Shown here one piece after another: positions 1 to 64,000 of a stretch of DNA of 64,000 nt. The DNA comes from Paenibacillus sp. W2I17 (GTDB lineage: Bacteria > Bacillota > Bacilli > Paenibacillales > Paenibacillaceae). Numbering within the stretch: the first letter of the stretch is position 1; each line of letters opens with the position of its first letter. The stretch lies in assembly GCF_030815985.1 (NCBI RefSeq), contig NZ_JAUSXM010000001.1:806001-870000 (forward strand). Reading direction: 5' to 3'. Both the position numbers and the translations under genes were made by a program. Under the pieces are notes generated by a model. That model had not been told where the DNA came from. It made no database searches and was given only the letters and a program-made list of their open reading frames with translations.

Positions 1-42
1 TATGATATGATTCTCCGGGATAACTGGAGCGGCAAGTTTTAA
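1..42 (+). CDS. 3' end of an unidentified gene (partial)
   Basis: Frame 1 is open from the left edge to a TAA at 40-42 and gives only 13 residues ending in NWSGKF. The 13-bp hairpin at 95-124 lies just downstream, which fits the end of a plus-strand gene converging on the GH43 gene. Too little is present to name it, and a chance open stretch of this length is quite possible. Confidence 0.3.
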   Translation, partial: YDMILRDNWSGKF

Positions 43-94
43 GGCAACTTACCATAACTTGTGGTACGGTTCGGCGTATTATCTGTAGTGCGAA

Positions 95-124
95 ATCGAA
101 GGCACCCAGTAGGGTGCCTTCGAT
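95..124. terminator. Bidirectional hairpin terminator
   Basis: Perfect 13-bp inverted repeat (arms 95-107 and 112-124, core AAGGCACCC) with a 4-base loop. It lies between the partial plus-strand frame at the left edge and the end of the minus-strand GH43 gene, so it probably ends both. The trailing T-run is weak on both strands. Confidence 0.6.
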
Positions 125-198
125 GTTCTTACTGTCTCTCTTTGGCAAGTTGGATAAACGAACTCAAATCCATCAACCAACCTTGTTGGGACACTCGT

Positions 199-1182
199 TC
201 ACTGTAAAGAACGTGCAAGTGCTGCAACAGAGCCGCGGAAATCGGGTCTGCCGTCAGCCGTCCACAAAAGCTCTGTCACAAATGTATGGCGATTCGGATC
301 GTACAGTGGATCTCCTATAATGTTCTTGTACGTTCTTGCGTGGAACACAAATAGCGTCTTTTCGTCGGCCTCTGACACCGTGAAGGAATTATGACCGGGA
401 CCATACATAGAGATGCTCTCATCTGTCGAGAAAACCGCTGCTTGCGACTTGCGCCATGAGGTGGCATCTAGCAAATCAGCATCCGCATCGGCTTCAAGCA
501 GGCCCATGCAATAATTGAAATCAGTGGCGCTAGCCGAGTAAGAGAGGAATATCCGATCACCCTTGCGAAGAAATGCCGCGCCTTCGTTCACTTTATAACC
601 AATGATCTCCCAGTCATATTCCGGCATCGAAATCATCGTTTGCGGCCCAGTCAGCGTCCACGGATTGCTCATTTTAGATATATACAGATTAGAGTTGCCT
701 TCGATATTCGAATCCTTTTGTGCCCATACGTAATAACGGCTGCCATTATGCTCAAAGGTAGTGGCATCGAGGGCGAAGCTTTCCCACGCGGTACGAACCT
801 GTCCTCTTTCCGTCCAACTGCCTTCGAGCGGATTGGCATGTTCATTCTCCAGCACGTACATCCGATGGTCGAACAAGCCTTCAATCGTTCCCGTCGTGCG
901 TGCGGCAGCGAAATACACGTACCATTTGTCATCAATAAAATGAAGTTCAGGCGCCCATATATTGGTACTAAGAATACCAGTCTCGCGCTTTCTCCAGATC
1001 ACTACAGGAGTTGATGTAACAAACTCCTCAAGGTTCTGGGCTCTACGGATTTCAATCCGATCATACTCCGGAACGGATGCTACGAAGTAATAATAACCGT
1101 CCGAATGTCGGTACATAAAAGGATCTGCTCTCTGCTCAATTAATGGTTGAATGTCGTGTAACGCTCTTGGCTGGATTTCCAT
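199..1182 (-). CDS. Glycoside hydrolase family 43 (arabinosidase-type)
   Basis: A 327-residue protein with the single five-bladed beta-propeller layout of GH43, an inverting family of arabinanases, arabinofuranosidases and xylosidases. Visible marks are the N-terminal ADPF (catalytic base Asp near residue 20), WAPELHF, the central LDAT (pKa-modulating Asp) and NEGAAFL (general acid Glu near residue 200). There is no signal peptide, so it probably acts in the cytosol on imported arabino-oligosaccharides. It is the last gene of the operon with the two permeases and the binding protein. Start ATG at 1182 follows GCAGGTGATAAG. Exact substrate cannot be read from sequence; arabinan side chains are favoured by the AraR-like regulator nearby. 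Confidence 0.85.
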   Translation of the reverse strand: MEIQPRALHDIQPLIEQRADPFMYRHSDGYYYFVASVPEYDRIEIRRAQNLEEFVTSTPVVIWRKRETGILSTNIWAPELHFIDDKWYVYFAAARTTGTIEGLFDHRMYVLENEHANPLEGSWTERGQVRTAWESFALDATTFEHNGSRYYVWAQKDSNIEGNSNLYISKMSNPWTLTGPQTMISMPEYDWEIIGYKVNEGAAFLRKGDRIFLSYSASATDFNYCMGLLEADADADLLDATSWRKSQAAVFSTDESISMYGPGHNSFTVSEADEKTLFVFHARTYKNIIGDPLYDPNRHTFVTELLWTADGRPDFRGSVAALARSLQ

Positions 1183-1210
1183 CTTATCACCTGCTTCATC
1201 ATAATATTTT

Positions 1211-2059
1211 CTACCCTTTAACAGCCCCTGCAGTCATACCGTCTATGAAATATTTCTGGAAAGCAATAAACAGTATGAAAATTGGAATGATGGAGAAGAA
1301 GGAGCCCACGATCAAGAGGTCATAGTTATTGCCATAAGGAGTTAACAACGTTTTCAAACCGATTGGAAGTGTGAATTTACTCTGATCTCCGAGCACCATG
1401 AATGGCCACAACAGATTATTCCAGCTATTCATACCATTCAAAATGGCCATTGCCGCAAAGGAAGGCTTCATAATCGGCATAATTAGTCTGAAATAAATCG
1501 CATACTCGTTTGCGCCATCAACCCGCCCAGATTGAATAATCTCTTTGGGTATGCTTCTTAGATATTGCCTGAAGAAAAATATTGTCGCGGCATTGGCTAT
1601 ACCCGGCAGAATGATTGCTGAATAGCTATTCACCATTTTCAAATCATTAATTAGGCTGTACAAAGGAACCAGCAGTATTTCGAAAGGCACCATCATAATG
1701 AGCAAAACACATATAAAGAGGAAGTTCTTCCCTTTAAAATCATATGCTGCAAAACCATATCCAACAAATGCGCTTACAAAAAGTGTTAAAACTACTTGAA
1801 CGATTGTTAAAGTCATACTGTTCCAAAACCACACAAAATAATCATGTTCTCCTGTAAACAGATAGATAAAATTGTCAAAACTCATAATACTAAAATCCAA
1901 ACTTAGGTTAAGACCATATCTAATTAATGATTCACCTGGTTTGAAGGAAGATAGGGCCACTGCATAGAATGGAATCATTATTATAACGAATAGTATAATG
2001 AACAAACTAATAATTACTATTCTGGATATGAATTCATTCCTCGTCTGACTTTTGCCCAC
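1211..2059 (-). CDS. araQ: Carbohydrate ABC transporter permease, MalG/AraQ type
   Basis: Inner-membrane permease of the CUT1 sugar transporter family with about six membrane segments. The EAA loop that docks the ATPase reads RVDGANEYAIYFRLIMPIM. The GTG start at 2059 is chosen because AAAGGAGGAGG lies six bases upstream and overlaps the last codons of the preceding permease; the frame stays open a few codons further up but without a better site. 282 residues, usual for the family. No ATPase gene is in the operon, so it probably borrows a shared MsmX-type ATPase encoded elsewhere, as is common for CUT1 systems in Firmicutes. The symbol is by family resemblance and context only. Confidence 0.85.
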   Translation of the reverse strand: MGKSQTRNEFISRIVIISLFIILFVIIMIPFYAVALSSFKPGESLIRYGLNLSLDFSIMSFDNFIYLFTGEHDYFVWFWNSMTLTIVQVVLTLFVSAFVGYGFAAYDFKGKNFLFICVLLIMMVPFEILLVPLYSLINDLKMVNSYSAIILPGIANAATIFFFRQYLRSIPKEIIQSGRVDGANEYAIYFRLIMPIMKPSFAAMAILNGMNSWNNLLWPFMVLGDQSKFTLPIGLKTLLTPYGNNYDLLIVGSFFSIIPIFILFIAFQKYFIDGMTAGAVKG

Positions 2060-2060
2060 T

Positions 2061-2957
2061 TTAATCCTCCTCCTTTTTGAACATTCCACTAAATTTCAAC
2101 TGCGTTAAATTGATAACCATAGCAATGACTAACAGAATGATACCAACTGCAGCTGCGTAACCCAGCTTATTTTTCTCAATCCCTTGTCTATACAGATATC
2201 CAACAATGGTTAAGCCAATATTTTTGGGTGAATTGTTACCGTTAAACATCATCAGGCTCTCGGTAAACATGGCTAACCCTGCATAAACACTAATTGTCGT
2301 AACATATACCGTGGTCGGCTTCAATAATGGCATTGTGATCGTTCTAAACTTCTGCCAAGCAGATGCTCCGTCAATTGAAGCAGCCTCATAAAATTCATTG
2401 TCAATGCTTTTCAAACCGGATAGATAGTAAAGCATATTAACACCTGTCCATCTCCAACATGCGAGGATTAACAGTGCTGCCATACTCCATTCTCCGTCTT
2501 TCAAGAATTTAATAGGCTCTACACCAAATAGACCCAGGAAACTGTTCATTAATGAACCTTCCATTTCACCGAATGTAAGGCGGAAAATGGTACCCGCAAC
2601 TGCGACAGATGTCAATGCAGGGAGAAAGAACGAAGATTTAAAAAACTCTCTTCCCATCATTAACTTACTGTTGATCATAACGGCGAATAACATGGGAAAG
2701 GGAATTAACAACACTAAGGTTCCTAACATGTACACAACGCTATTTTTAATAGCCGTCAAAAACACTTTATCTGTAAGCAATTTCGAATAATTCGCTTCGC
2801 CAATCCATTTAGGATCCTGTCCCAACATCTTATCTTGAAAGCTCATTACGAATGAATTTACAAGCGGATAAAACCAGAATATCAAAAATATAAGTATAAA
2901 TGGCAATACAAAAACATAAGGCGCAACTTTTTGAGAGTATACAAATTTCTTTATCAT
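2061..2957 (-). CDS. araP: Carbohydrate ABC transporter permease, MalF/AraP type
   Basis: 298-residue CUT1 permease with six predicted membrane segments, starting with a long hydrophobic segment near residues 12-32. The EAA loop EAASIDGASAWQKFRTITMP is near residue 190. It pairs with the AraQ-like permease, whose ribosome binding site lies inside its last codons, so the two are translationally coupled. The start ATG follows GGGAGATTGAGAAT. It lies between the binding protein and the second permease, the usual order for an oligosaccharide importer. Confidence 0.85.
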   Translation of the reverse strand: MIKKFVYSQKVAPYVFVLPFILIFLIFWFYPLVNSFVMSFQDKMLGQDPKWIGEANYSKLLTDKVFLTAIKNSVVYMLGTLVLLIPFPMLFAVMINSKLMMGREFFKSSFFLPALTSVAVAGTIFRLTFGEMEGSLMNSFLGLFGVEPIKFLKDGEWSMAALLILACWRWTGVNMLYYLSGLKSIDNEFYEAASIDGASAWQKFRTITMPLLKPTTVYVTTISVYAGLAMFTESLMMFNGNNSPKNIGLTIVGYLYRQGIEKNKLGYAAAVGIILLVIAMVINLTQLKFSGMFKKEED

Positions 2958-2982
2958 ATTCTCAATCTCCCTTGACTATGGT

Positions 2983-3017
2983 TAAACCTGCCGACCACAT
3001 ACCTGCCGACAGGTTTA
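2983..3017 (-). promoter_or_regulatory. Intercistronic hairpin between binding protein and permease genes
   Basis: TAAACCTG at 2983-2990 pairs with CAGGTTTA at 3010-3017. There is no T-run, so it is more likely an mRNA-stabilising or attenuating hairpin that keeps the binding-protein transcript in excess over the permeases, as is usual in ABC importer operons. That role is inferred from position. Confidence 0.45.
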
Positions 3018-3040
3018 ATCAAATCATTTACTTATTATAT

Positions 3041-4378
3041 TTATTTCAATTCTTGTTCAATTGCTTCTTGTGCTTCATCCAGCGCTTCCTTCACGTCTTG
3101 GCCATCTTCAAAGATCGCATTCAAAGTAACCGTATTGAAGACATTGCCGATCGTCGGTGACGCTTTAACGGATTTGATTGCTTGAATTTCGTCTTTGATT
3201 TCATTCAAAGTATCAAATGCATTTGTTTTAAAGTATTGGACGTACTCGTTATCAGGGTTTTTCGTTACTGCATCATCTTTCCAGACTTCCATGTTGATTG
3301 GATCGAATCCAAGCGTATTCCAGATTTCAGTAGTAGCTTCTTTCGAAAGCTTAGCAAAGGCTACAAATTCTTTGGCCAATTGAACGTCTTTACCATTCTT
3401 AGTAACAACTGTGCCGGTACCGCCTAAGCCAACGGAACGAGGATTACCTTCTTCAAATACAGGCAATGGAGCGATTGCATACTTACCTTTAAGGTCCTTC
3501 ATTTCGTTTACAAAGCGGGACATGTACCACTCAGGCATCAATGCACTTGCGTAGTTGCCTTTGTTGTATTCGCCTTTTGCTTCTTCTGTGTCGGGTTGTC
3601 CGCCAGGGATCGTATGAATAACATTGTTCTTCTGCAGATCGACCAACATTTCATACGCTTTAATCATTTCAGGCGAGTTAACTTTTGGATTACCATTTTC
3701 ATCTGTAAAATCAGCGTTTTGCTGAGCTAGCAGCAGCGATGCTTGCCACGTAGCTGATGTATCAGCAGTACCTAAGTACTTGCCAGTCTTTTCATAAACT
3801 TTTATGCCTGCTTGTTTGTAATCTTCCCAAGTTTTGATTGTCTTGTAGTCAACACCTGCTTGTTCGAGAATTTCAGTGTTGTAGAAAGCAAGCGTAGCAC
3901 CTACGTGATAATCAAAGCCATAAACCTGGTCGGCTTTGGAGTAAATCTCGACACGTGAAGGAACAACAACGTCTTTGTATGGTGCAAATACATCATTCAA
4001 AGATTCCAGTGGAACGTTGTCACCTTCCAAGAATTTAGGGAATTGACCAAGCTCGATATCCGCGATATCAGGCGCACCTTTTCCGCTTGTAACTGCCAAT
4101 AAGAGCTTGTTGTGCATATCATCGTAAGGCATAACCGTTACATTTAACTTAATCTGTTTGTCTGGGTTCTGTTGGTTCCATAACCCCAGCATTTTATCTA
4201 AATGCTTGCCGTGCAAATCTACGAATGTCCAAAATGACAATTCTGTTGCATTCTCACCGGCATCAGCGCCTAATTGCTGTGTTTCCGTTTTTGAATCAGA
4301 AGGATTACCACATGCTGTAAAAACAAGTGACATAATAAGGACCGTAACGATGGAGATTATAGTACTGCGTTTTTTCAT
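3041..4378 (-). CDS. araN: Sugar ABC transporter substrate-binding lipoprotein
   Basis: 445-residue family 1 extracellular solute-binding protein. The N-terminus is a lipoprotein signal: KKR, a hydrophobic stretch, then lipobox FTAC with the modified Cys at about residue 23. The mature part has the two-lobed sugar-binding fold signature, including PDIADIELGQF near 110 and GLGGTGTVV near 320. It is the first gene of the operon and lies divergent to the GntR/LacI regulator. It would capture arabino-oligosaccharides outside the membrane and hand them to the two permeases. Start ATG follows GAGAGGATGACGAACAA. Confidence 0.85.
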   Translation of the reverse strand: MKKRSTIISIVTVLIMSLVFTACGNPSDSKTETQQLGADAGENATELSFWTFVDLHGKHLDKMLGLWNQQNPDKQIKLNVTVMPYDDMHNKLLLAVTSGKGAPDIADIELGQFPKFLEGDNVPLESLNDVFAPYKDVVVPSRVEIYSKADQVYGFDYHVGATLAFYNTEILEQAGVDYKTIKTWEDYKQAGIKVYEKTGKYLGTADTSATWQASLLLAQQNADFTDENGNPKVNSPEMIKAYEMLVDLQKNNVIHTIPGGQPDTEEAKGEYNKGNYASALMPEWYMSRFVNEMKDLKGKYAIAPLPVFEEGNPRSVGLGGTGTVVTKNGKDVQLAKEFVAFAKLSKEATTEIWNTLGFDPINMEVWKDDAVTKNPDNEYVQYFKTNAFDTLNEIKDEIQAIKSVKASPTIGNVFNTVTLNAIFEDGQDVKEALDEAQEAIEQELK

Positions 4379-4541
4379 TTGTTCGTCATCCTCTCTTTTT
4401 TGTTATGCATTTGAAAAGTCGGCTGACTAGTTAGTTCTGTTAATTTAAGCGGGTTCAATCCACCTTGGCACCACCATCCTTAACATAATTCTAACCGTTC
4501 AAAGAAAAGACCCCTTCGCAACAATTTCTCAGATTCAATAT

Positions 4542-4556
4542 TGTAAGCGCTTTACA
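4542..4556. promoter_or_regulatory. cre-like catabolite control palindrome
   Basis: TGTAAGCGCTTTACA, with perfect TGTAA/TTACA arms around a GCGCT centre, resembles the CcpA catabolite-responsive element but is one base longer than the 14-base consensus. It sits between the divergent transporter operon and regulator. It overlaps a candidate plus-strand -35 (TTGTAA 4541-4546), 18 bases before a perfect -10 TATAAT (4565-4570). This suggests glucose repression of arabinose functions, as in other Firmicutes. It could instead be a site for the adjacent regulator. Confidence 0.6.
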
Positions 4557-4639
4557 TGCCGTATTATAATATAGATGAAATATGCTTTATATAACCAATT
4601 GATTATAAAATCATAAAGTTTATGGGGAGATGCAACTTT

Positions 4640-5704
4640 TTGAAAAAGCTGGCGCTCTACAAACAAATTCGAGAAGATATTCTTCAGAAAATTAAATCAG
4701 GGCAGCTTCGACCAACGGACCGCATTCCTTCTGAGCAAGAACTAATGGACGAATTCAGAGTAAGTAAAATAACCGTCAGGAACGCCCTAACCCTACTAGC
4801 TGACGAAGGATTAATTATACGCGTACAAGGCAAAGGCTCATTCGTCTCTTCTAGTCTTGTTGTTTCTAGCATCAATTCTCCGCCATCCCCATGCAGCGCG
4901 TCCTCCATGCCGCTCATCGGCTTCATCATTCCGACGATGAGGACCCGTGTCATTCAGAAGCTCGTTGACTACACGGAACAATTCCTGCAAGAAGCCGGCT
5001 TCAGCATGATACTAAGCATCACGCGCGAGTCCTCCTCTATCGAATCAAACGTCATTCGTACACTAACGGAGCTCGGTGTGAAGGGGCTGATCGTTTTTCC
5101 GACAGAAGATGAGAAGTACAACGAATCATTACTGCGTCTGTCGCTCGATAAATTCCCGTGTGTGTTCATCGACCGCTATCTGCGCAATATTGAGACGTAC
5201 ACCATTACATCCGACAATTACGGCGGTGCGTACAAGGCGGTCTCCCATTTGCTATCCAAGAGTCATCAGCAGATTGCGCTCATCTCACCTGAAAATGCCA
5301 ATACAGCCGTCGAGGACCGCACGCTCGGCTTCGAGCAGGCGTACACAGATCAAGGCATCTCGATTGACAAGCGCTTGTGGTGTCACATTCCTCTCGACAT
5401 TCTACGCAGCGAGCAAGCATTGGACTATGTAAGCAACTTCTTGCAGAACCACAGTGGAATTTCGGCAGCCTTCTCCTTGACTGAAGAAACAGCACGCCTT
5501 ACATCGGCCGCTATCAGTCGTCTGAACAATCACTCAAATATCGATTTGCTATCTTTCGATAATCCACATCTTTCAGGCGTAGCTTATGTGCAGCAGGATG
5601 AACAGGAAATGGCACGAACAGCCGTAAAGCTGTTACGTGAACAAATGGAAGATATTTATTCTCCTAAGAACGCCGTCATCCCCGTGCAACTCATCTTCCC
5701 TTAA
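4640..5704 (+). CDS. araR: GntR/LacI hybrid regulator, AraR-like
   Basis: 354-residue transcription factor with a GntR winged helix at the N-terminus (YKQIREDILQKIKSGQL, then SEQELMDEFRVSKITVRNAL) and a LacI-type periplasmic-binding effector domain from about residue 90. This fusion is typical of AraR, the arabinose-responsive repressor of Bacillus and relatives. TTG at 4640 is taken as the start because GGGGAGA lies nine bases upstream; the ATG at 4622 overlaps that site and has none of its own. It is divergent from the arabino-oligosaccharide operon, which it probably represses. Confidence 0.8.
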   Translation: MKKLALYKQIREDILQKIKSGQLRPTDRIPSEQELMDEFRVSKITVRNALTLLADEGLIIRVQGKGSFVSSSLVVSSINSPPSPCSASSMPLIGFIIPTMRTRVIQKLVDYTEQFLQEAGFSMILSITRESSSIESNVIRTLTELGVKGLIVFPTEDEKYNESLLRLSLDKFPCVFIDRYLRNIETYTITSDNYGGAYKAVSHLLSKSHQQIALISPENANTAVEDRTLGFEQAYTDQGISIDKRLWCHIPLDILRSEQALDYVSNFLQNHSGISAAFSLTEETARLTSAAISRLNNHSNIDLLSFDNPHLSGVAYVQQDEQEMARTAVKLLREQMEDIYSPKNAVIPVQLIFP

Positions 5705-5871
5705 CACGACAAAGGTTGCAGCCAGGCGATAGATAAACTGGGCATATTGTTTGGTTTTACCGGCGATGTTGTTCATGATTGTCTGCCTAGAAAAGTTAGT
5801 CATGATACAAAAAAACTTACTCAAGCAAAATATTCAATTCATTTAACTTTTATCTCGCCACAGGATTCCAT

Positions 5872-5956
5872 CATAATACTATTTAGATAATTACCTAATC
5901 CGAAATGACACAATGTTTTTGTCCTCAGCTTGGGACAAGAACATTGTTCCTTAAAG
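5872..5956. repeat. Repeat family B, copy 1
   Basis: Contains ctaatccgaaatgacacaat and a hairpin of GTCC(T)CAGC...GGGACAAGAAC type. Shares its layout with the copies at 6178, 9262, 18972, 60177 and 63616, all in the same orientation. This copy lacks the terminator-like second hairpin. The gap 5705-6492 otherwise holds only the second copy and no convincing gene. Confidence 0.7.
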
Positions 5957-6177
5957 GACAACAACATAGTTCCATTGCCTCTTTTACCTTTAAGTATTCT
6001 TTTACTACAACAACAAAAAAAACCGTTAATTATCATATCACATGGTCAATTTAATGAAACAGATCAAATAATTAGATTAGACAGTGACACCTTGTTCCCA
6101 CTCTTCTTCCAAATGGAACAGAGTTTTTCCCTTTAGAAAACGATTTGAGCCTTATCTCAGCACATTAGTTCCGTCAT

Positions 6178-6310
6178 TATAAAATTTAGATAACAATCTA
6201 ATCCGCAATGACACAATGTTCTTGTCCTCAGCTTGAGACAAGAACTTGGTTCCTTAAAACAAAAAAGCCGCTATAATAGCGACTTTGAATGGAATAATGT
6301 TCTTGTGCCT
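6178..6310. repeat. Repeat family B, copy 2, with terminator hairpin
   Basis: Fuller copy: the TTCTTGTCC/GACAAGAA inverted repeat, then aaaaaagccgctataatagcgacttt. Read on the minus strand, the second hairpin is followed by a T-run, so it can end the minus-strand gene at 6493-6780. Confidence 0.7.
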
Positions 6311-6492
6311 CGACATGTATCTCTTGCTAATTGAAACTGTGGCTTAGTGACTTGCCCCCTAGTAATTGATGAATCCCCACTTCCAGTTTTGAAGAACCCG
6401 GAGGAGTCCATTAGCTGCTCGGTCAGTCAACCACAGATGGCTCAATCCCACATGTTCCTGCGCCCTATCCCATTAATGATATGTTGGCTCGT

Positions 6493-6780
6493 TTATTGCT
6501 GCATTATTTGCGCTTTAATTTGTTCTATTGAAGAGTTTCTTTGGCTATCGATTTGAGTTAATTGAGTATCGTAAATTTGAAGAGCTTGGTCCCTTCTTTG
6601 AGTAAGGTCATTCAAATTCGCCTCTAATTGCTTTAACTGCTCATTATCAGCAGGAACACTCCTCGCTTTTAAATCGTTGATACACGCTGAGATCGGTATC
6701 AGTGTTTGCTCGAAACCACTAGCAGCAGCTGTACGCATCACCTCAACACTGCTACGAATACATTGAAATAGCTCGCTCAT
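6493..6780 (-). CDS. Small coiled-coil hypothetical protein
   Basis: 95 residues with no recognised family. It is rich in Gln, Leu and charged residues, with a probable coiled coil from about residue 45 to the end (QLKQLEANLNDLTQRRDQAL). The start is placed at the ATG at 6780, which overlaps an upstream remnant frame; no clear ribosome binding site is visible there, so coupling to the upstream frame is possible. A family B terminator lies downstream. Function unknown. Confidence 0.55.
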   Translation of the reverse strand: MSELFQCIRSSVEVMRTAAASGFEQTLIPISACINDLKARSVPADNEQLKQLEANLNDLTQRRDQALQIYDTQLTQIDSQRNSSIEQIKAQIMQQ

Positions 6781-6925
6781 TATGTGGGGGAACAATATAA
6801 TCTATAATGATTTGCTTTATCTGTCCTTTGAGCTCTTCTGATTTAGCTTCATACTTTTTATTCATTTCATCTGCTTTTTCATTCAACTCATGAGATGCTT
6901 GGTCTACCGGCTCGTCTACCGCTCC
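6752..6925 (-). pseudogene. 5'-truncated coiled-coil gene fragment
   Basis: A coding-like frame without a start reads GAVDEPVDQASHELNEKAD onward through a Lys/Glu-rich helix and stops at 6752, overlapping the start of the 95-residue gene. The amino-acid pattern is protein-like but the 5' end is missing. It was probably the upstream partner of the next gene in a two-gene unit. Confidence 0.4.
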
Positions 6926-6948
6926 CTACTCCAAATCCACATTACACA

Positions 6949-6992
6949 TTGACAATTTGGCTTCAATGATTTTATGATGAATTAAAATTCAT
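6949..6992 (+). promoter_or_regulatory. Sigma-A promoter with palindromic operator (TetR)
   Basis: TTGACA at 6949-6954, 18 bases, then TATGAT at 6973-6978. A 16-base palindrome with ATGAATT/AATTCAT arms at 6977-6992 overlaps the -10 and the expected start point. This is the usual layout of a self-repressed TetR gene, here the one at 7013. Confidence 0.7.
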
Positions 6993-7012
6993 TCAATAAA
7001 GGAGATTCCAAA

Positions 7013-7625
7013 GTGCCCCGTACACCTGAGCAATACGAGGCTATGCGCCTTGCAACCCGCACCAAAATTCAGACAGCGGCGATGCGGCTGTTTGTTCGTC
7101 AAGGATACGGCTCCACCAATGTGCAGCATATTGCCGATCAGGCTGGCATTAGCACCGGTCTGCTGTACCGCCATTACAAAACAAAGGATCAGCTATTCGA
7201 GGAACTGGTGCAGTTTGCCATGACCGGACTTGAGACGCTGATCGGGAAATTTCAGATCAGCGATGAGCCTGCTGAGGAACTGGCACGGTTCGCGAACGAG
7301 GTGTATCTCGATCTGTCTTCCGGCGATGACTTGGGACACCTCTTATTGCTGATGTCGCAATCCTTCTTCTCCACGGAGACGGACGGTCGGAAAGCGGCTC
7401 TCAAGCAGATCAATACCGACCTACTGCAAGCGACTGCCGCGCTCATCGTCCAAGGACAGCGACAGGGAAAGCTACGTGAAGGGAACGCTTATGAGATGGC
7501 TCAATAATTTCTTTTCTTCCATTCAGGGGCTGGCGATGATGAAGGTGATGCTGGAGGAAAAATTCACGATGCCGTCGAGATCGCTCTTGACCTTAGTACT
7601 CGAAAAGGAAGGTGAAATGTTATGA
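7013..7625 (+). pseudogene. TetR-family regulator, frameshifted near the 3' end
   Basis: Starts at GTG 7013 after AAAGGAGAT. The N-terminal TetR helix-turn-helix is intact (HIADQAGISTGLLYRHYKTK at residues 42-61). Translation stops at 7507, giving 164 residues, but the next frame continues with a normal TetR C-terminus (FFSSIQGLAMMKVMLEEKF) to a stop at 7625. That stop overlaps the start of the GNAT gene as ATGA. A single-base change near 7495-7503 would restore a roughly 203-residue protein coupled to its neighbour. Either a sequencing error, a recent mutation, or a truncated but still DNA-binding repressor. Confidence 0.75.
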
Positions 7626-8233
7626 AGTACTCGGGCGCATTTGAGGTTGTCCGCGCAGACCACGCGGGTGTAGAGGTCAGAAACCAGATGGCGGAGATTT
7701 TCGCCGACGGCTTCTCGCAGTGGCTCACGTATTTTTCTAAAGACCGAGATGTCACCGCAAAGGCGTTCGCCCATATGTTCGTGCTAGATCAATTTTATGT
7801 GGCTCTCGCTGGCGATCGGGTGGCGGCCTTCGGCGCATGCACGGACTGTCAGAGCTTCTCCCTAGAACTTCAGAGCGCACCGCTCCGCAGGCATCTGGGT
7901 TGGTTCAAGGGTTCGATGGCGGCACTCATTCTGAAGAGGGAGTTCCAAAAGCCGTTTGTCGACCCGCCGGCCGAAACGGGATCGGTCGAGTTTATCGGTA
8001 CTGCCTTATCCTTCCGCGGCCAAGGAGCGGCTTCGGCAGTTATTAAACATATGCTGGTTCATTTGCCGTACCGTAACTATCTCATAGAAGAGGTTGCCGA
8101 TACCAATGTCCCGGCCATCCGATTGTATGAGAAGCTGGGGTTCACGGAGTACAAACGCAAGTCCCTATCTCCCAGGCAGGCCCGTATATCAGGTATCAAT
8201 CACATGGTCTCGTTGTGTTTCGAGAAGGCCTAA
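7622..8233 (+). CDS. GNAT-family N-acetyltransferase
   Basis: 203 residues. The acetyl-CoA binding motif A reads RGQGAASAVIKHML near residue 125, and motif B reads ADTNVPAIRLYEKLGF near residue 160, both standard for GNAT enzymes. It overlaps the end of the TetR gene by four bases, so the regulator probably controls it. Substrate unknown; small-molecule or antibiotic acetylation is the common role for TetR-linked GNAT genes. Confidence 0.8.
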   Translation: MKYSGAFEVVRADHAGVEVRNQMAEIFADGFSQWLTYFSKDRDVTAKAFAHMFVLDQFYVALAGDRVAAFGACTDCQSFSLELQSAPLRRHLGWFKGSMAALILKREFQKPFVDPPAETGSVEFIGTALSFRGQGAASAVIKHMLVHLPYRNYLIEEVADTNVPAIRLYEKLGFTEYKRKSLSPRQARISGINHMVSLCFEKA

Positions 8234-8367
8234 ACGCCACAACAAGCTTGAACAACTTGCGCCGACAACATTTATAAGATCTGCGTATCTTTCAGATAAA
8301 AGTTATATTTACTAGGTTCTTAAAATTATCCAAACTATAAAATACCCGAGAACCGATTGAACTATTC

Positions 8368-8456
8368 TGCCCATTAGTTGAACAAAGAAGCAGCCGATCA
8401 CATTGATCAGCTGCTTCTTTGTATTATTGAGCTATTGTTTCCCGTTAGTTCAATAA
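8368..8456. repeat. Repeat family A, copy 1
   Basis: Starts with CTGCCCATTAGTTGAA, holds the hairpin AAAGAAGCAGC...GCTGCTTCTTT and ends with TTTCCCGTTAGTTCAATAA. The hairpin can act as a bidirectional terminator for the GNAT gene and the convergent peptidase gene. The last bases of the repeat include the restored stop codon of that peptidase. Confidence 0.75.
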
Positions 8457-9147
8457 GAACCTAAAAATTCTGTTTGAAGTTCTGTCTCTATAACCTTCTT
8501 TTCGAAGGAAACACTATACGCCTTAGCGTTAGGTCTTGAGCTAACTATTTTACTAATTCCTTGTTCTTTGTAATGAATAGCAACCCCATCATCTGTAGCA
8601 ATCCCTGATTGAATTTTTTTGATTCAATAAGTTTGTGATATGCAGGTCTTCTTTCTATTTCTCCATCGTAATGCGGACAATTACTCCCCTTTAAAAAACT
8701 CAAACATTTTATTGGTTCAAGTCCATCCCCATACGAGTCAGTAACCCCTTCTTCAAACCAACAAATGGAACCTGCACTTAACCCAGTTAAAATAACGCCT
8801 TGATTCCACGCTTTTCTTAAAATACTGTCTAACCCCCATTCTTTCCACAAAGCTAAAAGGTTTTTAGTATTTCCTCCACCAACATAAACAATATCCTTCT
8901 CTAAAATAAAGCTCTCAAAATCCCTTGTCGGAGGTTCAAATAAAGATAAATGAGATGGTTTACATTCTTGCTGATTAAAAAAGTTATAATACCTTGATAT
9001 ATAATTATCAGAATCTCCACTTGCAGTAGGGATGAAGCAAATTTGCGGCTTAACTTTCTTTGCTTGTTTTAATATATACAAATCTAACAATGGATTATCT
9101 GGTTCCATTGAGAATCCTCCACCACCAAGAGCAATTATTTGTCTCAT
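8450..9147 (-). pseudogene. Peptidase E-like (S51) protein, frameshifted in an A-run
   Basis: The N-terminal 180 residues match the S51 family: ALGGGGFSME at the start, VGGGNTKNLL and the nucleophile loop GLSAGSICWF. Reading breaks in a run of seven A (plus-strand T-run at 8627-8633): as given it ends at 8545. With eight A it would continue as GIATDDGVAIHYKEQGISK and on to a stop at 8450, giving the family length of about 232 residues. S51 enzymes cleave Asp-X dipeptides or act on cyanophycin-like substrates. A homopolymer error or phase-variable slip is as likely as true loss. Confidence 0.75.
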
Positions 9148-9261
9148 CTATGTACTCCTTTCATAAAAAAGTAATAAGTAATTAGTTCTACAAATAATAA
9201 ACAACCCCTCTTTGAACTATCCTGCCCGTTAGTTTAATGAATTGAAGGGCAAGATGACGAT

Positions 9262-9420
9262 TAGATATATGCCTAACCGGCAATAGGAACATGTTCTTGT
9301 CCAATACGGTAATCGGTACAAGTTCTTGTCCTTGGCTTGGGACAAGAACTTGTACCGATAAAATAAAAAAAGTCGCTAAAATAGCGACTTTAATGGGGCC
9401 ATGTTCTTGTCCCTCGACAA
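9262..9420. repeat. Repeat family B, copy 3
   Basis: The clearest copy: GGTACAAGTTCTTGTCC pairs with GGACAAGAACTTGTACC, followed by aaaaaaagtcgctaaaatagcgactt and a third short TTCTTGTCC block. The gap 9148-9576 otherwise holds a partial family A end near 9218-9240 and a partial family B copy at 9490-9556. Confidence 0.75.
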
Positions 9421-9489
9421 ATTTTGCTTAGGGATTGCTTGGACATCTGACCAGTAGAACAATGAAAAGAGACAATTGTGCTGGTGTGG

Positions 9490-9556
9490 TCATTAAGGGG
9501 GATTAGCACTTGTACCCCTCAAGCAAAAAAAGTCGCTAAATTAGCGACTTAAACAA
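9490..9556 (-). terminator. Repeat family B, partial copy 4, terminator of the collagen-like gene
   Basis: AAGTCGCTAATTTAGCGACTTTTTTT read on the minus strand is a hairpin with a T-run. It starts 20-50 bases after the stop of the collagen-like gene at 9577. Only the terminator half and a decayed TTGTACC block are present. Confidence 0.65.
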
Positions 9557-9576
9557 CCTATCAAGCTTCCGTTTAT

Positions 9577-10223
9577 TCACGGCTGAATCAATGCCCCTGT
9601 AAACGTAATTGCTCCTATGGCGTTTGCTCCACCTGATGTGGTTAGAGCAACTAAAGTATAGGTAATGTTACCCGTTCCAGGTGTTACATCAACATGATTA
9701 ACACTCGTTGCTCCAAATGCATTGTTAGCAACTGCATTCTGATTAATGCTAAATATTATAGTTGCCCCACGACGAATTTGGAATTGTAGTGTTGTGGAGC
9801 CCGCAGTTGCCTGCCAACCAACGATCCCTTTAACCAAACTCTACTCCCTGATGGAATTGTTGTCATCATTATGGTCTGTAATGTTGTTGGTGCAGCTACT
9901 ATCGGTATAGACGAACTTCCTGTCGTATTGGGTGTGTTTTCAGATACTTGAAACTGTTGAATTGATCCAGTAGCTCCGGTGACTCCAGTAGCTCCAGTAG
10001 CTCCTATAACCCCTGTCTCTCCAGTGGCTCCAGTCGAGCCAATGCTTACTAGCAATGTAAAATCTGGAGATGTGCCTGGTATTCCTAAAGGGTCGGCAGT
10101 ATCGACAACATAGGAACTACCTTCATAAGTAACAACTTGACCAGGTACATATGAACTAGCATTAAAAGGATTGAACGGTTCAGTGTTCGGTAATCCCAGC
10201 GGTCCTGGTGGAACCTGTATTCT
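9577..10223 (-). pseudogene. Collagen-repeat spore surface protein, frameshifted and start-less
   Basis: The frame begins without a start near 10223 (PPGPLGLPNTEPFNPFNASS), continues through a short collagen-like tract of G-x-T triplets (GSTGATGETGVIGATGATG) and a linker. It then shifts frame near 9835 into a C-terminal beta-sandwich domain ending FTGALIQP. One extra base near 9830 would join RVWLKG to IVGWQATAG. The layout is that of BclA-like exosporium filaments. The missing start plus internal frameshift point to a decayed gene, unless the sequence has errors. Confidence 0.65.
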
Positions 10224-10225
10224 TT

Positions 10226-10258
10226 AGGCATGAGCCCGGTACAATACATAGCTCATGC
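10226..10258. repeat. Perfect 9-bp inverted repeat
   Basis: GGCATGAGC and GCTCATGCC separated by 15 bases, exactly at the point where the collagen-like frame loses its 5' end. It could be a hairpin or the scar of a rearrangement. The rest of 10224-10457 holds a family A-like fragment (10312-10373) and the upstream region of the exosporium-like gene. Confidence 0.5.
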
Positions 10259-10457
10259 CGAACAAGTTGCATAATAATATTTGTCTATCTTTAAGGGGTT
10301 ACTTTAACGTTGGTCTGCTGCTTTCTTGGTTTTTATTGAGCTTCTATCGTTTCCAGTTAGTTTAATAAAGTGGATTAACCTGCCTCTATGAATCTGCGTC
10401 CAAGCAATTAATATTTGTTGGCATAAAGTAAGAATAGAAGAAAGAGAGGTGTAAAGT

Positions 10458-10910
10458 ATGCCTATTCAATTTTTAGATTCACGCATGTCCCTTAATAATA
10501 CCTTTAGTTCGGGTACTACAACCTTAGTAACAACCCCTACGTTACTGGGTGATATCGGTCTGCAAACTGTCGCTGCAATAGGAACCCCAAACGAAAGTGA
10601 TGTGCGTATTTTACTTTGGGGAACAGTTGGGGTTTTTAGATCTGCAACAAACTTAGTCAATATCTATGTTGAAAGAGGAGGTACTGGTATATTCGGTTCA
10701 GGATTACTAATCTTCAATTCAACAATTGATTTAACCTCTGGCCCAGGCACTAGACTCTTTAGTTTTACCGCTGGCGACTTCCCACCAGTATCTAATGTTG
10801 TAACAGGCCAGATTCGCTATACCATGTATGTTGCAAGTGCTGCAGAAACTCCTGTAACTATTCTAGGCCCTGTATCCTTTAACGGTTCGGCTCAAGCAGG
10901 CACATCTTAA
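10458..10910 (+). CDS. Exosporium-like surface protein
   Basis: 150 residues, low in charged residues, rich in Ser, Thr, Gly and beta-branched residues, with no signal peptide. The second half (GTGIFGSGLLIFN, then ITGQIRYTMYV-like strands) resembles the C-terminal beta-sandwich of the neighbouring collagen-like gene and of ExsF/BxpB-type exosporium proteins. AGAGAGGTGTAAAGT precedes the ATG. It is divergent from the collagen-like gene, and the two probably served the same spore outer layer. Assignment is by pattern, not by a strong motif. Confidence 0.6.
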   Translation: MPIQFLDSRMSLNNTFSSGTTTLVTTPTLLGDIGLQTVAAIGTPNESDVRILLWGTVGVFRSATNLVNIYVERGGTGIFGSGLLIFNSTIDLTSGPGTRLFSFTAGDFPPVSNVVTGQIRYTMYVASAAETPVTILGPVSFNGSAQAGTS

Positions 10911-11123
10911 TCAATTTAGAAGAACTTAAATGCTATACTTGTTCATCTACTTCACAGCTCCCCACTTAATTTTATGTAATGATTTAATGTATATATTAAT
11001 AAAGGTGTGAAGAGGAAATCCACAGTCTGATGCCGTGTTGTTCGGCCCCGTGTTTCATTTGCATCAATTTAGGCATGGGATTCCTTCTCAACTAATTAAT
11101 TGAGGTCCATTGATATCACTAAC

Positions 11124-11205
11124 CTGCCCGTTAGTTGAACAAAAGCAGCCAATCACATTGATCGGCTGCTTTCTTTGTATTATTGAGCTATCGTTTCCCG
11201 TTAGC
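11124..11205. repeat. Repeat family A, copy 2
   Basis: CTGCCCGTTAGTTGAAC, hairpin GCAGCCAATCACATTGATCGGCTGC, then TATTGAGCTATCGTTTCCCGTTAG. It lies directly downstream of the minus-strand kinase-like gene. No gene is visible in 10911-11123. A partial copy (11853-11880) lies just upstream of the same gene. Confidence 0.75.
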
Positions 11206-11213
11206 GTCATCGT

Positions 11214-11750
11214 TTATGTTATCAACGCCTCGTTTTGTAGTCGCATGATTATTTCTTTAACCGTCTCTTTAGGGGACAAATCAGATGAATCCAACCAAAG
11301 ACCCGAGCGTGGAGTTTCATTTCGCAATACGCGATCCAACTCATCTACGCTCCAAATCCCATAACCCTTCTTTGCCCGCGTAGCCTCTCTCGTTGCAACC
11401 ACTGTAGAGTTTGGACAAAGCACGACTAAGTAAAATGGCCGGCTCTTAATAAACGAGATGAAATCAGTAAGTAATGGTCCGATGACAACATCTTGAACAA
11501 CGACTGTATATCCCGCCTTATAATACATCTCCGCTGATTGGGCGGCGAGCTGGTATCGTAACCTCAACTGATCTAACTCGTCACTTTCTGAATCTGGACG
11601 AACCTCTTTGCGGTTATTTACAATCATTCTGCGAAAAATATCACCTCGTAAATGCACCGATTTGTCAAATTGTTCGGACAGTAATTGTGCTACGGTAGAT
11701 TTTCCACTGGCCATTATTCCTGTAATGAGTATGATGTTTGGATTTTCCAC
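11214..11750 (-). CDS. P-loop kinase-like protein (AAA/APH-type)
   Basis: 178 residues. Walker A reads GIMASGKST at residues 9-17. An LRGDIFRRMI segment matches the lid/substrate region of small-molecule kinases, and a VVVQDVV strand follows. Similar proteins are annotated as AAA family ATPases or phosphotransferases (chloramphenicol phosphotransferase/shikimate kinase-like fold). The GTG at 11750 is chosen because AAAGGAGGGTGG precedes it; a longer frame upstream runs through repeat DNA. Single gene flanked by family A repeats. Substrate unknown. Confidence 0.7.
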   Translation of the reverse strand: MENPNIILITGIMASGKSTVAQLLSEQFDKSVHLRGDIFRRMIVNNRKEVRPDSESDELDQLRLRYQLAAQSAEMYYKAGYTVVVQDVVIGPLLTDFISFIKSRPFYLVVLCPNSTVVATREATRAKKGYGIWSVDELDRVLRNETPRSGLWLDSSDLSPKETVKEIIMRLQNEALIT

Positions 11751-11947
11751 TAACGTAAAACCACCCTCCTTTAAGTTATTATATAAACATAATAGTTGAT
11801 AAGAAAAATCGAAAAAAGGTCGATTATAGATATATTCATTTATTACGCTACCCTGCCCTTTAGTTGAATAAAGGCAGCTGACCATGCCACATAGACGATC
11901 GTCATGGTCCAACCTACCATAGGGAGTGACTATCAAGCATTAACCAT

Positions 11948-12706
11948 TCATTGAGATGATTCCCGATTGATATTTAGCATAATTGAGCTGTAAAGAAAAT
12001 CTGCTAAATCCTCATGACCATATTGATTAAAGTAGCTTTTGAACCGTGCATCAAATTTGTAGGTATGGGCAATGCAAGCCAGTAACTCTGCATCGCATGT
12101 CATGAATTGCATTAGATTTTCTTTCCACTCTTCGATTAATCGCTGCACTTCATCGGAGGAAGGATCCTGATGGATACAACACGTAATTTGTTTATATATT
12201 TCTTCAATCTCGGAAAAACGTTTCTCTTTTTCATCTACTGATAAATTTCCCATGGTTTCACTATATACTTTGTACGCCTCTGTTTCGCCATAAATGAATC
12301 TTGCCTCATTGGCGTACTGTTCTTTCAATGGCAAAACGGAAGAACGGTTTAAAATGTTCAAATTACTAATATCATTCCCCGAAACGAATTCATCGAGGAC
12401 AGTCATGATGTTTTCCAGTCTTTGTTTTCTCGATAATAAAGTTTGTCTCTGCTTCTTTAATATTTGTTTCTGTTCTTGCTTGTTCAGCTTTAAAATATCC
12501 GCAATATCTTTCAATGAAAATTCCAATTCCTTTAATAATAAAATGGTTTGAAGTTTTTCCAAACTGCTTCGATCATATAGACGATACCCTTTTTCCGTCA
12601 GATGTGTCGGTTTAAATAAATCGATTCTATCGTAATAATGCAAGGTACGAGCTGTAATGCCTGTTATCTGAACAATATCTTTAACCGCTAATAATGGTTT
12701 CTTCAT
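11948..12706 (-). CDS. MerR-family regulator with TipAS-like C-terminal domain
   Basis: 252 residues. The N-terminal MerR winged helix reads VKDIVQITGITARTLHYYDR (residues 8-27), followed by a helical coiled-coil dimer region to about 110. The C-terminal half, including DLADFLYSSIMLN, resembles the TipAS drug-sensing domain of TipA-type activators. It overlaps the end of the upstream protease gene by 26 bases, so both are translated from the same mRNA. The promoter ahead of the pair carries a typical MerR operator, so it probably activates its own operon in response to a bound compound. Confidence 0.8.
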   Translation of the reverse strand: MKKPLLAVKDIVQITGITARTLHYYDRIDLFKPTHLTEKGYRLYDRSSLEKLQTILLLKELEFSLKDIADILKLNKQEQKQILKKQRQTLLSRKQRLENIMTVLDEFVSGNDISNLNILNRSSVLPLKEQYANEARFIYGETEAYKVYSETMGNLSVDEKEKRFSEIEEIYKQITCCIHQDPSSDEVQRLIEEWKENLMQFMTCDAELLACIAHTYKFDARFKSYFNQYGHEDLADFLYSSIMLNINRESSQ

Positions 12707-13607
12707 CCCAAAATCCTTTTACTTCGTCTAGTATTTGAGCAGCAGGCGTTATTGTTGCCTCAAAGATCGTTCTTCCTGTTTTTCTTAAATAATACTGAAT
12801 TAAATAATATCCGCAAGCGTAGCCGCCGCTATAGGGCATATTGACCGGTTTAAAGTTCTGAAGTTCTGCGATCTCGTCACCGTAAAGATAAGGGGCAATT
12901 TGATCAAACCCCGTTAATTGCAATTGCTTCCGGAGCACAGGCTTAATGCACCTGTTAAGTGTTTCTGCATTTGTTTTCGTTACCCAAGGGCCGAGCAATT
13001 CTTCTCCAAACATGAACGTAGCAAAGTTTTCAGCTAACCCTTCACTTACAATGAGCTCGCCCAAATTAATGGTGTGATCCCACTGAATAAATTGATATCG
13101 CACATTATGGTTGCATTCGTGCGCCAGCGCAACCTGCATTCGAGGAACCGTGTACTCATTTGGCAAGAGTGTACCCCAGATAAACCCGGGAATTCCCCCA
13201 AAGCCGCTATATCCTTCATTTATTGTTAAGGCACGGTTTTCCGGATTCCCTAGTTGAATGGTAAACAAATAATCAGATACGGGGAGACTTATTTCATGTT
13301 CTATAAATAAACGGAGGCTTTTCCTTACAGCGTGCTCACACTCTAACCAAAAAGAATCTGAAGAAATCAACTCTATCTCAGGTGAAATCTGCTGGGTAAT
13401 CTGATCAGGGGATCGATGCATCATACTATTAAACGTAATAACGTCAAAATCATTCGCTTCTTCAGCTCTAAAAGGGATTTGTTGAATTTTCCATTGTTTC
13501 ATAAAGGGAGCCATCATTTCGTTTCTGAATAATTCAAGCTTTTCCTCGGGCGAAGCTTGGGCAACTTTTTGATAAATATGATCTGAACGCAATGATTTTA
13601 TATTCAT
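12681..13607 (-). CDS. DUF2268-type putative zinc protease
   Basis: 308 residues. The motif AHECNH near residue 155 is a HExxH zinc-protease site, and EGLAEN about 30 residues later supplies a likely third ligand, as in DUF2268 proteins. The ATG at 13607 has AGGAG eight bases upstream and is preferred over an upstream GTG inside that site. First gene of a two-gene operon with the MerR/TipAS regulator. The pairing of a protease with a drug-sensing regulator suggests a stress or antibiotic response. Cytosolic, no signal peptide. Confidence 0.75.
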   Translation of the reverse strand: MNIKSLRSDHIYQKVAQASPEEKLELFRNEMMAPFMKQWKIQQIPFRAEEANDFDVITFNSMMHRSPDQITQQISPEIELISSDSFWLECEHAVRKSLRLFIEHEISLPVSDYLFTIQLGNPENRALTINEGYSGFGGIPGFIWGTLLPNEYTVPRMQVALAHECNHNVRYQFIQWDHTINLGELIVSEGLAENFATFMFGEELLGPWVTKTNAETLNRCIKPVLRKQLQLTGFDQIAPYLYGDEIAELQNFKPVNMPYSGGYACGYYLIQYYLRKTGRTIFEATITPAAQILDEVKGFWDEETIISG

Positions 13608-13641
13608 CTCTCTCACTCCTAGTTATATATTCTTAGAGAGA

Positions 13642-13672
13642 ATTATGTACTATGACCTAACGTCATAGTCAA
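13642..13672 (-). promoter_or_regulatory. MerR-type promoter with 19-bp spacer and operator
   Basis: On the minus strand, -35 TTGACT (13667-13672) and -10 CATAAT (13642-13647) are separated by 19 bases. A perfect inverted repeat ACTATGAC/GTCATAGT (13649-13669) fills the spacer. A long spacer holding the operator is the hallmark of promoters activated by MerR proteins through DNA untwisting. The regulator is encoded second in the operon it would control. Confidence 0.8.
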
Positions 13673-13954
13673 GAGCCTTGAATCAAAATTATTGTACATG
13701 TTTTTAAAACTATCCTACCCGTTAGTTCAATATCCTAGCATAAGTAGTCGTAAAAGATTAAAACAAAAATTAACGTGAATAATCTAATATCCTAATGGTA
13801 CTATCTCCCACCTCAAATTTACTTTTCATAAGTCTCATGTGTGCAGGATTGCCTAACGGGCTAGCGACTTGCATTGGCAAAATTTACTCATTAAACTGTT
13901 TTCTCATCTTTGTTAAAGTGGATAAGCATTATGAAGACAAAGATATTGAATTAC

Positions 13955-14035
13955 CCTGCCCCCGTTAGCGCAGCCGATCTTAGTCGTCGGCTGCCTTCGG
14001 GTCATCAGTAAGCTATAGTTTCCCGATAGTTGAAC
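13955..14035. repeat. Repeat family A, copy 3
   Basis: CTGCCCCCGTTAGC, hairpin GCAGCCGATCTTAGTCGTCGGCTGC, then TAGTTTCCCGATAGTTGAAC. It lies downstream of the minus-strand FGE-like gene. A stub copy (CCTACCCGTTAGTTCAATA) is at 13705-13726. Nothing else is seen in 13673-14082. Confidence 0.7.
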
Positions 14036-14082
14036 ACCTACCGTCAGCTCAACGACTTGAGCATACTCGATGTGTCGTTTTC

Positions 14083-14841
14083 TCAAGGATTTGTAAGTGC
14101 TATTCTAAAACCAAGATCATCTATTTTGAAATTGGGCATGCTTTTCCTTCTACTCGTAGAACCACAATTGTTCTCCACTTCAGCCCAACTGCCTCCCCTG
14201 AAAACTCTATAGTTCCCATATCGTTCAGCATCATATAGATCCCAACACCATTCCCAGACGTTACCGATCAAGTCATAAAGTCCCCATGGATTAGGAAGCA
14301 ACTGTCCTACTTTATGAACAGATCCATTGGAATTTCCTTGATACCATGCAATTTGATCAATTCTTGCATACCGATATCCCGTTGATCCTGCTTTGCACGC
14401 ATACTGCCATTCAGCGTCTGACAGTAATCGAAATCCATTCGCTATTTTGTGATATATTGTGTTCTCACTTTCGTTTGTAACTGTGTAACATTCCATCCTG
14501 CCAAGCTTTCTCGATAACTCATTACAGAAAGCGATAGCATCCATCCACGAAACTTCCGTAATTGGCAGCTTACTCACAATCGGCTCTATTTCTTCTTCAT
14601 GCATGACAAAATGAAATAACTGCTGTGTTACTGGATACTTCATTACATGGAATGGCTCTATAGCTTCAGTCCACGTTATAGTCTTTTTACTACTTCCTGG
14701 GTTAGATAAAGTGTAATCAGTACTAAGCCATTTATCTGTATTAAGAAAATCGCGTAGTTCAATTGATCCGCCTTCTATGGGTACCATCAAATCCATTATT
14801 TCTTTTAGAAAACGTACCTTGTCACTTCCGTACTTTTCCAT
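14083..14841 (-). CDS. Formylglycine-generating enzyme-like (SUMF1/FGE-sulfatase domain) protein
   Basis: 252 residues with the FGE-type lectin-like fold: YPVTQQLF near 95, GFRLLSDAEWQYACKAG near 160, NVWEWCWD near 210 and RVFRGGSW near 225. True FGE converts a sulfatase Cys to formylglycine, while relatives such as EgtB or kinase-linked domains do other jobs. The two copper-binding cysteines of bacterial FGE are not evident, and no sulfatase gene is nearby, so the activity is open. ATG at 14841 follows GGGGGGATAAGAT. Confidence 0.75.
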   Translation of the reverse strand: MEKYGSDKVRFLKEIMDLMVPIEGGSIELRDFLNTDKWLSTDYTLSNPGSSKKTITWTEAIEPFHVMKYPVTQQLFHFVMHEEEIEPIVSKLPITEVSWMDAIAFCNELSRKLGRMECYTVTNESENTIYHKIANGFRLLSDAEWQYACKAGSTGYRYARIDQIAWYQGNSNGSVHKVGQLLPNPWGLYDLIGNVWEWCWDLYDAERYGNYRVFRGGSWAEVENNCGSTSRRKSMPNFKIDDLGFRIALTNP

Positions 14842-14978
14842 ATCTTATCCCCCCCATTCTAACTTACCGCCAACCAAATTCGACCCAGAAAACTGTATTA
14901 TCCTGCTTAATAGTTGCTAACGACGATAAACTCGTCGATACTTTTAGTGTGGTTCACCGCGTCTAATCTTGAAAGTAT

Positions 14979-15060
14979 CCTATCCGTTAGTTGAATAAAG
15001 CAACCAATCACAATGATCGGCTGCTTTTTTTGTTTTATTGAGCTAACGTTTCCCGTTAGC
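14979..15060. repeat. Repeat family A, copy 4
   Basis: CTATCCGTTAGTTGAATAAAG, then a hairpin (CAACCAATCACAATGATCGGCTGC, imperfect) and TTGAGCTAACGTTTCCCGTTAG. It lies between the FGE-like gene and the phosphatase remnant. The rest of 14842-15093 shows no gene. Confidence 0.7.
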
Positions 15061-15093
15061 TTAGTCCACAATAGCTAAAGGTGTTTGGTACAG

Positions 15094-15520
15094 TTATATA
15101 ATTGGCATGCCCACTAATATTCTTTTATCAACATATTCTTTAATCAGTTTCTCGAGAAAAGTTAGACCTCGCTTTGCGACCACTTTGAAATCTTCCATAC
15201 CAAGGTTTTGCTCACGCCAATTTGCTCCCCAACGAGTGATACGCTCTTCCTCGGTGGTGCCCTCAATTAATCTCTCTAATACGTTCATCATTGAATACGG
15301 GTACTCCTAAACATTGCTGAATGATTTCGGCAGTTTGCCTAGCTCTCGTAAGATTACTGGAGAATATAACATCCCATTCTTCGCTTGAAAGTCTTTTTGC
15401 CAGTGCAGCTGCTTGCTCTATCCCTTCTTCGTTTAGCGGTATATCAGATACTCCTTGAGCCTTGCTAAGATTATTCCATTCAGTAACCCCATGTCTAATA
15501 AGACCTATTGTGGTCGCCAT
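15094..15520 (-). pseudogene. Histidine phosphatase family gene, frameshifted and truncated
   Basis: The 5' part starts at ATG 15520 (AAGGGGGCAGGT before it). It has the family signature GLIRHGVTEWN with the catalytic RHG, and a second SSNLTRARQTAEII block. The frame breaks near 15280 and resumes as EGTTEEERITRWG, ending at GMPII where the second catalytic His motif should begin. So it has both a frameshift and a C-terminal deletion and is probably dead. Just upstream (15521-15650) another decayed frame, NPLKVEVAICGTICLGNDGE, runs into the start. Confidence 0.75.
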
Positions 15521-15687
15521 ACCTGCCCCCTTAATGACTACAATTTCCCCATCATTGCCCAAACAAATAGTACCACATATTGCGACTTCTACTTTTAAAG
15601 GGTTTACATTTGTATCTTCAAAAACAGATCACATCAGAGATTCTATGTTTTCTTTAATTTGCCCCTCAATCTTCCTTCAAATATAAA

Positions 15688-15903
15688 TCATTCAATTTCA
15701 TCCAATTCAAGTTTACCATCTTTAGTCCTACTAAAACTGAATGTATATAATTTATCTAATAGAATTGTCTCCCATTTAGACTTATCTTCCACATAGATAC
15801 GTATTAAATCTTCATTCATCGTTCTTACATCTAGCCAGCATCCCTGGGAGCATTCTTTTTGCATTACTTTACCATTAGTATTTACATACTCAGTACGGGT
15901 GTA
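15688..15903 (-). pseudogene. 3' fragment of an unidentified gene
   Basis: A coding-like frame TEYVNTNGKVMQKECSQGCW through LYTFSFSRTKDGKLELDEIE stops at 15688. It has no start; its 5' side fuses abruptly with the sigma-factor fragment near 15900. Family not recognised. It is one of several gene pieces packed between 15.5 and 16.2 kb. Confidence 0.45.
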
Positions 15904-16156
15904 CTTTTTTCATGACGGCTTCCAGGCTTTTGATCAGGATTTCACCTATTTCTGCAGTTGATTTTTCTTCAAAAATGCGCAGAACCAGCAAGTTCCCTTC
16001 TACTGCATTCAGCTTTCCGAGCACCCGACTCAGTGGTTGGCTAAACAGCTGGCGTTCCATTATCTCCGCAGGACTATTTTTCGGCGGATCCAAGCTGGCT
16101 TGGTCGGCAGTCCTTGCGTCATGGAGTGAAGAAGCGGTCGCTTCCTTGCGCAACAA
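15890..16156 (-). pseudogene. ECF sigma factor fragment (region 4)
   Basis: The segment LGKLNAVEGNLLVLRIFEEK, then TAEIGEILIKSLEAVMKKVH, matches sigma-70 region 4, the part that reads the -35 element. Region 2 is absent upstream, and the frame ends abruptly at the junction with the next fragment. No usable start is visible. Probably a remnant left by deletion. Confidence 0.6.
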
Positions 16157-16217
16157 GGTTGATACAACCAGGATTGTCCGGGAACAACATGATACAGTCG
16201 AATTTCTGTAATCGTTG

Positions 16218-16264
16218 AAAGAGCAGGACCCCCCTACTCCAAAAGGGTGTCCTGCTCTTTTTTT
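16218..16264. terminator. Strong hairpin terminator
   Basis: AAAGAGCAGGAC (16218-16229) pairs with GTCCTGCTCTTT (16249-16260), followed by TTTT on the plus strand. On the minus strand it lies just after the alpha/beta hydrolase gene, which it can also terminate. Confidence 0.75.
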
Positions 16265-16300
16265 ATTTCGTATGTTTTTCTAACCAGTTTTAATCCAAGC

Positions 16301-17137
16301 TTAGCTCTTCAGAAATTCGATCAACGCTGCATTAAATGCTTCAGGATGTGTCGCATTAAAGCCATGTGGTCCACCTTCTACAACAACAAGCCGGCTGCCA
16401 GGGATAGATTCATGTGTACGTTGTCCACTGACTTCAAGCGGCACAATGGCATCGGAATCGCCATGAATAACCAGGGTCGGAATATTGAATTTCTCCAGGT
16501 CCTGACGGAAATCGGTAAGAGCAAAGGCAGCAATGCAATCCAGGGTACCCTTAGGGGATGCCAGAGCAGCAATATCCCGGTTATATAGACGGAACGGTTC
16601 GCTCACAAGGTCTGTACGATCTCCTGCAGCGAAAAAGTTATTTGTAAATCCATCCAAGAAGGCTAGACGATCACCCTTAACCCCATTTTGGAATTCAGCA
16701 ATCGTTGCATCGTCCAATCCTCCCTGTGGATTGTCCTCGGACTTATACAGGTAAGGAGGAACAGCGCCTGCAAATACAGCTTTGGAAACCCGTTCCGTTC
16801 CATATGTTCCGATATAGCGAGCTACTTCGCCGCCTCCCATGGAGAACCCAACCAGTGTAGCATCGCGCAGATCGAGGTGCAAAATCAATTTATGTAAATC
16901 AGATGCAAAAGTATCGTAGTCATAACCATCCCAAGGTTGGGAAGACTGACCAAAACCACGACGATCATACGTGATAACACGGTAGCCCGCTTCAATCAGG
17001 ATAGGTACTTGTTTCTCCCAGGATCTCCCACTCAAAGGCCAGCCATGAATAAGGATGATGGGTTTCCCCTCGCCATGATCTTCGTAATACAGTTCAATTG
17101 GTTGTGCATTCTCTTCGCCTACGTTTACTTTAGCCAT
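16301..17137 (-). CDS. Alpha/beta hydrolase, non-heme chloroperoxidase-type
   Basis: 278 residues, complete. Oxyanion region IHGWPLSGRSW near 32, nucleophile elbow GFSMGG (Ser near residue 98), acid Asp in HGDSDAIVP near 225 and catalytic His in GGPHGFNATH near 255: the full triad of the cofactor-free haloperoxidase/esterase subfamily. Halogenation is usually a side reaction of these esterases or lactonases. Single gene, cytosolic. The ATG at 17137 follows GGAGGGATTTTCC. Confidence 0.85.
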   Translation of the reverse strand: MAKVNVGEENAQPIELYYEDHGEGKPIILIHGWPLSGRSWEKQVPILIEAGYRVITYDRRGFGQSSQPWDGYDYDTFASDLHKLILHLDLRDATLVGFSMGGGEVARYIGTYGTERVSKAVFAGAVPPYLYKSEDNPQGGLDDATIAEFQNGVKGDRLAFLDGFTNNFFAAGDRTDLVSEPFRLYNRDIAALASPKGTLDCIAAFALTDFRQDLEKFNIPTLVIHGDSDAIVPLEVSGQRTHESIPGSRLVVVEGGPHGFNATHPEAFNAALIEFLKS

Positions 17138-17443
17138 GGAAAATCCCTCCGTTTAGTTATGATCGTTTAATTGTTACTATTCAAATGCTACATATGCAAT
17201 CTACTATTGTCAATCGTACCCAAGAATTAAATAGAATCGTTCATTGTAAATTGGAAACTTCTACACTCCTTTCTCCTGCAACTCTAAACCAATCAATAAA
17301 AAGTGATCTCTTATGATTAATGGTAATGGTCCTCAATAGAAAGAATCATTTTCTCCTGTTCTACACATAGTCTCACAGTAAAAATATTCTTTGTTCAGCA
17401 GAGATTTTCTTCAAGTTTGAGTAACACAACTGATCCTCCTATC

Positions 17444-17469
17444 AAAAAAGCAGCCCCGTCAGGAGCTGC
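17444..17469 (-). terminator. Rho-independent terminator of the second GH43 gene
   Basis: Minus strand GCAGCTCC TGAC GGGGCTGC followed by TTTTTT, about 50 bases after the stop at 17522. The rest of 17138-17443 shows no gene or clear signal. Confidence 0.75.
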
Positions 17470-17521
17470 CTCATGTTATGCCTTATTTTGTAATCCTATC
17501 TGTTTCCGCTAACTCGCCAGC

Positions 17522-18526
17522 TTACTCGCCACCCGGATAAGGATTGATCTTCTGGATCGTTCCGTCTTCGTTGTATTTCAGTTCGGAATATTTAACGCAG
17601 CGCTTGTGGTTGACGCCTTCCGACAGGGAGCTGTCGTGATAGAACAGATACCACTTATCTTCAACTTGCACAATGGAGTGGTGGGTTGTCCAGCCGATAA
17701 CTGGAGAGAGAATCTCGCCCTTGAACGTGAATGGTCCCATCGGGTTCTTGCCGATCGCATATACGAGCTTATGCGTGGTTCCTGTAGAGTAGGACAGGTA
17801 GTAATAGTCGTTATATTTATGCATCCATGGGCCTTCAAAATATCTCCGTTCCTCATCCCCGGCCAGAATCGGATTCCCGTCTTCATCGACAATTGATATC
17901 TCGGCAGGCTTGCCCTGGAAGGACAGCATATCGTCACTAAGCAGTGCAACTTGCGGTCCAAGCGCTGGCTGGTCAGGAGCCGGTCCTTCTGCATCTGGAA
18001 CGAAGCTGCCGGTCTGCCATTTCTCCAGCTGGCCGCCCCAGAGTCCGCCGAAATAGATGTATGACTGATTGTCGTCATCCACCAGTACGGCTGGATCGAT
18101 ACTGAAGCTGCCTTCCATATAATTTGGCTGCGGCGTGAACGGGCCTGCCGGAGACTCTGATGTTGCCACACCCAGACGGAAGATGCCGTCATGGTCCCGT
18201 GCTGGGAAGAACAGGTAATAGGTATTGTTTTTATAAGCGGCATCCGGTGCCCAGAGCTGCTTGGAGGCCCACGGAATATCTCTCAGATGCAACGCTTCGC
18301 CGTGATCGACCACCGGGGAATCGAAGTTGTTCATCGAGAGGACATGATAGTCTTCCATTTTATACTGGTCGCCGTTATCGTTGCTCGGCTCGTCATGATC
18401 GAGGTCATGGGAAGGATAGATGTAGATTTTGCCCTCGTAGACATGGGCGGACGGGTCTGCAGTGAAGATGTGGGTTACGAGCGGCTGGTGGGGCTTAGGT
18501 AGTTGTTGTTGTTGTTGTTGATTCAT
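17522..18526 (-). CDS. Glycoside hydrolase family 43, second copy
   Basis: 334 residues. GH43 marks: TADPSAHVY (catalytic Asp near residue 24), WAPDAAYKNNTYYLFF, SIDPAVLVDDDN and YFEGPWMHKY (general acid Glu near 230). It differs clearly from the GH43 at 199-1182 and resembles the arabinofuranosidase/xylosidase subfamilies. No signal peptide. The N-terminus carries a run of six Gln encoded by repeated CAA/CAG-type triplets, a slippage-prone tract. AAAGGAGATGCCTT precedes the ATG. The gene stands alone with its own terminator. Confidence 0.8.
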   Translation of the reverse strand: MNQQQQQQLPKPHQPLVTHIFTADPSAHVYEGKIYIYPSHDLDHDEPSNDNGDQYKMEDYHVLSMNNFDSPVVDHGEALHLRDIPWASKQLWAPDAAYKNNTYYLFFPARDHDGIFRLGVATSESPAGPFTPQPNYMEGSFSIDPAVLVDDDNQSYIYFGGLWGGQLEKWQTGSFVPDAEGPAPDQPALGPQVALLSDDMLSFQGKPAEISIVDEDGNPILAGDEERRYFEGPWMHKYNDYYYLSYSTGTTHKLVYAIGKNPMGPFTFKGEILSPVIGWTTHHSIVQVEDKWYLFYHDSSLSEGVNHKRCVKYSELKYNEDGTIQKINPYPGGE

Positions 18527-18539
18527 AAGGCATCTCCTT

Positions 18540-18745
18540 TGGTATTGGAATAATAGAATCCTTCATAATAAGCAGGGCTGACTTATCTGTACAGTTGCCC
18601 GAGGCGCGCAGCCCCAGGTAGATGCCGGTGAAGCCGTTGGCTGAGGCACGCGAACACGGGAGGCGCCTCATCGTCCAGCATGTAGGCATTCCCGCGCTCG
18701 GTCCAGGAATAGCGCTCAAATATCTGGCGATTACGGTAATTCATT
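18540..18745 (-). pseudogene. Remnant of a glycosidase C-terminal domain
   Basis: Two frames join a coding-like path. The first reads NYRNRQIFERYSWTERGNAY and on to APPVF. After a shift near 18650 the second reads ASANGFTGIYLGLRASGN, which resembles the C-terminal beta-sandwich of GH43 xylosidases. It lies directly upstream of the GH43 gene. The identification is weak. Confidence 0.35.
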
Positions 18746-18971
18746 GATTGCATCCTTAGAATTCAAAGCAAGCGTTTACAATCCCTAATGTTATTGTATA
18801 AGCCCCGCTTATTCTTTCCTATACACATAATAAAGATCTTTCCCCGAAAAAATGTACAATTCCCGCCTATCTCATAATTCTTATATTCTACAATGAAGTG
18901 ATTTTTTTTGCGTTGTCTTGTCGCACATATTATTTCTTCTCCTCTGGATCGCAATGAATTAACAGGCAAAA

Positions 18972-19083
18972 TAACAATTGGATATTAGCCTAATCGGCAA
19001 TCGTACTATGTTCTTGTCCTTGGCTCGGGACAAGCACTTGTACCGATAAAACAAAAAAGCCGCTAAATGAGCGACTTTGAATG
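18972..19083. repeat. Repeat family B, copy 5
   Basis: TATTAGCCTAATCGGCAATC, TTCTTGTCC...GGACAAG inverted repeat, then aaaaaagccgctaaatgagcgacttt. On the minus strand the last hairpin ends in a T-run about 45 bases after the stop of the TetR gene at 19126. The stretch 18746-18971 holds nothing recognisable. Confidence 0.75.
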
Positions 19084-19125
19084 TTGTGCAGCCGATAGAA
19101 AATTAGATAATCCAAATTGCTAAGA

Positions 19126-19785
19126 TTAATATAAGTTTTTTGAAATTTTTTGGGCCATGCACTCAATTCTAGGGATCATCAAGTTGTCATCCATCATTTT
19201 AATTTTATCAGGTTTAAACAACTGAAATTTCTTTAGATTGTAATAGTCAAATAACACCTGATACACTGTCAAATGGTTCTCCATCAGGTACTTTACATCT
19301 AAAACGTTACTTAGAATCTCATCTTGCATAATGATAAGCCTACCATCAATCTTATTAAAAAAACCCTCTTTTATTCCTTCATTATAAAAAGCCAATTCCT
19401 GATATTCTCGTTGCTTCATGGCTTCTTTTAGTCGCTCATAGTTCTCAGGATAACTATTTTCAAGTTCCCTTAAGAAAATGTCTGTGATGAACTCTTTTAA
19501 TAAGATGGTTTGTTCAAATGTTTGCTGAAATCGCTGAACAAAAACTTGATCAGCATCAGAATCTTCAATAATTTCGTGGATATATTCGACAAATGTACTC
19601 ACAATAAACGAAATAATATCTTCTTTGGTAGAGAAATATTTATATAAAGTCGCCCTGCTTATATCCATAATCTTTGAGATTTCATCCATTTTCAAACCTT
19701 GAAACCCATTTTTTCTAACGTGTAATAACAATCTATTAGTAAGCTTTTGCCTCATCTGATGTTGTTTTTCAATCTGCCGTTCCAT
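19126..19785 (-). CDS. TetR/AcrR-family regulator
   Basis: 219 residues. The N-terminal helix-turn-helix reads KMDEISKIMDISRATLYKYF (residues 32-51). The C-terminal ligand domain is not specific. ATG follows AAGGGGGCAGTTAG. It is divergent from the aldo/keto reductase gene, so it probably represses that gene and itself from the shared 200-base region. Confidence 0.8.
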   Translation of the reverse strand: MERQIEKQHQMRQKLTNRLLLHVRKNGFQGLKMDEISKIMDISRATLYKYFSTKEDIISFIVSTFVEYIHEIIEDSDADQVFVQRFQQTFEQTILLKEFITDIFLRELENSYPENYERLKEAMKQREYQELAFYNEGIKEGFFNKIDGRLIIMQDEILSNVLDVKYLMENHLTVYQVLFDYYNLKKFQLFKPDKIKMMDDNLMIPRIECMAQKISKNLY

Positions 19786-19871
19786 CTAACTGCCCCCTTA
19801 TAAATTATATTATATCTCATAATCATCATTTTAAACAAACTATACTAAATAGACACTTTAAATGCTTTTTG

Positions 19872-19900
19872 TTTACTTTATTCAACTCCCATGATATTAT
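19872..19900 (+). promoter_or_regulatory. Promoter of the aldo/keto reductase gene
   Basis: -35 TTTACT (19872-19877), 17-base spacer, -10 TATTAT (19895-19900). It lies 85 bases before the start codon, within the divergent TetR/reductase region. Confidence 0.55.
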
Positions 19901-19984
19901 GTTTTTTGTTCCTATGAATAAGAGTGATGAAAATTCATATTGAACGAGTTAAGATTGGATACCTTTATTTAAGGAGGAACAAAA

Positions 19985-20983
<999 letters not shown>

Positions 20984-21010
20984 CTTTTATAGAAAATTAA
21001 AAAGATGAAT

Positions 21011-21055
21011 AAAAAACAGCTAACTAAGGACATAGTCATAGTTAGCTGTTTTTTT
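21011..21055. terminator. Bidirectional terminator between reductase gene and PEARL-like operon
   Basis: AACAGCTAACTA (21015-21026) pairs with TAGTTAGCTGTT (21039-21050), with A-run before and T-run after, so it works in both directions. It ends the plus-strand reductase gene and the long minus-strand operon that finishes at 21179. Confidence 0.85.
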
Positions 21056-21178
21056 ATCATTTTTTATTCAACATTTCGAAAAATCAAGTATTCGAGGTTA
21101 ATAACACCATAATTATTCCACGTCAATGGGATGTTTAATCTGTCAGCAATTGACCATCCATGATACACAGTCCCGATC

Positions 21179-21941
21179 TCAGTTCTTTTCTACAACAATA
21201 AAGACACGATCCTCCCCTTCCGGGTTATCAATCGAAGCTGATAAATCCTTCAATTTGGAAAAGCGGATTTTTTTTCCATCCTACTTCTAAAAGAGAGGCC
21301 TTCACTGCATCTAATCTAAAACAGGTATTAACTATCGAATGTACGAATCTTTCATAATACCCATTTGGTTTTTTCGAGAAACCCGTCATATGAGTAACGG
21401 CTCTTGAATTCATCTCATCATAGAAGCTTCTAGATACAATCATCGATTCCTCATTGTCTTCAATTACGATATTCGTCCATCCTTGAAGACCTTTATTCGT
21501 ATTTAAATCAAAAATAAAGATCCCATGATCATCCGTCACGTTATAAACCGCACGAAAACATCTTTTTAAGGCTTCAATATCAGGTAAATGGTTAAGGGCA
21601 TCGAATGTTGAAACAACCAGACCCAATTTCTCTTCCAAAGTAAAATCCGTTGCATCGCCTTGTACAAATCTAGCCTGTCCCGTCTCTACATACTTCGAAT
21701 TGTTGCGGTTCGCGTAATTCAACATCCCCGAAGACAGATCGATCCCCGTCACTTTATATTCTTTTTTTAGGAAATAATGAGCCAGGTGTCCTGTTCCACA
21801 ACATAAGTCAAGAACATGGTTGTTATTACGGCTAATGTCCTGCTGTTCATAGTATTTTAGAATTCTTGGTGCTGCTTGCAGGGCAAAATTAGACCATTTT
21901 TTATTATATAATCCGGCAAAAACATTACCATACGTTTCCAT
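21179..21941 (-). CDS. SAM-dependent methyltransferase, last gene of the cluster (C-terminal frameshift)
   Basis: Class I methyltransferase with motif I VLDLCCGTGHLA near residue 43, the acidic GIDLSSGML of motif II near 66 and FDALNHL near 115. As given, the frame ends at 21228 after 237 residues. A plus-strand run of eight T at 21268-21275 seems to carry one base too many: with seven, the protein would continue as IRFSKLKDLSASIDNPEG and end VEKN at 21179, the normal ending of this family. It starts 10 bases after the FMN reductase gene, so it is probably the final tailoring enzyme of the pathway. The substrate could be a hydroxyl, amine or carboxyl made by earlier steps. Confidence 0.75.
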
Positions 21942-21951
21942 TTCATCACAC

Positions 21952-22488
21952 TCACGATCTATTTTGGAATCGATACGAAACCTCTTGCAACAAACCTAAG
22001 AGAACACTTTTAAACTGTGATTGAGCTTCTTCACTAAATTCGTTATTCTCTAATAACTCTTTCTCACACACAGAGACTTGTTGAGGGATAACATGGGCGT
22101 GTAATGACCGAAATATCAAGCGCATCGAGTTAAGCGTATTAATGCCTGACTTCATTCCACCTGAAGTTGACATCAGTGCAATCGTTTTATTTTTAAATCC
22201 TGATCCATCTTGGTAGTCGAGTAAGTTTTTGAGTGCTCCAGAGTACCCACCATGATACTCCGGAGAAGAAATAAGAAATGCATCAGCTGACTTTATTTTT
22301 TCCGAAACCGTGATCATTTCTTCTGTTAGGGGTGCTACCGGACTGTACAACGGAAAATTGGTATCACATACACAAATGATCTCTGTATCGTGCCCTTTCT
22401 TCTCCAGCATTCTACTTGCCATATTTAATAGTTTTTTACCTAAGGAGTTGGGATTCATACTTCCATTAATTAGAACAATTTTAGCCAC
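21952..22488 (-). CDS. NADPH-dependent FMN reductase/flavodoxin-like oxidoreductase
   Basis: 178 residues with a flavodoxin-like fold: LINGSMNPNSLGKKLL (phosphate-binding loop at residues 6-21) and SPEYHGGYSGALKNLLDY, the usual FMN/active-site loop of the family. GTG at 22488 follows AGGGGGAGCGAA and overlaps the stop of the small TPR gene by eight bases. It could supply reduced flavin to another enzyme or reduce a pathway intermediate such as a quinone or nitro group. Part of the PEARL-like operon. Confidence 0.8.
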   Translation of the reverse strand: MAKIVLINGSMNPNSLGKKLLNMASRMLEKKGHDTEIICVCDTNFPLYSPVAPLTEEMITVSEKIKSADAFLISSPEYHGGYSGALKNLLDYQDGSGFKNKTIALMSTSGGMKSGINTLNSMRLIFRSLHAHVIPQQVSVCEKELLENNEFSEEAQSQFKSVLLGLLQEVSYRFQNRS

Positions 22489-23152
22489 TTCGCTCCCCCT
22501 CTTTCTTCTCCACAAGTTTTATCCGTACGATCCAGGACTTCACTTCGTTGTCGGCATGCAAGCGATAAGATTCTTGTAAGGCTTCCAAAGCCAACGGATA
22601 GTTTTTCACCTTCATATGACTCATACCGAGCAATCGCCAGCCATATGCATCCTGGGGATGATCTTTTACATATGAAGTAAGCAAGGTGCATGCTTCTTTT
22701 TCTTGATGTGTACGGATGTAAAGCAGCGCAAGTTCTGTTGTTGCCCATTTTTTATGAACGCTATCAACATAATTTAGATACAGCTCCTTAAGATCATTCC
22801 TTCTATTTTGCTTTTTAAGAATTTGTGAAAAGAGAGTGGCGTATTCTAAATGATCAGGGTGCATTCGGCAAAGAGCTGACAAACCAGTGGCTGCTAGTGT
22901 CCATTCTTCTTTCGAAACTGCTGCTTGTACTAAATTATGCCAGGCCTTCGAATGACTCTGATCCTTTACAACTGCGTTGTTCCACAATTGCATTGCTTTT
23001 ATTTGATGTCCATGAGCAAAATATACATTTCCAAGATGATATAGGGAGCTGGCATCTCTTCTCAAAAGATAAATAAAGCGCCAAAAGAAAGTTGAGATAT
23101 AAAATCTCGCCTGGAATCCGTTATGAGGAGATTGTTGCTCCAGTTTCTTCAA
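22481..23152 (-). CDS. Small TPR-repeat protein of the cluster
   Basis: 223 residues with four or five tetratricopeptide repeats (SLYHLGNVYFAHGHQIKAM near 36-54 and AYGWRLLGMSHMKVKNYPLA near 175). TTG start at 23152 inside the end of the radical-SAM-like gene, preceded by GGGGGGAATATTAG; the 32-base overlap implies coupled translation. TPR units bind partner proteins, so it may hold the enzymes of this pathway together. It is unlike the three large TPR proteins and lacks their N-terminal domain. Confidence 0.75.
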   Translation of the reverse strand: MKKLEQQSPHNGFQARFYISTFFWRFIYLLRRDASSLYHLGNVYFAHGHQIKAMQLWNNAVVKDQSHSKAWHNLVQAAVSKEEWTLAATGLSALCRMHPDHLEYATLFSQILKKQNRRNDLKELYLNYVDSVHKKWATTELALLYIRTHQEKEACTLLTSYVKDHPQDAYGWRLLGMSHMKVKNYPLALEALQESYRLHADNEVKSWIVRIKLVEKKEGERSG

Positions 23153-25040
23153 CTAATATTCCCCCCGTATATAACTTGAGTAGCAACTTTCGTACGGAGG
23201 CCTCCTGCTTTTCTGGAAACTTTTTCAGCAAATCACGTAAAGTGATTGAATTTTTGCATTGTGCCAGAACTGCTCCAATGGCAGGAGAGATTACCATACA
23301 GCTATCTTTTTTACAGTCATATAAGACACGTGTGTCTTTTCTTAGAATAACTTCGAACGGGTACTCTTTTTCTTGGCCTGGAACGGTGGGGTGCATATTC
23401 TTTTCTAATTCAGATAGTGAGTAAGGCAAAGTGTACATTTTACATGAAGGAGAAAGCGACAATTGCAAATCTTCCTTCAGTACAGGTTCAGCTTCTGAAT
23501 CTACCAACCTAGGTGCCTCAATGAAAAGTTCCGTATCATCAACAGCCAGCACATCACGAGGAAAGTCGTATCTTTCCTTTTGCTGAAGCTCACCCACGAG
23601 CGAAGAGGCAAAGGGAAGAAAACGTTCACTGTCCCAACCCGTTTCAGTGCGGAAATGATAACTACGTTGAATGTCTTTCTCTGGGTTTTTCTCAGCTATC
23701 CATTCAATTCCATAGTCTTTAGATTCGTTCCAAAAGTGGCTTCCTTCATAAAGGCGGAAAATTCTAAAACGAATATAACGAGTTGTGCATTCCGAATGCT
23801 CTTTTAAAAAAGATATGAACTCCGTAAACCCTTCCGGAGAAGTGAGCGGATAACCCAGGACGAGGGAATGGTACAACGGTATTTGTTCCGACCTACATGC
23901 GCTCCAGGATTGAAGCATCTTCTGCTTGATCTGATCAACATGATCTCTAACGAGCCAACCTTTCAACTCCCAGTGAACCCATGTCAGCCCCCTACTCTTA
24001 AGCCATCTCACCTCATCCTCATTCAAGGATTGATCAAACTTTAAATATATCCCCCAAGGGGCTTTAATATGAAATTTTTCCAAGCATTCTCCAAAATATA
24101 GGGCTTCTTCTACGGTGGTAGGTTCGTACAAGTAAAGACGTTTATTCTCGATGTGCTTGCTGTCGGATAACCAAGAAAAAAGTGAATCTTCGTGCATCCA
24201 GTTCTTCTGCACCCGAATATCTAGATAGGGAGTCCAATATTGATCTGCTTCTAACTCTCCGAATCCCCAGCTGATGGTTTGCTTGGAGCTCCTATGCTGA
24301 ATGAAATCTTGTGGATGTCTAACAGCTATAACTTGGTTTATGTTCATAGGAGGATGGTTTACTAGGTTTTTACCAAAATCTGAAAAGAACGGACCTGCCC
24401 ATGAAATACGCGCATCTTTATTCTTCTCACGTATAAAATCAGTTAATGTATAGGCCGGAACTAATTGTTGATCTGATTCAATCCATATGACCCATTCCCT
24501 CTCTTCATGTTCTACTATCGATTCCAAGAAGGGTTTAAACGGATTCGTTTTGTTGTCCTGGACACTCTTCTCCAGTTGTTCTGTACTCTCGGTGGAATAC
24601 AGTAAATTAACATCATTCATTGCTAATTGAGTAGGAAGAAAAGGGAGTTGAAATAGCTCTATTGCATAACGGATAAGATTCCTTGCCTCTTCTCGTTCAC
24701 GCACATCGCATTTCGTCTTCATCGTTTGAATAGCTTCTTGAAGATTCTTCTCTACGCTTTCCCTTCTCAAAAAGGCTCTAAGCAGGCCTCTCACATACTC
24801 TTGATCCTTTGCTTGAATTTCGTTTTGAGTATGCAAGCTGTTCCATTCATTTTCAAGATGTTGGTATCGTTTTGTTACAGCATGCGAGTCTAACATATGG
24901 TTCCAAAACAGAAGATTTGCATCGACTAATTCAATCTCCATATGAGAAGCTCGTACAGAAGAGATACAGGACGTTAACAGAAAAGGAATCTCGGAGGGAT
25001 CTTTTAAAGGTGGATAGATTACTTTAATCGGAAGAGTCAT
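23121..25040 (-). CDS. B12-type radical-SAM-like protein without the iron-sulfur motif
   Basis: 639 residues. The N-terminus (KVIYPPLKDPSEIPFLLTSC, then ELVDANLLFWNHML) matches the start of B12-binding radical SAM proteins of the RiPP maturation type. The middle keeps the barrel pattern (RWLKSRGLTWVHWELKG, then SLVLGYPLTSPEGFTEFISF). Where CxxxCxxC should be, between about 270 and 310, there are no cysteines (YWTPYLDIRVQKNWMHEDSL), so no 4Fe-4S cluster can be held there. The C-terminus (SITLRDLLKKFPEKQEASVR, then LYTGGILVEE) looks like a winged-helix peptide-recognition domain of PqqD type. Probably a binding or scaffold protein derived from an enzyme. Start ATG 25040 has GGGG eight bases upstream and overlaps the previous gene. 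Confidence 0.7.
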   Translation of the reverse strand: MTLPIKVIYPPLKDPSEIPFLLTSCISSVRASHMEIELVDANLLFWNHMLDSHAVTKRYQHLENEWNSLHTQNEIQAKDQEYVRGLLRAFLRRESVEKNLQEAIQTMKTKCDVREREEARNLIRYAIELFQLPFLPTQLAMNDVNLLYSTESTEQLEKSVQDNKTNPFKPFLESIVEHEEREWVIWIESDQQLVPAYTLTDFIREKNKDARISWAGPFFSDFGKNLVNHPPMNINQVIAVRHPQDFIQHRSSKQTISWGFGELEADQYWTPYLDIRVQKNWMHEDSLFSWLSDSKHIENKRLYLYEPTTVEEALYFGECLEKFHIKAPWGIYLKFDQSLNEDEVRWLKSRGLTWVHWELKGWLVRDHVDQIKQKMLQSWSACRSEQIPLYHSLVLGYPLTSPEGFTEFISFLKEHSECTTRYIRFRIFRLYEGSHFWNESKDYGIEWIAEKNPEKDIQRSYHFRTETGWDSERFLPFASSLVGELQQKERYDFPRDVLAVDDTELFIEAPRLVDSEAEPVLKEDLQLSLSPSCKMYTLPYSLSELEKNMHPTVPGQEKEYPFEVILRKDTRVLYDCKKDSCMVISPAIGAVLAQCKNSITLRDLLKKFPEKQEASVRKLLLKLYTGGILVEETGATISS

Positions 25041-27468
25041 GTCCATTTCCCCTTTCAACAAAGTAGCTTAATCTCAATTCGGCCGTGTGGCGTTGCTTAT
25101 TACCTTTAGTCAGCCATGTCTCGCTCAGACCAGGTAACATTTCACTTAAAGTACATTCCTCTTCAGTCCCAAAAGCATTCCACATCTCAAGAAGAAAGTA
25201 GTTATCAAAATGAATATAAAAGGGTTTCGGTTGATTGGCTATTTTAACGAATGCTTCGTTGGGAAGTCTGTTTTCCACGTGATATTTGAATGCATCATAA
25301 AAAAGCTCGATGGAAGAGCCTGGATATACTCCATTCCAGAAGGTCTCTTTTGTGATCCGCCATGTAGCTCTTTGCACGACCACATCCCCCATCATCAGTC
25401 TTGGCGTAAATGCGCCTGTATTGACAACAAAAGGCACCGCCTTAGGTAAAGAAAAGAAAGAATGCACCATGGTATGAAGCTCACCGTTGTAAGTACGATA
25501 AACTCCATCATCATCAGGTAGGGATAAAACAACGCCATCCTCCAAACACTGGACCATCGCATGAGCCAGGGAGATCTTTTGGTTTGAACTATTCGATATA
25601 CTGCTCATTTGTGCGGTTATGCCAGGATACTCGAAGGGAACAATTTTAAACCTTTTATTGGATAGTAAATTCAACATTTGTTGATTTGTTGTACTGTTTT
25701 TGATTTTCTCTTTTATTTGTGCTGTAAGATGTTCTTCATCACGATGAAATTGCAATGCCCATCCCCATAGCATAACGGTATCGTGAATTTCCCCAAGGAT
25801 AACTTGATAAGTGCCATCGTTCCTTTTGGCTAGCATAAGATCGGGAGAGTTAATCCAGCCGAGGTCTGGATCAAACTCGCAGGATGTATCATCGGGAAGA
25901 GCAACAATAAATTCATCGCTTTTTTTCACAAAGGCTTCCACTTGTTGCTCTATATCCGTTCGTATGTTACGCCATCGATTTTCCCAGTGCTGGGCTTCAG
26001 GATGCTGTGTGACATCATATATAAATTTCAGGTAGGGCACCTCTTGTGTTGACGGATACAAGGTGGTGAATATCTCTTTCGCAAGCCTTTGCTGCATTTC
26101 ATCCTTTTCTTGTCCATGTTTAGCGCAGAGGTTTAGCCATTTAGGCACACTTTCTCGGATCACACCTGCAATGCTCCCACCAATCTGAACCTCGTCTAAT
26201 GGACCATGGCACTCCTCATATAGAAGAGTGCGGTCAGCATATATAGCTCCACCACTTCTTCTAGGATTTTCCCCTGTCCATTCCATGAAAGACGTCTCAA
26301 GTCGTGTTAATTCATGTATTTTGTCTTCCAACATCAAAGAGGGATATGAACTTTTTAAGTCCCATAGCCAATTGATCCTTTGTCTCCATAAGATCACGTC
26401 CGGGTGAGGAGGTAAGGTTGGGTTATTGATCCACTCTCTTAGACTTCGTAAGGCATCCGGTTCGGTGACGGGAATTGGTATTTCAATATCAACCAACTTT
26501 TTGCTCTCGAGCCTAGACAGCAATGGTTCTGTTTCTTCAATCGTCCAATTTAAATGATTTGCCAGCTCGGATATGGTTTGAAAATCATGAGACAACCCCT
26601 CAACTAAGGGGTGATAACGCTCCTGAAGTACAATTCGTTTCCCTGAATGAGGAAAATAAAGTGTGGAGCCCTCTTTCTTGAGCAGGTAAGATAATTTCAC
26701 ACTACAATAGGGTCTGAGCTCTTTTTTGATTTTTAATACATTTATTAAACTGGAAACTGCCCAGTACGGTAGAAAAGCTCTACGTTCCCTTTCTTGATCC
26801 AAAACTTTATATTTCACATCTTTGTTTATCTCTCCTAATCTGCCGTATTGAATAGGACCAAAATAACTTGTGGTTTCATTCTTCGTGCAAAACCTCTGAA
26901 GATAGGAGATTAATTGCCTCTCTGTTCGCTTAACATCTGCATTTCTTTTCACTAAAGCATTCTGCAAATAGGGAAGTAATGCATTCTTATACATGGATGG
27001 ACTTTGTTGAAAAACAGCTTCTTGTAATCGCACGTCCTTATAGATATCCTGTAGTTCACGTTGTTTTAAAGCGAGCTCCTCTCTGAATACTTGAGCACTT
27101 GCTTCACGGATGAATTCCAAACGTTCTACGTTCATTTGATAATGCTTTAATTCATGTAATACGTTTGTGTCTAATCCCTCAGTCTCCAGGCTCGAAATGA
27201 GTTCTGAATTTATTGGTTTTCTTTTGGCAATCGTTTTACGTGCTTTTTTCCAAAAAGGAAGTGCAGCGTCTGAGATGCAGTTAACTCGTTCTAATTCCTT
27301 CATATGAGTGATACGCTGCTCTATATTTCTCTCAATCTCATATCGTTGATGAAACGTTTTAACCGTCTTCTCAAAACGAAGTCTTTCAATCCATTCCGCT
27401 GGAAATCCGGTAGAGCGTAGAATAAACTCAGGAAAGTGCTCCCACTTTGGAGTCCCGATATCGCCCAC
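25024..27468 (-). CDS. PEARL-like small LanB protein, copy G
   Basis: 814 residues. LanB N-terminal (glutamylation-type) domain: ILRSTGFP at residues 16-23, QRFCTKNETTSYFGP at 191-205, a winged-helix segment near 296-332, YADR at 410-413 followed by EEC, NSPDLM near 566, LGEIH near 585 and RHTAELR near the end. There is no C-terminal elimination domain. Lanthipeptide dehydratases of this kind glutamylate Ser/Thr from glutamyl-tRNA; PEARL relatives instead add an amino acid from aminoacyl-tRNA to a peptide C-terminus. Last of the seven copies. The GTG at 27468 directly abuts AGGAG and is the only standard start after an in-frame stop; an ATC eight bases past the site is the alternative. It overlaps copy F by 41 bases. 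Confidence 0.8.
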   Translation of the reverse strand: MGDIGTPKWEHFPEFILRSTGFPAEWIERLRFEKTVKTFHQRYEIERNIEQRITHMKELERVNCISDAALPFWKKARKTIAKRKPINSELISSLETEGLDTNVLHELKHYQMNVERLEFIREASAQVFREELALKQRELQDIYKDVRLQEAVFQQSPSMYKNALLPYLQNALVKRNADVKRTERQLISYLQRFCTKNETTSYFGPIQYGRLGEINKDVKYKVLDQERERRAFLPYWAVSSLINVLKIKKELRPYCSVKLSYLLKKEGSTLYFPHSGKRIVLQERYHPLVEGLSHDFQTISELANHLNWTIEETEPLLSRLESKKLVDIEIPIPVTEPDALRSLREWINNPTLPPHPDVILWRQRINWLWDLKSSYPSLMLEDKIHELTRLETSFMEWTGENPRRSGGAIYADRTLLYEECHGPLDEVQIGGSIAGVIRESVPKWLNLCAKHGQEKDEMQQRLAKEIFTTLYPSTQEVPYLKFIYDVTQHPEAQHWENRWRNIRTDIEQQVEAFVKKSDEFIVALPDDTSCEFDPDLGWINSPDLMLAKRNDGTYQVILGEIHDTVMLWGWALQFHRDEEHLTAQIKEKIKNSTTNQQMLNLLSNKRFKIVPFEYPGITAQMSSISNSSNQKISLAHAMVQCLEDGVVLSLPDDDGVYRTYNGELHTMVHSFFSLPKAVPFVVNTGAFTPRLMMGDVVVQRATWRITKETFWNGVYPGSSIELFYDAFKYHVENRLPNEAFVKIANQPKPFYIHFDNYFLLEMWNAFGTEEECTLSEMLPGLSETWLTKGNKQRHTAELRLSYFVERGNGHDSSD

Positions 27469-29965
27469 CTCCTAATCGTTCTGATGCGGATGCCCCTTTT
27501 TGAAAAACAGTTCCCCTCATTTCGAAACAGTACTTGCCCTCCTCATCCTTAAGCCACAAATGATCGGGTGAGGGCTCCATTTCAATAAAAGTAACAGTTT
27601 CATTTTTTTTAAGTAAACTATGGAGCAATTCGATCGCGAAGCAATTTTCAAAATCAAAGAAAAACGGCTTTTTCTCCGAGTTCACCTTGAAAAATACATA
27701 TCGCGGAAGCTGATATTTATCCCGGAGACGCTGCATTTCAATAAAAATCTCAAACAAATTTTTTCCGTTACGTAAGCCTTCTAATTGTTCGTCTCCAAGC
27801 TCCCAACGTTCGCGCTGAAAAATGACACCGTTAATTTCAATCCTTGGCGTATGTTCGGAAGTGCGAATAACCGGTGAACTCACACGCGAGGGAGCAAAAG
27901 CCCATAGATGAATGTTCTCGTCTCCGCTATTGTATAAGTAGTGCTGTCTTTTATCTTGATCTATTAATTTCACTTCCTGATTTTCATACGTCACATATAA
28001 ATCACGAATCGACACCACGCCTTGCGCTCTTGTTGAAGGTGTGCCAAATAGTTTGATAATCGTACCCGGGAAAGTTTCATGGATAAGCCCTTTGTGCCTT
28101 CTTGTATTCAATATGACAGAGAGATTTTGGTACATGGGCATATCGGAGAGCATGTCATTAATCTCCTCATTCACCTGCTCTCTTCTAGCATCAAAGAGAA
28201 GTTGTGAGCCCCACATCGCAATAAATTGGTGAACCTCACCCAATATGACTTGGTAATCCCCTCTCGATAGTGCATCTATATCCTTAGCTGAAAACATCAC
28301 ATCTGGAGAAGTATGACACTCCTCATATTTCCTGAAGCGATTAAATTGCTCGACATCCTCAGAGGTTATATGGGCGATTGAACCTTCCTGACGCTTCTGA
28401 ACCAACTCATCCAGTAGCTCATTAAATTGAGTTAATGCAGGAAAAGAAAGGTCAACCTTTGCTTCAGCTAATAAGGTCTGGGATTTATATATAAATTCTG
28501 AATATGGAATATGGTTTCGATGGTCCTTTATATGCTCAAAGATACGATGTGCAATGGTTTGATAATAATCTCTCATGACATCGCCGAAGGCGGCGCTTAG
28601 ATCGAGAACCGGTTTGAGCTTTTTCATAAAATCATCATAGAAAGTCTTGCCAAAAGAAAGTTTATCAATGGTTCCCTTACATTCCTCGTAGTATAACGTT
28701 CGATCCGCATACATTTGCCCTTGGCTTCGCCGTGCAGACGAATGAGTAACTTCTTCAAATAATTGTTCCATGCGCCGGGTGACATCTTGCCGATGGTTTA
28801 AATCTTTTGCCAATGCCTCTTCTTTCAATTGTTTAAACTGTTCCAAAATCTCAAGCCAGGTTCTCTTCCTCCCTTCGTTTAACGGAAGCTCCTCTAACCA
28901 CGAGTGCAAATAGCTAAATGGATCAAAAATAGTGGAAGGGATTTCGATTTCAAATAGAACTATATTTTTATCGGCCAGTTGTTTAATGTACCGACGAAGT
29001 TCAGAAATACTCAGATCCAATTTTTCTGACAATTGATGAAGATTTAGCTCTTCACTCGATATTTCCTGTACGATCGCATCGTATTTATTGGGAAGTGAAA
29101 TTTCTTTATTCAGGTGTAAAAAGAACAGTTTATTTTGTTGCAGTGCACACATCGGGTGCAGTCTAGGGATCAGAAAGTTGCTGATCTCCTGCTCTTCGGC
29201 TATACGTTTGGCAAGCTCTTTAACCATCCAGAAGGAATAATGGATGACACGTTCTTCAAATTTACCCGACTTAGCTTCAAAATGCATGGACTTGTCCAAA
29301 TCCATATCCCATTCTGCATAATTCATTGGCCCAAAAAAACTGGCCGTATCATTTTTTGAACAAAAACGCTGCAAATAGGAGTAAAAACGCATTTCCAGTG
29401 TTCTGATTTTTGAAGGGCGGCTCTCATACTCCTGATGCGATATAAAACGGGAATAGGATATATTAAATACATCCGGATTAGAAATATAAACAGCCTCCGC
29501 CAGATAAGGATCTTTGAATATCTCTTGAAGTTGTCGCCTTTTCATTTTGAGTTCTTCATAAAATATTGCCTCAGTCCGTCTCATGTTTTCTTGGATATGC
29601 AGATCCATATCAAGCCATTGCTGCAAACCTTTACGCAAAGGATGATCCATAGTAAAGAATTGGTTCACTTCCTCTAATTCACGTGTTCGTATCGTATGTT
29701 TAGCTAGATATTTTCGAACTCGGGATAATACGTGTAAAATCGATTTCTGATTCTGTTCTGCATGCAGGTTGACAGTCTGAGGAATGATGTCATGCAATAA
29801 ATGTTCCGTGAGAGATTGCTTGTCCTTCTCTAAGGTAGTGATCTCAGATAGCTGCTGAATGGTTTCGTTCCAGTGGAGCTGCTCTAGTGTTTCAAAAGGG
29901 AACCCCGTTTTTCTGACGACAAGTTTGGATACAAACGTCCAGTCCACACTCTTTTTGATATCCAT
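27428..29965 (-). CDS. PEARL-like small LanB protein, copy F
   Basis: 845 residues, the longest of the set apart from copy D. Family marks: VVRKTGFPFETLEQL at the N-terminus, YLQRFCSKNDTASFFGP near 200, winged-helix segment LSEKLDLSISELRRYI, YADRTLYYEECKG, TSPDVM, ILGEVH, SEHTPRIEINGVIFQRERW and a C-terminal FDFENCF...MRG block. All motifs shared by the other copies are present, so it should be active. The ATG at 29965 is nine bases after GGAGGT; two ATGs further up lie in or before that site. It follows the TPR protein at 29997 with a 31-base gap and overlaps copy G at its end. Which aminoacyl-tRNA it would use cannot be read from sequence. Confidence 0.8.
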   Translation of the reverse strand: MDIKKSVDWTFVSKLVVRKTGFPFETLEQLHWNETIQQLSEITTLEKDKQSLTEHLLHDIIPQTVNLHAEQNQKSILHVLSRVRKYLAKHTIRTRELEEVNQFFTMDHPLRKGLQQWLDMDLHIQENMRRTEAIFYEELKMKRRQLQEIFKDPYLAEAVYISNPDVFNISYSRFISHQEYESRPSKIRTLEMRFYSYLQRFCSKNDTASFFGPMNYAEWDMDLDKSMHFEAKSGKFEERVIHYSFWMVKELAKRIAEEQEISNFLIPRLHPMCALQQNKLFFLHLNKEISLPNKYDAIVQEISSEELNLHQLSEKLDLSISELRRYIKQLADKNIVLFEIEIPSTIFDPFSYLHSWLEELPLNEGRKRTWLEILEQFKQLKEEALAKDLNHRQDVTRRMEQLFEEVTHSSARRSQGQMYADRTLYYEECKGTIDKLSFGKTFYDDFMKKLKPVLDLSAAFGDVMRDYYQTIAHRIFEHIKDHRNHIPYSEFIYKSQTLLAEAKVDLSFPALTQFNELLDELVQKRQEGSIAHITSEDVEQFNRFRKYEECHTSPDVMFSAKDIDALSRGDYQVILGEVHQFIAMWGSQLLFDARREQVNEEINDMLSDMPMYQNLSVILNTRRHKGLIHETFPGTIIKLFGTPSTRAQGVVSIRDLYVTYENQEVKLIDQDKRQHYLYNSGDENIHLWAFAPSRVSSPVIRTSEHTPRIEINGVIFQRERWELGDEQLEGLRNGKNLFEIFIEMQRLRDKYQLPRYVFFKVNSEKKPFFFDFENCFAIELLHSLLKKNETVTFIEMEPSPDHLWLKDEEGKYCFEMRGTVFQKGASASERLGGGRYRDSKVGALS

Positions 29966-29996
29966 CCTGTTCATACCTCCAAACATCATATTCTAA

Positions 29997-31610
29997 TTAC
30001 TGTTGGATTAACGGATTAGGAATATGGATCGGATAAAAGGGACGGCCGATTTTCGTGATCGGTGAACCCAGATCCAATTCTTGCTTCATTATCATGGATT
30101 CATTTTGTTGGACTAACTTGGTTCTTCTCTCCTGAAGAGAAGCAAAGGCCTCATCACCAAACTCTAAAGCCATAGAAGCCGAATGTTCCAGCCAGTGCAC
30201 AGTTTGGGCAAAATCATCGTCATTGTATGCATAAATGGCTAGCTCTTGTGCGATAAAGGCGGCATGAAAAACGTCATCAATTCTTTTGGCAATCTCATAA
30301 GCTTGCGTGATATAAGCAATACCCTCTTTTTGTTGGCCGCTAGCTACTTGAAGTGCTCCCAAGCGGAAGTAATAGGTTTTGCTAAATGCTGCAGTCGTGC
30401 CGCGTGTTATAAATTGTTCGAATTTTTGCCAGGTTGTCAGCGCTTTTTCGCTCAAACCCATCTTTTCAAAAAGCACGCTCAAATTGGAAATGACATTAAT
30501 TTTTAAATGAAGTGCATCTCCAGCCTGATGATTCATAATTCGTTTTAGGGCAGCTTGACTGTATTGTAACGCCTCACGGTAGTTCTTCTCCCGGAAAGCA
30601 GACAAAGCCCGAACATTATAAAGCCAACCTTTTTCAATATCTGCTTCTTTCCCTTCCAACATTACGGCTTCTTGCAGCCCTTTTTCAATCCAAGACTGAG
30701 CCTCATCTTCCTGATCTAGTCGCTTGCTAGAGAGCAGAGCCAGGTACATACAGGTTGAAGTTCGCTTTTGAGGACTCGTTGAAAGTGAAAATAGATGCTT
30801 ATAACAAACTATTGCTTTGCTGTAGTTTCCGCAGAAGGCATATACTAGTCCTTTTTTCATCCATAAGGTTGCTAGTCGTTCCTTATCGAAAACCGTATGG
30901 ATTCCTCCTTGAATCAATGTTAGAGCAGCCTCATAATTCCCGCCCATAACAAACCGTTGGATGATTTCCTCCATATCGTATGCGTGCATGGATTCCCTAT
31001 TTTGAAACCACGATAATGCAGTTTTCTCATCAGAGGACAATGACCGGTTTTTGTTCACCGGCTTCTTTCTCTCTTCATTTTCTTCGGTCTTATGAAGGTT
31101 CTTCTTCCACATCTGTAGAAGTTCATCGCGCAAAAGTTTGCATTCTTCATCCCAGCTTGTTGGAACCTCGCCAACGTGTACCTGCAGATCTATATTTCCC
31201 TTCTGAGAAGAGAGATAACTGATAAATTGAAGGCTCACCCTGTCTGCCTCGGCTACGTTATAAAAAAGGATTTGAAGAGGTCTATGATAACTCACAAGCT
31301 GAATTAACTTGGATATGCCCCAAACTAGGCGAAAGATCTGTTCAGATTCTTTGGATAATCTTCTTTCGGAAGAACCTGCAGCCAGCGCTTCTAAGGGTTC
31401 TGTATGCTTATTTAAAGATGTCTCCGGGAACAAAAATTGTAACTCAGCTGAAAATTGTTGCTTTAACTCTGGATAATGTCTCTCAATAACATCTTGAAGC
31501 TGCCACCAGCATTCCTTTAACCCGTAAAATGAATGGAATAGTTTGTCTTCAAAGGAAATACCAAGCCTGATTTCATCATGTGTAACAAGGGCGGAAGGTT
31601 CCTTATGCAT
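29997..31610 (-). CDS. Large TPR protein with decayed ATPase-like N-terminus, copy 2
   Basis: 537 residues, a paralog of the proteins at 43781 and 50484. The N-terminal 180 residues share RRLSKESEQIFR and an ILFYNVAEADRVSLQFISYL strand-helix that looks like a STAND/LuxR-type Walker B region with its acidic pair lost. No Walker A is visible. Residues 210-500 are TPR repeats (AALTLIQGGIHTVFDKERLA, KGLVYAFCGNYSKAIVCYKH). The end carries KIGRPFYPIH, similar to KLNRPFD and NSRFFYPF in the paralogs, so this tail may be a docking motif. ATG at 31610 follows AAAGGAGGTGG and overlaps the end of copy E by eight bases. Confidence 0.7.
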   Translation of the reverse strand: MHKEPSALVTHDEIRLGISFEDKLFHSFYGLKECWWQLQDVIERHYPELKQQFSAELQFLFPETSLNKHTEPLEALAAGSSERRLSKESEQIFRLVWGISKLIQLVSYHRPLQILFYNVAEADRVSLQFISYLSSQKGNIDLQVHVGEVPTSWDEECKLLRDELLQMWKKNLHKTEENEERKKPVNKNRSLSSDEKTALSWFQNRESMHAYDMEEIIQRFVMGGNYEAALTLIQGGIHTVFDKERLATLWMKKGLVYAFCGNYSKAIVCYKHLFSLSTSPQKRTSTCMYLALLSSKRLDQEDEAQSWIEKGLQEAVMLEGKEADIEKGWLYNVRALSAFREKNYREALQYSQAALKRIMNHQAGDALHLKINVISNLSVLFEKMGLSEKALTTWQKFEQFITRGTTAAFSKTYYFRLGALQVASGQQKEGIAYITQAYEIAKRIDDVFHAAFIAQELAIYAYNDDDFAQTVHWLEHSASMALEFGDEAFASLQERRTKLVQQNESMIMKQELDLGSPITKIGRPFYPIHIPNPLIQQ

Positions 31611-33885
31611 GGCCTTCCACCTCCTTTGTTCCAATTTTGTAAACGCCCATTCTGAGCTCACAAGAATGTCTTCCTTTGGTAGAGCTTAACCACAGATGAT
31701 CAGGATCGGGAAGCATCTCTTCTATCATCACATTTGCATTTTCCATTACAATTTGTTGCATGAGTTCAAGGGAAAAATAATTTTTGAAATCAATCCAATA
31801 GGGTTTTCTAACCTCAGATCCTTTCATATAAATGATGTCCGGAAGCCCCTCACTTGTTCTCCATTCCTCTACCTTTTTCATCAACTCAACGCTATGCAAG
31901 CCTTTAAATGCTAGATGTAAGGGGGCTGCTTCAAAGCTCCAACGCTCCCTTTGATATACAACACCATCGATAACAATTCTAGGCGTATGTTTTCCTGTAG
32001 ATATAGGAACATGGAGCAGCATCGGTTTACTAAACATGGCAAAAGGCAAATAAAATACTTGGTCAGCTAGGGGAACATAGAGCTCGATTTGTTCCAAAGT
32101 GCCTTTTCTCAGAAGCACAAGGTTTTCCTCATCATTCTTTGTTACAACCAATTCGGACAATTTGATGGATTCCTTACCCTGTGCAGGCTTCTCCGCAATT
32201 TCAACGACTTTGGATGGATAGTCATAAAAGGCTTTATTTCTTCTCATCACTTCGATTCCGGCCAGCGTAGTCCCATCAGCCAGATCGACCTTTCTTAATA
32301 GTTGGATCAGCTCCGTCTCAAGACTTTCTTTGTCTTGATAAAAATGAGTCATCCAGTTATTGATCAATAAATGATGATGCAGCTTGGCCAGAATGATTTC
32401 TACGTTGCCCGTTTGTAAATCTTCAATACTACTGGCCTGCAGGAACAAATCCGGTAAAGCATATAACGAACGATTGGAGTGTTGTATTGGCAACAGTTTG
32501 GAAGAAATCTCAACTTTCTTCAATTCTGATCCGTTCTCTTCAACCATTTCTTCTAGCTGTTGCGTAAACGAAAATGACGGCAGAGTTGGTATATCTGGAT
32601 AGTGTTCTCTTAATTGCTCTATAAATTTGGAAAAAGGAATTTCTTGACGATGTACAGTTTGCATTTTTTCGAAAACATTTTTTCCAAGCAGTTGATAGTG
32701 GTTCCATACTTCTTCTCCATATGCTGCGCTGAGATTCAGAGCACCAGAGAGTTTGGATTCTAAATCTTGAATAAAGGGTTCTCCTAAAGTAAATTGTTTA
32801 ATATGCCCGTGGGCGTCTTCATAATAAACAAACCGGTCTGCATACAAAGATGCTTTGCCGCGTCGGCTTGGCTTGCCAGTCAGCTGCTCAAATTTTTCTT
32901 CAAGTTTTATGACGAGTTCAATCTTTGACGTTATTTTTTGTTCGGCCAAGCGCTCCGTAATCTTAGATAGCTCCTCCAATTCACGGCACCATTTTTCTTT
33001 TACTTTATGATCTGGCAGTGATCGAATCTGTTCTAAAAAAACAGATAGTGGATGAACCAATGAGGATGGAATTACCCATTCCTTACGTAAAATACCTTTT
33101 GAAACCAGTTGATTGATCCAGTTTTCAATTTGTGCAGGTGAAATATCGATATGAGCCTCGATTACTTGCGCAAGACATGGTGAATACTGCTGAATGTAGT
33201 GCAGAATAGACATTAACCGTTCGGGTAGTTTGATTCGATTCTCTGATGAGGTTAAAATGTGTTCTTCCTCTAAAATGGTCCAAGCAGAGATGTGCAACGG
33301 GACATAGGGACTAAGTTCCTTCTCAGCCCCCGCGGCTTTCATGAGTTCCTTAACAGCCCAATAGGATATAAAGGACTCTCTATCTTGTAAATAGCTATTC
33401 TGATCCCATTCTCCAGTCCAGTAGCGAGGTTCTTCACGATTTACCTTTCCATAATTCAGTGGACCAAAAAAGCTAGCCGATTCATTTTTAGCGCAAAATC
33501 GCTGAAGATAAGTGAACAGTTTTTTTTCGATCCTTTTCACCTTGGAAGGTCTTTGGGAAGTTGAAAAGTGATGCATATATCGATCAATATGCGGATACAT
33601 GTCCGGATTCGATATAAAAATAGCCTGCCGAAAGTCTTCCGTATCAAACATGTCTCTAAGTTTGGATCTTTTTTCAGCGAGTTCTTTTTCAAAGACCGCT
33701 TGTAATCGCTCTTCCTCTGAATCTTGGCTCAACAGAAATAAGGTTTGCTCCATCCTTAAATCAGCCAACCATTCAAAGGGGAAACCTGTGCTTCTCAGAA
33801 CAAAATGTTCGAACCACTGCCAACCACCGGAATGACTATGCTCACGCAGAGAAGTATTTTTAGAATTATCTGTTAACAGATTCAT
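31603..33885 (-). CDS. PEARL-like small LanB protein, copy E (divergent active-site motif)
   Basis: 760 residues, shorter than its neighbours because the helical region after GFP is reduced. It keeps VLRSTGFPFEWLADL, YLQRFCAKNESASFFGP, a winged-helix segment near 235-280, YADRFVYYEDAHG, GKHTPRIVIDGVVYQRERW and CELRMG. But the paired motif that reads SPDxM...GExH in the other six is ALPDLFLQ...ILAKLHHH here, so Gly and Glu are lost. It may be inactive, a structural partner, or use another substrate. ATG at 33885 lies within the end of copy D (20-base overlap), with AGAGGGTGTG upstream. Confidence 0.75.
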   Translation of the reverse strand: MNLLTDNSKNTSLREHSHSGGWQWFEHFVLRSTGFPFEWLADLRMEQTLFLLSQDSEEERLQAVFEKELAEKRSKLRDMFDTEDFRQAIFISNPDMYPHIDRYMHHFSTSQRPSKVKRIEKKLFTYLQRFCAKNESASFFGPLNYGKVNREEPRYWTGEWDQNSYLQDRESFISYWAVKELMKAAGAEKELSPYVPLHISAWTILEEEHILTSSENRIKLPERLMSILHYIQQYSPCLAQVIEAHIDISPAQIENWINQLVSKGILRKEWVIPSSLVHPLSVFLEQIRSLPDHKVKEKWCRELEELSKITERLAEQKITSKIELVIKLEEKFEQLTGKPSRRGKASLYADRFVYYEDAHGHIKQFTLGEPFIQDLESKLSGALNLSAAYGEEVWNHYQLLGKNVFEKMQTVHRQEIPFSKFIEQLREHYPDIPTLPSFSFTQQLEEMVEENGSELKKVEISSKLLPIQHSNRSLYALPDLFLQASSIEDLQTGNVEIILAKLHHHLLINNWMTHFYQDKESLETELIQLLRKVDLADGTTLAGIEVMRRNKAFYDYPSKVVEIAEKPAQGKESIKLSELVVTKNDEENLVLLRKGTLEQIELYVPLADQVFYLPFAMFSKPMLLHVPISTGKHTPRIVIDGVVYQRERWSFEAAPLHLAFKGLHSVELMKKVEEWRTSEGLPDIIYMKGSEVRKPYWIDFKNYFSLELMQQIVMENANVMIEEMLPDPDHLWLSSTKGRHSCELRMGVYKIGTKEVEGHA

Positions 33886-36421
33886 TAGCTAACACACCCT
33901 CTAACTTTGTTGGTAATGGTTGATGGGAGTAAGTAAATCCCATTCTGAATTCACAGGTTTGCTTACCATGTTCACCTTCCCAAAATAGCTGTTCTGCTCC
34001 GGGTAAAAATTCGCTGATCTCAATACAAGACGAATTTTTCATCATACGAAACAACCAATCTAAAGCCCAGTAATTCCGGATATCTACAAATACTGGCTTT
34101 TCAGTATTCGACCATTTGACAAAGAACTGCGTTGGAAGGTGATAAGCAGCCTTGAACTTGTACCCTTCTTTTAGAAGCTCATATCCAGAGGGGATCGATG
34201 TGCTTTTATAGTCCTGTGTGTTTATCCTCCATTTTTTTCGCTGATATACCATTTCTCCAATATAAATTCGAGGTAACGGTGTATGTTCAAGCGCATCCAA
34301 AAGGTCTATCGAAATGATTCTGGGTAAAGAGAATGCCCCATGAGCTATGGTTCTGACATCCCCGGGATACAGGATGATTTCCTTCCCTCGATAATCCAGA
34401 GTTAAACGTTCTCCTTGTTTTACAACGTTCACTTCGCCTATAGGAATTACTTGCCTACTGCTTTTGATCGATTTTGAGGCCAACTCAATGGTCCAACCCG
34501 GTAACTCTGGAGTGATGTGTTTATGTCTTCGGTTCGATACAACGCTAGACATTTGATGTGACATCGGGAAAGCAGAGATAAAATCCTGCATCTCTTTTTT
34601 CAGTGCCTCATTCTCAGGATGATAGAAGCCAAATACCCCATCATAAATCGTGCTCCAGTCATCATGAATTTCCCCTAGTACAATCTGATAGGTATCCTCT
34701 TCCAAGTCCTTCATTGAACGGGCTGCGATCATGAGATCTGGGCTAGGAAAACTAAACGGTGCATGGGAATATACTTGATCTATCGTATCTTCATATTCTC
34801 GAATTAGCTGCGCCACTTGTTGCTCATCAAGAACATATCCCTCCGATGTCTCTGTGAGTAAAGAGCTTGCTTTTTCTTCAAATTTCTTCACTCTCGATGA
34901 AACAAAGGGGACTCCAGGATCATCCAATCTATGAATGATCTCGGTATAAGCTATAGAGCTTCTCTCTTCTTTTAATTCGTCAAAAATACCAAGGGCAGCT
35001 TCTTGATAATCTAACCAGCGTAAGGCGGCAGGGATCTTTAGAAATTCCAATACAAGCACACTTTGTTTAGATAGTCGCTCATAAAGCTTACCGCCTATTT
35101 GTAAATGGCTTACACTGCCAACGCAATCTTCGGTAAGAATTAGCCGATCACCATAGAGCGTGCCGGCTTTACGCCGAACCTCATCTGGATGCCAGGACTC
35201 AAACCACTGTTCTACTGCTTCAAAAACACGGGCTTTTTCAGGCCAATCAGAAGCTTCAAATTGATCTCTCAGTGTGACAGCTTCTTTCACAAACGAAATC
35301 CAACGATCCCGAGCATCAGGAGGCAATTCCTCTACGATTCCCTGTAAATCTTCTAATAATGGAACCCTTGTTGCACAAAGTTCAATTTCATGACGAATCA
35401 CTTCAATTTTTTTAAGTTGTCCTAGCATATACTCTATGTTCTCCATCGGTACTTCTGTTAAACGAGACAACTCATCGGGCTTTGTTTGGCCGTCTATATG
35501 TTGTAACAAAGAGAGATAGACATCTGGAAGCGTCCTTGTTTTGTCCGTAAAATGATATTTCAATCTGTTATCTTCAATAGTTACTAACGGATTTTTCCTA
35601 GGGGCTATATGTCTCCGTACAGCCGGATCGCTACTGATTCTGGAAGTCATTGCACGAATGCACCACTGACTAAAGGAAACGGCTTTTCTTTGCAATTTTC
35701 TTCCTTCTGTATGTTTTATCTCAAGCGAATGGGTATTATTTCGATCAAAGCGTCCATAATTAATCGGACCAAAAAAGCTGGTGGTATCGTTTTTCGTACA
35801 AAACCGTTGCAAATATCCAAAGATTAAAGATTCATTTTTTCGAACCTCTTTATTTAGGGCAGGCCCTTCCTCGCCAGATTGTTGCCATAATTTCATATGC
35901 CGTTCTAATGCTTGAAATGCAGATGGGCTGCTAAAATATACGGCTTCTTGGAAATGGGGATCTGCTGCAACTTCCATGATTCCTGCTCTTATTTTGCCGA
36001 ACTCGTTTTCAAATTTTCCCTTTGCCTCTAACAAAACCTCTGATTCTTTATGGAAAAAAGCGTTCCACATAAGAGGAATCTCTTGCCATTCCTTTGGATA
36101 ATCTCTCGACAACCACCAACGTACCAATTCTTCTGGAATCGGGGTTCTCTTAAGGAAGTGCCTTCTAGCCTTTTTCACCTTGTTATACTGTTGCTCTTCT
36201 CCCACCTGGCTCCATTCCCAGCTCATCATCCGATCGTATATGGTTAGAAGATATGTTTTAGCCAACTCTTCTTTGCGCTGTTGAATATGTTCCCAATGCT
36301 CTAATGAAACCGCTGTAGCTTTAGAGTTCAGCTTCTCCACCATCTGAAATGGGAAACCTGTTGTACGAAGGATCATTCTATCCATCAACGTCCACTTCAT
36401 CTCACGATTGGATAACAGCAT
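33866..36421 (-). CDS. PEARL-like small LanB protein, copy D
   Basis: 851 residues. Motifs: ILRTTGFPFQMVEKL, YLQRFCTKNDTTSFFGP near 215, winged-helix segment LTEVPMENIEYMLGQL, YGDRLILTEDCVG (Gly in place of the usual Ala), PSPDLMIAAR, VLGEIHDDW, VYQRKKWRI and a FVDIRNYW...CEFRMG C-terminus. A small insertion (LP) splits the otherwise common HTPRI. ATG at 36421 is preceded by AAGGAGG inside the end of copy C, a 20-base overlap. Predicted to be a working ligase of the set. Confidence 0.8.
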   Translation of the reverse strand: MLLSNREMKWTLMDRMILRTTGFPFQMVEKLNSKATAVSLEHWEHIQQRKEELAKTYLLTIYDRMMSWEWSQVGEEQQYNKVKKARRHFLKRTPIPEELVRWWLSRDYPKEWQEIPLMWNAFFHKESEVLLEAKGKFENEFGKIRAGIMEVAADPHFQEAVYFSSPSAFQALERHMKLWQQSGEEGPALNKEVRKNESLIFGYLQRFCTKNDTTSFFGPINYGRFDRNNTHSLEIKHTEGRKLQRKAVSFSQWCIRAMTSRISSDPAVRRHIAPRKNPLVTIEDNRLKYHFTDKTRTLPDVYLSLLQHIDGQTKPDELSRLTEVPMENIEYMLGQLKKIEVIRHEIELCATRVPLLEDLQGIVEELPPDARDRWISFVKEAVTLRDQFEASDWPEKARVFEAVEQWFESWHPDEVRRKAGTLYGDRLILTEDCVGSVSHLQIGGKLYERLSKQSVLVLEFLKIPAALRWLDYQEAALGIFDELKEERSSIAYTEIIHRLDDPGVPFVSSRVKKFEEKASSLLTETSEGYVLDEQQVAQLIREYEDTIDQVYSHAPFSFPSPDLMIAARSMKDLEEDTYQIVLGEIHDDWSTIYDGVFGFYHPENEALKKEMQDFISAFPMSHQMSSVVSNRRHKHITPELPGWTIELASKSIKSSRQVIPIGEVNVVKQGERLTLDYRGKEIILYPGDVRTIAHGAFSLPRIISIDLLDALEHTPLPRIYIGEMVYQRKKWRINTQDYKSTSIPSGYELLKEGYKFKAAYHLPTQFFVKWSNTEKPVFVDIRNYWALDWLFRMMKNSSCIEISEFLPGAEQLFWEGEHGKQTCEFRMGFTYSHQPLPTKLEGVLANESVNR

Positions 36422-38873
36422 GCTGAGGTTCCTCCTTAAGACTGTTCTGCTTTATTGGAGGGCGAACCATAATGCCCCTGAGTTCACAACAATAACTTCC
36501 CTTCTCATTTTGAAACCAATTCGACGTTCGGTTCGGTAGTAATTCACTAAAGGTTACACTTTCCTCTGGAACCAGATGTTTAAGTAGTAGATCAACTAAA
36601 TAATAATTTTTAAAATGAATGTAGAACGGCTTTAGCTCGCCCTTCAGACGAACGAACACCTCATCAGGAAGCTGATACTTCTCCTTTAATATCCAAGCTT
36701 CGATAAACCGCTTATCCTCGTCCGCCGCCAAAACAGTATGCCACTCCTCGGTTGACATTGTCCAAGTTTCACGTTGCAGGACGATGTCACGAAACAGAAT
36801 ACGTGGTGTATGTGCAGGAAGCTTAAATTTGGGCACCACGACGTTCGGTTCGGAGAAAACTAGCGATACCAAATCATCTGGTTCTCCCATATGTGGAATG
36901 ATTCGCTCATGATGTATATCCCGAATCACTAGCTCTTCGTTCTCTTCTAGCACGTATAGTTGACTAAACGACAATACGTTATCTTTGTCTTTCCCCGAAT
37001 GACCCATGAGTGTAATACTTCGTTCAAATATTTCTAGAAAGAAGTTTTTTCCGGCTCTCTGCTTTAACACCACATTTACGATTTGCTTTCCGTTGGGTAA
37101 ACTCTCAATCGCCTGTGTGGCTTCTTTAATCCATTTATCTCGATTAGGATGATAATACAGCAGATTGCTCATCCCTTGTGTACCCCAATGAACTTCACCG
37201 ATAATCCACTGGAAATTCCCTTGATTAATCTCATCTATACTTTCGGCTTGAATCATGATATCTGGGGATGTGACACATACATATTGTTCTGCTTCTGGAA
37301 GCTCAATTACATGTTCCACCCATTCATCCTTTAATTCGATAACCTTACTTTGTTGCAGGTTTTCTTCGGTAATCCACTTTTGCAAGTGCTCAGAAGGAGA
37401 TTCACCCTGTAGCTCTAATTGAAATTTTTGCTGCTGTAGAGCAAGTAAAAACACTAAAAAAGGAACGTGTGGTGATCCTGAATCGTTGATTAGTTGTTTG
37501 AACAGATGTTTAGCTTGAGATTGTGCCAGCTTCTTTTTCTTATTCGCTAGTGTCCAGCCCCAATCTAATAAAGGAGATAAACGATGTTGTAAATCGTCCT
37601 TCGCTCGGTGGGATAGAGTGAAACTGGTCACATCACCTGCACATTCTTCACAATACAAACTGCGGTCCGCGTAATTTTCCCCCGATGAGTGATACGGATC
37701 CAGGCCTGTTAATTTTTTGAAAAGTGCCCCTGCTTCTTGAACGATCCTAACTTTGTTCTCTGCGTTCCCGTTACTGTACTCCGATTGCCATCTCTGAAAT
37801 TGTCCTAAATGTAACAGCCAGGTTTCTCTTAATGGACTCTCGGGTAACTTTTCGACGAACAGGATCAAGTCCTCAAGTAAATGATGCGTGGATGGTGTTA
37901 ACCTGTACCCTCGAATGACCACACCTTTATGGATCAAAAGTTCCATTTGTTTTACTACAGAAGCTGAACAGTTACCTAAAAGTTCGTGCGCTGATTTCTG
38001 TCCATTACACTGCTGTAAAATGCTAATGATTTCCGGTTTGATTCCTATTTTTTTCCCGCTCTGAGGGTGCATAATCCCGGTATCGTCGAGATAAAAACTA
38101 TCATGCAAAGATAGTGGGAAGTAATCGTTCCACAGTTCTTCACGATTGATCTGATGAGATAGAGACTGGACCACCCAGTACGCAAGAAATGTACGTCGCT
38201 GAGTTGGGATCTGGCCTGTTCTTGTAAAACACAGATTTTCTTTTTGGTCTTTGAACAGTCCATAATTCAGTGGGCCAAAAAAACTGGTCGTATCATTTTT
38301 GAACAAAAAGCGCTGTAAGTAACTAATGTAAGCTCGTTCTTCATATCGCCTTCTGGAAGGTTTCATTGTATTTGTGTCTTTTTGAAGATACCTGTGCAGC
38401 GAATTCCATACTTCAGGATTGGAGTGAGCGATGGCTTCTTGGATGTCAGGTTGACTTAAGAGGGATCGTAGCTGAATTGTTTTACTGTTTTTCTCTTCTT
38501 GCAGAATGTTTAAGGTGTTCTCTTCTTCCATTACAAGTTCTGCTCTTTGTCTTTCGTATTCTTTAAGCCATGTGTCCCCCGGAGGCAGATGTTGAGGCCA
38601 CTCGAATGTTAATAAAGGAGCGTTTTTCAACATTCTTTTTTTCACTTTGTATAACTTTTTAAACACAGGATCTCCCTGAGGATAGATGTTATGTGCTGCA
38701 GTAACCCATTCATCAAATGTAGTGAGAAACCATTGTCTTTCTTTCTCTAATTTCTCTCTAAGCCGGGTTGTATGTTGAATTTTATTTATCGTCTCCGAAA
38801 ATAAAAGCGTGTCCATCAGATGTTGAGGAAATCCAGTGCTACGTACAATATAATCGGATAAAAAGGACCACAT
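36402..38873 (-). CDS. PEARL-like small LanB protein, copy C
   Basis: 823 residues. Motifs: IVRSTGFPQHLMDTL, YLQRFLFKNDTTSFFGP near 200, winged-helix-like segment with ASVVKQMELLIHKG, NYADRSLYCEECAG, TSPDIMIQAE, IIGEVHWG, PAHTPRILFRDIVLQRETW and FKNYYLVDLLL...CCELRG. The ATG at 38873 has GAGGTG nine bases upstream; a GTG four codons earlier overlaps that site and is less likely. It follows the FAD oxidase gene with eight bases between stop and start, so the oxidase and this ligase are probably made together. Confidence 0.8.
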   Translation of the reverse strand: MWSFLSDYIVRSTGFPQHLMDTLLFSETINKIQHTTRLREKLEKERQWFLTTFDEWVTAAHNIYPQGDPVFKKLYKVKKRMLKNAPLLTFEWPQHLPPGDTWLKEYERQRAELVMEEENTLNILQEEKNSKTIQLRSLLSQPDIQEAIAHSNPEVWNSLHRYLQKDTNTMKPSRRRYEERAYISYLQRFLFKNDTTSFFGPLNYGLFKDQKENLCFTRTGQIPTQRRTFLAYWVVQSLSHQINREELWNDYFPLSLHDSFYLDDTGIMHPQSGKKIGIKPEIISILQQCNGQKSAHELLGNCSASVVKQMELLIHKGVVIRGYRLTPSTHHLLEDLILFVEKLPESPLRETWLLHLGQFQRWQSEYSNGNAENKVRIVQEAGALFKKLTGLDPYHSSGENYADRSLYCEECAGDVTSFTLSHRAKDDLQHRLSPLLDWGWTLANKKKKLAQSQAKHLFKQLINDSGSPHVPFLVFLLALQQQKFQLELQGESPSEHLQKWITEENLQQSKVIELKDEWVEHVIELPEAEQYVCVTSPDIMIQAESIDEINQGNFQWIIGEVHWGTQGMSNLLYYHPNRDKWIKEATQAIESLPNGKQIVNVVLKQRAGKNFFLEIFERSITLMGHSGKDKDNVLSFSQLYVLEENEELVIRDIHHERIIPHMGEPDDLVSLVFSEPNVVVPKFKLPAHTPRILFRDIVLQRETWTMSTEEWHTVLAADEDKRFIEAWILKEKYQLPDEVFVRLKGELKPFYIHFKNYYLVDLLLKHLVPEESVTFSELLPNRTSNWFQNEKGSYCCELRGIMVRPPIKQNSLKEEPQHAVIQS

Positions 38874-38881
38874 CGTCGATC

Positions 38882-40012
38882 TCACCTCATTCCTACTGCT
38901 GCAAACCGCTCGAAGCAGAACGCCTTCAGCAGATGGGGAGTTTTGTTATTTTCCAGTTCTTGCGCAACTAAATGTCCCGTTAAACCACTGAGCAGGACTC
39001 CGTGTCGAGTGTGACCTGTCGCTAAATAAAATCCTTCCCATCCAGGAACAACACCGATGATCGGTTGTCCATCTGAGGTAGCAGGACGAAGGCCAGCCCA
39101 TAATTCCTGTATTTCGCATTGTTTAAGTTCCGGTACATAGTCAAATAAGGGGAGCAATTGTTCAAGCCCTTTTGGCGTAATGGCTTTGTTGAATTTTTCT
39201 CTCTCGTTGGTTGCTCCTAACACAATGGTGCCATTTGGCTTTGAGAGTATATAGCCTTTAGAAGTGTTAATCATGACGTTCAGATCGACATCTCCCTGTT
39301 TTAAAACCATAATCTGTCCTTTCAAAGGATACACAGGAAGCTTTAATTTAGCCCATCTTGCGAGTAAACCAGACCAAGCTCCTGCAGCTAATACGGTAGT
39401 TTTAGCTCGGATCTGATCCCCGTGATTCGTTAATATTCCGTACAGACGTTGATTCTGTTGAATCAGTTGAACGGCTTCGGTCTGTTCTTTGATCGCTACA
39501 CCTAACGTCCTCGCCATTTTTGCTAAGGCATGAGAAAATTGTACCGGGTCTAAATGGTACTCCCCTGGACTATGAACGGCCATTTGAATATGGGTAGACA
39601 GCAAAGGCTCAATCTCTCTAGCTTTTTCTGCACTCAATATAGTTGTCTTAGAATTAGCTGCGGATTGAATTTGAAAGGTCTCTTCGAGAACCACGGTCTC
39701 TTCTTGATTTATTGAAAGTCGCATTAAGTCCTGTTGAACAAGTCCACTACTGATCTGTGTTTTGCTGTGTAGTTCTGGAATCCAATGGAGAAGATATTGG
39801 AGTGCTTCTCTGGATAACTTGGAGTAAGGATGTTCCTCACTTGATCCTTCTGAGACCGTGGTTAATAAGCCAGCACGACCTCCTGATGCCTCCTGACCAA
39901 GTTTTCCTTTCTCTACGATGACTACTTTGGCTCCCTTTTGCGCTGCATGGATAGCAATAGACAGGCCAATGACCCCGCCTCCTATTACACATATATCAAA
40001 GCTCTCTCTCAT
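38882..40012 (-). CDS. FAD-dependent amino-acid oxidase-like protein (ThiO/DadA type)
   Basis: 376 residues of the DAO family. The Rossmann FAD motif reads VIGGGVIGLSIAIHAA at 9-24, EKGKLGQEASGGRAG at 34-48, with the C-terminal flavin site GLRPATSDGQPIIG and ATGHTRHGVLLSG near 340. Close in layout to glycine oxidase ThiO, which oxidises a free amine to an imine with oxygen. In this operon it may oxidise an added amino acid on the scaffold or the released product. It sits between copies B and C of the PEARL-like genes with short gaps. ATG at 40012 after an AGGAGG site. Confidence 0.85.
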   Translation of the reverse strand: MRESFDICVIGGGVIGLSIAIHAAQKGAKVVIVEKGKLGQEASGGRAGLLTTVSEGSSEEHPYSKLSREALQYLLHWIPELHSKTQISSGLVQQDLMRLSINQEETVVLEETFQIQSAANSKTTILSAEKAREIEPLLSTHIQMAVHSPGEYHLDPVQFSHALAKMARTLGVAIKEQTEAVQLIQQNQRLYGILTNHGDQIRAKTTVLAAGAWSGLLARWAKLKLPVYPLKGQIMVLKQGDVDLNVMINTSKGYILSKPNGTIVLGATNEREKFNKAITPKGLEQLLPLFDYVPELKQCEIQELWAGLRPATSDGQPIIGVVPGWEGFYLATGHTRHGVLLSGLTGHLVAQELENNKTPHLLKAFCFERFAAVGMR

Positions 40013-40041
40013 AAGTTCCTCCTAACATAAACGTCATGCTG

Positions 40042-42501
40042 CTAGGTCAGATTCTCATATATGACACTGAAACGGAATTCAGAAGTATACTTACTTTCAT
40101 GACGTTCAAACCATAGCTCATCCGCTGCGGGCAACATCTCCGATATAACTAAGATTTCGTTTTTCTTTAGGAGCTGGATCAGCAATTCCAAGGTGAAAAA
40201 GTTTTCAAAGTCAACGAAGATGGGTTTAGGTTCGTTATCTCCCCTTACATATACACACCGAGGCATAGAATACTGCTTTTTGAACGCAATGGCCCATTCG
40301 ATAAGCAACCATTCGTTGATGTCTTTGTCACTAGCACTCGCTAAAATCTCTTTACTGTTTAGTTTCCAGCGTTCACGCTGAAAAACAACTCCGTTTATCT
40401 CGATTCGTGGCGTATGTTCACCCATTTGAATAGAAAACGATTTGACGCAAGGAAAACTAAATATCTGATTCAGAGGTTCAACATCCGTCTCTAAGTCCAT
40501 GATCTTTTTATGCCCGGCCTCTAAAATGTAAAAACGCTGATCATATACTAGATCTAACTCAGAAACCACTCTTACTTCTCCACGGGATTTCATTGAGCGC
40601 CCTAAGTTTTCTACAGTTATGCCTCCGCTAAGTTCGGGTCTAAAGGTTTTCCCAGGTGCTCTTGGTCCGACATGTTCGAGCCAAAGGGACTGTAAGCCTT
40701 CACCTAAATGATGATAGATCTCCGTATTTAGGTGATTTCTTTCAGGATAAACGGAGTCTAACACACTCCATACCTGAATGCCGCTGTGAACCTCTCCTAA
40801 TACCAGTTGATAATCCCCCTGATTTATTGCTTCAGCATGGGGCGCTGCGATCATTAAATCCGGACTGAATAAAGCCAACTCTGTTGTAGGATATTGAGAA
40901 CAAAAAGATTCAATCTCTTCTTCTGTAAGACTAATTTTCCCTCTATCAAGCGAACAGGCTTGAAGTGTTGTGATCAGCTTATGATCAAATGCCTGAAGTG
41001 CTTTATTTACATACTCCAGTGCATCTTCTTTACATTTTTGCATGTGCAGAGCAAAGGATAAAAAATTAGGGTTCTTCTCAAATTTTTGATATTCCTCATA
41101 GGCAAACTGTGTGAATGCCTGGTGTTCAACAGCAGCACGGCAAGTCAATAATCGAAAAATTGGGGTTAATTGCTCTTTCCATTTGTCCTTTACTTCCTGG
41201 CCAATCAGACAAGTGGAGACATCTCCGTGTGCCTCTTCATATACGATCATTCTGTCGCTATAATGCTTTCCCTGATCTTTCCTAGAAGATAATCCAATAT
41301 GTTTTTCGAAGGATGTTTCAAGAGACTTTAACAGCTTGCGGCGTTGTTCAAAGCTGCTGCTTTGATTCCATTCCTTTAAAAGGGTAGACCATTCATCAGC
41401 AATTTCTTGCCAGGTTGCCTTTGACGCACAGTCCTTTGGTAGCTGACTGGTCCACTCTTTTAGCTCGTGAAACGTTTCAAATACCGAAGTTGGAAAATCA
41501 ACTTCCAGTACAAGTACGCGTTTTTCTTTTAATTTCAAAATTCGTGATAGACATTCGGTTATGGGTAAATTCAGAGCATGTGCGATTTCAATAACGTTCT
41601 TTAACCCATTACTTTCTTCAATAATTTGATGATATACATCCGGAAGCCGGATCAATTTGTTATTTGCTGCTTGTCTGAGCTGAGTATGTTCTCTTATAAG
41701 GAATGGGCTGAGTTTAGGTTTAAGATAAGGCTGTACATGTGAATCATGTGCAATTTTGTCGGCTAGGCTTTGTACTGCCCAGTAAGCAAGAAATAATTGA
41801 CGCTTTATTTTACCGTTAATACGGATCTCCAGTTGGCCAGGCTGAAATGTAAACACGCCGTAGTTAGCAGGGCCATAGAAACTGGCTGTTTCATTCTTGG
41901 AAGTGAATCGCTGTAAATATTTCGCTGCCATCTTTTCCTTTTTTCGTTGCTTATGTGTGCGAGATGAATCCAACTCATTTGTTAGAAACAAGTTTAATCC
42001 ATTCTCATATGCATTTGGAGATGAAAGGTAGGTCGCTTCTTGAAGATTTACATTTTCAATAAAGATTTGCTGCAAATGTCTCCTGTTTCTCATTAACTCG
42101 TCTTCAAATACCGTGTTTATTTGTTTGTATATTTCCTTTAATGTATTGATTCTTTCCTTTGCTTCTATGAGCTGATGATCGTCTATTCTGCTTAGTAATT
42201 CACGACTCCCCTCACCCTCTGGCCATGTATAAAGATCCAGTTGGCGATGCAGTCTCTTTCTTTGTCGATTCGTTAATTCAGGCATGCTACTTAGTGCGAT
42301 TTTAAAATCCTCTAGTGCTTCTTTACACTTGACTTCATGCTTTTTCTTTTCATAAATCAACTCTGATGTTTTTAGAAAAGAAAGCTGTTGTAACCAGTGT
42401 AAGGGAAACCCTGCACTACGAAGAATAACATGCGGGAAGAAACGCCATTCGCCTTGGTCTAATTGTTTCCGTTGATTATCCGTTGTCATTTCTAACGTCA
42501 T
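40042..42501 (-). CDS. PEARL-like small LanB protein, copy B
   Basis: 819 residues. Motifs: VILRSAGFPLHWLQQL, YLQRFTSKNETASFYGP near 205, winged-helix segment ALNLPITECLSRILKLKEK, HYSDRMIVYEEAHG, FSPDLMIAAP, VLGEVHSG, GEHTPRIEINGVVFQRERW and FVDFENFF...SEFRFS. The second copy in transcription order. ATG at 42501 follows AGGAGGTGCAACA. It lies 11 bases after the MFS exporter gene and 29 before the FAD oxidase gene. All common motifs are intact. Confidence 0.8.
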   Translation of the reverse strand: MTLEMTTDNQRKQLDQGEWRFFPHVILRSAGFPLHWLQQLSFLKTSELIYEKKKHEVKCKEALEDFKIALSSMPELTNRQRKRLHRQLDLYTWPEGEGSRELLSRIDDHQLIEAKERINTLKEIYKQINTVFEDELMRNRRHLQQIFIENVNLQEATYLSSPNAYENGLNLFLTNELDSSRTHKQRKKEKMAAKYLQRFTSKNETASFYGPANYGVFTFQPGQLEIRINGKIKRQLFLAYWAVQSLADKIAHDSHVQPYLKPKLSPFLIREHTQLRQAANNKLIRLPDVYHQIIEESNGLKNVIEIAHALNLPITECLSRILKLKEKRVLVLEVDFPTSVFETFHELKEWTSQLPKDCASKATWQEIADEWSTLLKEWNQSSSFEQRRKLLKSLETSFEKHIGLSSRKDQGKHYSDRMIVYEEAHGDVSTCLIGQEVKDKWKEQLTPIFRLLTCRAAVEHQAFTQFAYEEYQKFEKNPNFLSFALHMQKCKEDALEYVNKALQAFDHKLITTLQACSLDRGKISLTEEEIESFCSQYPTTELALFSPDLMIAAPHAEAINQGDYQLVLGEVHSGIQVWSVLDSVYPERNHLNTEIYHHLGEGLQSLWLEHVGPRAPGKTFRPELSGGITVENLGRSMKSRGEVRVVSELDLVYDQRFYILEAGHKKIMDLETDVEPLNQIFSFPCVKSFSIQMGEHTPRIEINGVVFQRERWKLNSKEILASASDKDINEWLLIEWAIAFKKQYSMPRCVYVRGDNEPKPIFVDFENFFTLELLIQLLKKNEILVISEMLPAADELWFERHESKYTSEFRFSVIYENLT

Positions 42502-42512
42502 TGTTGCACCTC

Positions 42513-43766
42513 CTAATTACTGATGTTCTTCGCGATGCTCTCTGGTTGTTGGATGTTGTCTTGCGTGTATTTCAGCCTGATTCGAGCAAAGATCAACATT
42601 CCGATCGCCAGAAGTCCTACGATTAAACCGGAAGTTGCATAGACCATAGTAGGGGTAAAAGCCCCAAACAAATATCCAAATAACGCATAGGCCATGAATT
42701 CTCCAATCCAGATGGTTACCGTATGAAATCCAAAAACCTTACCTAAATGTTCATCTGCCACTCTTTGTTGTACTAAAGTAACTAAGGGTACATCAACGAA
42801 GGGTTGAGTTAAACCAACCATGAACAACAGAATGAGAGGAAGCCATATGGAATCACTAAATGGCATGAAAAGAAATGCGATTCCGCCGCCTAACCAAGCG
42901 AGCATCATTGTACGATATTTGTTTTTAATCGCAAGACGAGCCAGAATAATTCCTGCAACGAGGTATCCAAATCCATCAGCACTCGAAAGAACACCAAAAC
43001 CTGACGAGTCTAATCCAATTTCGTTCGAAACCATCAGATTACCTAGGTGGGCAATCCCTCGACCGAAACATGTAAACGCAGCAAACGTGATAAAAATGGA
43101 GAAGATAAGTCGATCCTGAGAAACCAGTTTTAATCCGACACCTAGTTCTTTAAAGAGATTTTTGTTTTTATGCTCGACCTTCACTTGCTTAATCTGCACA
43201 GGCATAAGTAAAAAAACGGAAATAACAAATAGGATCGCGTTCATAATCATAATTTGACCGGTACTAAGTAAGGTTAATGAGAATCCAGCAAATAACGGTC
43301 CAATCAGCCAAAAGCCCATTCTTACACTGTTGGTGATAGAGTTGGCTTTCATTAATTGCTCTTTATGAACGATACCTGGCATGGCTGCTCTGTAAGCGGT
43401 CATTGCAAATAAACGCAAGAAACCCAATATGAACGAAGCCAGCATAAAAATGATTTCATTTAAGAGACTAGAAAAGGCTAAGAGTCCCATCACAACCATG
43501 AGGACTGCTCTTATTGCATTACAAAACATCACAATTTTCTTGCGGTTAAACCGATCCGTTGCGACTCCAGCAACCATTCCAAAAATAATTTGTGGGATCG
43601 TCGTAAGAATCAAGGTTAAAGCCAGGAGTGTAGTTGAATTGGACTCTTTCCAAATGGTCCATGTAATTAGAATTGTTGAGAAACTTTCCGCTATTGGCGA
43701 AACAATTTGGGCGGATACCCAAAAATTAAAACTTCTATTTTTACGTAAAGGTATGATTTCTGACAA
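42513..43766 (-). CDS. MFS transporter, likely product exporter
   Basis: 417 residues with about twelve membrane segments and the MFS loop motif GVATDRFNRKKIV between segments 2 and 3. It resembles the drug-efflux/enterobactin-exporter-like (MFS_3) group. The TTG at 43766 is chosen for the GGGAGG eight bases upstream; a longer frame begins at 43790 within the previous gene. Position inside the biosynthetic operon suggests export of the product and self-protection of the producer. Confidence 0.8.
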   Translation of the reverse strand: MSEIIPLRKNRSFNFWVSAQIVSPIAESFSTILITWTIWKESNSTTLLALTLILTTIPQIIFGMVAGVATDRFNRKKIVMFCNAIRAVLMVVMGLLAFSSLLNEIIFMLASFILGFLRLFAMTAYRAAMPGIVHKEQLMKANSITNSVRMGFWLIGPLFAGFSLTLLSTGQIMIMNAILFVISVFLLMPVQIKQVKVEHKNKNLFKELGVGLKLVSQDRLIFSIFITFAAFTCFGRGIAHLGNLMVSNEIGLDSSGFGVLSSADGFGYLVAGIILARLAIKNKYRTMMLAWLGGGIAFLFMPFSDSIWLPLILLFMVGLTQPFVDVPLVTLVQQRVADEHLGKVFGFHTVTIWIGEFMAYALFGYLFGAFTPTMVYATSGLIVGLLAIGMLIFARIRLKYTQDNIQQPESIAKNISN

Positions 43767-43780
43767 ATGAGGTTCCTCCC

Positions 43781-45514
43781 TTAAAACCAAAAATGATGAA
43801 AAGGATAAAAAAATCTTGAATTCGGTTTCGGGATGATTTGGTAAACTTCAATCTCCCCTCTTTCGATTTGTTCTAATTGTTCTTTTCTAATCCTCAATTC
43901 AGAAGGAGATAAACTCTCATCTCGTCTGATTGGTGATTCCGATGGCTCTTCTGATACACCAATCATTTGGTGGACTGCATATAAAGCTGTAGATACACTT
44001 ATCAACTCAGGCAGGAGATGAATTTTTTTGCATAGATCTGTGCTTCTTTGTAGCCATAATGCTGCTCGATCCATCTCCTTTGACTGAAGTAATATATATG
44101 CTGTACTTCTGGCAATCCATTCTTGCATATAAGGGTCAGATATTCGGTTACAAGCTTCGTACGCTTTGTCTAACCAACTTAGCGCTATTTGAAGTTCACC
44201 TTTTTTTCCAGCTAGAAATCCAATACGGAACCAATGTGCAACTAAAAAACTGTCGTCCTGGCCTGCGTTTTTCTGGATAAATATCTGCTGTGTCTGTATT
44301 GCTGCATCTATTTTTCCAATGGCTTCATAAAGGTAGCTTGAGTTCTGAGCATATGCAGATGAAAGCAGAACCGTATCCTCCTTCCCTAGTTGCTTAATGT
44401 ATACCTTAACTTGTTGTAAGGATTTCGCTGCCTGGGGCAGTTGTTGAAGCCTGTAATAAGTTAAAGCTTTTACATTATGTAACCAAGCCATCTCTCTGAC
44501 CGCCGATTCATCATTTATTCCACTCAGAAACGTCATCCCTTGATCTACAACGTGAATTGCTTCTTCAGGACGTTTAATATGATTCGCTAATAACAATGCA
44601 TAGTAGATCGATGCTCTTGCACGAATACTGCTGGAGTATTTATTAGTTTGAATGATTTTTTGCAGTGTTGATTCTGCTGCAGAGAGCTGTCTCTCGAATA
44701 GGTACGCACGCATAACAAGAAATAAAAGCTCTGCCTCTTCTTCATCCTTGCATACCTTAGTAAGCAATTGGTTTGCGTGTGCCAATACTGAGTAGCCGTC
44801 ACACCAAACAACTGCTTTTTCTAAAGGTGTTTTTAATAGTTGGAAACGTTCATTGCTTAATCTGGTCTTGTCCGTTTGATTTAAGTGGTCTACACCTAAT
44901 GATTTATAAAAATCCCGTACACGAATATGAATGAGTTGATTTGCATCTAGATCTTTAGATGAGATGTGTTCTTGGTAGAAGTAATACGTATCTATAGCAA
45001 TCGGAAGTTTTTTCGTCCGATAAATAAGTCGTTGCAAAAATATCAAACTTACCTTATCCAAGTAAGAGACATTTACTGGTAGAATCCAGGGGACTTGTAT
45101 TTCGGTTGTCTGCTCGCGAATCTCCAGTAAACAGCTCACCGTATCATTAGCTATACGAAGTATTTTCTCCATATTGGTTGAAAATTGCCGATCCATTGGG
45201 TGAGCTGGAAGGGGAGTTAACCAGCCTGTCTCATCCTCTTTAAGAGCCTGATGCAAAGCTTTGTAGGCATTTTGAATGGTAATTCTTTTTGCAATATAAG
45301 GATCAATTAAAACATCCCACACCTTATAAAGCAGCTTGGCCGGCAGATATGTGTCCTCTTTTAGCTCGATCAAGATGGACTTTCTTTCGTGTAAAGGAGG
45401 CAGCTCTTGATGCTCCCGGCCCGTAATACTCGGAGAAGCGGAAAACCACTGATGCTCTGCCCCCTGGTCTATCCAATTCAAAAGGTCGAGTTTATCGGAT
45501 TTCATTACCTTCAT
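43781..45514 (-). CDS. Large TPR protein, copy 3
   Basis: 577 residues, the most diverged of three paralogs. The N-terminal 200 residues keep the strand-helix spacing of the ATPase-like region (VPWILPVNVSYLDKVSLIFL) but neither Walker motif. TPR repeats run from about 215 to 500 (ASIYYALLLANHIKRPEEAI, LTYYRLQQLPQAAKSLQQ). The C-terminus PNSRFFYPFHHFW parallels the RPFYP tail of copy 2. ATG at 45514 follows GAGGTGAGATC, 12 bases after tldE. Possibly a scaffold that holds peptide, tRNA or ligases; no catalytic residues are visible. Confidence 0.65.
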   Translation of the reverse strand: MKVMKSDKLDLLNWIDQGAEHQWFSASPSITGREHQELPPLHERKSILIELKEDTYLPAKLLYKVWDVLIDPYIAKRITIQNAYKALHQALKEDETGWLTPLPAHPMDRQFSTNMEKILRIANDTVSCLLEIREQTTEIQVPWILPVNVSYLDKVSLIFLQRLIYRTKKLPIAIDTYYFYQEHISSKDLDANQLIHIRVRDFYKSLGVDHLNQTDKTRLSNERFQLLKTPLEKAVVWCDGYSVLAHANQLLTKVCKDEEEAELLFLVMRAYLFERQLSAAESTLQKIIQTNKYSSSIRARASIYYALLLANHIKRPEEAIHVVDQGMTFLSGINDESAVREMAWLHNVKALTYYRLQQLPQAAKSLQQVKVYIKQLGKEDTVLLSSAYAQNSSYLYEAIGKIDAAIQTQQIFIQKNAGQDDSFLVAHWFRIGFLAGKKGELQIALSWLDKAYEACNRISDPYMQEWIARSTAYILLQSKEMDRAALWLQRSTDLCKKIHLLPELISVSTALYAVHQMIGVSEEPSESPIRRDESLSPSELRIRKEQLEQIERGEIEVYQIIPKPNSRFFYPFHHFWF

Positions 45515-45526
45515 GATCTCACCTCT

Positions 45527-46777
45527 TTAATAGATTACAGATACGTTTTCTACATACAAAGATGGAGATATAAATCCTCTACCTGATGTATTGCTGTATC
45601 CATCCGTTGCAGGATCAATTGAACGTAACATCTGAAATAAAGGCGCTTCAATTTGGACTTGGGTTAATCTCTCTACCAAGGTGTTATTATGAATTCTCCA
45701 ACCTTCCGCTCCAAAAACGAGCTTGCCACCTCGAATATGTCCGCCGTAGCTGCGATTCAATAAGAAACTGGAAGGGTTTCTATTTATCAATTCTTCTGTT
45801 GAATGTGAGCCTTCCTCTACCTTCAGGTTCGTATATTGAATTTTAGGCATAGTCTGATAATCTTTACGAAACGCTCGGCCATTAGCCATCTGCTTATGCC
45901 TGGTTGAAGAAGAAAGTGAATGCAAGGCTTCGTTAAATACACCATTTTTAAGTAATGCAATGTCTTTACACAGGGCTCCTTCATCATCAAAACTTGAGCT
46001 TCTCAGCAGCTTAGGGAGGTGAGCGCAATCCGTTAATGTGAGTGCTGGACTTGCAATTCGTTTCCCTTGTTTCTGCCAAAGTACGGGTACATTCGTATCC
46101 ATATAGTCAGAAATAAAAAGGTTTCCGAGAGCTTTAAGCAGCTCTTCTGTTCCCTGCTCCGTTAATATGATGGATGAATGATTTACACTTCTTTTTGGGC
46201 GCTCTGCTTGAGTTTGCAGTTGACTATTTAACTCTCCACATAGTGACTGCCAATCTAAATCTGTCATGGAGCGAAAAGAGAATGTCGTACTGGCTCTATT
46301 GGATTTCCCTTGAACCAAAACAGAAACGGTATGTTGAGTCTCTCTTTTCTCGTGTTCTCTTCCCTCCGTATCTTGGTAAAAGGCCGTTTTCTCTTCCGTT
46401 TCGAAAAATAGGGTTGGGCTCACGATAAGATCAGCGATAGAAAATATCATTTCTTTTCCTTCACGCAGGATATGATCTACGGTATGGGTTGAGACGGGTT
46501 GGTAAATTTCCAAATGGGGTTGATATATATTCTTTGGATCTGACCGGTGTGGTACAACCCCTGAGACTCCTGTATCACAGCTCCACTGACTCCAATTTTG
46601 ACTTTTCACATTAGTATAATTGGATAAAGGACGAATACATGAATAGAATTGATCATCGTTCCACCTCCGTAACGATGCTCCGCATCCTTTTCTCTCCGAA
46701 TAAAGGGATTCCATTTCGGTCATGATCCATGATTTCTGACATAATTCTGTTCCATAATAATCCGCATATCTTCTCAT
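45527..46777 (-). CDS. tldE: TldE/PmbA-like protease subunit
   Basis: 416 residues, the non-zinc partner of a TldD/TldE heterodimer. It has the C-terminal PmbA/TldD layout (PALTLTDCAHLPKLLRSSS, FDDEGALCKDIALLKNGV, SSFLLNRSYGGHIRGGKL) and lacks HExxxH, as expected for the E subunit. ATGA overlap with tldD at 46774-46777 gives tight coupling. TldD/E hydrolyse unfolded peptides and mature microcin B17 and pearlin-type scaffolds. The sequence is diverged from the housekeeping pair, as usual for copies inside biosynthetic clusters. Confidence 0.8.
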   Translation of the reverse strand: MRRYADYYGTELCQKSWIMTEMESLYSERKGCGASLRRWNDDQFYSCIRPLSNYTNVKSQNWSQWSCDTGVSGVVPHRSDPKNIYQPHLEIYQPVSTHTVDHILREGKEMIFSIADLIVSPTLFFETEEKTAFYQDTEGREHEKRETQHTVSVLVQGKSNRASTTFSFRSMTDLDWQSLCGELNSQLQTQAERPKRSVNHSSIILTEQGTEELLKALGNLFISDYMDTNVPVLWQKQGKRIASPALTLTDCAHLPKLLRSSSFDDEGALCKDIALLKNGVFNEALHSLSSSTRHKQMANGRAFRKDYQTMPKIQYTNLKVEEGSHSTEELINRNPSSFLLNRSYGGHIRGGKLVFGAEGWRIHNNTLVERLTQVQIEAPLFQMLRSIDPATDGYSNTSGRGFISPSLYVENVSVIY

Positions 46778-48072
46778 GAGTCTATGGCCTGCACTTCCCA
46801 ATCAAGTACTCTTACTGTTGGTGATCCAGCCGAGACGGGTAAAGGAGATTGCCCTAGTTTTCCGCATCCACCTCTTACTTCCGCATGAATCTGAAAATCA
46901 TTCCCTACCCTATCAATAGAACGAAGCAGCTTGCGCCCGTCCCCCTTTAATATGGAGGGCGTTATTGGCGTTGTTAATTTACCGTTTTCTATGAGATAAC
47001 CTTCGGTAACATGAATCTTAAATTCCCCAGTGATCATATTTACGTCTCCATTAAAAGCATTTTTTATATAAATACCTGATTTCGTTTCTAAAATGATTTC
47101 TTCTGGTTCATCTTCCCCGGGCAATACGAACGTATTAGACATTCTTACCAGGGGAGGATGGGCATAATTTATGACACGTCCATGTCCGTTGCTCTGTACT
47201 TTACTGTGCAGGTGACTTAAATAATTTGAAATTCTGCCCTCTTCCACTAATGTGGTGCACTTGGCGGTGATTCCTTCGTCATCTATGTTATAGCTCCCGG
47301 GCAAACCCAAACTTGTTGGATCATCTACAATGGTAAGTTTGTCGGAGCCAATTCTTTCACCTTTACTGTTATGAAATGCAGCGCCTGTTAGAGCAGCTAT
47401 ATCTGCTTCGAGTCCATGACCCACAACTTCATGAAAGATGCCAGGAGCTGCTAAAGGGCCTAAGACTAACGAGTATGCTCCTGAGTGAAATGGTTTTGCA
47501 TTAAGCTTGTCCAACGCTGATTCTGCAGCGTACAGAACTAACTTTTCAAGTTCCACCTGGTTTACATATTTTGGGGAAATCCAGCTCTTCGTCACACTCG
47601 ACTTCGTTGTTTTCTTATTTTGTCTCGCAAGTACTTCCAACTCCAACATGAAACAAGGCCTGATATCTTCTCGAAGTCCGACTTCTGTCGCAAAAAACCA
47701 TACATGTTGCTTTACAGATTTCCAGTAAGCTCTTGTTGATATGACCTCTGGTGAAAAATGAAGAGCTAAATGATTCATGTGATGATTCCACTTGTCTATT
47801 TCGTCCGTTAAATCATCCTCAAAAGCTTTCTCCTGCTTGGGCTCCCAATGTTTAAACAACGGTAATGGATCTCCTGTTACAAGATGTTTGGAAGCAGAAT
47901 AAAGTGAATCCGGATTCAAGTCCGAGATCGCGATGACTTGTCGATGAGCCCCATGATTCAATCGAACAGCACTGCCCATCTCGGTCAGGCTCTTAATTTC
48001 GCTTTTTTCAAGATTGTCAAATACGCGAAGCTCCGTTTTCTTGTATTCAGCAAATAGGTGAATATTCTGCAT
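46774..48072 (-). CDS. tldD: TldD-like zinc metalloprotease
   Basis: 432 residues. The zinc motif HEVVGH at residues 214-219, followed by GLEAD, is the TldD HExxxH signature. The third ligand Cys lies in GGCGKLGQSP near 410. GSYNIDDEG near 265 is also family-typical. ATG at 48072 has GGGGG five bases upstream. It is the first gene after the scaffold-peptide gene, separated from it by a strong hairpin. In PEARL systems this protease digests the scaffold and frees the modified amino acid; the same role is inferred here. Confidence 0.85.
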   Translation of the reverse strand: MQNIHLFAEYKKTELRVFDNLEKSEIKSLTEMGSAVRLNHGAHRQVIAISDLNPDSLYSASKHLVTGDPLPLFKHWEPKQEKAFEDDLTDEIDKWNHHMNHLALHFSPEVISTRAYWKSVKQHVWFFATEVGLREDIRPCFMLELEVLARQNKKTTKSSVTKSWISPKYVNQVELEKLVLYAAESALDKLNAKPFHSGAYSLVLGPLAAPGIFHEVVGHGLEADIAALTGAAFHNSKGERIGSDKLTIVDDPTSLGLPGSYNIDDEGITAKCTTLVEEGRISNYLSHLHSKVQSNGHGRVINYAHPPLVRMSNTFVLPGEDEPEEIILETKSGIYIKNAFNGDVNMITGEFKIHVTEGYLIENGKLTTPITPSILKGDGRKLLRSIDRVGNDFQIHAEVRGGCGKLGQSPLPVSAGSPTVRVLDWEVQAIDS

Positions 48073-48105
48073 GATATCCCCCTTTTTGTTCATTCTTTAC
48101 TTCAT

Positions 48106-48154
48106 TTTTTGCGTATCAGAATCGGCTGTAAAAGCCGATCCCTATACGCAAAAA
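48106..48154 (-). terminator. Hairpin after the scaffold peptide gene, partial terminator/attenuator
   Basis: Two nested stems: GCGTAT/ATACGC (48111-48116 with 48144-48149), extended by a T/A-run, and ATCGGCT/AGCCGAT (48121-48127 with 48133-48139). T- and A-runs flank both sides. It follows the peptide stop by 10 bases and precedes tldD. It probably gives more peptide mRNA than protease mRNA, as in many RiPP operons. Confidence 0.75.
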
Positions 48155-48163
48155 TTGGTGTGA

Positions 48164-48274
48164 CTAAAGGGCTAGAGGGGCAATCTTATCCTCGATCTCT
48201 TCCAATTCAAAATCGATATCATCTAGGTCTTCTAATTCCAGATCCAATTCTTCCAATTCAACTGTGTCAGCCAT
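48164..48274 (-). CDS. Acidic scaffold/precursor peptide of the cluster
   Basis: 36 residues, start ATG at 48274, stop TAG at 48164. AAGGAGGTG ends six bases upstream, the best ribosome binding site in the operon, fitting a peptide made in large amount. It starts MADTVELEELDLELEDLD; 15 of 36 residues are Asp or Glu, with Leu/Ile/Phe at every second to fourth position. It ends EDKIAPLAL. There is only one Lys, no Ser or Cys, and one Thr at position 4. It lies between a PEARL-like gene and tldD. The absence of dehydratable or cyclisable residues near the C-terminus argues for a carrier to which amino acids are added at the end, as for known pearlin scaffolds. No homolog can be checked here. Confidence 0.8.
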   Translation of the reverse strand: MADTVELEELDLELEDLDDIDFELEEIEDKIAPLAL

Positions 48275-48319
48275 CTTTATCACCTCCTTACCAAGGTATA
48301 ATAAAGACTATCGTTAACG

Positions 48320-50494
48320 CTAAATGGAGTTTTCTTTTCTATATACAAAAGTACGCAGCTCACAACAGTAGTGCCCCTTTTCATCTTTAATGAATAAATC
48401 CTTTGGAGAAGGATCCATTCTCGTAAACATAAAAGAGGTTGCTTTTTTGACTTCGTTAAAAAACATATCCGCACAAAAAGGATTATCAAAATCAAACCAC
48501 ATGGGCTTCTGTTCATGTGAGAAATGAAGAAAACCCTCGGTTGGTAAATGAAATCTTTTTTGGATCGTCTGCAGCCGTTCAAACTGTTGAAACCAATCCG
48601 ATATGTTCTGCTCCCCGACCCAATCTGAAGGTTCAAACCTCCAATGCTCACGCATTATGGTGACCCTCCCTACTTTAAGGGATGGGTGTCTACCTTTTGA
48701 TGTTGATTTAGGTGGATCAAACATGGGTGAACAGAACAGCGCAAACGGAAAAAAAGTTTCTTCTTTAAATCCAAGAGCAGGAGCATAAAAATGTAAGCAA
48801 TGATGAGTGTTTTTGATAAAAAGGGCTACTTCATTATTTTTAATTCGTACTTCAAGTTGGTCTAAAGACAAAATGTTATCTTTGCTGGATGCAGAAACAC
48901 CGGTTAATTCTACGGAAAGACCCGGATATTCCTGTGGTGTGCTTTTCATTGTGCGTTTAAATATCCAATTTGCCCACGATTTTTCACTATTCTCTACATG
49001 TAGGGCTTCATGTACGGTTTGTCGTAGTTTTCCTTTTTCCTTATTAAAAAATTGCATCCACCCATCGCCCGTAAAACCATGATGAAGTTCTCCTATAACA
49101 ATGGATGTGACCTCGATCCCCGCGTCACTTTCACTGCCAGCGATCATAAGGTCAGGAGATAGAAGCCATCTAAATGAATTCAGTTCTGCTTGCCATTCCT
49201 GCAACACACTTTGAGGCACCTGAATGTAGGAAGTACCCTGATCTTCGACCAACCAAGTCTCTAGAAATTCCGCCATGGACTGATCTTTTAAGGTTGGAGG
49301 GTTTCTTAGCCAATACGATATCCATTTCTTTGCTGGTATAGATGAACGGCCATGACTAACTTTTTCAAATTGTTGCATGGCTGTCCTTTGGAATACCTTC
49401 CACCGTTCTAATCGAAGTTTTGCTTGGATTAGTATGGCTTGGTCTAATTCCTGCCAAAGATCCTTCGGGATAACGACGGGCATAAACTGCTGATCATAAC
49501 ACTCCTCGTAAACTAAGGTTTTATCCGCAAAATATTGGGTGTTTTTACCTTGATAACGCTCTCCCGTAATTCGAGTATAAATTTCTTCTATGTTAGCTAT
49601 GGTTTTACTCTTTTCAGTAGGAGATGAACTATCGACATACTTATCGAGATAGTGCTCGATCTCTGACAAAGTAATGAGCCATTTATGGGAATGGGAAACC
49701 CCTAATTGAAGTAGACGTTGCAATTCATCTAAGCCATCTACGGAGGAGGAAGGAAGCCTCCATTCCGCTGCTTTTTCTCCCAAGTCTTCCTTTATTGCAG
49801 TTAATATTTTTTGCAGCGCTTGATGCGAGATGAATGCTTTTTTCTGTATGATCTTTCTTTCTTTTAGGGGTGATCCTTGATCTAAAATGCCATAACTAAT
49901 GGGACCGAATTCACCCATCGTATCGTTTTTTGTAGTAACACGTTGAAGATAGGCGAAGAGGGTTCTCCCCATCTGTCTTTTTTGACTAAAGCTCGCCTGA
50001 TCTTTTTGCTTATAGGTTTGATAAAAGTTCCAAAATGCCGAGTTAATCGTATAAAGCATTCGGTCATAAAGATCAGACTGATACAGTTCAAACAGCTTTT
50101 GTTGTAATAACTCGAGTTCTTCCTCAAATGTTTTGCGACTTAACATTTCATATTGAGCGATCTGTTGATGTTTAAGAGAATAATTATGGATATGCTCTTC
50201 CATGTGCCAGTCTAGCAGTATAGATTTATCATTGTCTGTTAAGGGATTCTTATGTTCTATTCTTCGGATGATCTTACGTTGATGGGAGAGGACAACATTC
50301 TGTTTTGGAATCGATCGGATCTCTTGAATCCAATGATCGCACCAATTTTCATAATCTTTACGTGCCTTTTTCCATTGTTTAAAATGTTCCTTGGTTGTTG
50401 CTACTCTTAGCTGAAGAATGTCTTCTATAGGGAGAGAGGTACTACGTAATACATATGGCTTTAGCCATTCCCAGGTAGATGTATTAACCCACAC
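48320..50494 (-). CDS. PEARL-like small LanB protein, copy A (winged-helix segment missing)
   Basis: 724 residues, the most diverged copy and the one next to the peptide gene. It has VLRSTSLPIEDILQL (SLP for GFP), YLQRVTTKNDTMGEFGP near 190, SPDLMIAG, IGELHHG and FDFDNPF...CCELR. Two key departures: the common YADR is FADK, and about 75 residues between KND and that motif are gone, exactly the winged-helix segment that in LanB proteins is thought to bind the leader peptide. HTPRI is also altered to HPSLKV. GTG at 50494 is chosen for GGAGAG five bases upstream; an ATG seven codons earlier has no site. It may act with another copy for peptide binding. Confidence 0.75.
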   Translation of the reverse strand: MWVNTSTWEWLKPYVLRSTSLPIEDILQLRVATTKEHFKQWKKARKDYENWCDHWIQEIRSIPKQNVVLSHQRKIIRRIEHKNPLTDNDKSILLDWHMEEHIHNYSLKHQQIAQYEMLSRKTFEEELELLQQKLFELYQSDLYDRMLYTINSAFWNFYQTYKQKDQASFSQKRQMGRTLFAYLQRVTTKNDTMGEFGPISYGILDQGSPLKERKIIQKKAFISHQALQKILTAIKEDLGEKAAEWRLPSSSVDGLDELQRLLQLGVSHSHKWLITLSEIEHYLDKYVDSSSPTEKSKTIANIEEIYTRITGERYQGKNTQYFADKTLVYEECYDQQFMPVVIPKDLWQELDQAILIQAKLRLERWKVFQRTAMQQFEKVSHGRSSIPAKKWISYWLRNPPTLKDQSMAEFLETWLVEDQGTSYIQVPQSVLQEWQAELNSFRWLLSPDLMIAGSESDAGIEVTSIVIGELHHGFTGDGWMQFFNKEKGKLRQTVHEALHVENSEKSWANWIFKRTMKSTPQEYPGLSVELTGVSASSKDNILSLDQLEVRIKNNEVALFIKNTHHCLHFYAPALGFKEETFFPFALFCSPMFDPPKSTSKGRHPSLKVGRVTIMREHWRFEPSDWVGEQNISDWFQQFERLQTIQKRFHLPTEGFLHFSHEQKPMWFDFDNPFCADMFFNEVKKATSFMFTRMDPSPKDLFIKDEKGHYCCELRTFVYRKENSI

Positions 50495-52511
50495 GGATTC
50501 TCTCCGGTTTTTCATAATAAAGATTAGTCAGATCAAACGGTCGATTCAATTTGGTTTCTGGTTTTTGGATTGACCATCTTACGTAACTCTCCCATGTCTC
50601 ATCTTTCTTTTGATCCCATCTTAAAAGGATTTCGCTTGCTTTCTCCGCAGCGCTTCCTTTGGATTGGATTTTTAAGCTGTTCAAAATTTCCTGCTTCCCC
50701 TCATCCCCATTTCCTTGCTTTTCTAGACATATCGCTAGCGCCGTTGCGACCCGAGGAAGGTCTTCATCCTGTATAAGAAGTAACTTGGAATCAAGACTTC
50801 TTCTGTACCACTGCGTCGCTTTATCATAAAGCCGCTGCTCAAAATATATGGCTCCCAGACTCCTGGCAATGATGTCCATATGAAAAGCATCGTTCATGTC
50901 TTTTGCAATGCGATAACTATCTTTTAATGATTGGATTGCTTCAGCGTATCGCTGGAGTTTAAAGAGCAACCCTGCTTTCCTGTATAAATAATGCTTCGTA
51001 AAAACCGGGCTTGAATGAGTAACAAACTTTTCGAATTTTGACCAATGTTTGAGTGCTGTGTCCACTTTCTTCATATATTCAAACAAAACAGATATATTGG
51101 ATATTAAGTTTATTTTTATATGGATGGCATCTTCCTTTCGATTACCTTCCTTTATGTGTTCAAGTCCTTGTTTGCATTCTTTAAATGCTTGAGCTAAATC
51201 GCCCGTTTCCACGTAGGTAAGTGCCCTTAGGTTATGTAACCAAGTTCGCTCAACTTCTACTTCGGAACCGGTCGTATCCGCTATGTTTTGGAGTGCTTGA
51301 TCAATAATTCCCCTTCCTACTAATGGGGTGTTTAACCTTTTTGTACACAGTAATGCGATATACAAGTGTAATTCGGATTTTTTTAATTTATCTTCTGTGA
51401 AAGTAAGCGCATGCTTAAAAAGGTTAAGTGCTTTATCGTATTCAACCATAAACGCATAACACAACCCCATATATATCCATAGTTCAACTGTGGTTTGTTT
51501 TTTCAGATCATGGATATACCGGGATACTTTATTGACAAGAAAGAGCGCATGTTCATAATTTTGTGTGAAGACACTGGTCTCCAGGGCTTCAAGTAATATC
51601 TCGTCTAGTTGTTCTGTATCCCCACTCTCCATGCAGTCTAGAAGTCTTGTTGTTTTTTGAGTTTCATTGTTCGTAAGCTCCAGCTTTAGTGAGTTGCCAT
51701 ATGAGAATTTACTTTCATACCCATCTTTCCAATCGGTTATCTCATGTACAGTAGGCGTGATTTGGTTGTAGAGACTTTCAAGTAGTCGATTCCTGTTTTC
51801 GGCCAGATTCACGTGCATACGAATATCACTGTCTGCTGCCATTGGGAAACGGGAATCAAGATCACTAGCTTCGGATACGGTTGCAACGATGACAATGGGC
51901 AGATCATCAATACATTTTGACAACCGAGCGAAACATCGAAGAGAATGCTCGTCCATTCTGTCGATCTGATCGAACAGAAATATGGTGTTTGTATGCTCCA
52001 GATATTTGGTATAGTCTAATAAAACTTTAACAATGGTCTGTGTAACTCTGAACATTTGTTCAGATTCTTTATGCAATCTGCGACGTGATGGAGGAAGTGC
52101 AATGTCTTCAAGCTTTTGAGCATTCACAAAAGGAGGCTCGGAACTAAACGCTGGAAAGAGATACAGGATCTCTGGCGCATGATTTTTTAGAAGATTGTCT
52201 TCCCCTTTGTGAAGTAGAAAAGAGATAATAGTATAGATTAAAGGAGCAATGGAACTAAAACCTCGAGTCTCCGATGTACCTCCAATGGTGATCAGATTCG
52301 TCCTGTGAGCTAATCGCGTATGCATTTTCTCAGCCAAAGCAGCTTTGTGGAGCATATTTCCGTTGTAAATCCAGATCTTATCTTCTATTTTTAAGGGGAG
52401 CTGTCCCCTCTTTAATTCCAGGATTTTCAGTACATTTAACTCTATTTTTTCATATTCTGACTTTATCTTGCTTTCAAAAAGAAAAGGATTCCCTACTTCG
52501 TTTGAACGCAT
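50484..52511 (-). CDS. Large TPR protein with decayed STAND-ATPase N-terminus, copy 1
   Basis: 675 residues, first gene of the operon. The N-terminal 270 residues look like a STAND/LuxR-type ATPase (MalT-like). TIFLFDQIDRMDEHSLRCFA near 190 has the Walker B strand and following helix, but the P-loop position (LITIGGTSETRGFSS) lacks GxxxxGK[ST]. TPR repeats fill residues 330-620, and the tail has KLNRPFD. ATG at 52511 follows AAGGATGGTG; the frame is open 43 codons further up without a better site. The end overlaps copy A. It may be a regulator or an assembly scaffold. Paralogs lie at 43781 and 29997. Confidence 0.7.
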   Translation of the reverse strand: MRSNEVGNPFLFESKIKSEYEKIELNVLKILELKRGQLPLKIEDKIWIYNGNMLHKAALAEKMHTRLAHRTNLITIGGTSETRGFSSIAPLIYTIISFLLHKGEDNLLKNHAPEILYLFPAFSSEPPFVNAQKLEDIALPPSRRRLHKESEQMFRVTQTIVKVLLDYTKYLEHTNTIFLFDQIDRMDEHSLRCFARLSKCIDDLPIVIVATVSEASDLDSRFPMAADSDIRMHVNLAENRNRLLESLYNQITPTVHEITDWKDGYESKFSYGNSLKLELTNNETQKTTRLLDCMESGDTEQLDEILLEALETSVFTQNYEHALFLVNKVSRYIHDLKKQTTVELWIYMGLCYAFMVEYDKALNLFKHALTFTEDKLKKSELHLYIALLCTKRLNTPLVGRGIIDQALQNIADTTGSEVEVERTWLHNLRALTYVETGDLAQAFKECKQGLEHIKEGNRKEDAIHIKINLISNISVLFEYMKKVDTALKHWSKFEKFVTHSSPVFTKHYLYRKAGLLFKLQRYAEAIQSLKDSYRIAKDMNDAFHMDIIARSLGAIYFEQRLYDKATQWYRRSLDSKLLLIQDEDLPRVATALAICLEKQGNGDEGKQEILNSLKIQSKGSAAEKASEILLRWDQKKDETWESYVRWSIQKPETKLNRPFDLTNLYYEKPERIRVG

Positions 52512-52870
52512 ATATAACACCATCCTTTTTAAATAATTCTGACGTGTTATGTTGTCGATGTGTCCAGCAAATATGATGTGAAATGAAAGAGAGTGCATTT
52601 TGAGTGTGGTTAATATAAAAGTGTGTCTTGAGATTTGCACAATGAAAATGTGGAGCTACTCTTTAAACCTTGAGTAGAATAAGAAGAGTGTCATGTAATT
52701 TTACGTTGTGACCTTTTCCAAAGTACAATACGAAAACTAATCTGACTTTTTTTGCGAAGGATAAAATAAGTTAGCTAATTGCTAAGTAGAACGATGACAA
52801 AATCATCCAATAAACTTCCGAATTTAACTACAACAATTCTTTGAAATGTGTAATTTTTCTATTATTATAC

Positions 52871-52898
52871 ATAATAACACAGAATTTTCATGTGTCAA
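52871..52898 (-). promoter_or_regulatory. Promoter of the PEARL-like operon
   Basis: Perfect -35 TTGACA (52893-52898), 16-base spacer and -10 TATTAT (52871-52876) on the minus strand. Transcription would start near 52864, leaving a leader of about 350 bases before the ATG at 52511. A weaker TATATT near 52612-52617 lacks a good -35. No terminator-like hairpin or known riboswitch is seen in the leader. Confidence 0.65.
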
Positions 52899-52958
52899 AT
52901 TTCGGATAATGGACAAATATTCGCCAACTTTTGTCTTTTATTGCGTTGTTTTCTTCAT

Positions 52959-53064
52959 AAGACATATGAAAACGTTCCTGCTATAGTGTCACTTAACAAT
53001 AATATGTTTTGCGCTGTCATTCCAACAGGTCTGATCCTATTTAAGGGCTGGCTCAGCCCTTTTT
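52959..53064 (+). ncRNA. Possible short plus-strand RNA
   Basis: A promoter-like pair AAGACA (52959-52964), 17 bases, TATAGT (52982-52987) faces an AAGGGCTG/CAGCCCTT hairpin with a T-run (53043-53064), which would give an RNA of about 75 bases with no clear reading frame. The hairpin could instead just be a terminator for minus-strand transcription entering the gap. Low certainty. Confidence 0.25.
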
Positions 53065-53081
53065 GTTCCTGTTTATGAAAA

Positions 53082-53114
53082 AAAACCGTTGATCATTCTC
53101 AGATTAACGGTTTT
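53082..53114 (-). terminator. Terminator for transcription from ilvD
   Basis: AAAACCGTT (arm 53106-53114) and AACGGTTTT (arm 53082-53090) read on the minus strand, ending in a long T-run. It closes the ilvD/MFS-remnant side from the PEARL-like operon promoter region. Confidence 0.7.
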
Positions 53115-53297
53115 GAAGATTCAACTTTTGTATTCCCTTGCTTTAACTTTTTTTCCTTCAGTAACAAGTGCCTGCTGTATATACTCTGAACTCCATCGTT
53201 TTTGACACTTCTTATTTTTTTCCCGAATAAGTTTTTAGAGATCACGATCATTTCCTTAGTTTTTAGTCTAGTCTCGGGAAAATGATACCGTCTTGGA

Positions 53298-53533
53298 TCA
53301 GCATACACCTCGTTTAGATTGTTTCTTTTTAGATAGAGAGTTATCAAGCAACGTTGTTACGATGCTAATCACAAGGGCAAGCGCACCGATCCATGGAATA
53401 TAGTTCAACAAGTTGTGGTTGACAGCTATACCCCCGATACCAGCTCCGGCAGCCATTCCAACTTGTCCAATCGCGCTATGCAAACTTAGTATAATGCCTG
53501 AAGCAGCGGAGCGAGACTTATAAAATGTTTAAT
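53298..53533 (-). pseudogene. C-terminal remnant of an MFS transporter
   Basis: The frame right after the ilvD stop reads KSRSAASGIILSLHSAIGQV, then GMAAGAGIGGIAVNHNLLNY and a last membrane segment, the typical end of an AraJ/YdhP-type MFS exporter (segments 11-12). Everything before is missing and the join to ilvD is abrupt. The stretch 53099-53297 shows only a weak, uncertain frame. It marks a deletion or insertion boundary beside the biosynthetic cluster. Confidence 0.65.
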
Positions 53534-53536
53534 TGT

Positions 53537-55228
53537 CTATTCCATCAAATCTGTTACTGCACCTCTTGAAGCAGAGGAAACTAATTTAGCATATTTGGCA
53601 AGTACACCGGATTTCACTTTCAGTGGCGGTTGTACCCAAGCTTGCGCTCGAGCGGCCAACTCTTCTTCTGGCACTTCAACCTTAATTTCCTGAATGTCGC
53701 TATCAATGGTGATAATATCTCCATTTTGGAGCAAAGAGATCGGTCCACCTACTTGTGCCTCAGGGGATACATGGCCGACTACAAATCCATGCGAGCCACC
53801 CGAGAACCTACCATCTGTTATGAGAGCAACTTTCCCACCGAGACCTTTCCCTACAATGAGTGCTGTAACGGAAAGCATCTCAGGCATACCTGGTCCACCC
53901 TTCGGTCCACAATAGCGTATGACCAATACGTCCCCTTTTTGAATTTCATCATTCATGATCGCTTCTGTCGCTTCATCTTCGCTATCGTACACCTTTGTCG
54001 GTCCGGAAAACTGTTGTATCTTCATGCCTGACATTTTGGCAACAGCGCCTTCAGGAGCTAGGTTTCCTCGAAGCACAACCAGTGGTCCATTTGGTTTAAG
54101 CGGATTATTGAGTGGACGTATAATCTCTTGATCATTCTGTAGTGGAGCAGCTTCCGCTAAATTCTCCGCTAACGTTTTACCAGTTACGGTGAGGCAATCC
54201 CCATGAAGTAATCCCTCAGCGAGCAATAGCTTCATTACCCCGGAAACACCACCAATATCATTCAAATCCTGCATGACATACTGACCACTTGGCTTCAGAT
54301 CTGCCAAATGAGGAACACGTAAGCGAATTCGCTCAAAATCATCCAAGGTTAAATCCACTTCTACGGAGTGCGCAATAGCTAGCAGATGGAGAAATGCGTT
54401 GGTTGATCCCCCTAGAGCCATAACAACGGTGATCGCATTCTCAAATGCTTTCTTCGTCATAATGTCTCTTGGGTAGATTTCCTGTTCAAGAAGTGAGATG
54501 ACCTGCTTACCGGCTGCTTCGCATTCCAATGCTTTATCCGCTGAGATAGCTGATGTCGAAGAAGAACCAGGCAAACACATACCCATTGCTTCTGCAGCTG
54601 CGGCCATCGTATTAGCGGTATACATCCCCCCACAAGCCCCTGGACCTGGACAAACACTGCATTCGACCTTATGCAATTGTTCATCTGTTATTTTTCCATC
54701 TTGATATTGCCCAACGGCTTCAAAAGCTGAAACGATATCCACTTTTTTACCGTCGAGATTACCAGGTTGAATGGTTCCTCCATATACATAAACAGAAGGA
54801 ATATTCATCCTTCCAATAGCCATCAAACATGCAGGCGTATTCTTGTCACACCCACCGATTGCAACAACGCCGTCAAAACGCTCGGCTCCGGTCACAATTT
54901 CAATCGAATCAGCTATAGCTTCCCGACTTGGTAGCGAGAACAACATCCCGCCATGCCCCATCGAGATCCCATCAGAAACGGTAATCGTATTAAAAATTAG
55001 TGGAGCACCGCCGTTATTACGTGCGCCCCGCTTAGCTTGCACCGCTAAATCATTGATGTGCATATTACACGGTGTTACTTCACTCCACGTACTTGCTATT
55101 CCGATCATTGGCTTTTTAAAATCCTCATCTTGAAATCCAACTGCACGCAGCATCGCTCTGTTCGGTACCCGGTTAGCACCTTCACTGATTACCTTGCTTC
55201 GAATGCGAAGATCTTTTTTATTTTCCAT
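53537..55228 (-). CDS. ilvD: Dihydroxy-acid dehydratase
   Basis: 563 residues, full length. It converts 2,3-dihydroxy-isovalerate (and -methylvalerate) to the 2-keto acids of valine and isoleucine synthesis, using an Fe-S cluster. Cluster and active-site motifs: TPCNMH near 52, [13 protein letters not shown] near 122, [16 protein letters not shown] near 192 and [20 protein letters not shown] near 470. ATG follows GAGGGAAGAAAC. It lies 15 bases after a GntR gene and apart from other ilv genes. A sugar-acid dehydratase role is possible in the wider family but the sequence reads as IlvD. Confidence 0.9.
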
Positions 55229-55243
55229 GTTTCTTCCCTCATT

Positions 55244-55909
55244 TCAAAGTATTTCGTTCAGTTCCTGCATCGGTCGAATAAAATTTTGTTTCATTAAATT
55301 ATGGGCATCGTTGCTATTTTTGCCTTCAAAAGCTTTAATAATCTGATCATGTTCTTCAACTGAAGCTAGTGTAGCCGTAATAGGTTGTTTTAAAAATACG
55401 TATTTAAATCGCCTAATGTGAATCTGAAGAGATGTATTAAATGTAGCTACATAAGGATTATCTGAGAGCTCCACAATATAATTATGAAATTGCTCATCCA
55501 CCTCCATAGCCTGATAAACTTGGCCATTTTTAATAGAACTTGCGAATTCCAAATTTATGGATCTTAGTTTCTCGATCTGTTCTGGAACAATAGTTTGGGC
55601 GGTGATTTCAGCAGCTAAGGCCTGAAGAGCAGCCATCGTTGAATACATCTTAAAAATATCGTTTTTCTCAATATTCGTTACTTTTGTTTCTTTTCCTGGA
55701 TGCATGGACACGAGGCCTTGAACTTCAAGTAACTGAAATGCCTCCCGAATCGGTGTCCGGCTGACTCCAAGCGATTCAGCCATTTCCGCATCAATAAGCT
55801 TTTCACCTGGTTGCAGTGTTCCATCAATGATCCATCGCTGAATCTGAGAAAACGCTCTTTCTTTTGCGGACATACGGACTGGTAAGGAAAAATCTTTAGG
55901 AATTGGCAT
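55244..55909 (-). CDS. GntR-family regulator (FadR subfamily)
   Basis: 221 residues. The winged helix is RAFSQIQRWIIDGTLQPGEK, then ESLGVSRTPIREAFQLLEVQ. The C-terminal FCD effector domain carries DEQFHNYIVELSDNPYV and EEHDQIIKAF, which include its metal-binding residues. ATG at 55909 is nine bases after GAGG. Co-transcribed with ilvD (15-base gap). An unusual partner for ilvD, suggesting acid-responsive control of this copy. Confidence 0.8.
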   Translation of the reverse strand: MPIPKDFSLPVRMSAKERAFSQIQRWIIDGTLQPGEKLIDAEMAESLGVSRTPIREAFQLLEVQGLVSMHPGKETKVTNIEKNDIFKMYSTMAALQALAAEITAQTIVPEQIEKLRSINLEFASSIKNGQVYQAMEVDEQFHNYIVELSDNPYVATFNTSLQIHIRRFKYVFLKQPITATLASVEEHDQIIKAFEGKNSNDAHNLMKQNFIRPMQELNEIL

Positions 55910-55938
55910 TGTTTTCATCCTCATTACAATTATTCTTA

Positions 55939-55956
55939 TATGCAATATATCGCATA
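55939..55956. promoter_or_regulatory. Palindrome upstream of the GntR-ilvD pair
   Basis: TATGC AATATATC GCATA, an almost perfect 18-base palindrome 30 bases upstream of the GntR start codon. Size and AT-rich core fit a FadR-subfamily operator, so self-repression is likely. Confidence 0.55.
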
Positions 55957-56287
55957 CACAATCGAGAAGCAATTATTATTTCATTTTTTACTCGCTCCAT
56001 TAAGTTTATCGAGATCACTACCTGTTTTTATTGAGAGTTTGAGACAAAGAAGAAAGACTATAATTTAAGAGTCCTTCTTTGAGAAATGTTACATAAGTAA
56101 TATATTTTAATGTGATTCTGTTCTTATATAAAATTATTTGCTACTAATGAGGGCTTATGTACTTTATAATCGCCAATCCATCGTCCACCTCGCTTGATGA
56201 AACCATTCGGATTTCTGCTTTGTAGAAATCTCTAATTTAAACAGATGAAATATTAATTCACAGTTAGGTATACTCGCTCCATCTCTA

Positions 56288-56380
56288 CTAATCATCATAT
56301 TTCTCTAATAACTTGTTCTTTATCTCATGTATAAAATCTAATTTTTCTTTACGACTAGTTTCAGCTGGAAAAGGCAACAT
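56288..56380 (-). CDS. Small ORF with strong ribosome binding site
   Basis: 30 residues (starts MLPFPAETSRKEKLDFIHEI, ends EKYDD) with GGAGG six bases before the ATG. Just past its stop another frame continues coding-like: ISRDGASIPNCELIFHLFKL through WTMDWRL, to about 56165. Together they look like one protein of roughly 75 residues broken by a frameshift. Family unknown. The rest of 55957-56573 holds no other gene. Confidence 0.4.
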   Translation of the reverse strand: MLPFPAETSRKEKLDFIHEIKNKLLEKYDD

Positions 56381-56412
56381 GTGGGTCCTCCTGTTATCTG
56401 GATTTCCTTTAT

Positions 56413-56498
56413 ACCTGCCCGTTAGCTTAACGAAAAAGGAGCAACTGCCAACCGGCGAACTGCTCCATGCTATTTTGAATTAATGTCTCCCGCTTGCG
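56413..56498. repeat. Repeat family A, copy 5
   Basis: CTGCCCGTTAGCTTAACG, hairpin GGAGCAACTGCC...GAACTGCTCC, then TGTCTCCCGCTTGCG. It lies downstream of the minus-strand small ORF and upstream of the stop of the SDR gene at 56574. Confidence 0.6.
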
Positions 56499-56573
56499 TA
56501 ATGACCTGGCATATGTGATACGGTTCTTAACGGGTCTATAGGCGAAAAAAAAGGAGCTATCTTTGATATTTTT

Positions 56574-57482
56574 TTACAAGTCATAATGTACTCCGGTTAA
56601 CTTCTCGGATAATAACCAAAGTCTTTCTGCAAGCTGCACATCCAATGCCTTTTTGGGGAAATCTACAAACTTCGGTTTCTTAGTCTTTAGAGGATTCATT
56701 CCTAGCCCTACGTAAATATCTCCGGTGATTGTCGAATCCGTCGCCGCAATAAGTGATGGCCAAGATGATTGATCAGGAGGAGTTCCGAATATTTTCATTA
56801 ATAGCAGTCCGAATGCTTTGGTTCCCTTCGGTGCGTTTCTCCCGATTCCTGTAGGACTTGTACCAGGATGTACTGCTATAGAAGTGATACCTTTCTTTTT
56901 CACACGTCGATTTAATTCTCGGGCAAACAGTATGTTTGAAAGTTTCGAGCGATTGTATCCTGCCATTGGTCTGTATTTCTTATCCATTTTTAAATCAGAA
57001 AAATCTATATCACCCATTTGAGCTGACTGTGCGCTAACTGTAACGATTCGACCGTGTTTCTTTTCAATTAATGGCAATAGCAGACCTGTCAACGCGAAGT
57101 GTCCAAGATGATTGGTTCCAAAGTGCATTTCAAAACCATCGGCCGTCAGTTCACGAGTGGGAACTGCCATTACCCCAGCATTGTTTATAAGGACGTCTAT
57201 TCCTTTCACTTTCCCGTGGATCGTGTCGCCAAAGCTTCGAACTGACTTCAGATCAGCCAAGTTTAATGGCTCCACTGTTACATCTATATTTGGTGCCGTT
57301 TGTTTCATCTTTATGATCGCTTCTTCGCCGCGCCTAGGATCACGGCTTCCAATGATCACTTTGGCACCGTGCTTCGCTAGCTCTAATGCCGTATAATAGC
57401 CCACCCCGCCATTGCCCCCCGTCACGATAGCGGTTTTTCCTCTTAAGTTTGGGAGATCGTCAGGCGTCCAGTTTGGTCTCAT
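56574..57482 (-). CDS. SDR-family oxidoreductase (retinol dehydrogenase-like)
   Basis: 302 residues. Cofactor motif TGGNGGVGYYTALELA at 20-35, the NADP-type SRDPRRGE after strand 2, NNAG near 98, catalytic Ser in VTVSAQSAQMG and YNRSKLSN with the YxxxK pair near 178. This group contains light-dependent-like and retinol-type dehydrogenases of unclear bacterial substrates. GGAGG precedes the ATG. Probably in the same regulon as the next SDR gene and the TetR gene. Confidence 0.85.
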   Translation of the reverse strand: MRPNWTPDDLPNLRGKTAIVTGGNGGVGYYTALELAKHGAKVIIGSRDPRRGEEAIIKMKQTAPNIDVTVEPLNLADLKSVRSFGDTIHGKVKGIDVLINNAGVMAVPTRELTADGFEMHFGTNHLGHFALTGLLLPLIEKKHGRIVTVSAQSAQMGDIDFSDLKMDKKYRPMAGYNRSKLSNILFARELNRRVKKKGITSIAVHPGTSPTGIGRNAPKGTKAFGLLLMKIFGTPPDQSSWPSLIAATDSTITGDIYVGLGMNPLKTKKPKFVDFPKKALDVQLAERLWLLSEKLTGVHYDL

Positions 57483-57550
57483 GGTTTATTCCTCCGAAAG
57501 CTTATATTTTAAAATGTAATTGGGTCATTACTACAGCAAAGCTGTTTCAA

Positions 57551-58183
57551 TCAGTCGTGAATAAACGAGGATTGTTTGATATATCGCGCATGTTCGACTG
57601 AATCGATCATGAATCTAGCCACGTCGACACGAGAAATTTTAGCTAGCATGGAAGGAGTAAAAGCACCGTGCTTATATTGCCCTTTGCCCGGCTCATTGGT
57701 GAGCCTTGAAGGCTGAACGATAGTCCAGTCCAATCCACTTTTCCGTACAATACCATCCTGCTTTTCCTTATCGTAAAACTCTCGGAACGTTATTAAAGAA
57801 ACTAGTTTTACAATCATTCTCATCCCAATTCCAAGCTGATCCCTGCTTTCTCTGCTGGTGCCAAAGCCCGTAAGAACGACCAGTCTTTTTACTTTATGCC
57901 TTCTCATCGCGTTCACAATTGAACGAGTCCCACGTAAGCATAGATCTGAAGGACTTCCTGCTGTGGCTCCTAAAGCTACAAACACCGCGTCTTGCCCCTC
58001 AACAGCCGATCCTACATCCTCTTCACTAAATACATTGCCTTCTACAACTGTTAATCCCTCCCGGGTAAACGGGATTCGATCTGCGGCACGTACAAAGGCT
58101 TTTACGGTATGTCCCTTGTTGATCGCTTGGTCAATTAGCTGTAAGCCCGTACCCCCGCTAGCTCCAAAGATGGTAAACTTCAT
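57551..58183 (-). CDS. NAD(P)-binding atypical SDR (NmrA-like)
   Basis: 210 residues. The N-terminal FGASGGTGLQLIDQAI is an atypical-SDR dinucleotide loop. VALGATAGSP near 72, RLVVLTGFGTSRES near 100 and WTIVQPSRLTNEPG near 155 are typical of the YwnB/NmrA-like group. The classic YxxxK pair is absent, so it may be a redox sensor or reductase. A TetR-type palindrome lies 30-60 bases upstream of its ATG. Confidence 0.8.
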   Translation of the reverse strand: MKFTIFGASGGTGLQLIDQAINKGHTVKAFVRAADRIPFTREGLTVVEGNVFSEEDVGSAVEGQDAVFVALGATAGSPSDLCLRGTRSIVNAMRRHKVKRLVVLTGFGTSRESRDQLGIGMRMIVKLVSLITFREFYDKEKQDGIVRKSGLDWTIVQPSRLTNEPGKGQYKHGAFTPSMLAKISRVDVARFMIDSVEHARYIKQSSFIHD

Positions 58184-58213
58184 TGTTTTTTGCCTCTCTT
58201 TTTATCTGTATTG

Positions 58214-58245
58214 CCAATAATAAGTGAATATTCGTTTATTATTGG
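58214..58245. promoter_or_regulatory. TetR-type operator upstream of the NmrA-like gene
   Basis: CCAATAATAA and TTATTATTGG, perfect 10-bp arms around a GTGAATATTCGT centre. It shares the half-site CGTTTATT with the site at 58868-58885 upstream of the TetR gene, so the same repressor probably binds both. Confidence 0.65.
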
Positions 58246-58286
58246 TGTAAAGAACAGCGATGCGTAGCATCGCTTAAAATACTTTA

Positions 58287-58859
58287 TTATGCCTTAATAG
58301 CGTCCCAACTCATCTTGATGGCAGAATCTAATTGTTTACTATTCAATATGGTCCCGTTCTTCAAATGTGTTTTCAACAATTCGGCTATTGGCAAGATGGA
58401 GTAAACAACTAGCATGTTAATATCCTCTTTCTTCAAGATCTCCTGTCGGATGCCGACTTCAAACATCTCGTAGATCGGTTGAAACTGACTTGCCGTATCC
58501 TCTAGGCACCATTTCTGGGGCAAAGGCGAATTCATTATTTGCTCCAGAAACAAAAAATATTCTTTGAAGGATTGAATAAAATCAACATAGTTGCGGATGA
58601 TAGCCTCAAATCGTTCGTAAACTGTTCGGGTATGATCCACTCCCTGAAACATTTCCTCGCTCATCTTGCCTTTAATCTTCAAGTAGGTCTTATAGAGCAG
58701 ATCCTCTTTGTTCTCATGGTAAATATAAATCGTCGCTGCCGATACACTCGCTCTTTTGGCAATTTTTGATATCGACGTGTCAGAGAAACCGATCTCATTA
58801 ATCAGCTGTATGGTCGCGTCATATATTGCTTCGACTTTGTTATCATCTCTATATCTCAT
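58287..58859 (-). CDS. TetR-family regulator
   Basis: 190 residues. Helix-turn-helix SISKIAKRASVSAATIYIYH at about 28-47, followed by a standard ligand domain. The ATG at 58859 lies six bases after the -10 hexamer and has no ribosome binding site, so translation is probably leaderless; an upstream ATG seven codons earlier falls inside the -10/operator. It lies upstream of the NmrA-like and SDR genes and likely represses them. Confidence 0.8.
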   Translation of the reverse strand: MRYRDDNKVEAIYDATIQLINEIGFSDTSISKIAKRASVSAATIYIYHENKEDLLYKTYLKIKGKMSEEMFQGVDHTRTVYERFEAIIRNYVDFIQSFKEYFLFLEQIMNSPLPQKWCLEDTASQFQPIYEMFEVGIRQEILKKEDINMLVVYSILPIAELLKTHLKNGTILNSKQLDSAIKMSWDAIKA

Positions 58860-58865
58860 GAACCG

Positions 58866-58894
58866 ATAATAAACGATCATTTATTTATTGTCAA
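58866..58894 (-). promoter_or_regulatory. TetR promoter with embedded operator; leaderless start
   Basis: TTGACA (58889-58894), 17-base spacer, TATTAT (58866-58871): a near-consensus sigma-A promoter on the minus strand. The AATAAACG ATC ATTTATT-type palindrome (58868-58885) fills the spacer. The +1 predicted seven bases past the -10 is the A of the ATG at 58859. Confidence 0.75.
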
Positions 58895-59015
58895 CATTAA
58901 GGTATTGCTTGATTAATTGGGTCTTTTTTTTGCCTCTCTTGTTTACCTGCTGAAAAACTGTCGATTGACCTGTTCTATAAATGGAACTATACTTTTTAGC
59001 AAAGAAGGTGAGTAG

Positions 59016-59450
59016 ATGAAACAAATAAGCAGTCGCTTTTCGATGGCAGTCCATATTCTCTCGATGATTACGTTGGATCCCCTATATAGTACAGGTGATC
59101 GAATTGCACGTAGCATCAATAGTAACCCTGTTGTAATTAGAAGGATCATGGCCCAGCTCAAAAAAGCAGGGTATATTGAAACAAAACCAGGAGTTGCGGG
59201 GGCCTCCCTTCTGGTATCGCCCGAAAGACTAACTCTGCTGGATATCTTTCATGCTGTCGAATCTGTGGAAGGAAATCAGCTTTTCAATTTTCACAAGAAT
59301 ACTGACCCCAATTGCTCTGTAGGTATGAACATTGAATCGATACTATTACCAAAACTCTCTAATGCGCAGAAGGTCATGGAGCATGAACTGGCTTCTGTTA
59401 CCCTAGCTCAAATTGTGGAGCAAATACGGACAGAGGAAAATGTAAAATAA
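59016..59450 (+). CDS. Rrf2-family regulator (YwnA-like)
   Basis: 144 residues. The winged helix at the N-terminus reads SSRFSMAVHILSMITLD, then NPVVIRRIMAQLKKAGYIET. A single Cys lies at position 100 within TDPNCSVGMN. The three-Cys cluster of IscR is absent, so it belongs to the YwnA group, which senses redox or electrophiles through a lone Cys rather than an Fe-S cluster. AAGAAGGTGAGTAG precedes the ATG. Convergent with the VOC gene. Confidence 0.85.
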   Translation: MKQISSRFSMAVHILSMITLDPLYSTGDRIARSINSNPVVIRRIMAQLKKAGYIETKPGVAGASLLVSPERLTLLDIFHAVESVEGNQLFNFHKNTDPNCSVGMNIESILLPKLSNAQKVMEHELASVTLAQIVEQIRTEENVK

Positions 59451-59494
59451 AGCTACTCCTACGGTGTATGGAGTAGCTTTATTTTACATTTTTT
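59437..59494. terminator. 23-bp perfect hairpin shared by two convergent genes
   Basis: AAAATGTAAAATAAAGCTAC... (59437-59459) pairs perfectly with 59470-59492 plus flanking T and A, with a 10-base loop. The last three codons and stop of the Rrf2 gene lie inside the left arm. It terminates that gene and the VOC gene from the other side. Confidence 0.85.
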
Positions 59495-59507
59495 AATTTT
59501 TCACCAA

Positions 59508-59870
59508 TCAAGCAGTAGCTTGCGCAGGCTCTACATATTCAATAAAACTGCCATCGGGATGCTGCACAAAAATGCTTGGACCAATAGGACCATACTGATC
59601 CCTTATTATAAGGGTATTTTGTTTTTTTAATTCTTCCTTCAATTCGTTCATGGAATCCACATATACCACGGCACGGAGTGATTTAGCAGGCTCCATGGCA
59701 TCGGGACTTCCAGATACAATAACGTAAGGATATACTGTGGCTAAAGATAAGCCAGCTTCAGGAATGTCCCACGTCCGATCCATAGATCGGTTAGCAAGAG
59801 ATTCATAATAAGCAACGGTTGATTCAAGTTGCTCGGTAAAAACGGGGATAAAATGATTTAAGATTTTCAT
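59508..59870 (-). CDS. VOC-superfamily (glyoxalase/bleomycin-resistance-like) protein
   Basis: 120 residues with the paired beta-alpha-beta-beta-beta units: FIPVFTEQLESTVAYYESLA at the start, LRAVVYVDSMNELKEELKKQ near 68 and VQHPDGSFIEYVEP at the end, with the C-terminal Glu of the metal site. Function could be dioxygenase, lyase or drug binding. ATG at 59870 is five bases after GGAGG. Confidence 0.75.
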   Translation of the reverse strand: MKILNHFIPVFTEQLESTVAYYESLANRSMDRTWDIPEAGLSLATVYPYVIVSGSPDAMEPAKSLRAVVYVDSMNELKEELKKQNTLIIRDQYGPIGPSIFVQHPDGSFIEYVEPAQATA

Positions 59871-59913
59871 GTTAGCCTCCAATTTTTTGTTTTCTAATTA
59901 TAACCACAATAGT

Positions 59914-59932
59914 TATAACTGTTTTAGTTATA
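59914..59932. promoter_or_regulatory. Operator-like palindrome upstream of the VOC gene
   Basis: TATAACT GTTTT AGTTATA, perfect 7-bp arms, 44 bases before the start codon, next to a TATAAT-like -10 (59897-59902 on the minus strand). Shape and size suit an HxlR/MarR-type repressor not encoded nearby. Confidence 0.5.
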
Positions 59933-60176
59933 CAAAAACATCTTGATCCTGTCAATTTTTTTCGATGAGTATTCTCATGATTTTGCTTACTTATTTCGTC
60001 TACTTGAGATCTTTTTGGTCACTCGATTCCTGGCAATGACATCGTTCTATGACGCCTTAGCTTGGCATCTCTTTTCTACTACACAAAGGGTTGGATAGCT
60101 GAGTTTTTCAAACCAAGCAAAAAACACGGTCATGGTTTTCCCCTCTACTTCCTAACTGTGCTGAAGTAAGATTCAA

Positions 60177-60310
60177 CGTTTAGATATACGCCTAATCGGC
60201 TATCGGTACAAGTTCTTGTCCCGAGCCAAGGACAAGAACTTGTACCGATAAAATAAAAAAAGCCGCTAAAATAGCGACTTCAATGGTCCCATGTTCTTGT
60301 CCCTCGACAT
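60177..60310. repeat. Repeat family B, copy 6
   Basis: Complete copy: TATACGCCTAATCGGCTATC, the GGTACAAGTTCTTGTCC/GGACAAGAACTTGTACC hairpin, aaaaaagccgctaaaatagcgactt and a final TTCTTGTCCCTCGACAT. No gene is visible in 59933-60335 otherwise. Confidence 0.8.
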
Positions 60311-60335
60311 CAGCCAATTCTTTATAATCTTTGAG

Positions 60336-60480
60336 TTAATCCCAGACTACTTCTGTTCCTGCTACGAAGTCATGAATCGCACGTCGATCCTCACGCATAC
60401 CGACCATAAGAGCACTCACAATAATTCCGATAACCAAAGTTAATACGTACACAAGTCCAGCCACAACAACACAGTAGAAA
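60336..60480 (-). pseudogene. C-terminal fragment of an RDD-family membrane protein
   Basis: The frame RDFYCVVVAGLVYVLTLVIG (one membrane segment), then MREDRRAIHDFVAGTEVVWD, matches the end of RDD-domain proteins, where xxHDxxAGT is the hallmark. The rest of the gene is missing, and an upstream stop lies at the join with the next fragment near 60490. Confidence 0.6.
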
Positions 60481-60481
60481 T

Positions 60482-61020
60482 CTCGATGTTCCTCCAATAC
60501 AGTTGTTAGTTAGTAGTTCTTCTTCTACTCTCTGGTATGCAGCGGAGCAAACACGCAATAATTCATTTTGGAATGGGCTGGAAAAATATTGTTTCTGCTG
60601 AATAGGATCAGAATCGTCAAATTCAAGAGTTTCCTCTGGAGAAGCTTTGATTAACGATTTTAAGTTGCAGTGCTGTGCATGAATGAGCCATTTGAACTGA
60701 ATTTTATTATCATCCGAGTTTTGAAGCCATCGGAGTATAGTTTGGTCTAAATGTTCCGGTCCTCTCCATTCATTCCAACTGGAAGAATGCAAGTAAGCGA
60801 GAAAATGTCCGCATTTACACATAAATGTATGATCCAATTGTTTGTTGGTCAACAAGAAAGGTGTTACTTTACAGTCTGGGCAGGAGTTAATCAACTTACT
60901 CTCATAAAACACACATTCATCGAAAAGTTTAAATTGATGGAACCAGGAATGATATCCCTCTTTTAAACAATCCTCACACCAATGAGATCTTTGTGAAACC
61001 AATGCTCCCAGGAACTACAT
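60482..61020 (-). pseudogene. Truncated zinc-ribbon protein, TniQ-like
   Basis: Protein-like frame with cysteine pairs HWCEDCLKEGYHSWFH, INSCPDCK and MCKCGHFL, a pattern close to the zinc-finger part of TniQ/TnsD target-selection proteins. No start: an in-frame stop lies just upstream of FLGALVSQRSHW near 61020. The 3' end runs into the RDD fragment in a wrong frame. It may be left over from a Tn7-like element, but no transposase is nearby. Confidence 0.5.
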
Positions 61021-61117
61021 AGACCATGGAATGGCTTAATCAGTGATTGAATAATATGATTCTTGTCCCTCAACAATACATATTTTATTCAAAAGTTTAA
61101 ATGATCTCATCTTCAGG

Positions 61118-61200
61118 TCTGCCCGTTTGCTTAAGGAAAAAGGAGCAGCTGCCGCGACCGGCATACTGCTCCTATCCATTGAACTGACGTTTCCCGTTAT
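61118..61200. repeat. Repeat family A, copy 6
   Basis: TCTGCCCGTTTGCTTAAGG, hairpin AGGAGCAGCTGCC...GCATACTGCTCCT, then TTGAACTGACGTTTCCCGTTA. It lies between the zinc-ribbon fragment and the Arr gene. Confidence 0.65.
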
Positions 61201-61267
61201 TTAAATGCCGGACATCAGCATCAAATATAGTGTTTGATAGATGTCTACTGATCATTTAATAGTTAAA

Positions 61268-61669
61268 CTAATTTAGAATCTCGCCTTTATCTATTTTCGC
61301 CAAACGTTTTCGCCAAACTGCGAGTTGTTCAGGCGTTTGTCGCACCCAATCTTTCACTTCGCCAACAATTTTTAGTGGGGCTTTGCTTCGATATGATCGT
61401 GTCGGATTACCTGGAAATTTCTTATCCGTCACATTTGGGTCATTTTCCCATTCGCCTGTCGGCTCAACGAGATACACGCGCGGTACATCACCGCCTTTTG
61501 CCAACTCAGCAGCTAACCCAGCCCCATCACGCAAAGCTGTGAAATAAATGTGATTCATCACAACATCCGGATTGTAATTTGAGCGAAAGCCAGGTGTGAG
61601 CAAGTCTCCAATCTGCAAATCTGCTCGTGTCCCATGATAAAAAGGACCATTGTCAAGAATTTCAGCCAT
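61268..61669 (-). CDS. arr: Rifampin ADP-ribosyltransferase
   Basis: 133 residues. FYHGTRADLQIGDLLTPGF at 10-28, YFTALRDGAGLAAELA near 43, RVYLVEPTGEWENDPNVTD near 65 and KFPGNPTRSYRS near 85 are the full Arr signature. Arr transfers ADP-ribose from NAD+ to the C23 hydroxyl of rifampin and inactivates it. Single intact gene among fragments, flanked by a family A repeat, with GGGGGTGATGGCGAG before the ATG. Such genes are frequent in environmental Firmicutes chromosomes and need not be mobile. Confidence 0.85.
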   Translation of the reverse strand: MAEILDNGPFYHGTRADLQIGDLLTPGFRSNYNPDVVMNHIYFTALRDGAGLAAELAKGGDVPRVYLVEPTGEWENDPNVTDKKFPGNPTRSYRSKAPLKIVGEVKDWVRQTPEQLAVWRKRLAKIDKGEILN

Positions 61670-61697
61670 CTCGCCATCACCCCCAAATTAAGTATGA

Positions 61698-62045
61698 TAA
61701 TCTATTTTATCATGAAATCTGCCCAATAGCGGAATAGAGACAACGATTCGTCATCGACTTTATAAGTGCGCAGCAGCATGATAAGGAACTGTGCTTCGCT
61801 CACGGAATCTTCTGGGTGAAATTTTCCCGTTTCATCCGCTCCGGCGACACTCGAACGAAGCGTCCAGCGATATCTTTGACTTTGGCTGGATTAGTTGCTG
61901 GATAGCTCTTACTCTTAGACGCTATGAATACTCGTACCGGCACCGTGGCACGCACTGCCCCGGAGTTGAACGTCACCTTGTAACTGCCCGGCTTAACCCC
62001 TCCGAGCATGCCGTCTGCCGAAACTTTCAGACCCGCAGTATGTGT
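61698..62045 (-). pseudogene. S-layer-homology protein remnant, frameshifted
   Basis: The first part (KVSADGMLGGVKPGSYKVTF) is an Ig-like surface domain; after a stop and frame change near 61805, VSEAQFLIMLLRTYKVDDES follows, an SLH domain piece ending in YWADFM. Both ends are missing. No gene is visible in 62046-62289 apart from a family A piece at 62200-62272. Confidence 0.5.
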
Positions 62046-62289
62046 TGAAGATGGTTACTGCTGCTTCAACATTATCTTTTATTATATTTGCTGTTTCGGC
62101 TTTGATATTTCGTCGGCGATTAGATGATGAAATACGTAAACATATACAAAAAAGGATCGTTAGCATGTCTGCAAGGATCCCTGTTGTCAGTCCGCTAGTT
62201 AAAATCAGCAGCTGATCAATTTGATGCCTTCTTGTTTTGATTAAGCTAACGTTTCCCGTTAGTGTAACGAGTTGTACTCTAACTTGTCA

Positions 62290-62550
62290 TTAATCCTTAA
62301 TAAAGTACTCATTTACCAACACTATCAAGCCAATGACAAACAATATAACACCCACAATGAACGGGAAACCCAAAGATAAACTCTGTACCACTTCATTTTC
62401 ATACTGTTCTGCACCAAAGATTGCATACCATAACTTTGATCCACTCCAAGCAGTGATACTTGGGACATATAAAGCAGCAGCCAGTATAATAGCTAAAGAT
62501 ATCAATGACCCCGTAAACAATAATATTCCACCTATTAATACCTTCTTCAT
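62290..62550 (-). CDS. Small two-segment membrane protein
   Basis: 86 residues with two hydrophobic segments (about 5-28 and 61-81) and a short outer or inner loop between them. Not a recognised family. GGAGG lies seven bases before the ATG at 62550. It stands alone between a repeat and the ATPase gene, on the same strand as the latter. Confidence 0.6.
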   Translation of the reverse strand: MKKVLIGGILLFTGSLISLAIILAAALYVPSITAWSGSKLWYAIFGAEQYENEVVQSLSLGFPFIVGVILFVIGLIVLVNEYFIKD

Positions 62551-62608
62551 TAAAAGTCCTCCAAACGATCTCTCTTAAGCTTTTGGGTTCCATAGGATAG
62601 CAGTGGAA

Positions 62609-63379
62609 TTAATCTTGAGCTTCTTCAAATAACTCTCTGAGCATCCGATCCTTGTTATTTACAAACTCTTTCATAATCATATAATGGTCGGTTTCTTCCA
62701 ATACTTGGACCTCGATACCATCCGGCTTTAGATTGTAAATAATCGAATCTGGGTATGCCATAAGGATCGGGGAATGGGTCGCAATTATAAATTGAGAGTT
62801 TTGCAAAACAAGTTCATGGATTCGTGTCAGCATCGCCATTTGGCGAAGGGGAGACAGTGCAGCCTCAGGCTCATCCAGTATATATAATCCATTCTCCCCG
62901 AACCGATGAATGAAAGTGGAAAAGAACGACTCTCCGTGCGATTGCTCATGCAAGGACTTGCCACCGTACGATTCTATAATAGGGCGAGCGAATGAAGGTT
63001 GGCTGTCCAACTCATCGATCGTTGTGGCTAAATTATAATAACTCTCTGCCCGGAAGAAGAAGCCATCCCTCGGGCGTCGCGGACCTCTGATCAATTGTAT
63101 ATATTCATATAAGCTCGAGTGAGTAGCCTGGGTTGAAAAGGAAAAGTTGATCGTCCCACCCTCCGGGTTAAATCCCCATGCGACAGCAATGGACTCCATC
63201 AGTGTTGATTTGCCCATCCCATTTTCACCTACGATATAGGTTACCTTGGGGTGGAAATCAAGAGTATTTAGGTTTCGAATGACCGCCAAATCAAAGGGGT
63301 AACGATTATAGGTGGATACTTGTTGCCGCTTAAGCTGAATTTGTCGTAAATAGGGATGCTGTATATTAATATAGTTCAC
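62609..63379 (-). CDS. ABC-type AAA ATPase (AAA_21/RecF-like)
   Basis: 256 residues. Walker A VGENGMGKST at about 48-57, ABC signature-like SHGESFFSTF near 145, Walker B GLYILDEPEAALSP near 165 and the switch His in IIATHSPIL near 200. No transporter partner. This stand-alone class includes ATPases of defence and DNA-repair type and the YjcF/OLD-like group without a nuclease. The GTG at 63379 abuts AAAGGGA, which is a poor spacing. Confidence 0.8.
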   Translation of the reverse strand: MNYINIQHPYLRQIQLKRQQVSTYNRYPFDLAVIRNLNTLDFHPKVTYIVGENGMGKSTLMESIAVAWGFNPEGGTINFSFSTQATHSSLYEYIQLIRGPRRPRDGFFFRAESYYNLATTIDELDSQPSFARPIIESYGGKSLHEQSHGESFFSTFIHRFGENGLYILDEPEAALSPLRQMAMLTRIHELVLQNSQFIIATHSPILMAYPDSIIYNLKPDGIEVQVLEETDHYMIMKEFVNNKDRMLRELFEEAQD

Positions 63380-63615
63380 TCCCTTTTAAAACTTTGATCG
63401 TTATGCTTACCTATGTTGGGAAACGCTGACTCATGTTAGTCTCGCCCTTTAGTTTACTCCATCAAACAAATAATACCACATACCGAAACTAACCTGCCCG
63501 TTAGTTTAATGAATCAGATAAATGTTCTAATCGACATCGGTACCATGTTCTTAAAATCGTTATTCAAACGAAGTCTTATATTAATGTGGGTTTTATCTCG
63601 CCATAGGAGTTCCAT

Positions 63616-63715
63616 CATGCTACTATTTAGATAACTATCTAATCTGAAATGACACAATGTTCTTGTCCTTTTGGCAATGGAACCAAGTTCTTGTCCTCAG
63701 CTCGGGACACTGCCA
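63616..63715. repeat. Repeat family B, copy 7
   Basis: Begins like copy 1 (TTTAGATAACTATCTAATCT, AAATGACACAATG) and has two TTCTTGTCC blocks, but the terminator hairpin is replaced by a different one at 63737. A family A stub is at 63490-63512. No gene is visible in 63380-63797. Confidence 0.7.
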
Positions 63716-63736
63716 TTCTTATTTATATGAAAAGAA

Positions 63737-63755
63737 GTCCGCAGAATCTGCGGAC
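63737..63755 (-). terminator. Terminator of the right-edge permease gene
   Basis: GTCCGCAGA/TCTGCGGAC, perfect 9-bp arms with one base between them in the plus-strand reading, followed on the minus strand by TTCTTTTC. It lies 43 bases after the stop at 63798. Confidence 0.65.
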
Positions 63756-63797
63756 CTAATTGGGTAATACATGATATTCCCTCATATGTGCTTCAAA

Positions 63798-64000
63798 TCA
63801 AGAAAATACCTCACGATTACGGAACGCTCGATATGTACCAAGTACAACTACAGCAGTAACTACGGTCATAATAAGCAAATACAACTGTAGATATGACACC
63901 TCCACCCTGAATATGGAGTAGTTTACTGGAGTTTGGAACAGTCTCGTTACCCGCATCATTGTACTGAAGGAAAATTCCTCAATCCACTTCGCCCATCCTG
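63798..64000 (-). CDS. ABC-2-type transporter permease, 3' part
   Basis: 67 residues to the right edge: KWIEEFSFSTMMRVTRLFQT, a last membrane segment and TYRAFRNREVFS at the end. Loop-plus-final-segment with a short basic tail is common in ABC-2 permeases that lie next to an ATPase gene, which would be outside the window. The match is from pattern only. Confidence 0.5.
   Translation of the reverse strand, partial: GWAKWIEEFSFSTMMRVTRLFQTPVNYSIFRVEVSYLQLYLLIMTVVTAVVVLGTYRAFRNREVFS

Follow-up and report, generated by a model that had tools for sequence, protein, structure and literature searches.

The closest described relative of the locus reported here is the bha cluster of Bacillus/Halalkalibacterium halodurans C-125. 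According to the available text of its descriptions, it encodes seven PEARLs, four TPR proteins, a glycine oxidase, a quinone reductase, a methyltransferase and one hypothetical protein (PMC11117183, PMC11962472), and was cryptic under the conditions tested (PMC11117183). TldD/E and an exporter are known from the amm cluster. We analysed a 64,000-nt window of the genome of Paenibacillus sp. W2I17 containing an operon whose gene content matches the published bha list; the operon is therefore likely a further member of the bha family. A preliminary description of this DNA had held that the enzyme set differs from known pearlin pathways, a claim contradicted by the bha list and, for TldD/E and the exporter, by amm. 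It had named a previously published pathway of identical gene content as evidence against its own reading, and that list, as far as the source gives it, largely provides one. Overall, we estimate a probability of roughly 0.87 that the operon is a bha/amm-type pearlin cluster, whose product would be a Trp-derived aminoquinone of the pyrroloiminoquinone type built on the C-terminus of a 36-residue peptide.

The minus strand between positions 21228 and 52523 carries 19 tightly packed genes (Table 1), and an ORF check found every frame present and open, in agreement with the 19-gene operon proposed earlier. Gaps between neighbours range from −59 to +70 nt, with overlaps at 11 of 18 junctions; these figures use the starts of the ORF tool, except for tpr718 and the peptide. 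The scanned region contained seven promoter-like sites, as against 4.0 expected, all of them consensus matches only, and a scan by consensus match found no terminator after the operon. A search for the same gene set in other genomes, as had been suggested, yielded Paenibacillus polysaccharolyticus, in which the same 19 genes occur in the same order, with 18 proteins 76–96% identical and the peptide identical at 35 of 36 residues. This recurrence in order rules out a chance arrangement.

Table 1. Features of the Paenibacillus operon, in positions of the window.
Feature	Position	Strand	Basis or remark
SAM-dependent methyltransferase (predicted)	21228..21941	-	PF13649, 66 bits
NADPH-dependent FMN reductase, BhaH/Amm17-like quinone reductase (predicted activity)	21952..22515	-	PF03358, 130 bits
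Small TPR protein, 223 aa	22481..23152	-	PF13428
rs646, 646 aa, Amm10-family pseudo-radical-SAM protein with putative winged-helix/RRE-like C-terminus	23121..25061	-	profile, fold
PEARL B814, predicted Trp ligase (BhaB7/AmmB2 counterpart)	25024..27468	-	residue register, reciprocal best hit
PEARL B853, candidate Ala or Leu ligase	27428..29989	-	reciprocal best hit of AmmB1-position protein
tpr554, second BhaC1-type protein	29997..31661	-	K313/N393/K537 kept
PEARL B760	31603..33885	-	groups with AmmB3-position (Gly) clade
PEARL B851	33866..36421	-	reciprocal best hit of S. uncialis AmmB4-position protein
PEARL B827	36402..38885	-	profile search and alignment
FAD glycine oxidase (ThiO/DAO), BhaG/Amm14-like (predicted activity)	38882..40012	-	TIGR02352, PF01266
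PEARL B819	40042..42501	-	profile search and alignment
MFS exporter (predicted)	42513..43790	-	PF07690, 110 bits
tpr577, divergent BhaC1-like TPR protein	43781..45514	-	N/N/R; both Lys lost
TldE-like subunit	45527..46801	-	PF19289, 118 bits; without HExxxH
TldD-like protease subunit	46774..48093	-	PF19289, 180 bits; HEVVGH at 221
Scaffold peptide, 36 aa, end ...EIEDKIAPLAL	48164..48274	-	NF033737, RBS, BhaA-like end
PEARL B731, most divergent	48320..50515	-	misses ~60 alignment columns that the other six have
tpr718, BhaC1 ortholog, predicted FMN-dependent Trp trihydroxylase	50484..52523	-	homology, K/N/K residues
Promoter-like site TTGACA-16-TATTAT	52871..52898	-	11/12 consensus match, TG ahead of second hexamer

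Seven of the genes encode small LanB proteins of the PEARL type. The seven paralogs described previously were thus recovered, with lengths of 731–853 aa in place of the 724–851 given. All seven matched Pfam PF04738 (Lant_dehydr_N), six above the 28-bit cut-off and B731 just below it at 27.0 bits, whereas a Lant_dehydr_C/SpaB_C domain was absent from all seven in the profile search; this is the outcome that the preliminary description had anticipated. Its further claim that an elimination domain is neither fused nor encoded separately was borne out as well: PF14028 had no match across the 7.0-Mb genome and was positive in three of three control genomes. The Asp and Arg residues specific to the ATP site of PEARLs (Asp542 and Arg803 of TglB; Tyr and Leu in split LanBs) are kept in every ligase, as are the counterparts of Glu801 and of the CCA-binding Tyr205 and Arg208 of BhaB7. 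The PF04738 domain is also what the ligases have in common with lanthipeptide- or thiopeptide-type enzymes; in a pathway of that type the seven proteins would glutamylate Ser/Thr and a hidden domain would eliminate glutamate. Dehydration of this kind was rejected, and we give it next to no credence, given the missing PF14028, the PEARL-specific Asp and Arg in all seven, and a peptide that lacks Cys and Ser and has a lone Thr near its start. The GExH Glu (Glu575 of BhaB7) occurs in six ligases and is Lys501 in B760; it was reported to be non-essential in TglB, according to the accessible text (PMC11117183), and is therefore not by itself a defining PEARL feature.

Predicted substrates are Trp for B814 and, less surely, Gly for B760. 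B814 is identical to BhaB7 at 15 of 15 published positions, at an offset of 15–16, and it pairs with the AmmB2-position protein as reciprocal best hits. The ligase tree, which is weak at depth, leaves B814 apart from the AmmB2 clade, so that residue register and reciprocal best hits agree on a predicted Trp ligase and the tree does not. B760 and AmmB3 are not reciprocal best hits, the best amm match of B760 being AmmB1. Its weak deep branches gave no amino-acid assignment in the ligase tree for B819, B827, B731, B851 or B853, and the position that the published Glu581 of AmmB4 takes in S. uncialis was uncertain. In a profile search with all seven ligases, relatives of B853 dominated and no H. 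halodurans PEARL was among the matches listed. Pairwise identity among the seven is only about 20–30%, and none of the four amm ligases is a reciprocal best hit of B819, B827 or B731. This diversity, together with the one-way match of B760, would suit a pearlin of a new kind, an oligo-amino-acid small molecule made by seven additions and unrelated to the Trp-quinone route, as the preliminary description had it. We consider that improbable since a BhaC1 ortholog, a glycine oxidase, a quinone reductase, an Amm10-family protein and an Amm/Lyn peptide are all present, and seven PEARLs also occur in bha, as its available gene list has it. The up to seven tRNA-dependent additions proposed earlier stay an upper limit.

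The TPR proteins are central to the bha/amm-type assignment. The four TPR proteins and the 646-aa rs646 turn out to be diagnostic for the cluster type. Both the TPR proteins, flavoenzymes included, and the 646-aa hypothetical protein are missing from the earlier gene list. The ORF tool starts tpr718 at a GTG at 52640 (718 aa); the ATG at 52523 (679 aa) is more likely. The H. halodurans protein P0009, which is 53–55% identical to tpr718, carries K391, N472 and K654, as published for BhaC1, an FMN-dependent tryptophan trihydroxylase; their counterparts in tpr718 are K434, N515 and K697 (718-aa numbering). We conclude that tpr718 is a BhaC1 ortholog, with FMN binding predicted from sequence. The substrate-contacting residues of the BhaC1 type are conserved in tpr554 as in tpr718. 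Among 398 sampled genomes of the class, BhaC1 relatives were found in two, the source genome and a second one (G137), in which neither tpr577 nor the methyltransferase has a visible counterpart; neither this sample nor a peptide scan of genome contigs showed the bha DNA of H. halodurans. When plasmids were searched with tpr718, the result was a single weak match, from Kitasatospora. The 50 rows of a structural comparison with the tpr718 model (pLDDT 85) span the TPR part; Foldseek gave a single row for the N-terminus, 6mfv (rank 32, E 4.3e-6, TM 0.35, rmsd 14.7). AAA_16 had two weak matches among 16 members (best E 0.0094). A STAND-like reading of the N-terminus draws on this single row, on the two AAA_16 matches and on the general features of Walker motifs.

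The loss of the BhaC1 lysines from tpr577, the stretch missing from B731 and the Lys that replaces the GExH Glu in B760 might also point to a bha-type cluster that has decayed or no longer functions. This is very improbable: the 19 frames are open, their order is kept in P. polysaccharolyticus at 76–96% identity, and the ligases there have the same or nearly the same length, the counterparts of B731 and B760 being 738 and 760 aa. The GExH Glu is, moreover, the residue described as non-essential in TglB in the part of that report available (PMC11117183). With open frames and conserved order and lengths, the changes look like specialization.

The rs646 profile matched Amm10-position proteins, and the structural matches were AprD4/TsrM, with a radical-SAM-like fold, in a model of pLDDT only 65. 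An active radical-SAM enzyme was ruled out because CxxxCxxC is absent from 13 of 13 Amm10-family proteins (one partial). Residues 590–639 at the C-terminus gave a weak PF04738 match (E 0.064); the RRE-like label also comes from reading the sequence.

The scaffold peptide matched the curated leader family NF033737 (Amm_Lyn_leader) at 46.3 bits against a cut-off of 30, with the 39-aa ORF as query. Ahead of its gene lies a strong ribosome-binding site, AAGGAGGTGATAAAG, and the 36-residue peptide contains 16 D/E and one K/R. Its C-terminal end is identical to that of BhaA, as given in the accessible text (PMC11962472). A peptide scan of viral contigs gave one in-frame match, which sits in an unrelated long frame. 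The acidic peptide, TldD/TldE, exporter, FAD and FMN enzymes and methyltransferase named previously were all confirmed, the glycine oxidase at 261.1 bits for TIGR02352 (cut-off 250.8). The proposal of PEARL-type ligases acting on a scaffold peptide with release by TldD/E is likewise supported, by the PEARL-specific residues of all seven ligases and by the leader-family match. Profile searches revealed no halogenase, amidotransferase or Amm19-type dipeptidase among the 19 genes, which means that the product is not ammosamide.

The following order of steps is modelled throughout on the biochemistry of bha and amm. First, a PEARL would add Ala, converting ...PLAL to ...PLALA, after which B814 would attach Trp from Trp-tRNA and tpr718 (FMN) would trihydroxylate the indole of the added Trp. 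With the FMN reductase governing the quinone/hydroquinone state, B760 could load the quinone with Gly from Gly-tRNA; the FAD glycine oxidase could then take off glyoxylate so that an amino group remains. Either the ring or the C-terminus may receive more amino acids from further PEARLs, and tpr554 may perform a second flavin-dependent oxidation. Finally, TldD/E would cut the decorated end from the peptide, the methyltransferase would modify the released product and the MFS protein would export it.

A new observation is that short scaffold ends co-occur with a second full-length BhaC1-type protein: it was present in five of five genomes with PLAL/PLA ends and in none of 32 with longer ends. Tentatively, at odds somewhat below even, the bha type may form a distinct subclass of pyrroloiminoquinone pearlins, in which the scaffold gene has been shortened by one or two residues at its end, extra ligases restore these from aminoacyl-tRNA, tpr554 performs another oxidation, and the BhaC1 flavoenzymes are STAND-type ATPases that lost the Walker A loop and gained FMN. 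If so, the product would have a second oxidized site or a second oxidized aromatic residue, unlike ammosamide and lymphostin. Additional bha-type clusters reveal which genes are conserved and single out tpr554 and the Amm10-family protein as the pathway steps that most merit attention. Further such clusters in Bacillota, some in named Paenibacillus strains, offer new hosts in which to seek a bha-type product. Among the open-licence PMC papers listed in literature searches, none was named as describing a Paenibacillus pearlin or ammosamide-type cluster; one of them contains both 'ammosamide' and 'Paenibacillus'.

We know of no Trp-oxidizing TPR enzyme in the tgl cluster (3-thiaglutamate). That cluster shares a PEARL acting on a scaffold peptide, but its PEARL adds Cys, according to the available text (PMC9303977, PMC9016710, PMC12945691). 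The lymphostin-type cluster of Salinispora vitiensis (L062/L063) shares the peptide, the BhaC1 and Amm10 families, PEARLs (four there) and, in the stretch read, TldD, glycine oxidase and FMN reductase; its peptide has a 10-residue tail beyond PLAL, and its genome holds one BhaC1-type protein. For amm, the comparison took in the ammosamide C cluster of Streptomyces sp. CNR-698 as well as the DNA of its ortholog in S. uncialis DCA2648. Shared, as far as the accessible description goes, are the AmmA-type peptide, AmmC1, Amm10, the Amm12/13 TldD/E, the Amm14 glycine oxidase and the Amm17 quinone reductase (PMC12715798). There are four PEARLs in amm, by the same partial text and the S. uncialis DNA, as against seven in Paenibacillus; the Paenibacillus operon adds a second BhaC1-type protein, its peptide lacks the terminal Ala, and no halogenase, Amm19-type dipeptidase or Amm20 was seen among its 19 genes. 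The bha cluster differs in genus, in a BhaC1 ortholog 53–55% identical to tpr718, and in a gene list that, in its available form, does not mention the TldD/E and exporter of the Paenibacillus operon. By that published list alone, the two share seven PEARLs, BhaC1 with three further TPR proteins, the glycine oxidase, the FMN quinone reductase, the methyltransferase and one hypothetical protein, and both scaffolds, in the text accessible, end in PLAL without the last Ala (PMC11117183, PMC11962472).

The 19 genes of the operon are separated by gaps of −59 to +70 nt and overlap at 11 of 18 junctions. IlvD-like and GntR genes lie upstream and a convergent aldo/keto reductase gene downstream, in a genome that is a single contig of 7.0 Mb. 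All 19 genes recur in unchanged order in P. polysaccharolyticus, with identities of 76–96% for 18 proteins and of 35 of 36 residues for the peptide. Gene content and conservation, like the residue identities and co-occurrence counts below, were observed directly.

Coordinates of the features discussed (window numbering unless a locus is named)
Feature	Position	Strand
Operon, 19 genes	52523 down to 21228	minus
tpr718 gene	50484-52523	
B731	48320-50515	
B760	31603-33885	
623-aa protein, Pseudovibrio locus L064	5838-7709	

The 36-residue acidic peptide of the operon matched NF033737, the NCBIfam ammosamide/lymphostin RiPP family (46.3 bits, cut-off 30), and its family was found in two of the 59 related genomes searched, those of the window and of G010, a member of the same genus. 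Its end, EIEDKIAPLAL, aligned in register with that of BhaA from the Bacillus (Halalkalibacterium) halodurans C-125 (bha) cluster, which likewise ends short of the Ala added by BhaB1 (PMC11962472); both PMC12945691 and PMC9850906 also mention BhaB1. Scanning a single genome from each species with a degenerate pattern yielded 38 stretches, 35 of which were, by context, acidic scaffold peptides. PF04738 proteins were present in these 35 genomes and absent from the remaining three. The scaffolds ended in PLAL (n = 3), PLALA (n = 19) or a tail of 7–10 residues after PLAL (n = 13). Eleven of the 13 tailed genes (L017, L018, L024, L027, L028, L032, L035, L038, L039, L040 and L042) encode a Trp in the tail, as though the peptide were trimmed back ahead of ligase action.

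BhaC1 is an FMN-containing TPR protein that trihydroxylates a C-terminal Trp, and its Asn472 and Lys391/654 were modelled at the substrate (PMC9850906). The same residues at exactly these numbers, K391, N472 and K654, occur in P0009, a protein annotated as H. halodurans that shares 55% identity with tpr718, the BhaC1 ortholog of the window. All three residues are conserved in tpr718 and in a second TPR protein, tpr554, but not in a third, tpr577. The N-terminal 265 residues of tpr718 form alternating strands and helices in the structure model. In this domain of the family, FLFDQIDRMDEHSL resembles Walker B; Walker A was absent from 16 of 16 members. Foldseek listed the STAND protein 6mfv against tpr718 across 747 columns, but with an rmsd of 14.7. 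The modelled domain looks like a STAND/AAA_16 ATPase, which, if true, would make this an FMN enzyme of ATPase descent.

A short scaffold end and a second full-length BhaC1-family member occur together, a new correlation. Using a profile built partly from the families compared, we found a member in all 37 genomes searched: those of the window, G010 and G137 (Bacilli, outside Paenibacillus) and 34 of the 35 scaffold-peptide genomes, the P. polysaccharolyticus record being omitted as a duplicate of G010. Two full-length members were present in all five genomes with scaffolds ending in PLAL or PLA (window, G010, G137 and two Pseudovibrio), which represent only about three lineages, and in none of the 32 with longer ends (for 11 of these 32, scoring was limited to 33 first-look candidates). 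Two of the 32 gave a second match: in G068 it was an adjacent piece of the stretch holding the first, and in G089 a fragment of 172 aa from a different contig. Common ancestry may explain the correlation.

Within the stretch of the Pseudovibrio cluster that was read, no TldD/E match was found. Its 623-aa protein carries HETSH (HExxH) and is perhaps an alternative protease for release.

The seven ligases, named by length, were compared with BhaB7 at positions taken from PMC11962472 and PMC12945691. Tyr205, Arg208, Asp558, His577, Arg715, Lys763, Glu813, Arg815 and an Arg close to the N-terminus are conserved in all seven; PEARLs and split LanBs differ at that Asp and the last Arg (PMC11117183). 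PF14028 was looked for in the seven and in the whole genome, and none was found. With the positions located on B853 by motif, B814 was identical at 15 of 15, its offset never departing from 15 or 16, whereas the other six matched 11–13 and their offsets varied over spreads of 8 to 93. B814 is therefore a predicted Trp ligase. S. uncialis ligases from the ammosamide-type (amm) cluster were provisionally labelled AmmB1–B4 by gene order, which fits the published numbering (TldD/E 12/13, glycine oxidase 14, quinone reductase 17). Reciprocal best hits paired AmmB1 with B853, AmmB2 with B814 and AmmB4 with B851; AmmB3 hit B760 in one direction only. The ligase tree placed B760 with the AmmB3 clade (support 0.949) and united neither B814 with AmmB2 nor B853 with AmmB1. 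B819, B827 and B731 had no reciprocal partner among AmmB1–B4. In B760 the Glu of GExH is replaced by Lys, and a segment shared by the other six is missing from B731; these traits may mark ligases working on the quinone ring, not the peptide end. We infer all enzymatic steps and their order, which amino acids are added, and that the product is a quinone.

In Streptomyces xanthophaeus (L069/L070), seven PEARL-like frames also occur, but beside a peptide ending in PLALA; ligase number thus does not track the scaffold end. G137 shares its core with the window: seven PEARLs (of which the B851 relative is broken into two frames), a pair of BhaC1-type proteins, a small TPR protein, the Amm10-family protein rs646, glycine oxidase, TldD, TldE, an exporter and an FMN reductase. 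Counterparts of tpr577 and the methyltransferase were not found in the G137 cluster, and its scaffold (L079/L080) stops earlier still, at ...EDKIAPLA. From bha, BhaB4, B5, B7, BhaC1, BhaG and BhaH have been characterised; roles are still unassigned for three of its PEARLs and an equal number of TPR proteins, as well as for a methyltransferase and a hypothetical protein (PMC11117183). The preliminary description held that the enzyme set differed from known pearlin pathways. This view is not upheld: as far as the cited accounts list them, the bha genes are those of the window except for TldD/E and the exporter, both known from amm. With its gene list shared with bha and its core with G137, the window cluster therefore belongs to an already known kind.
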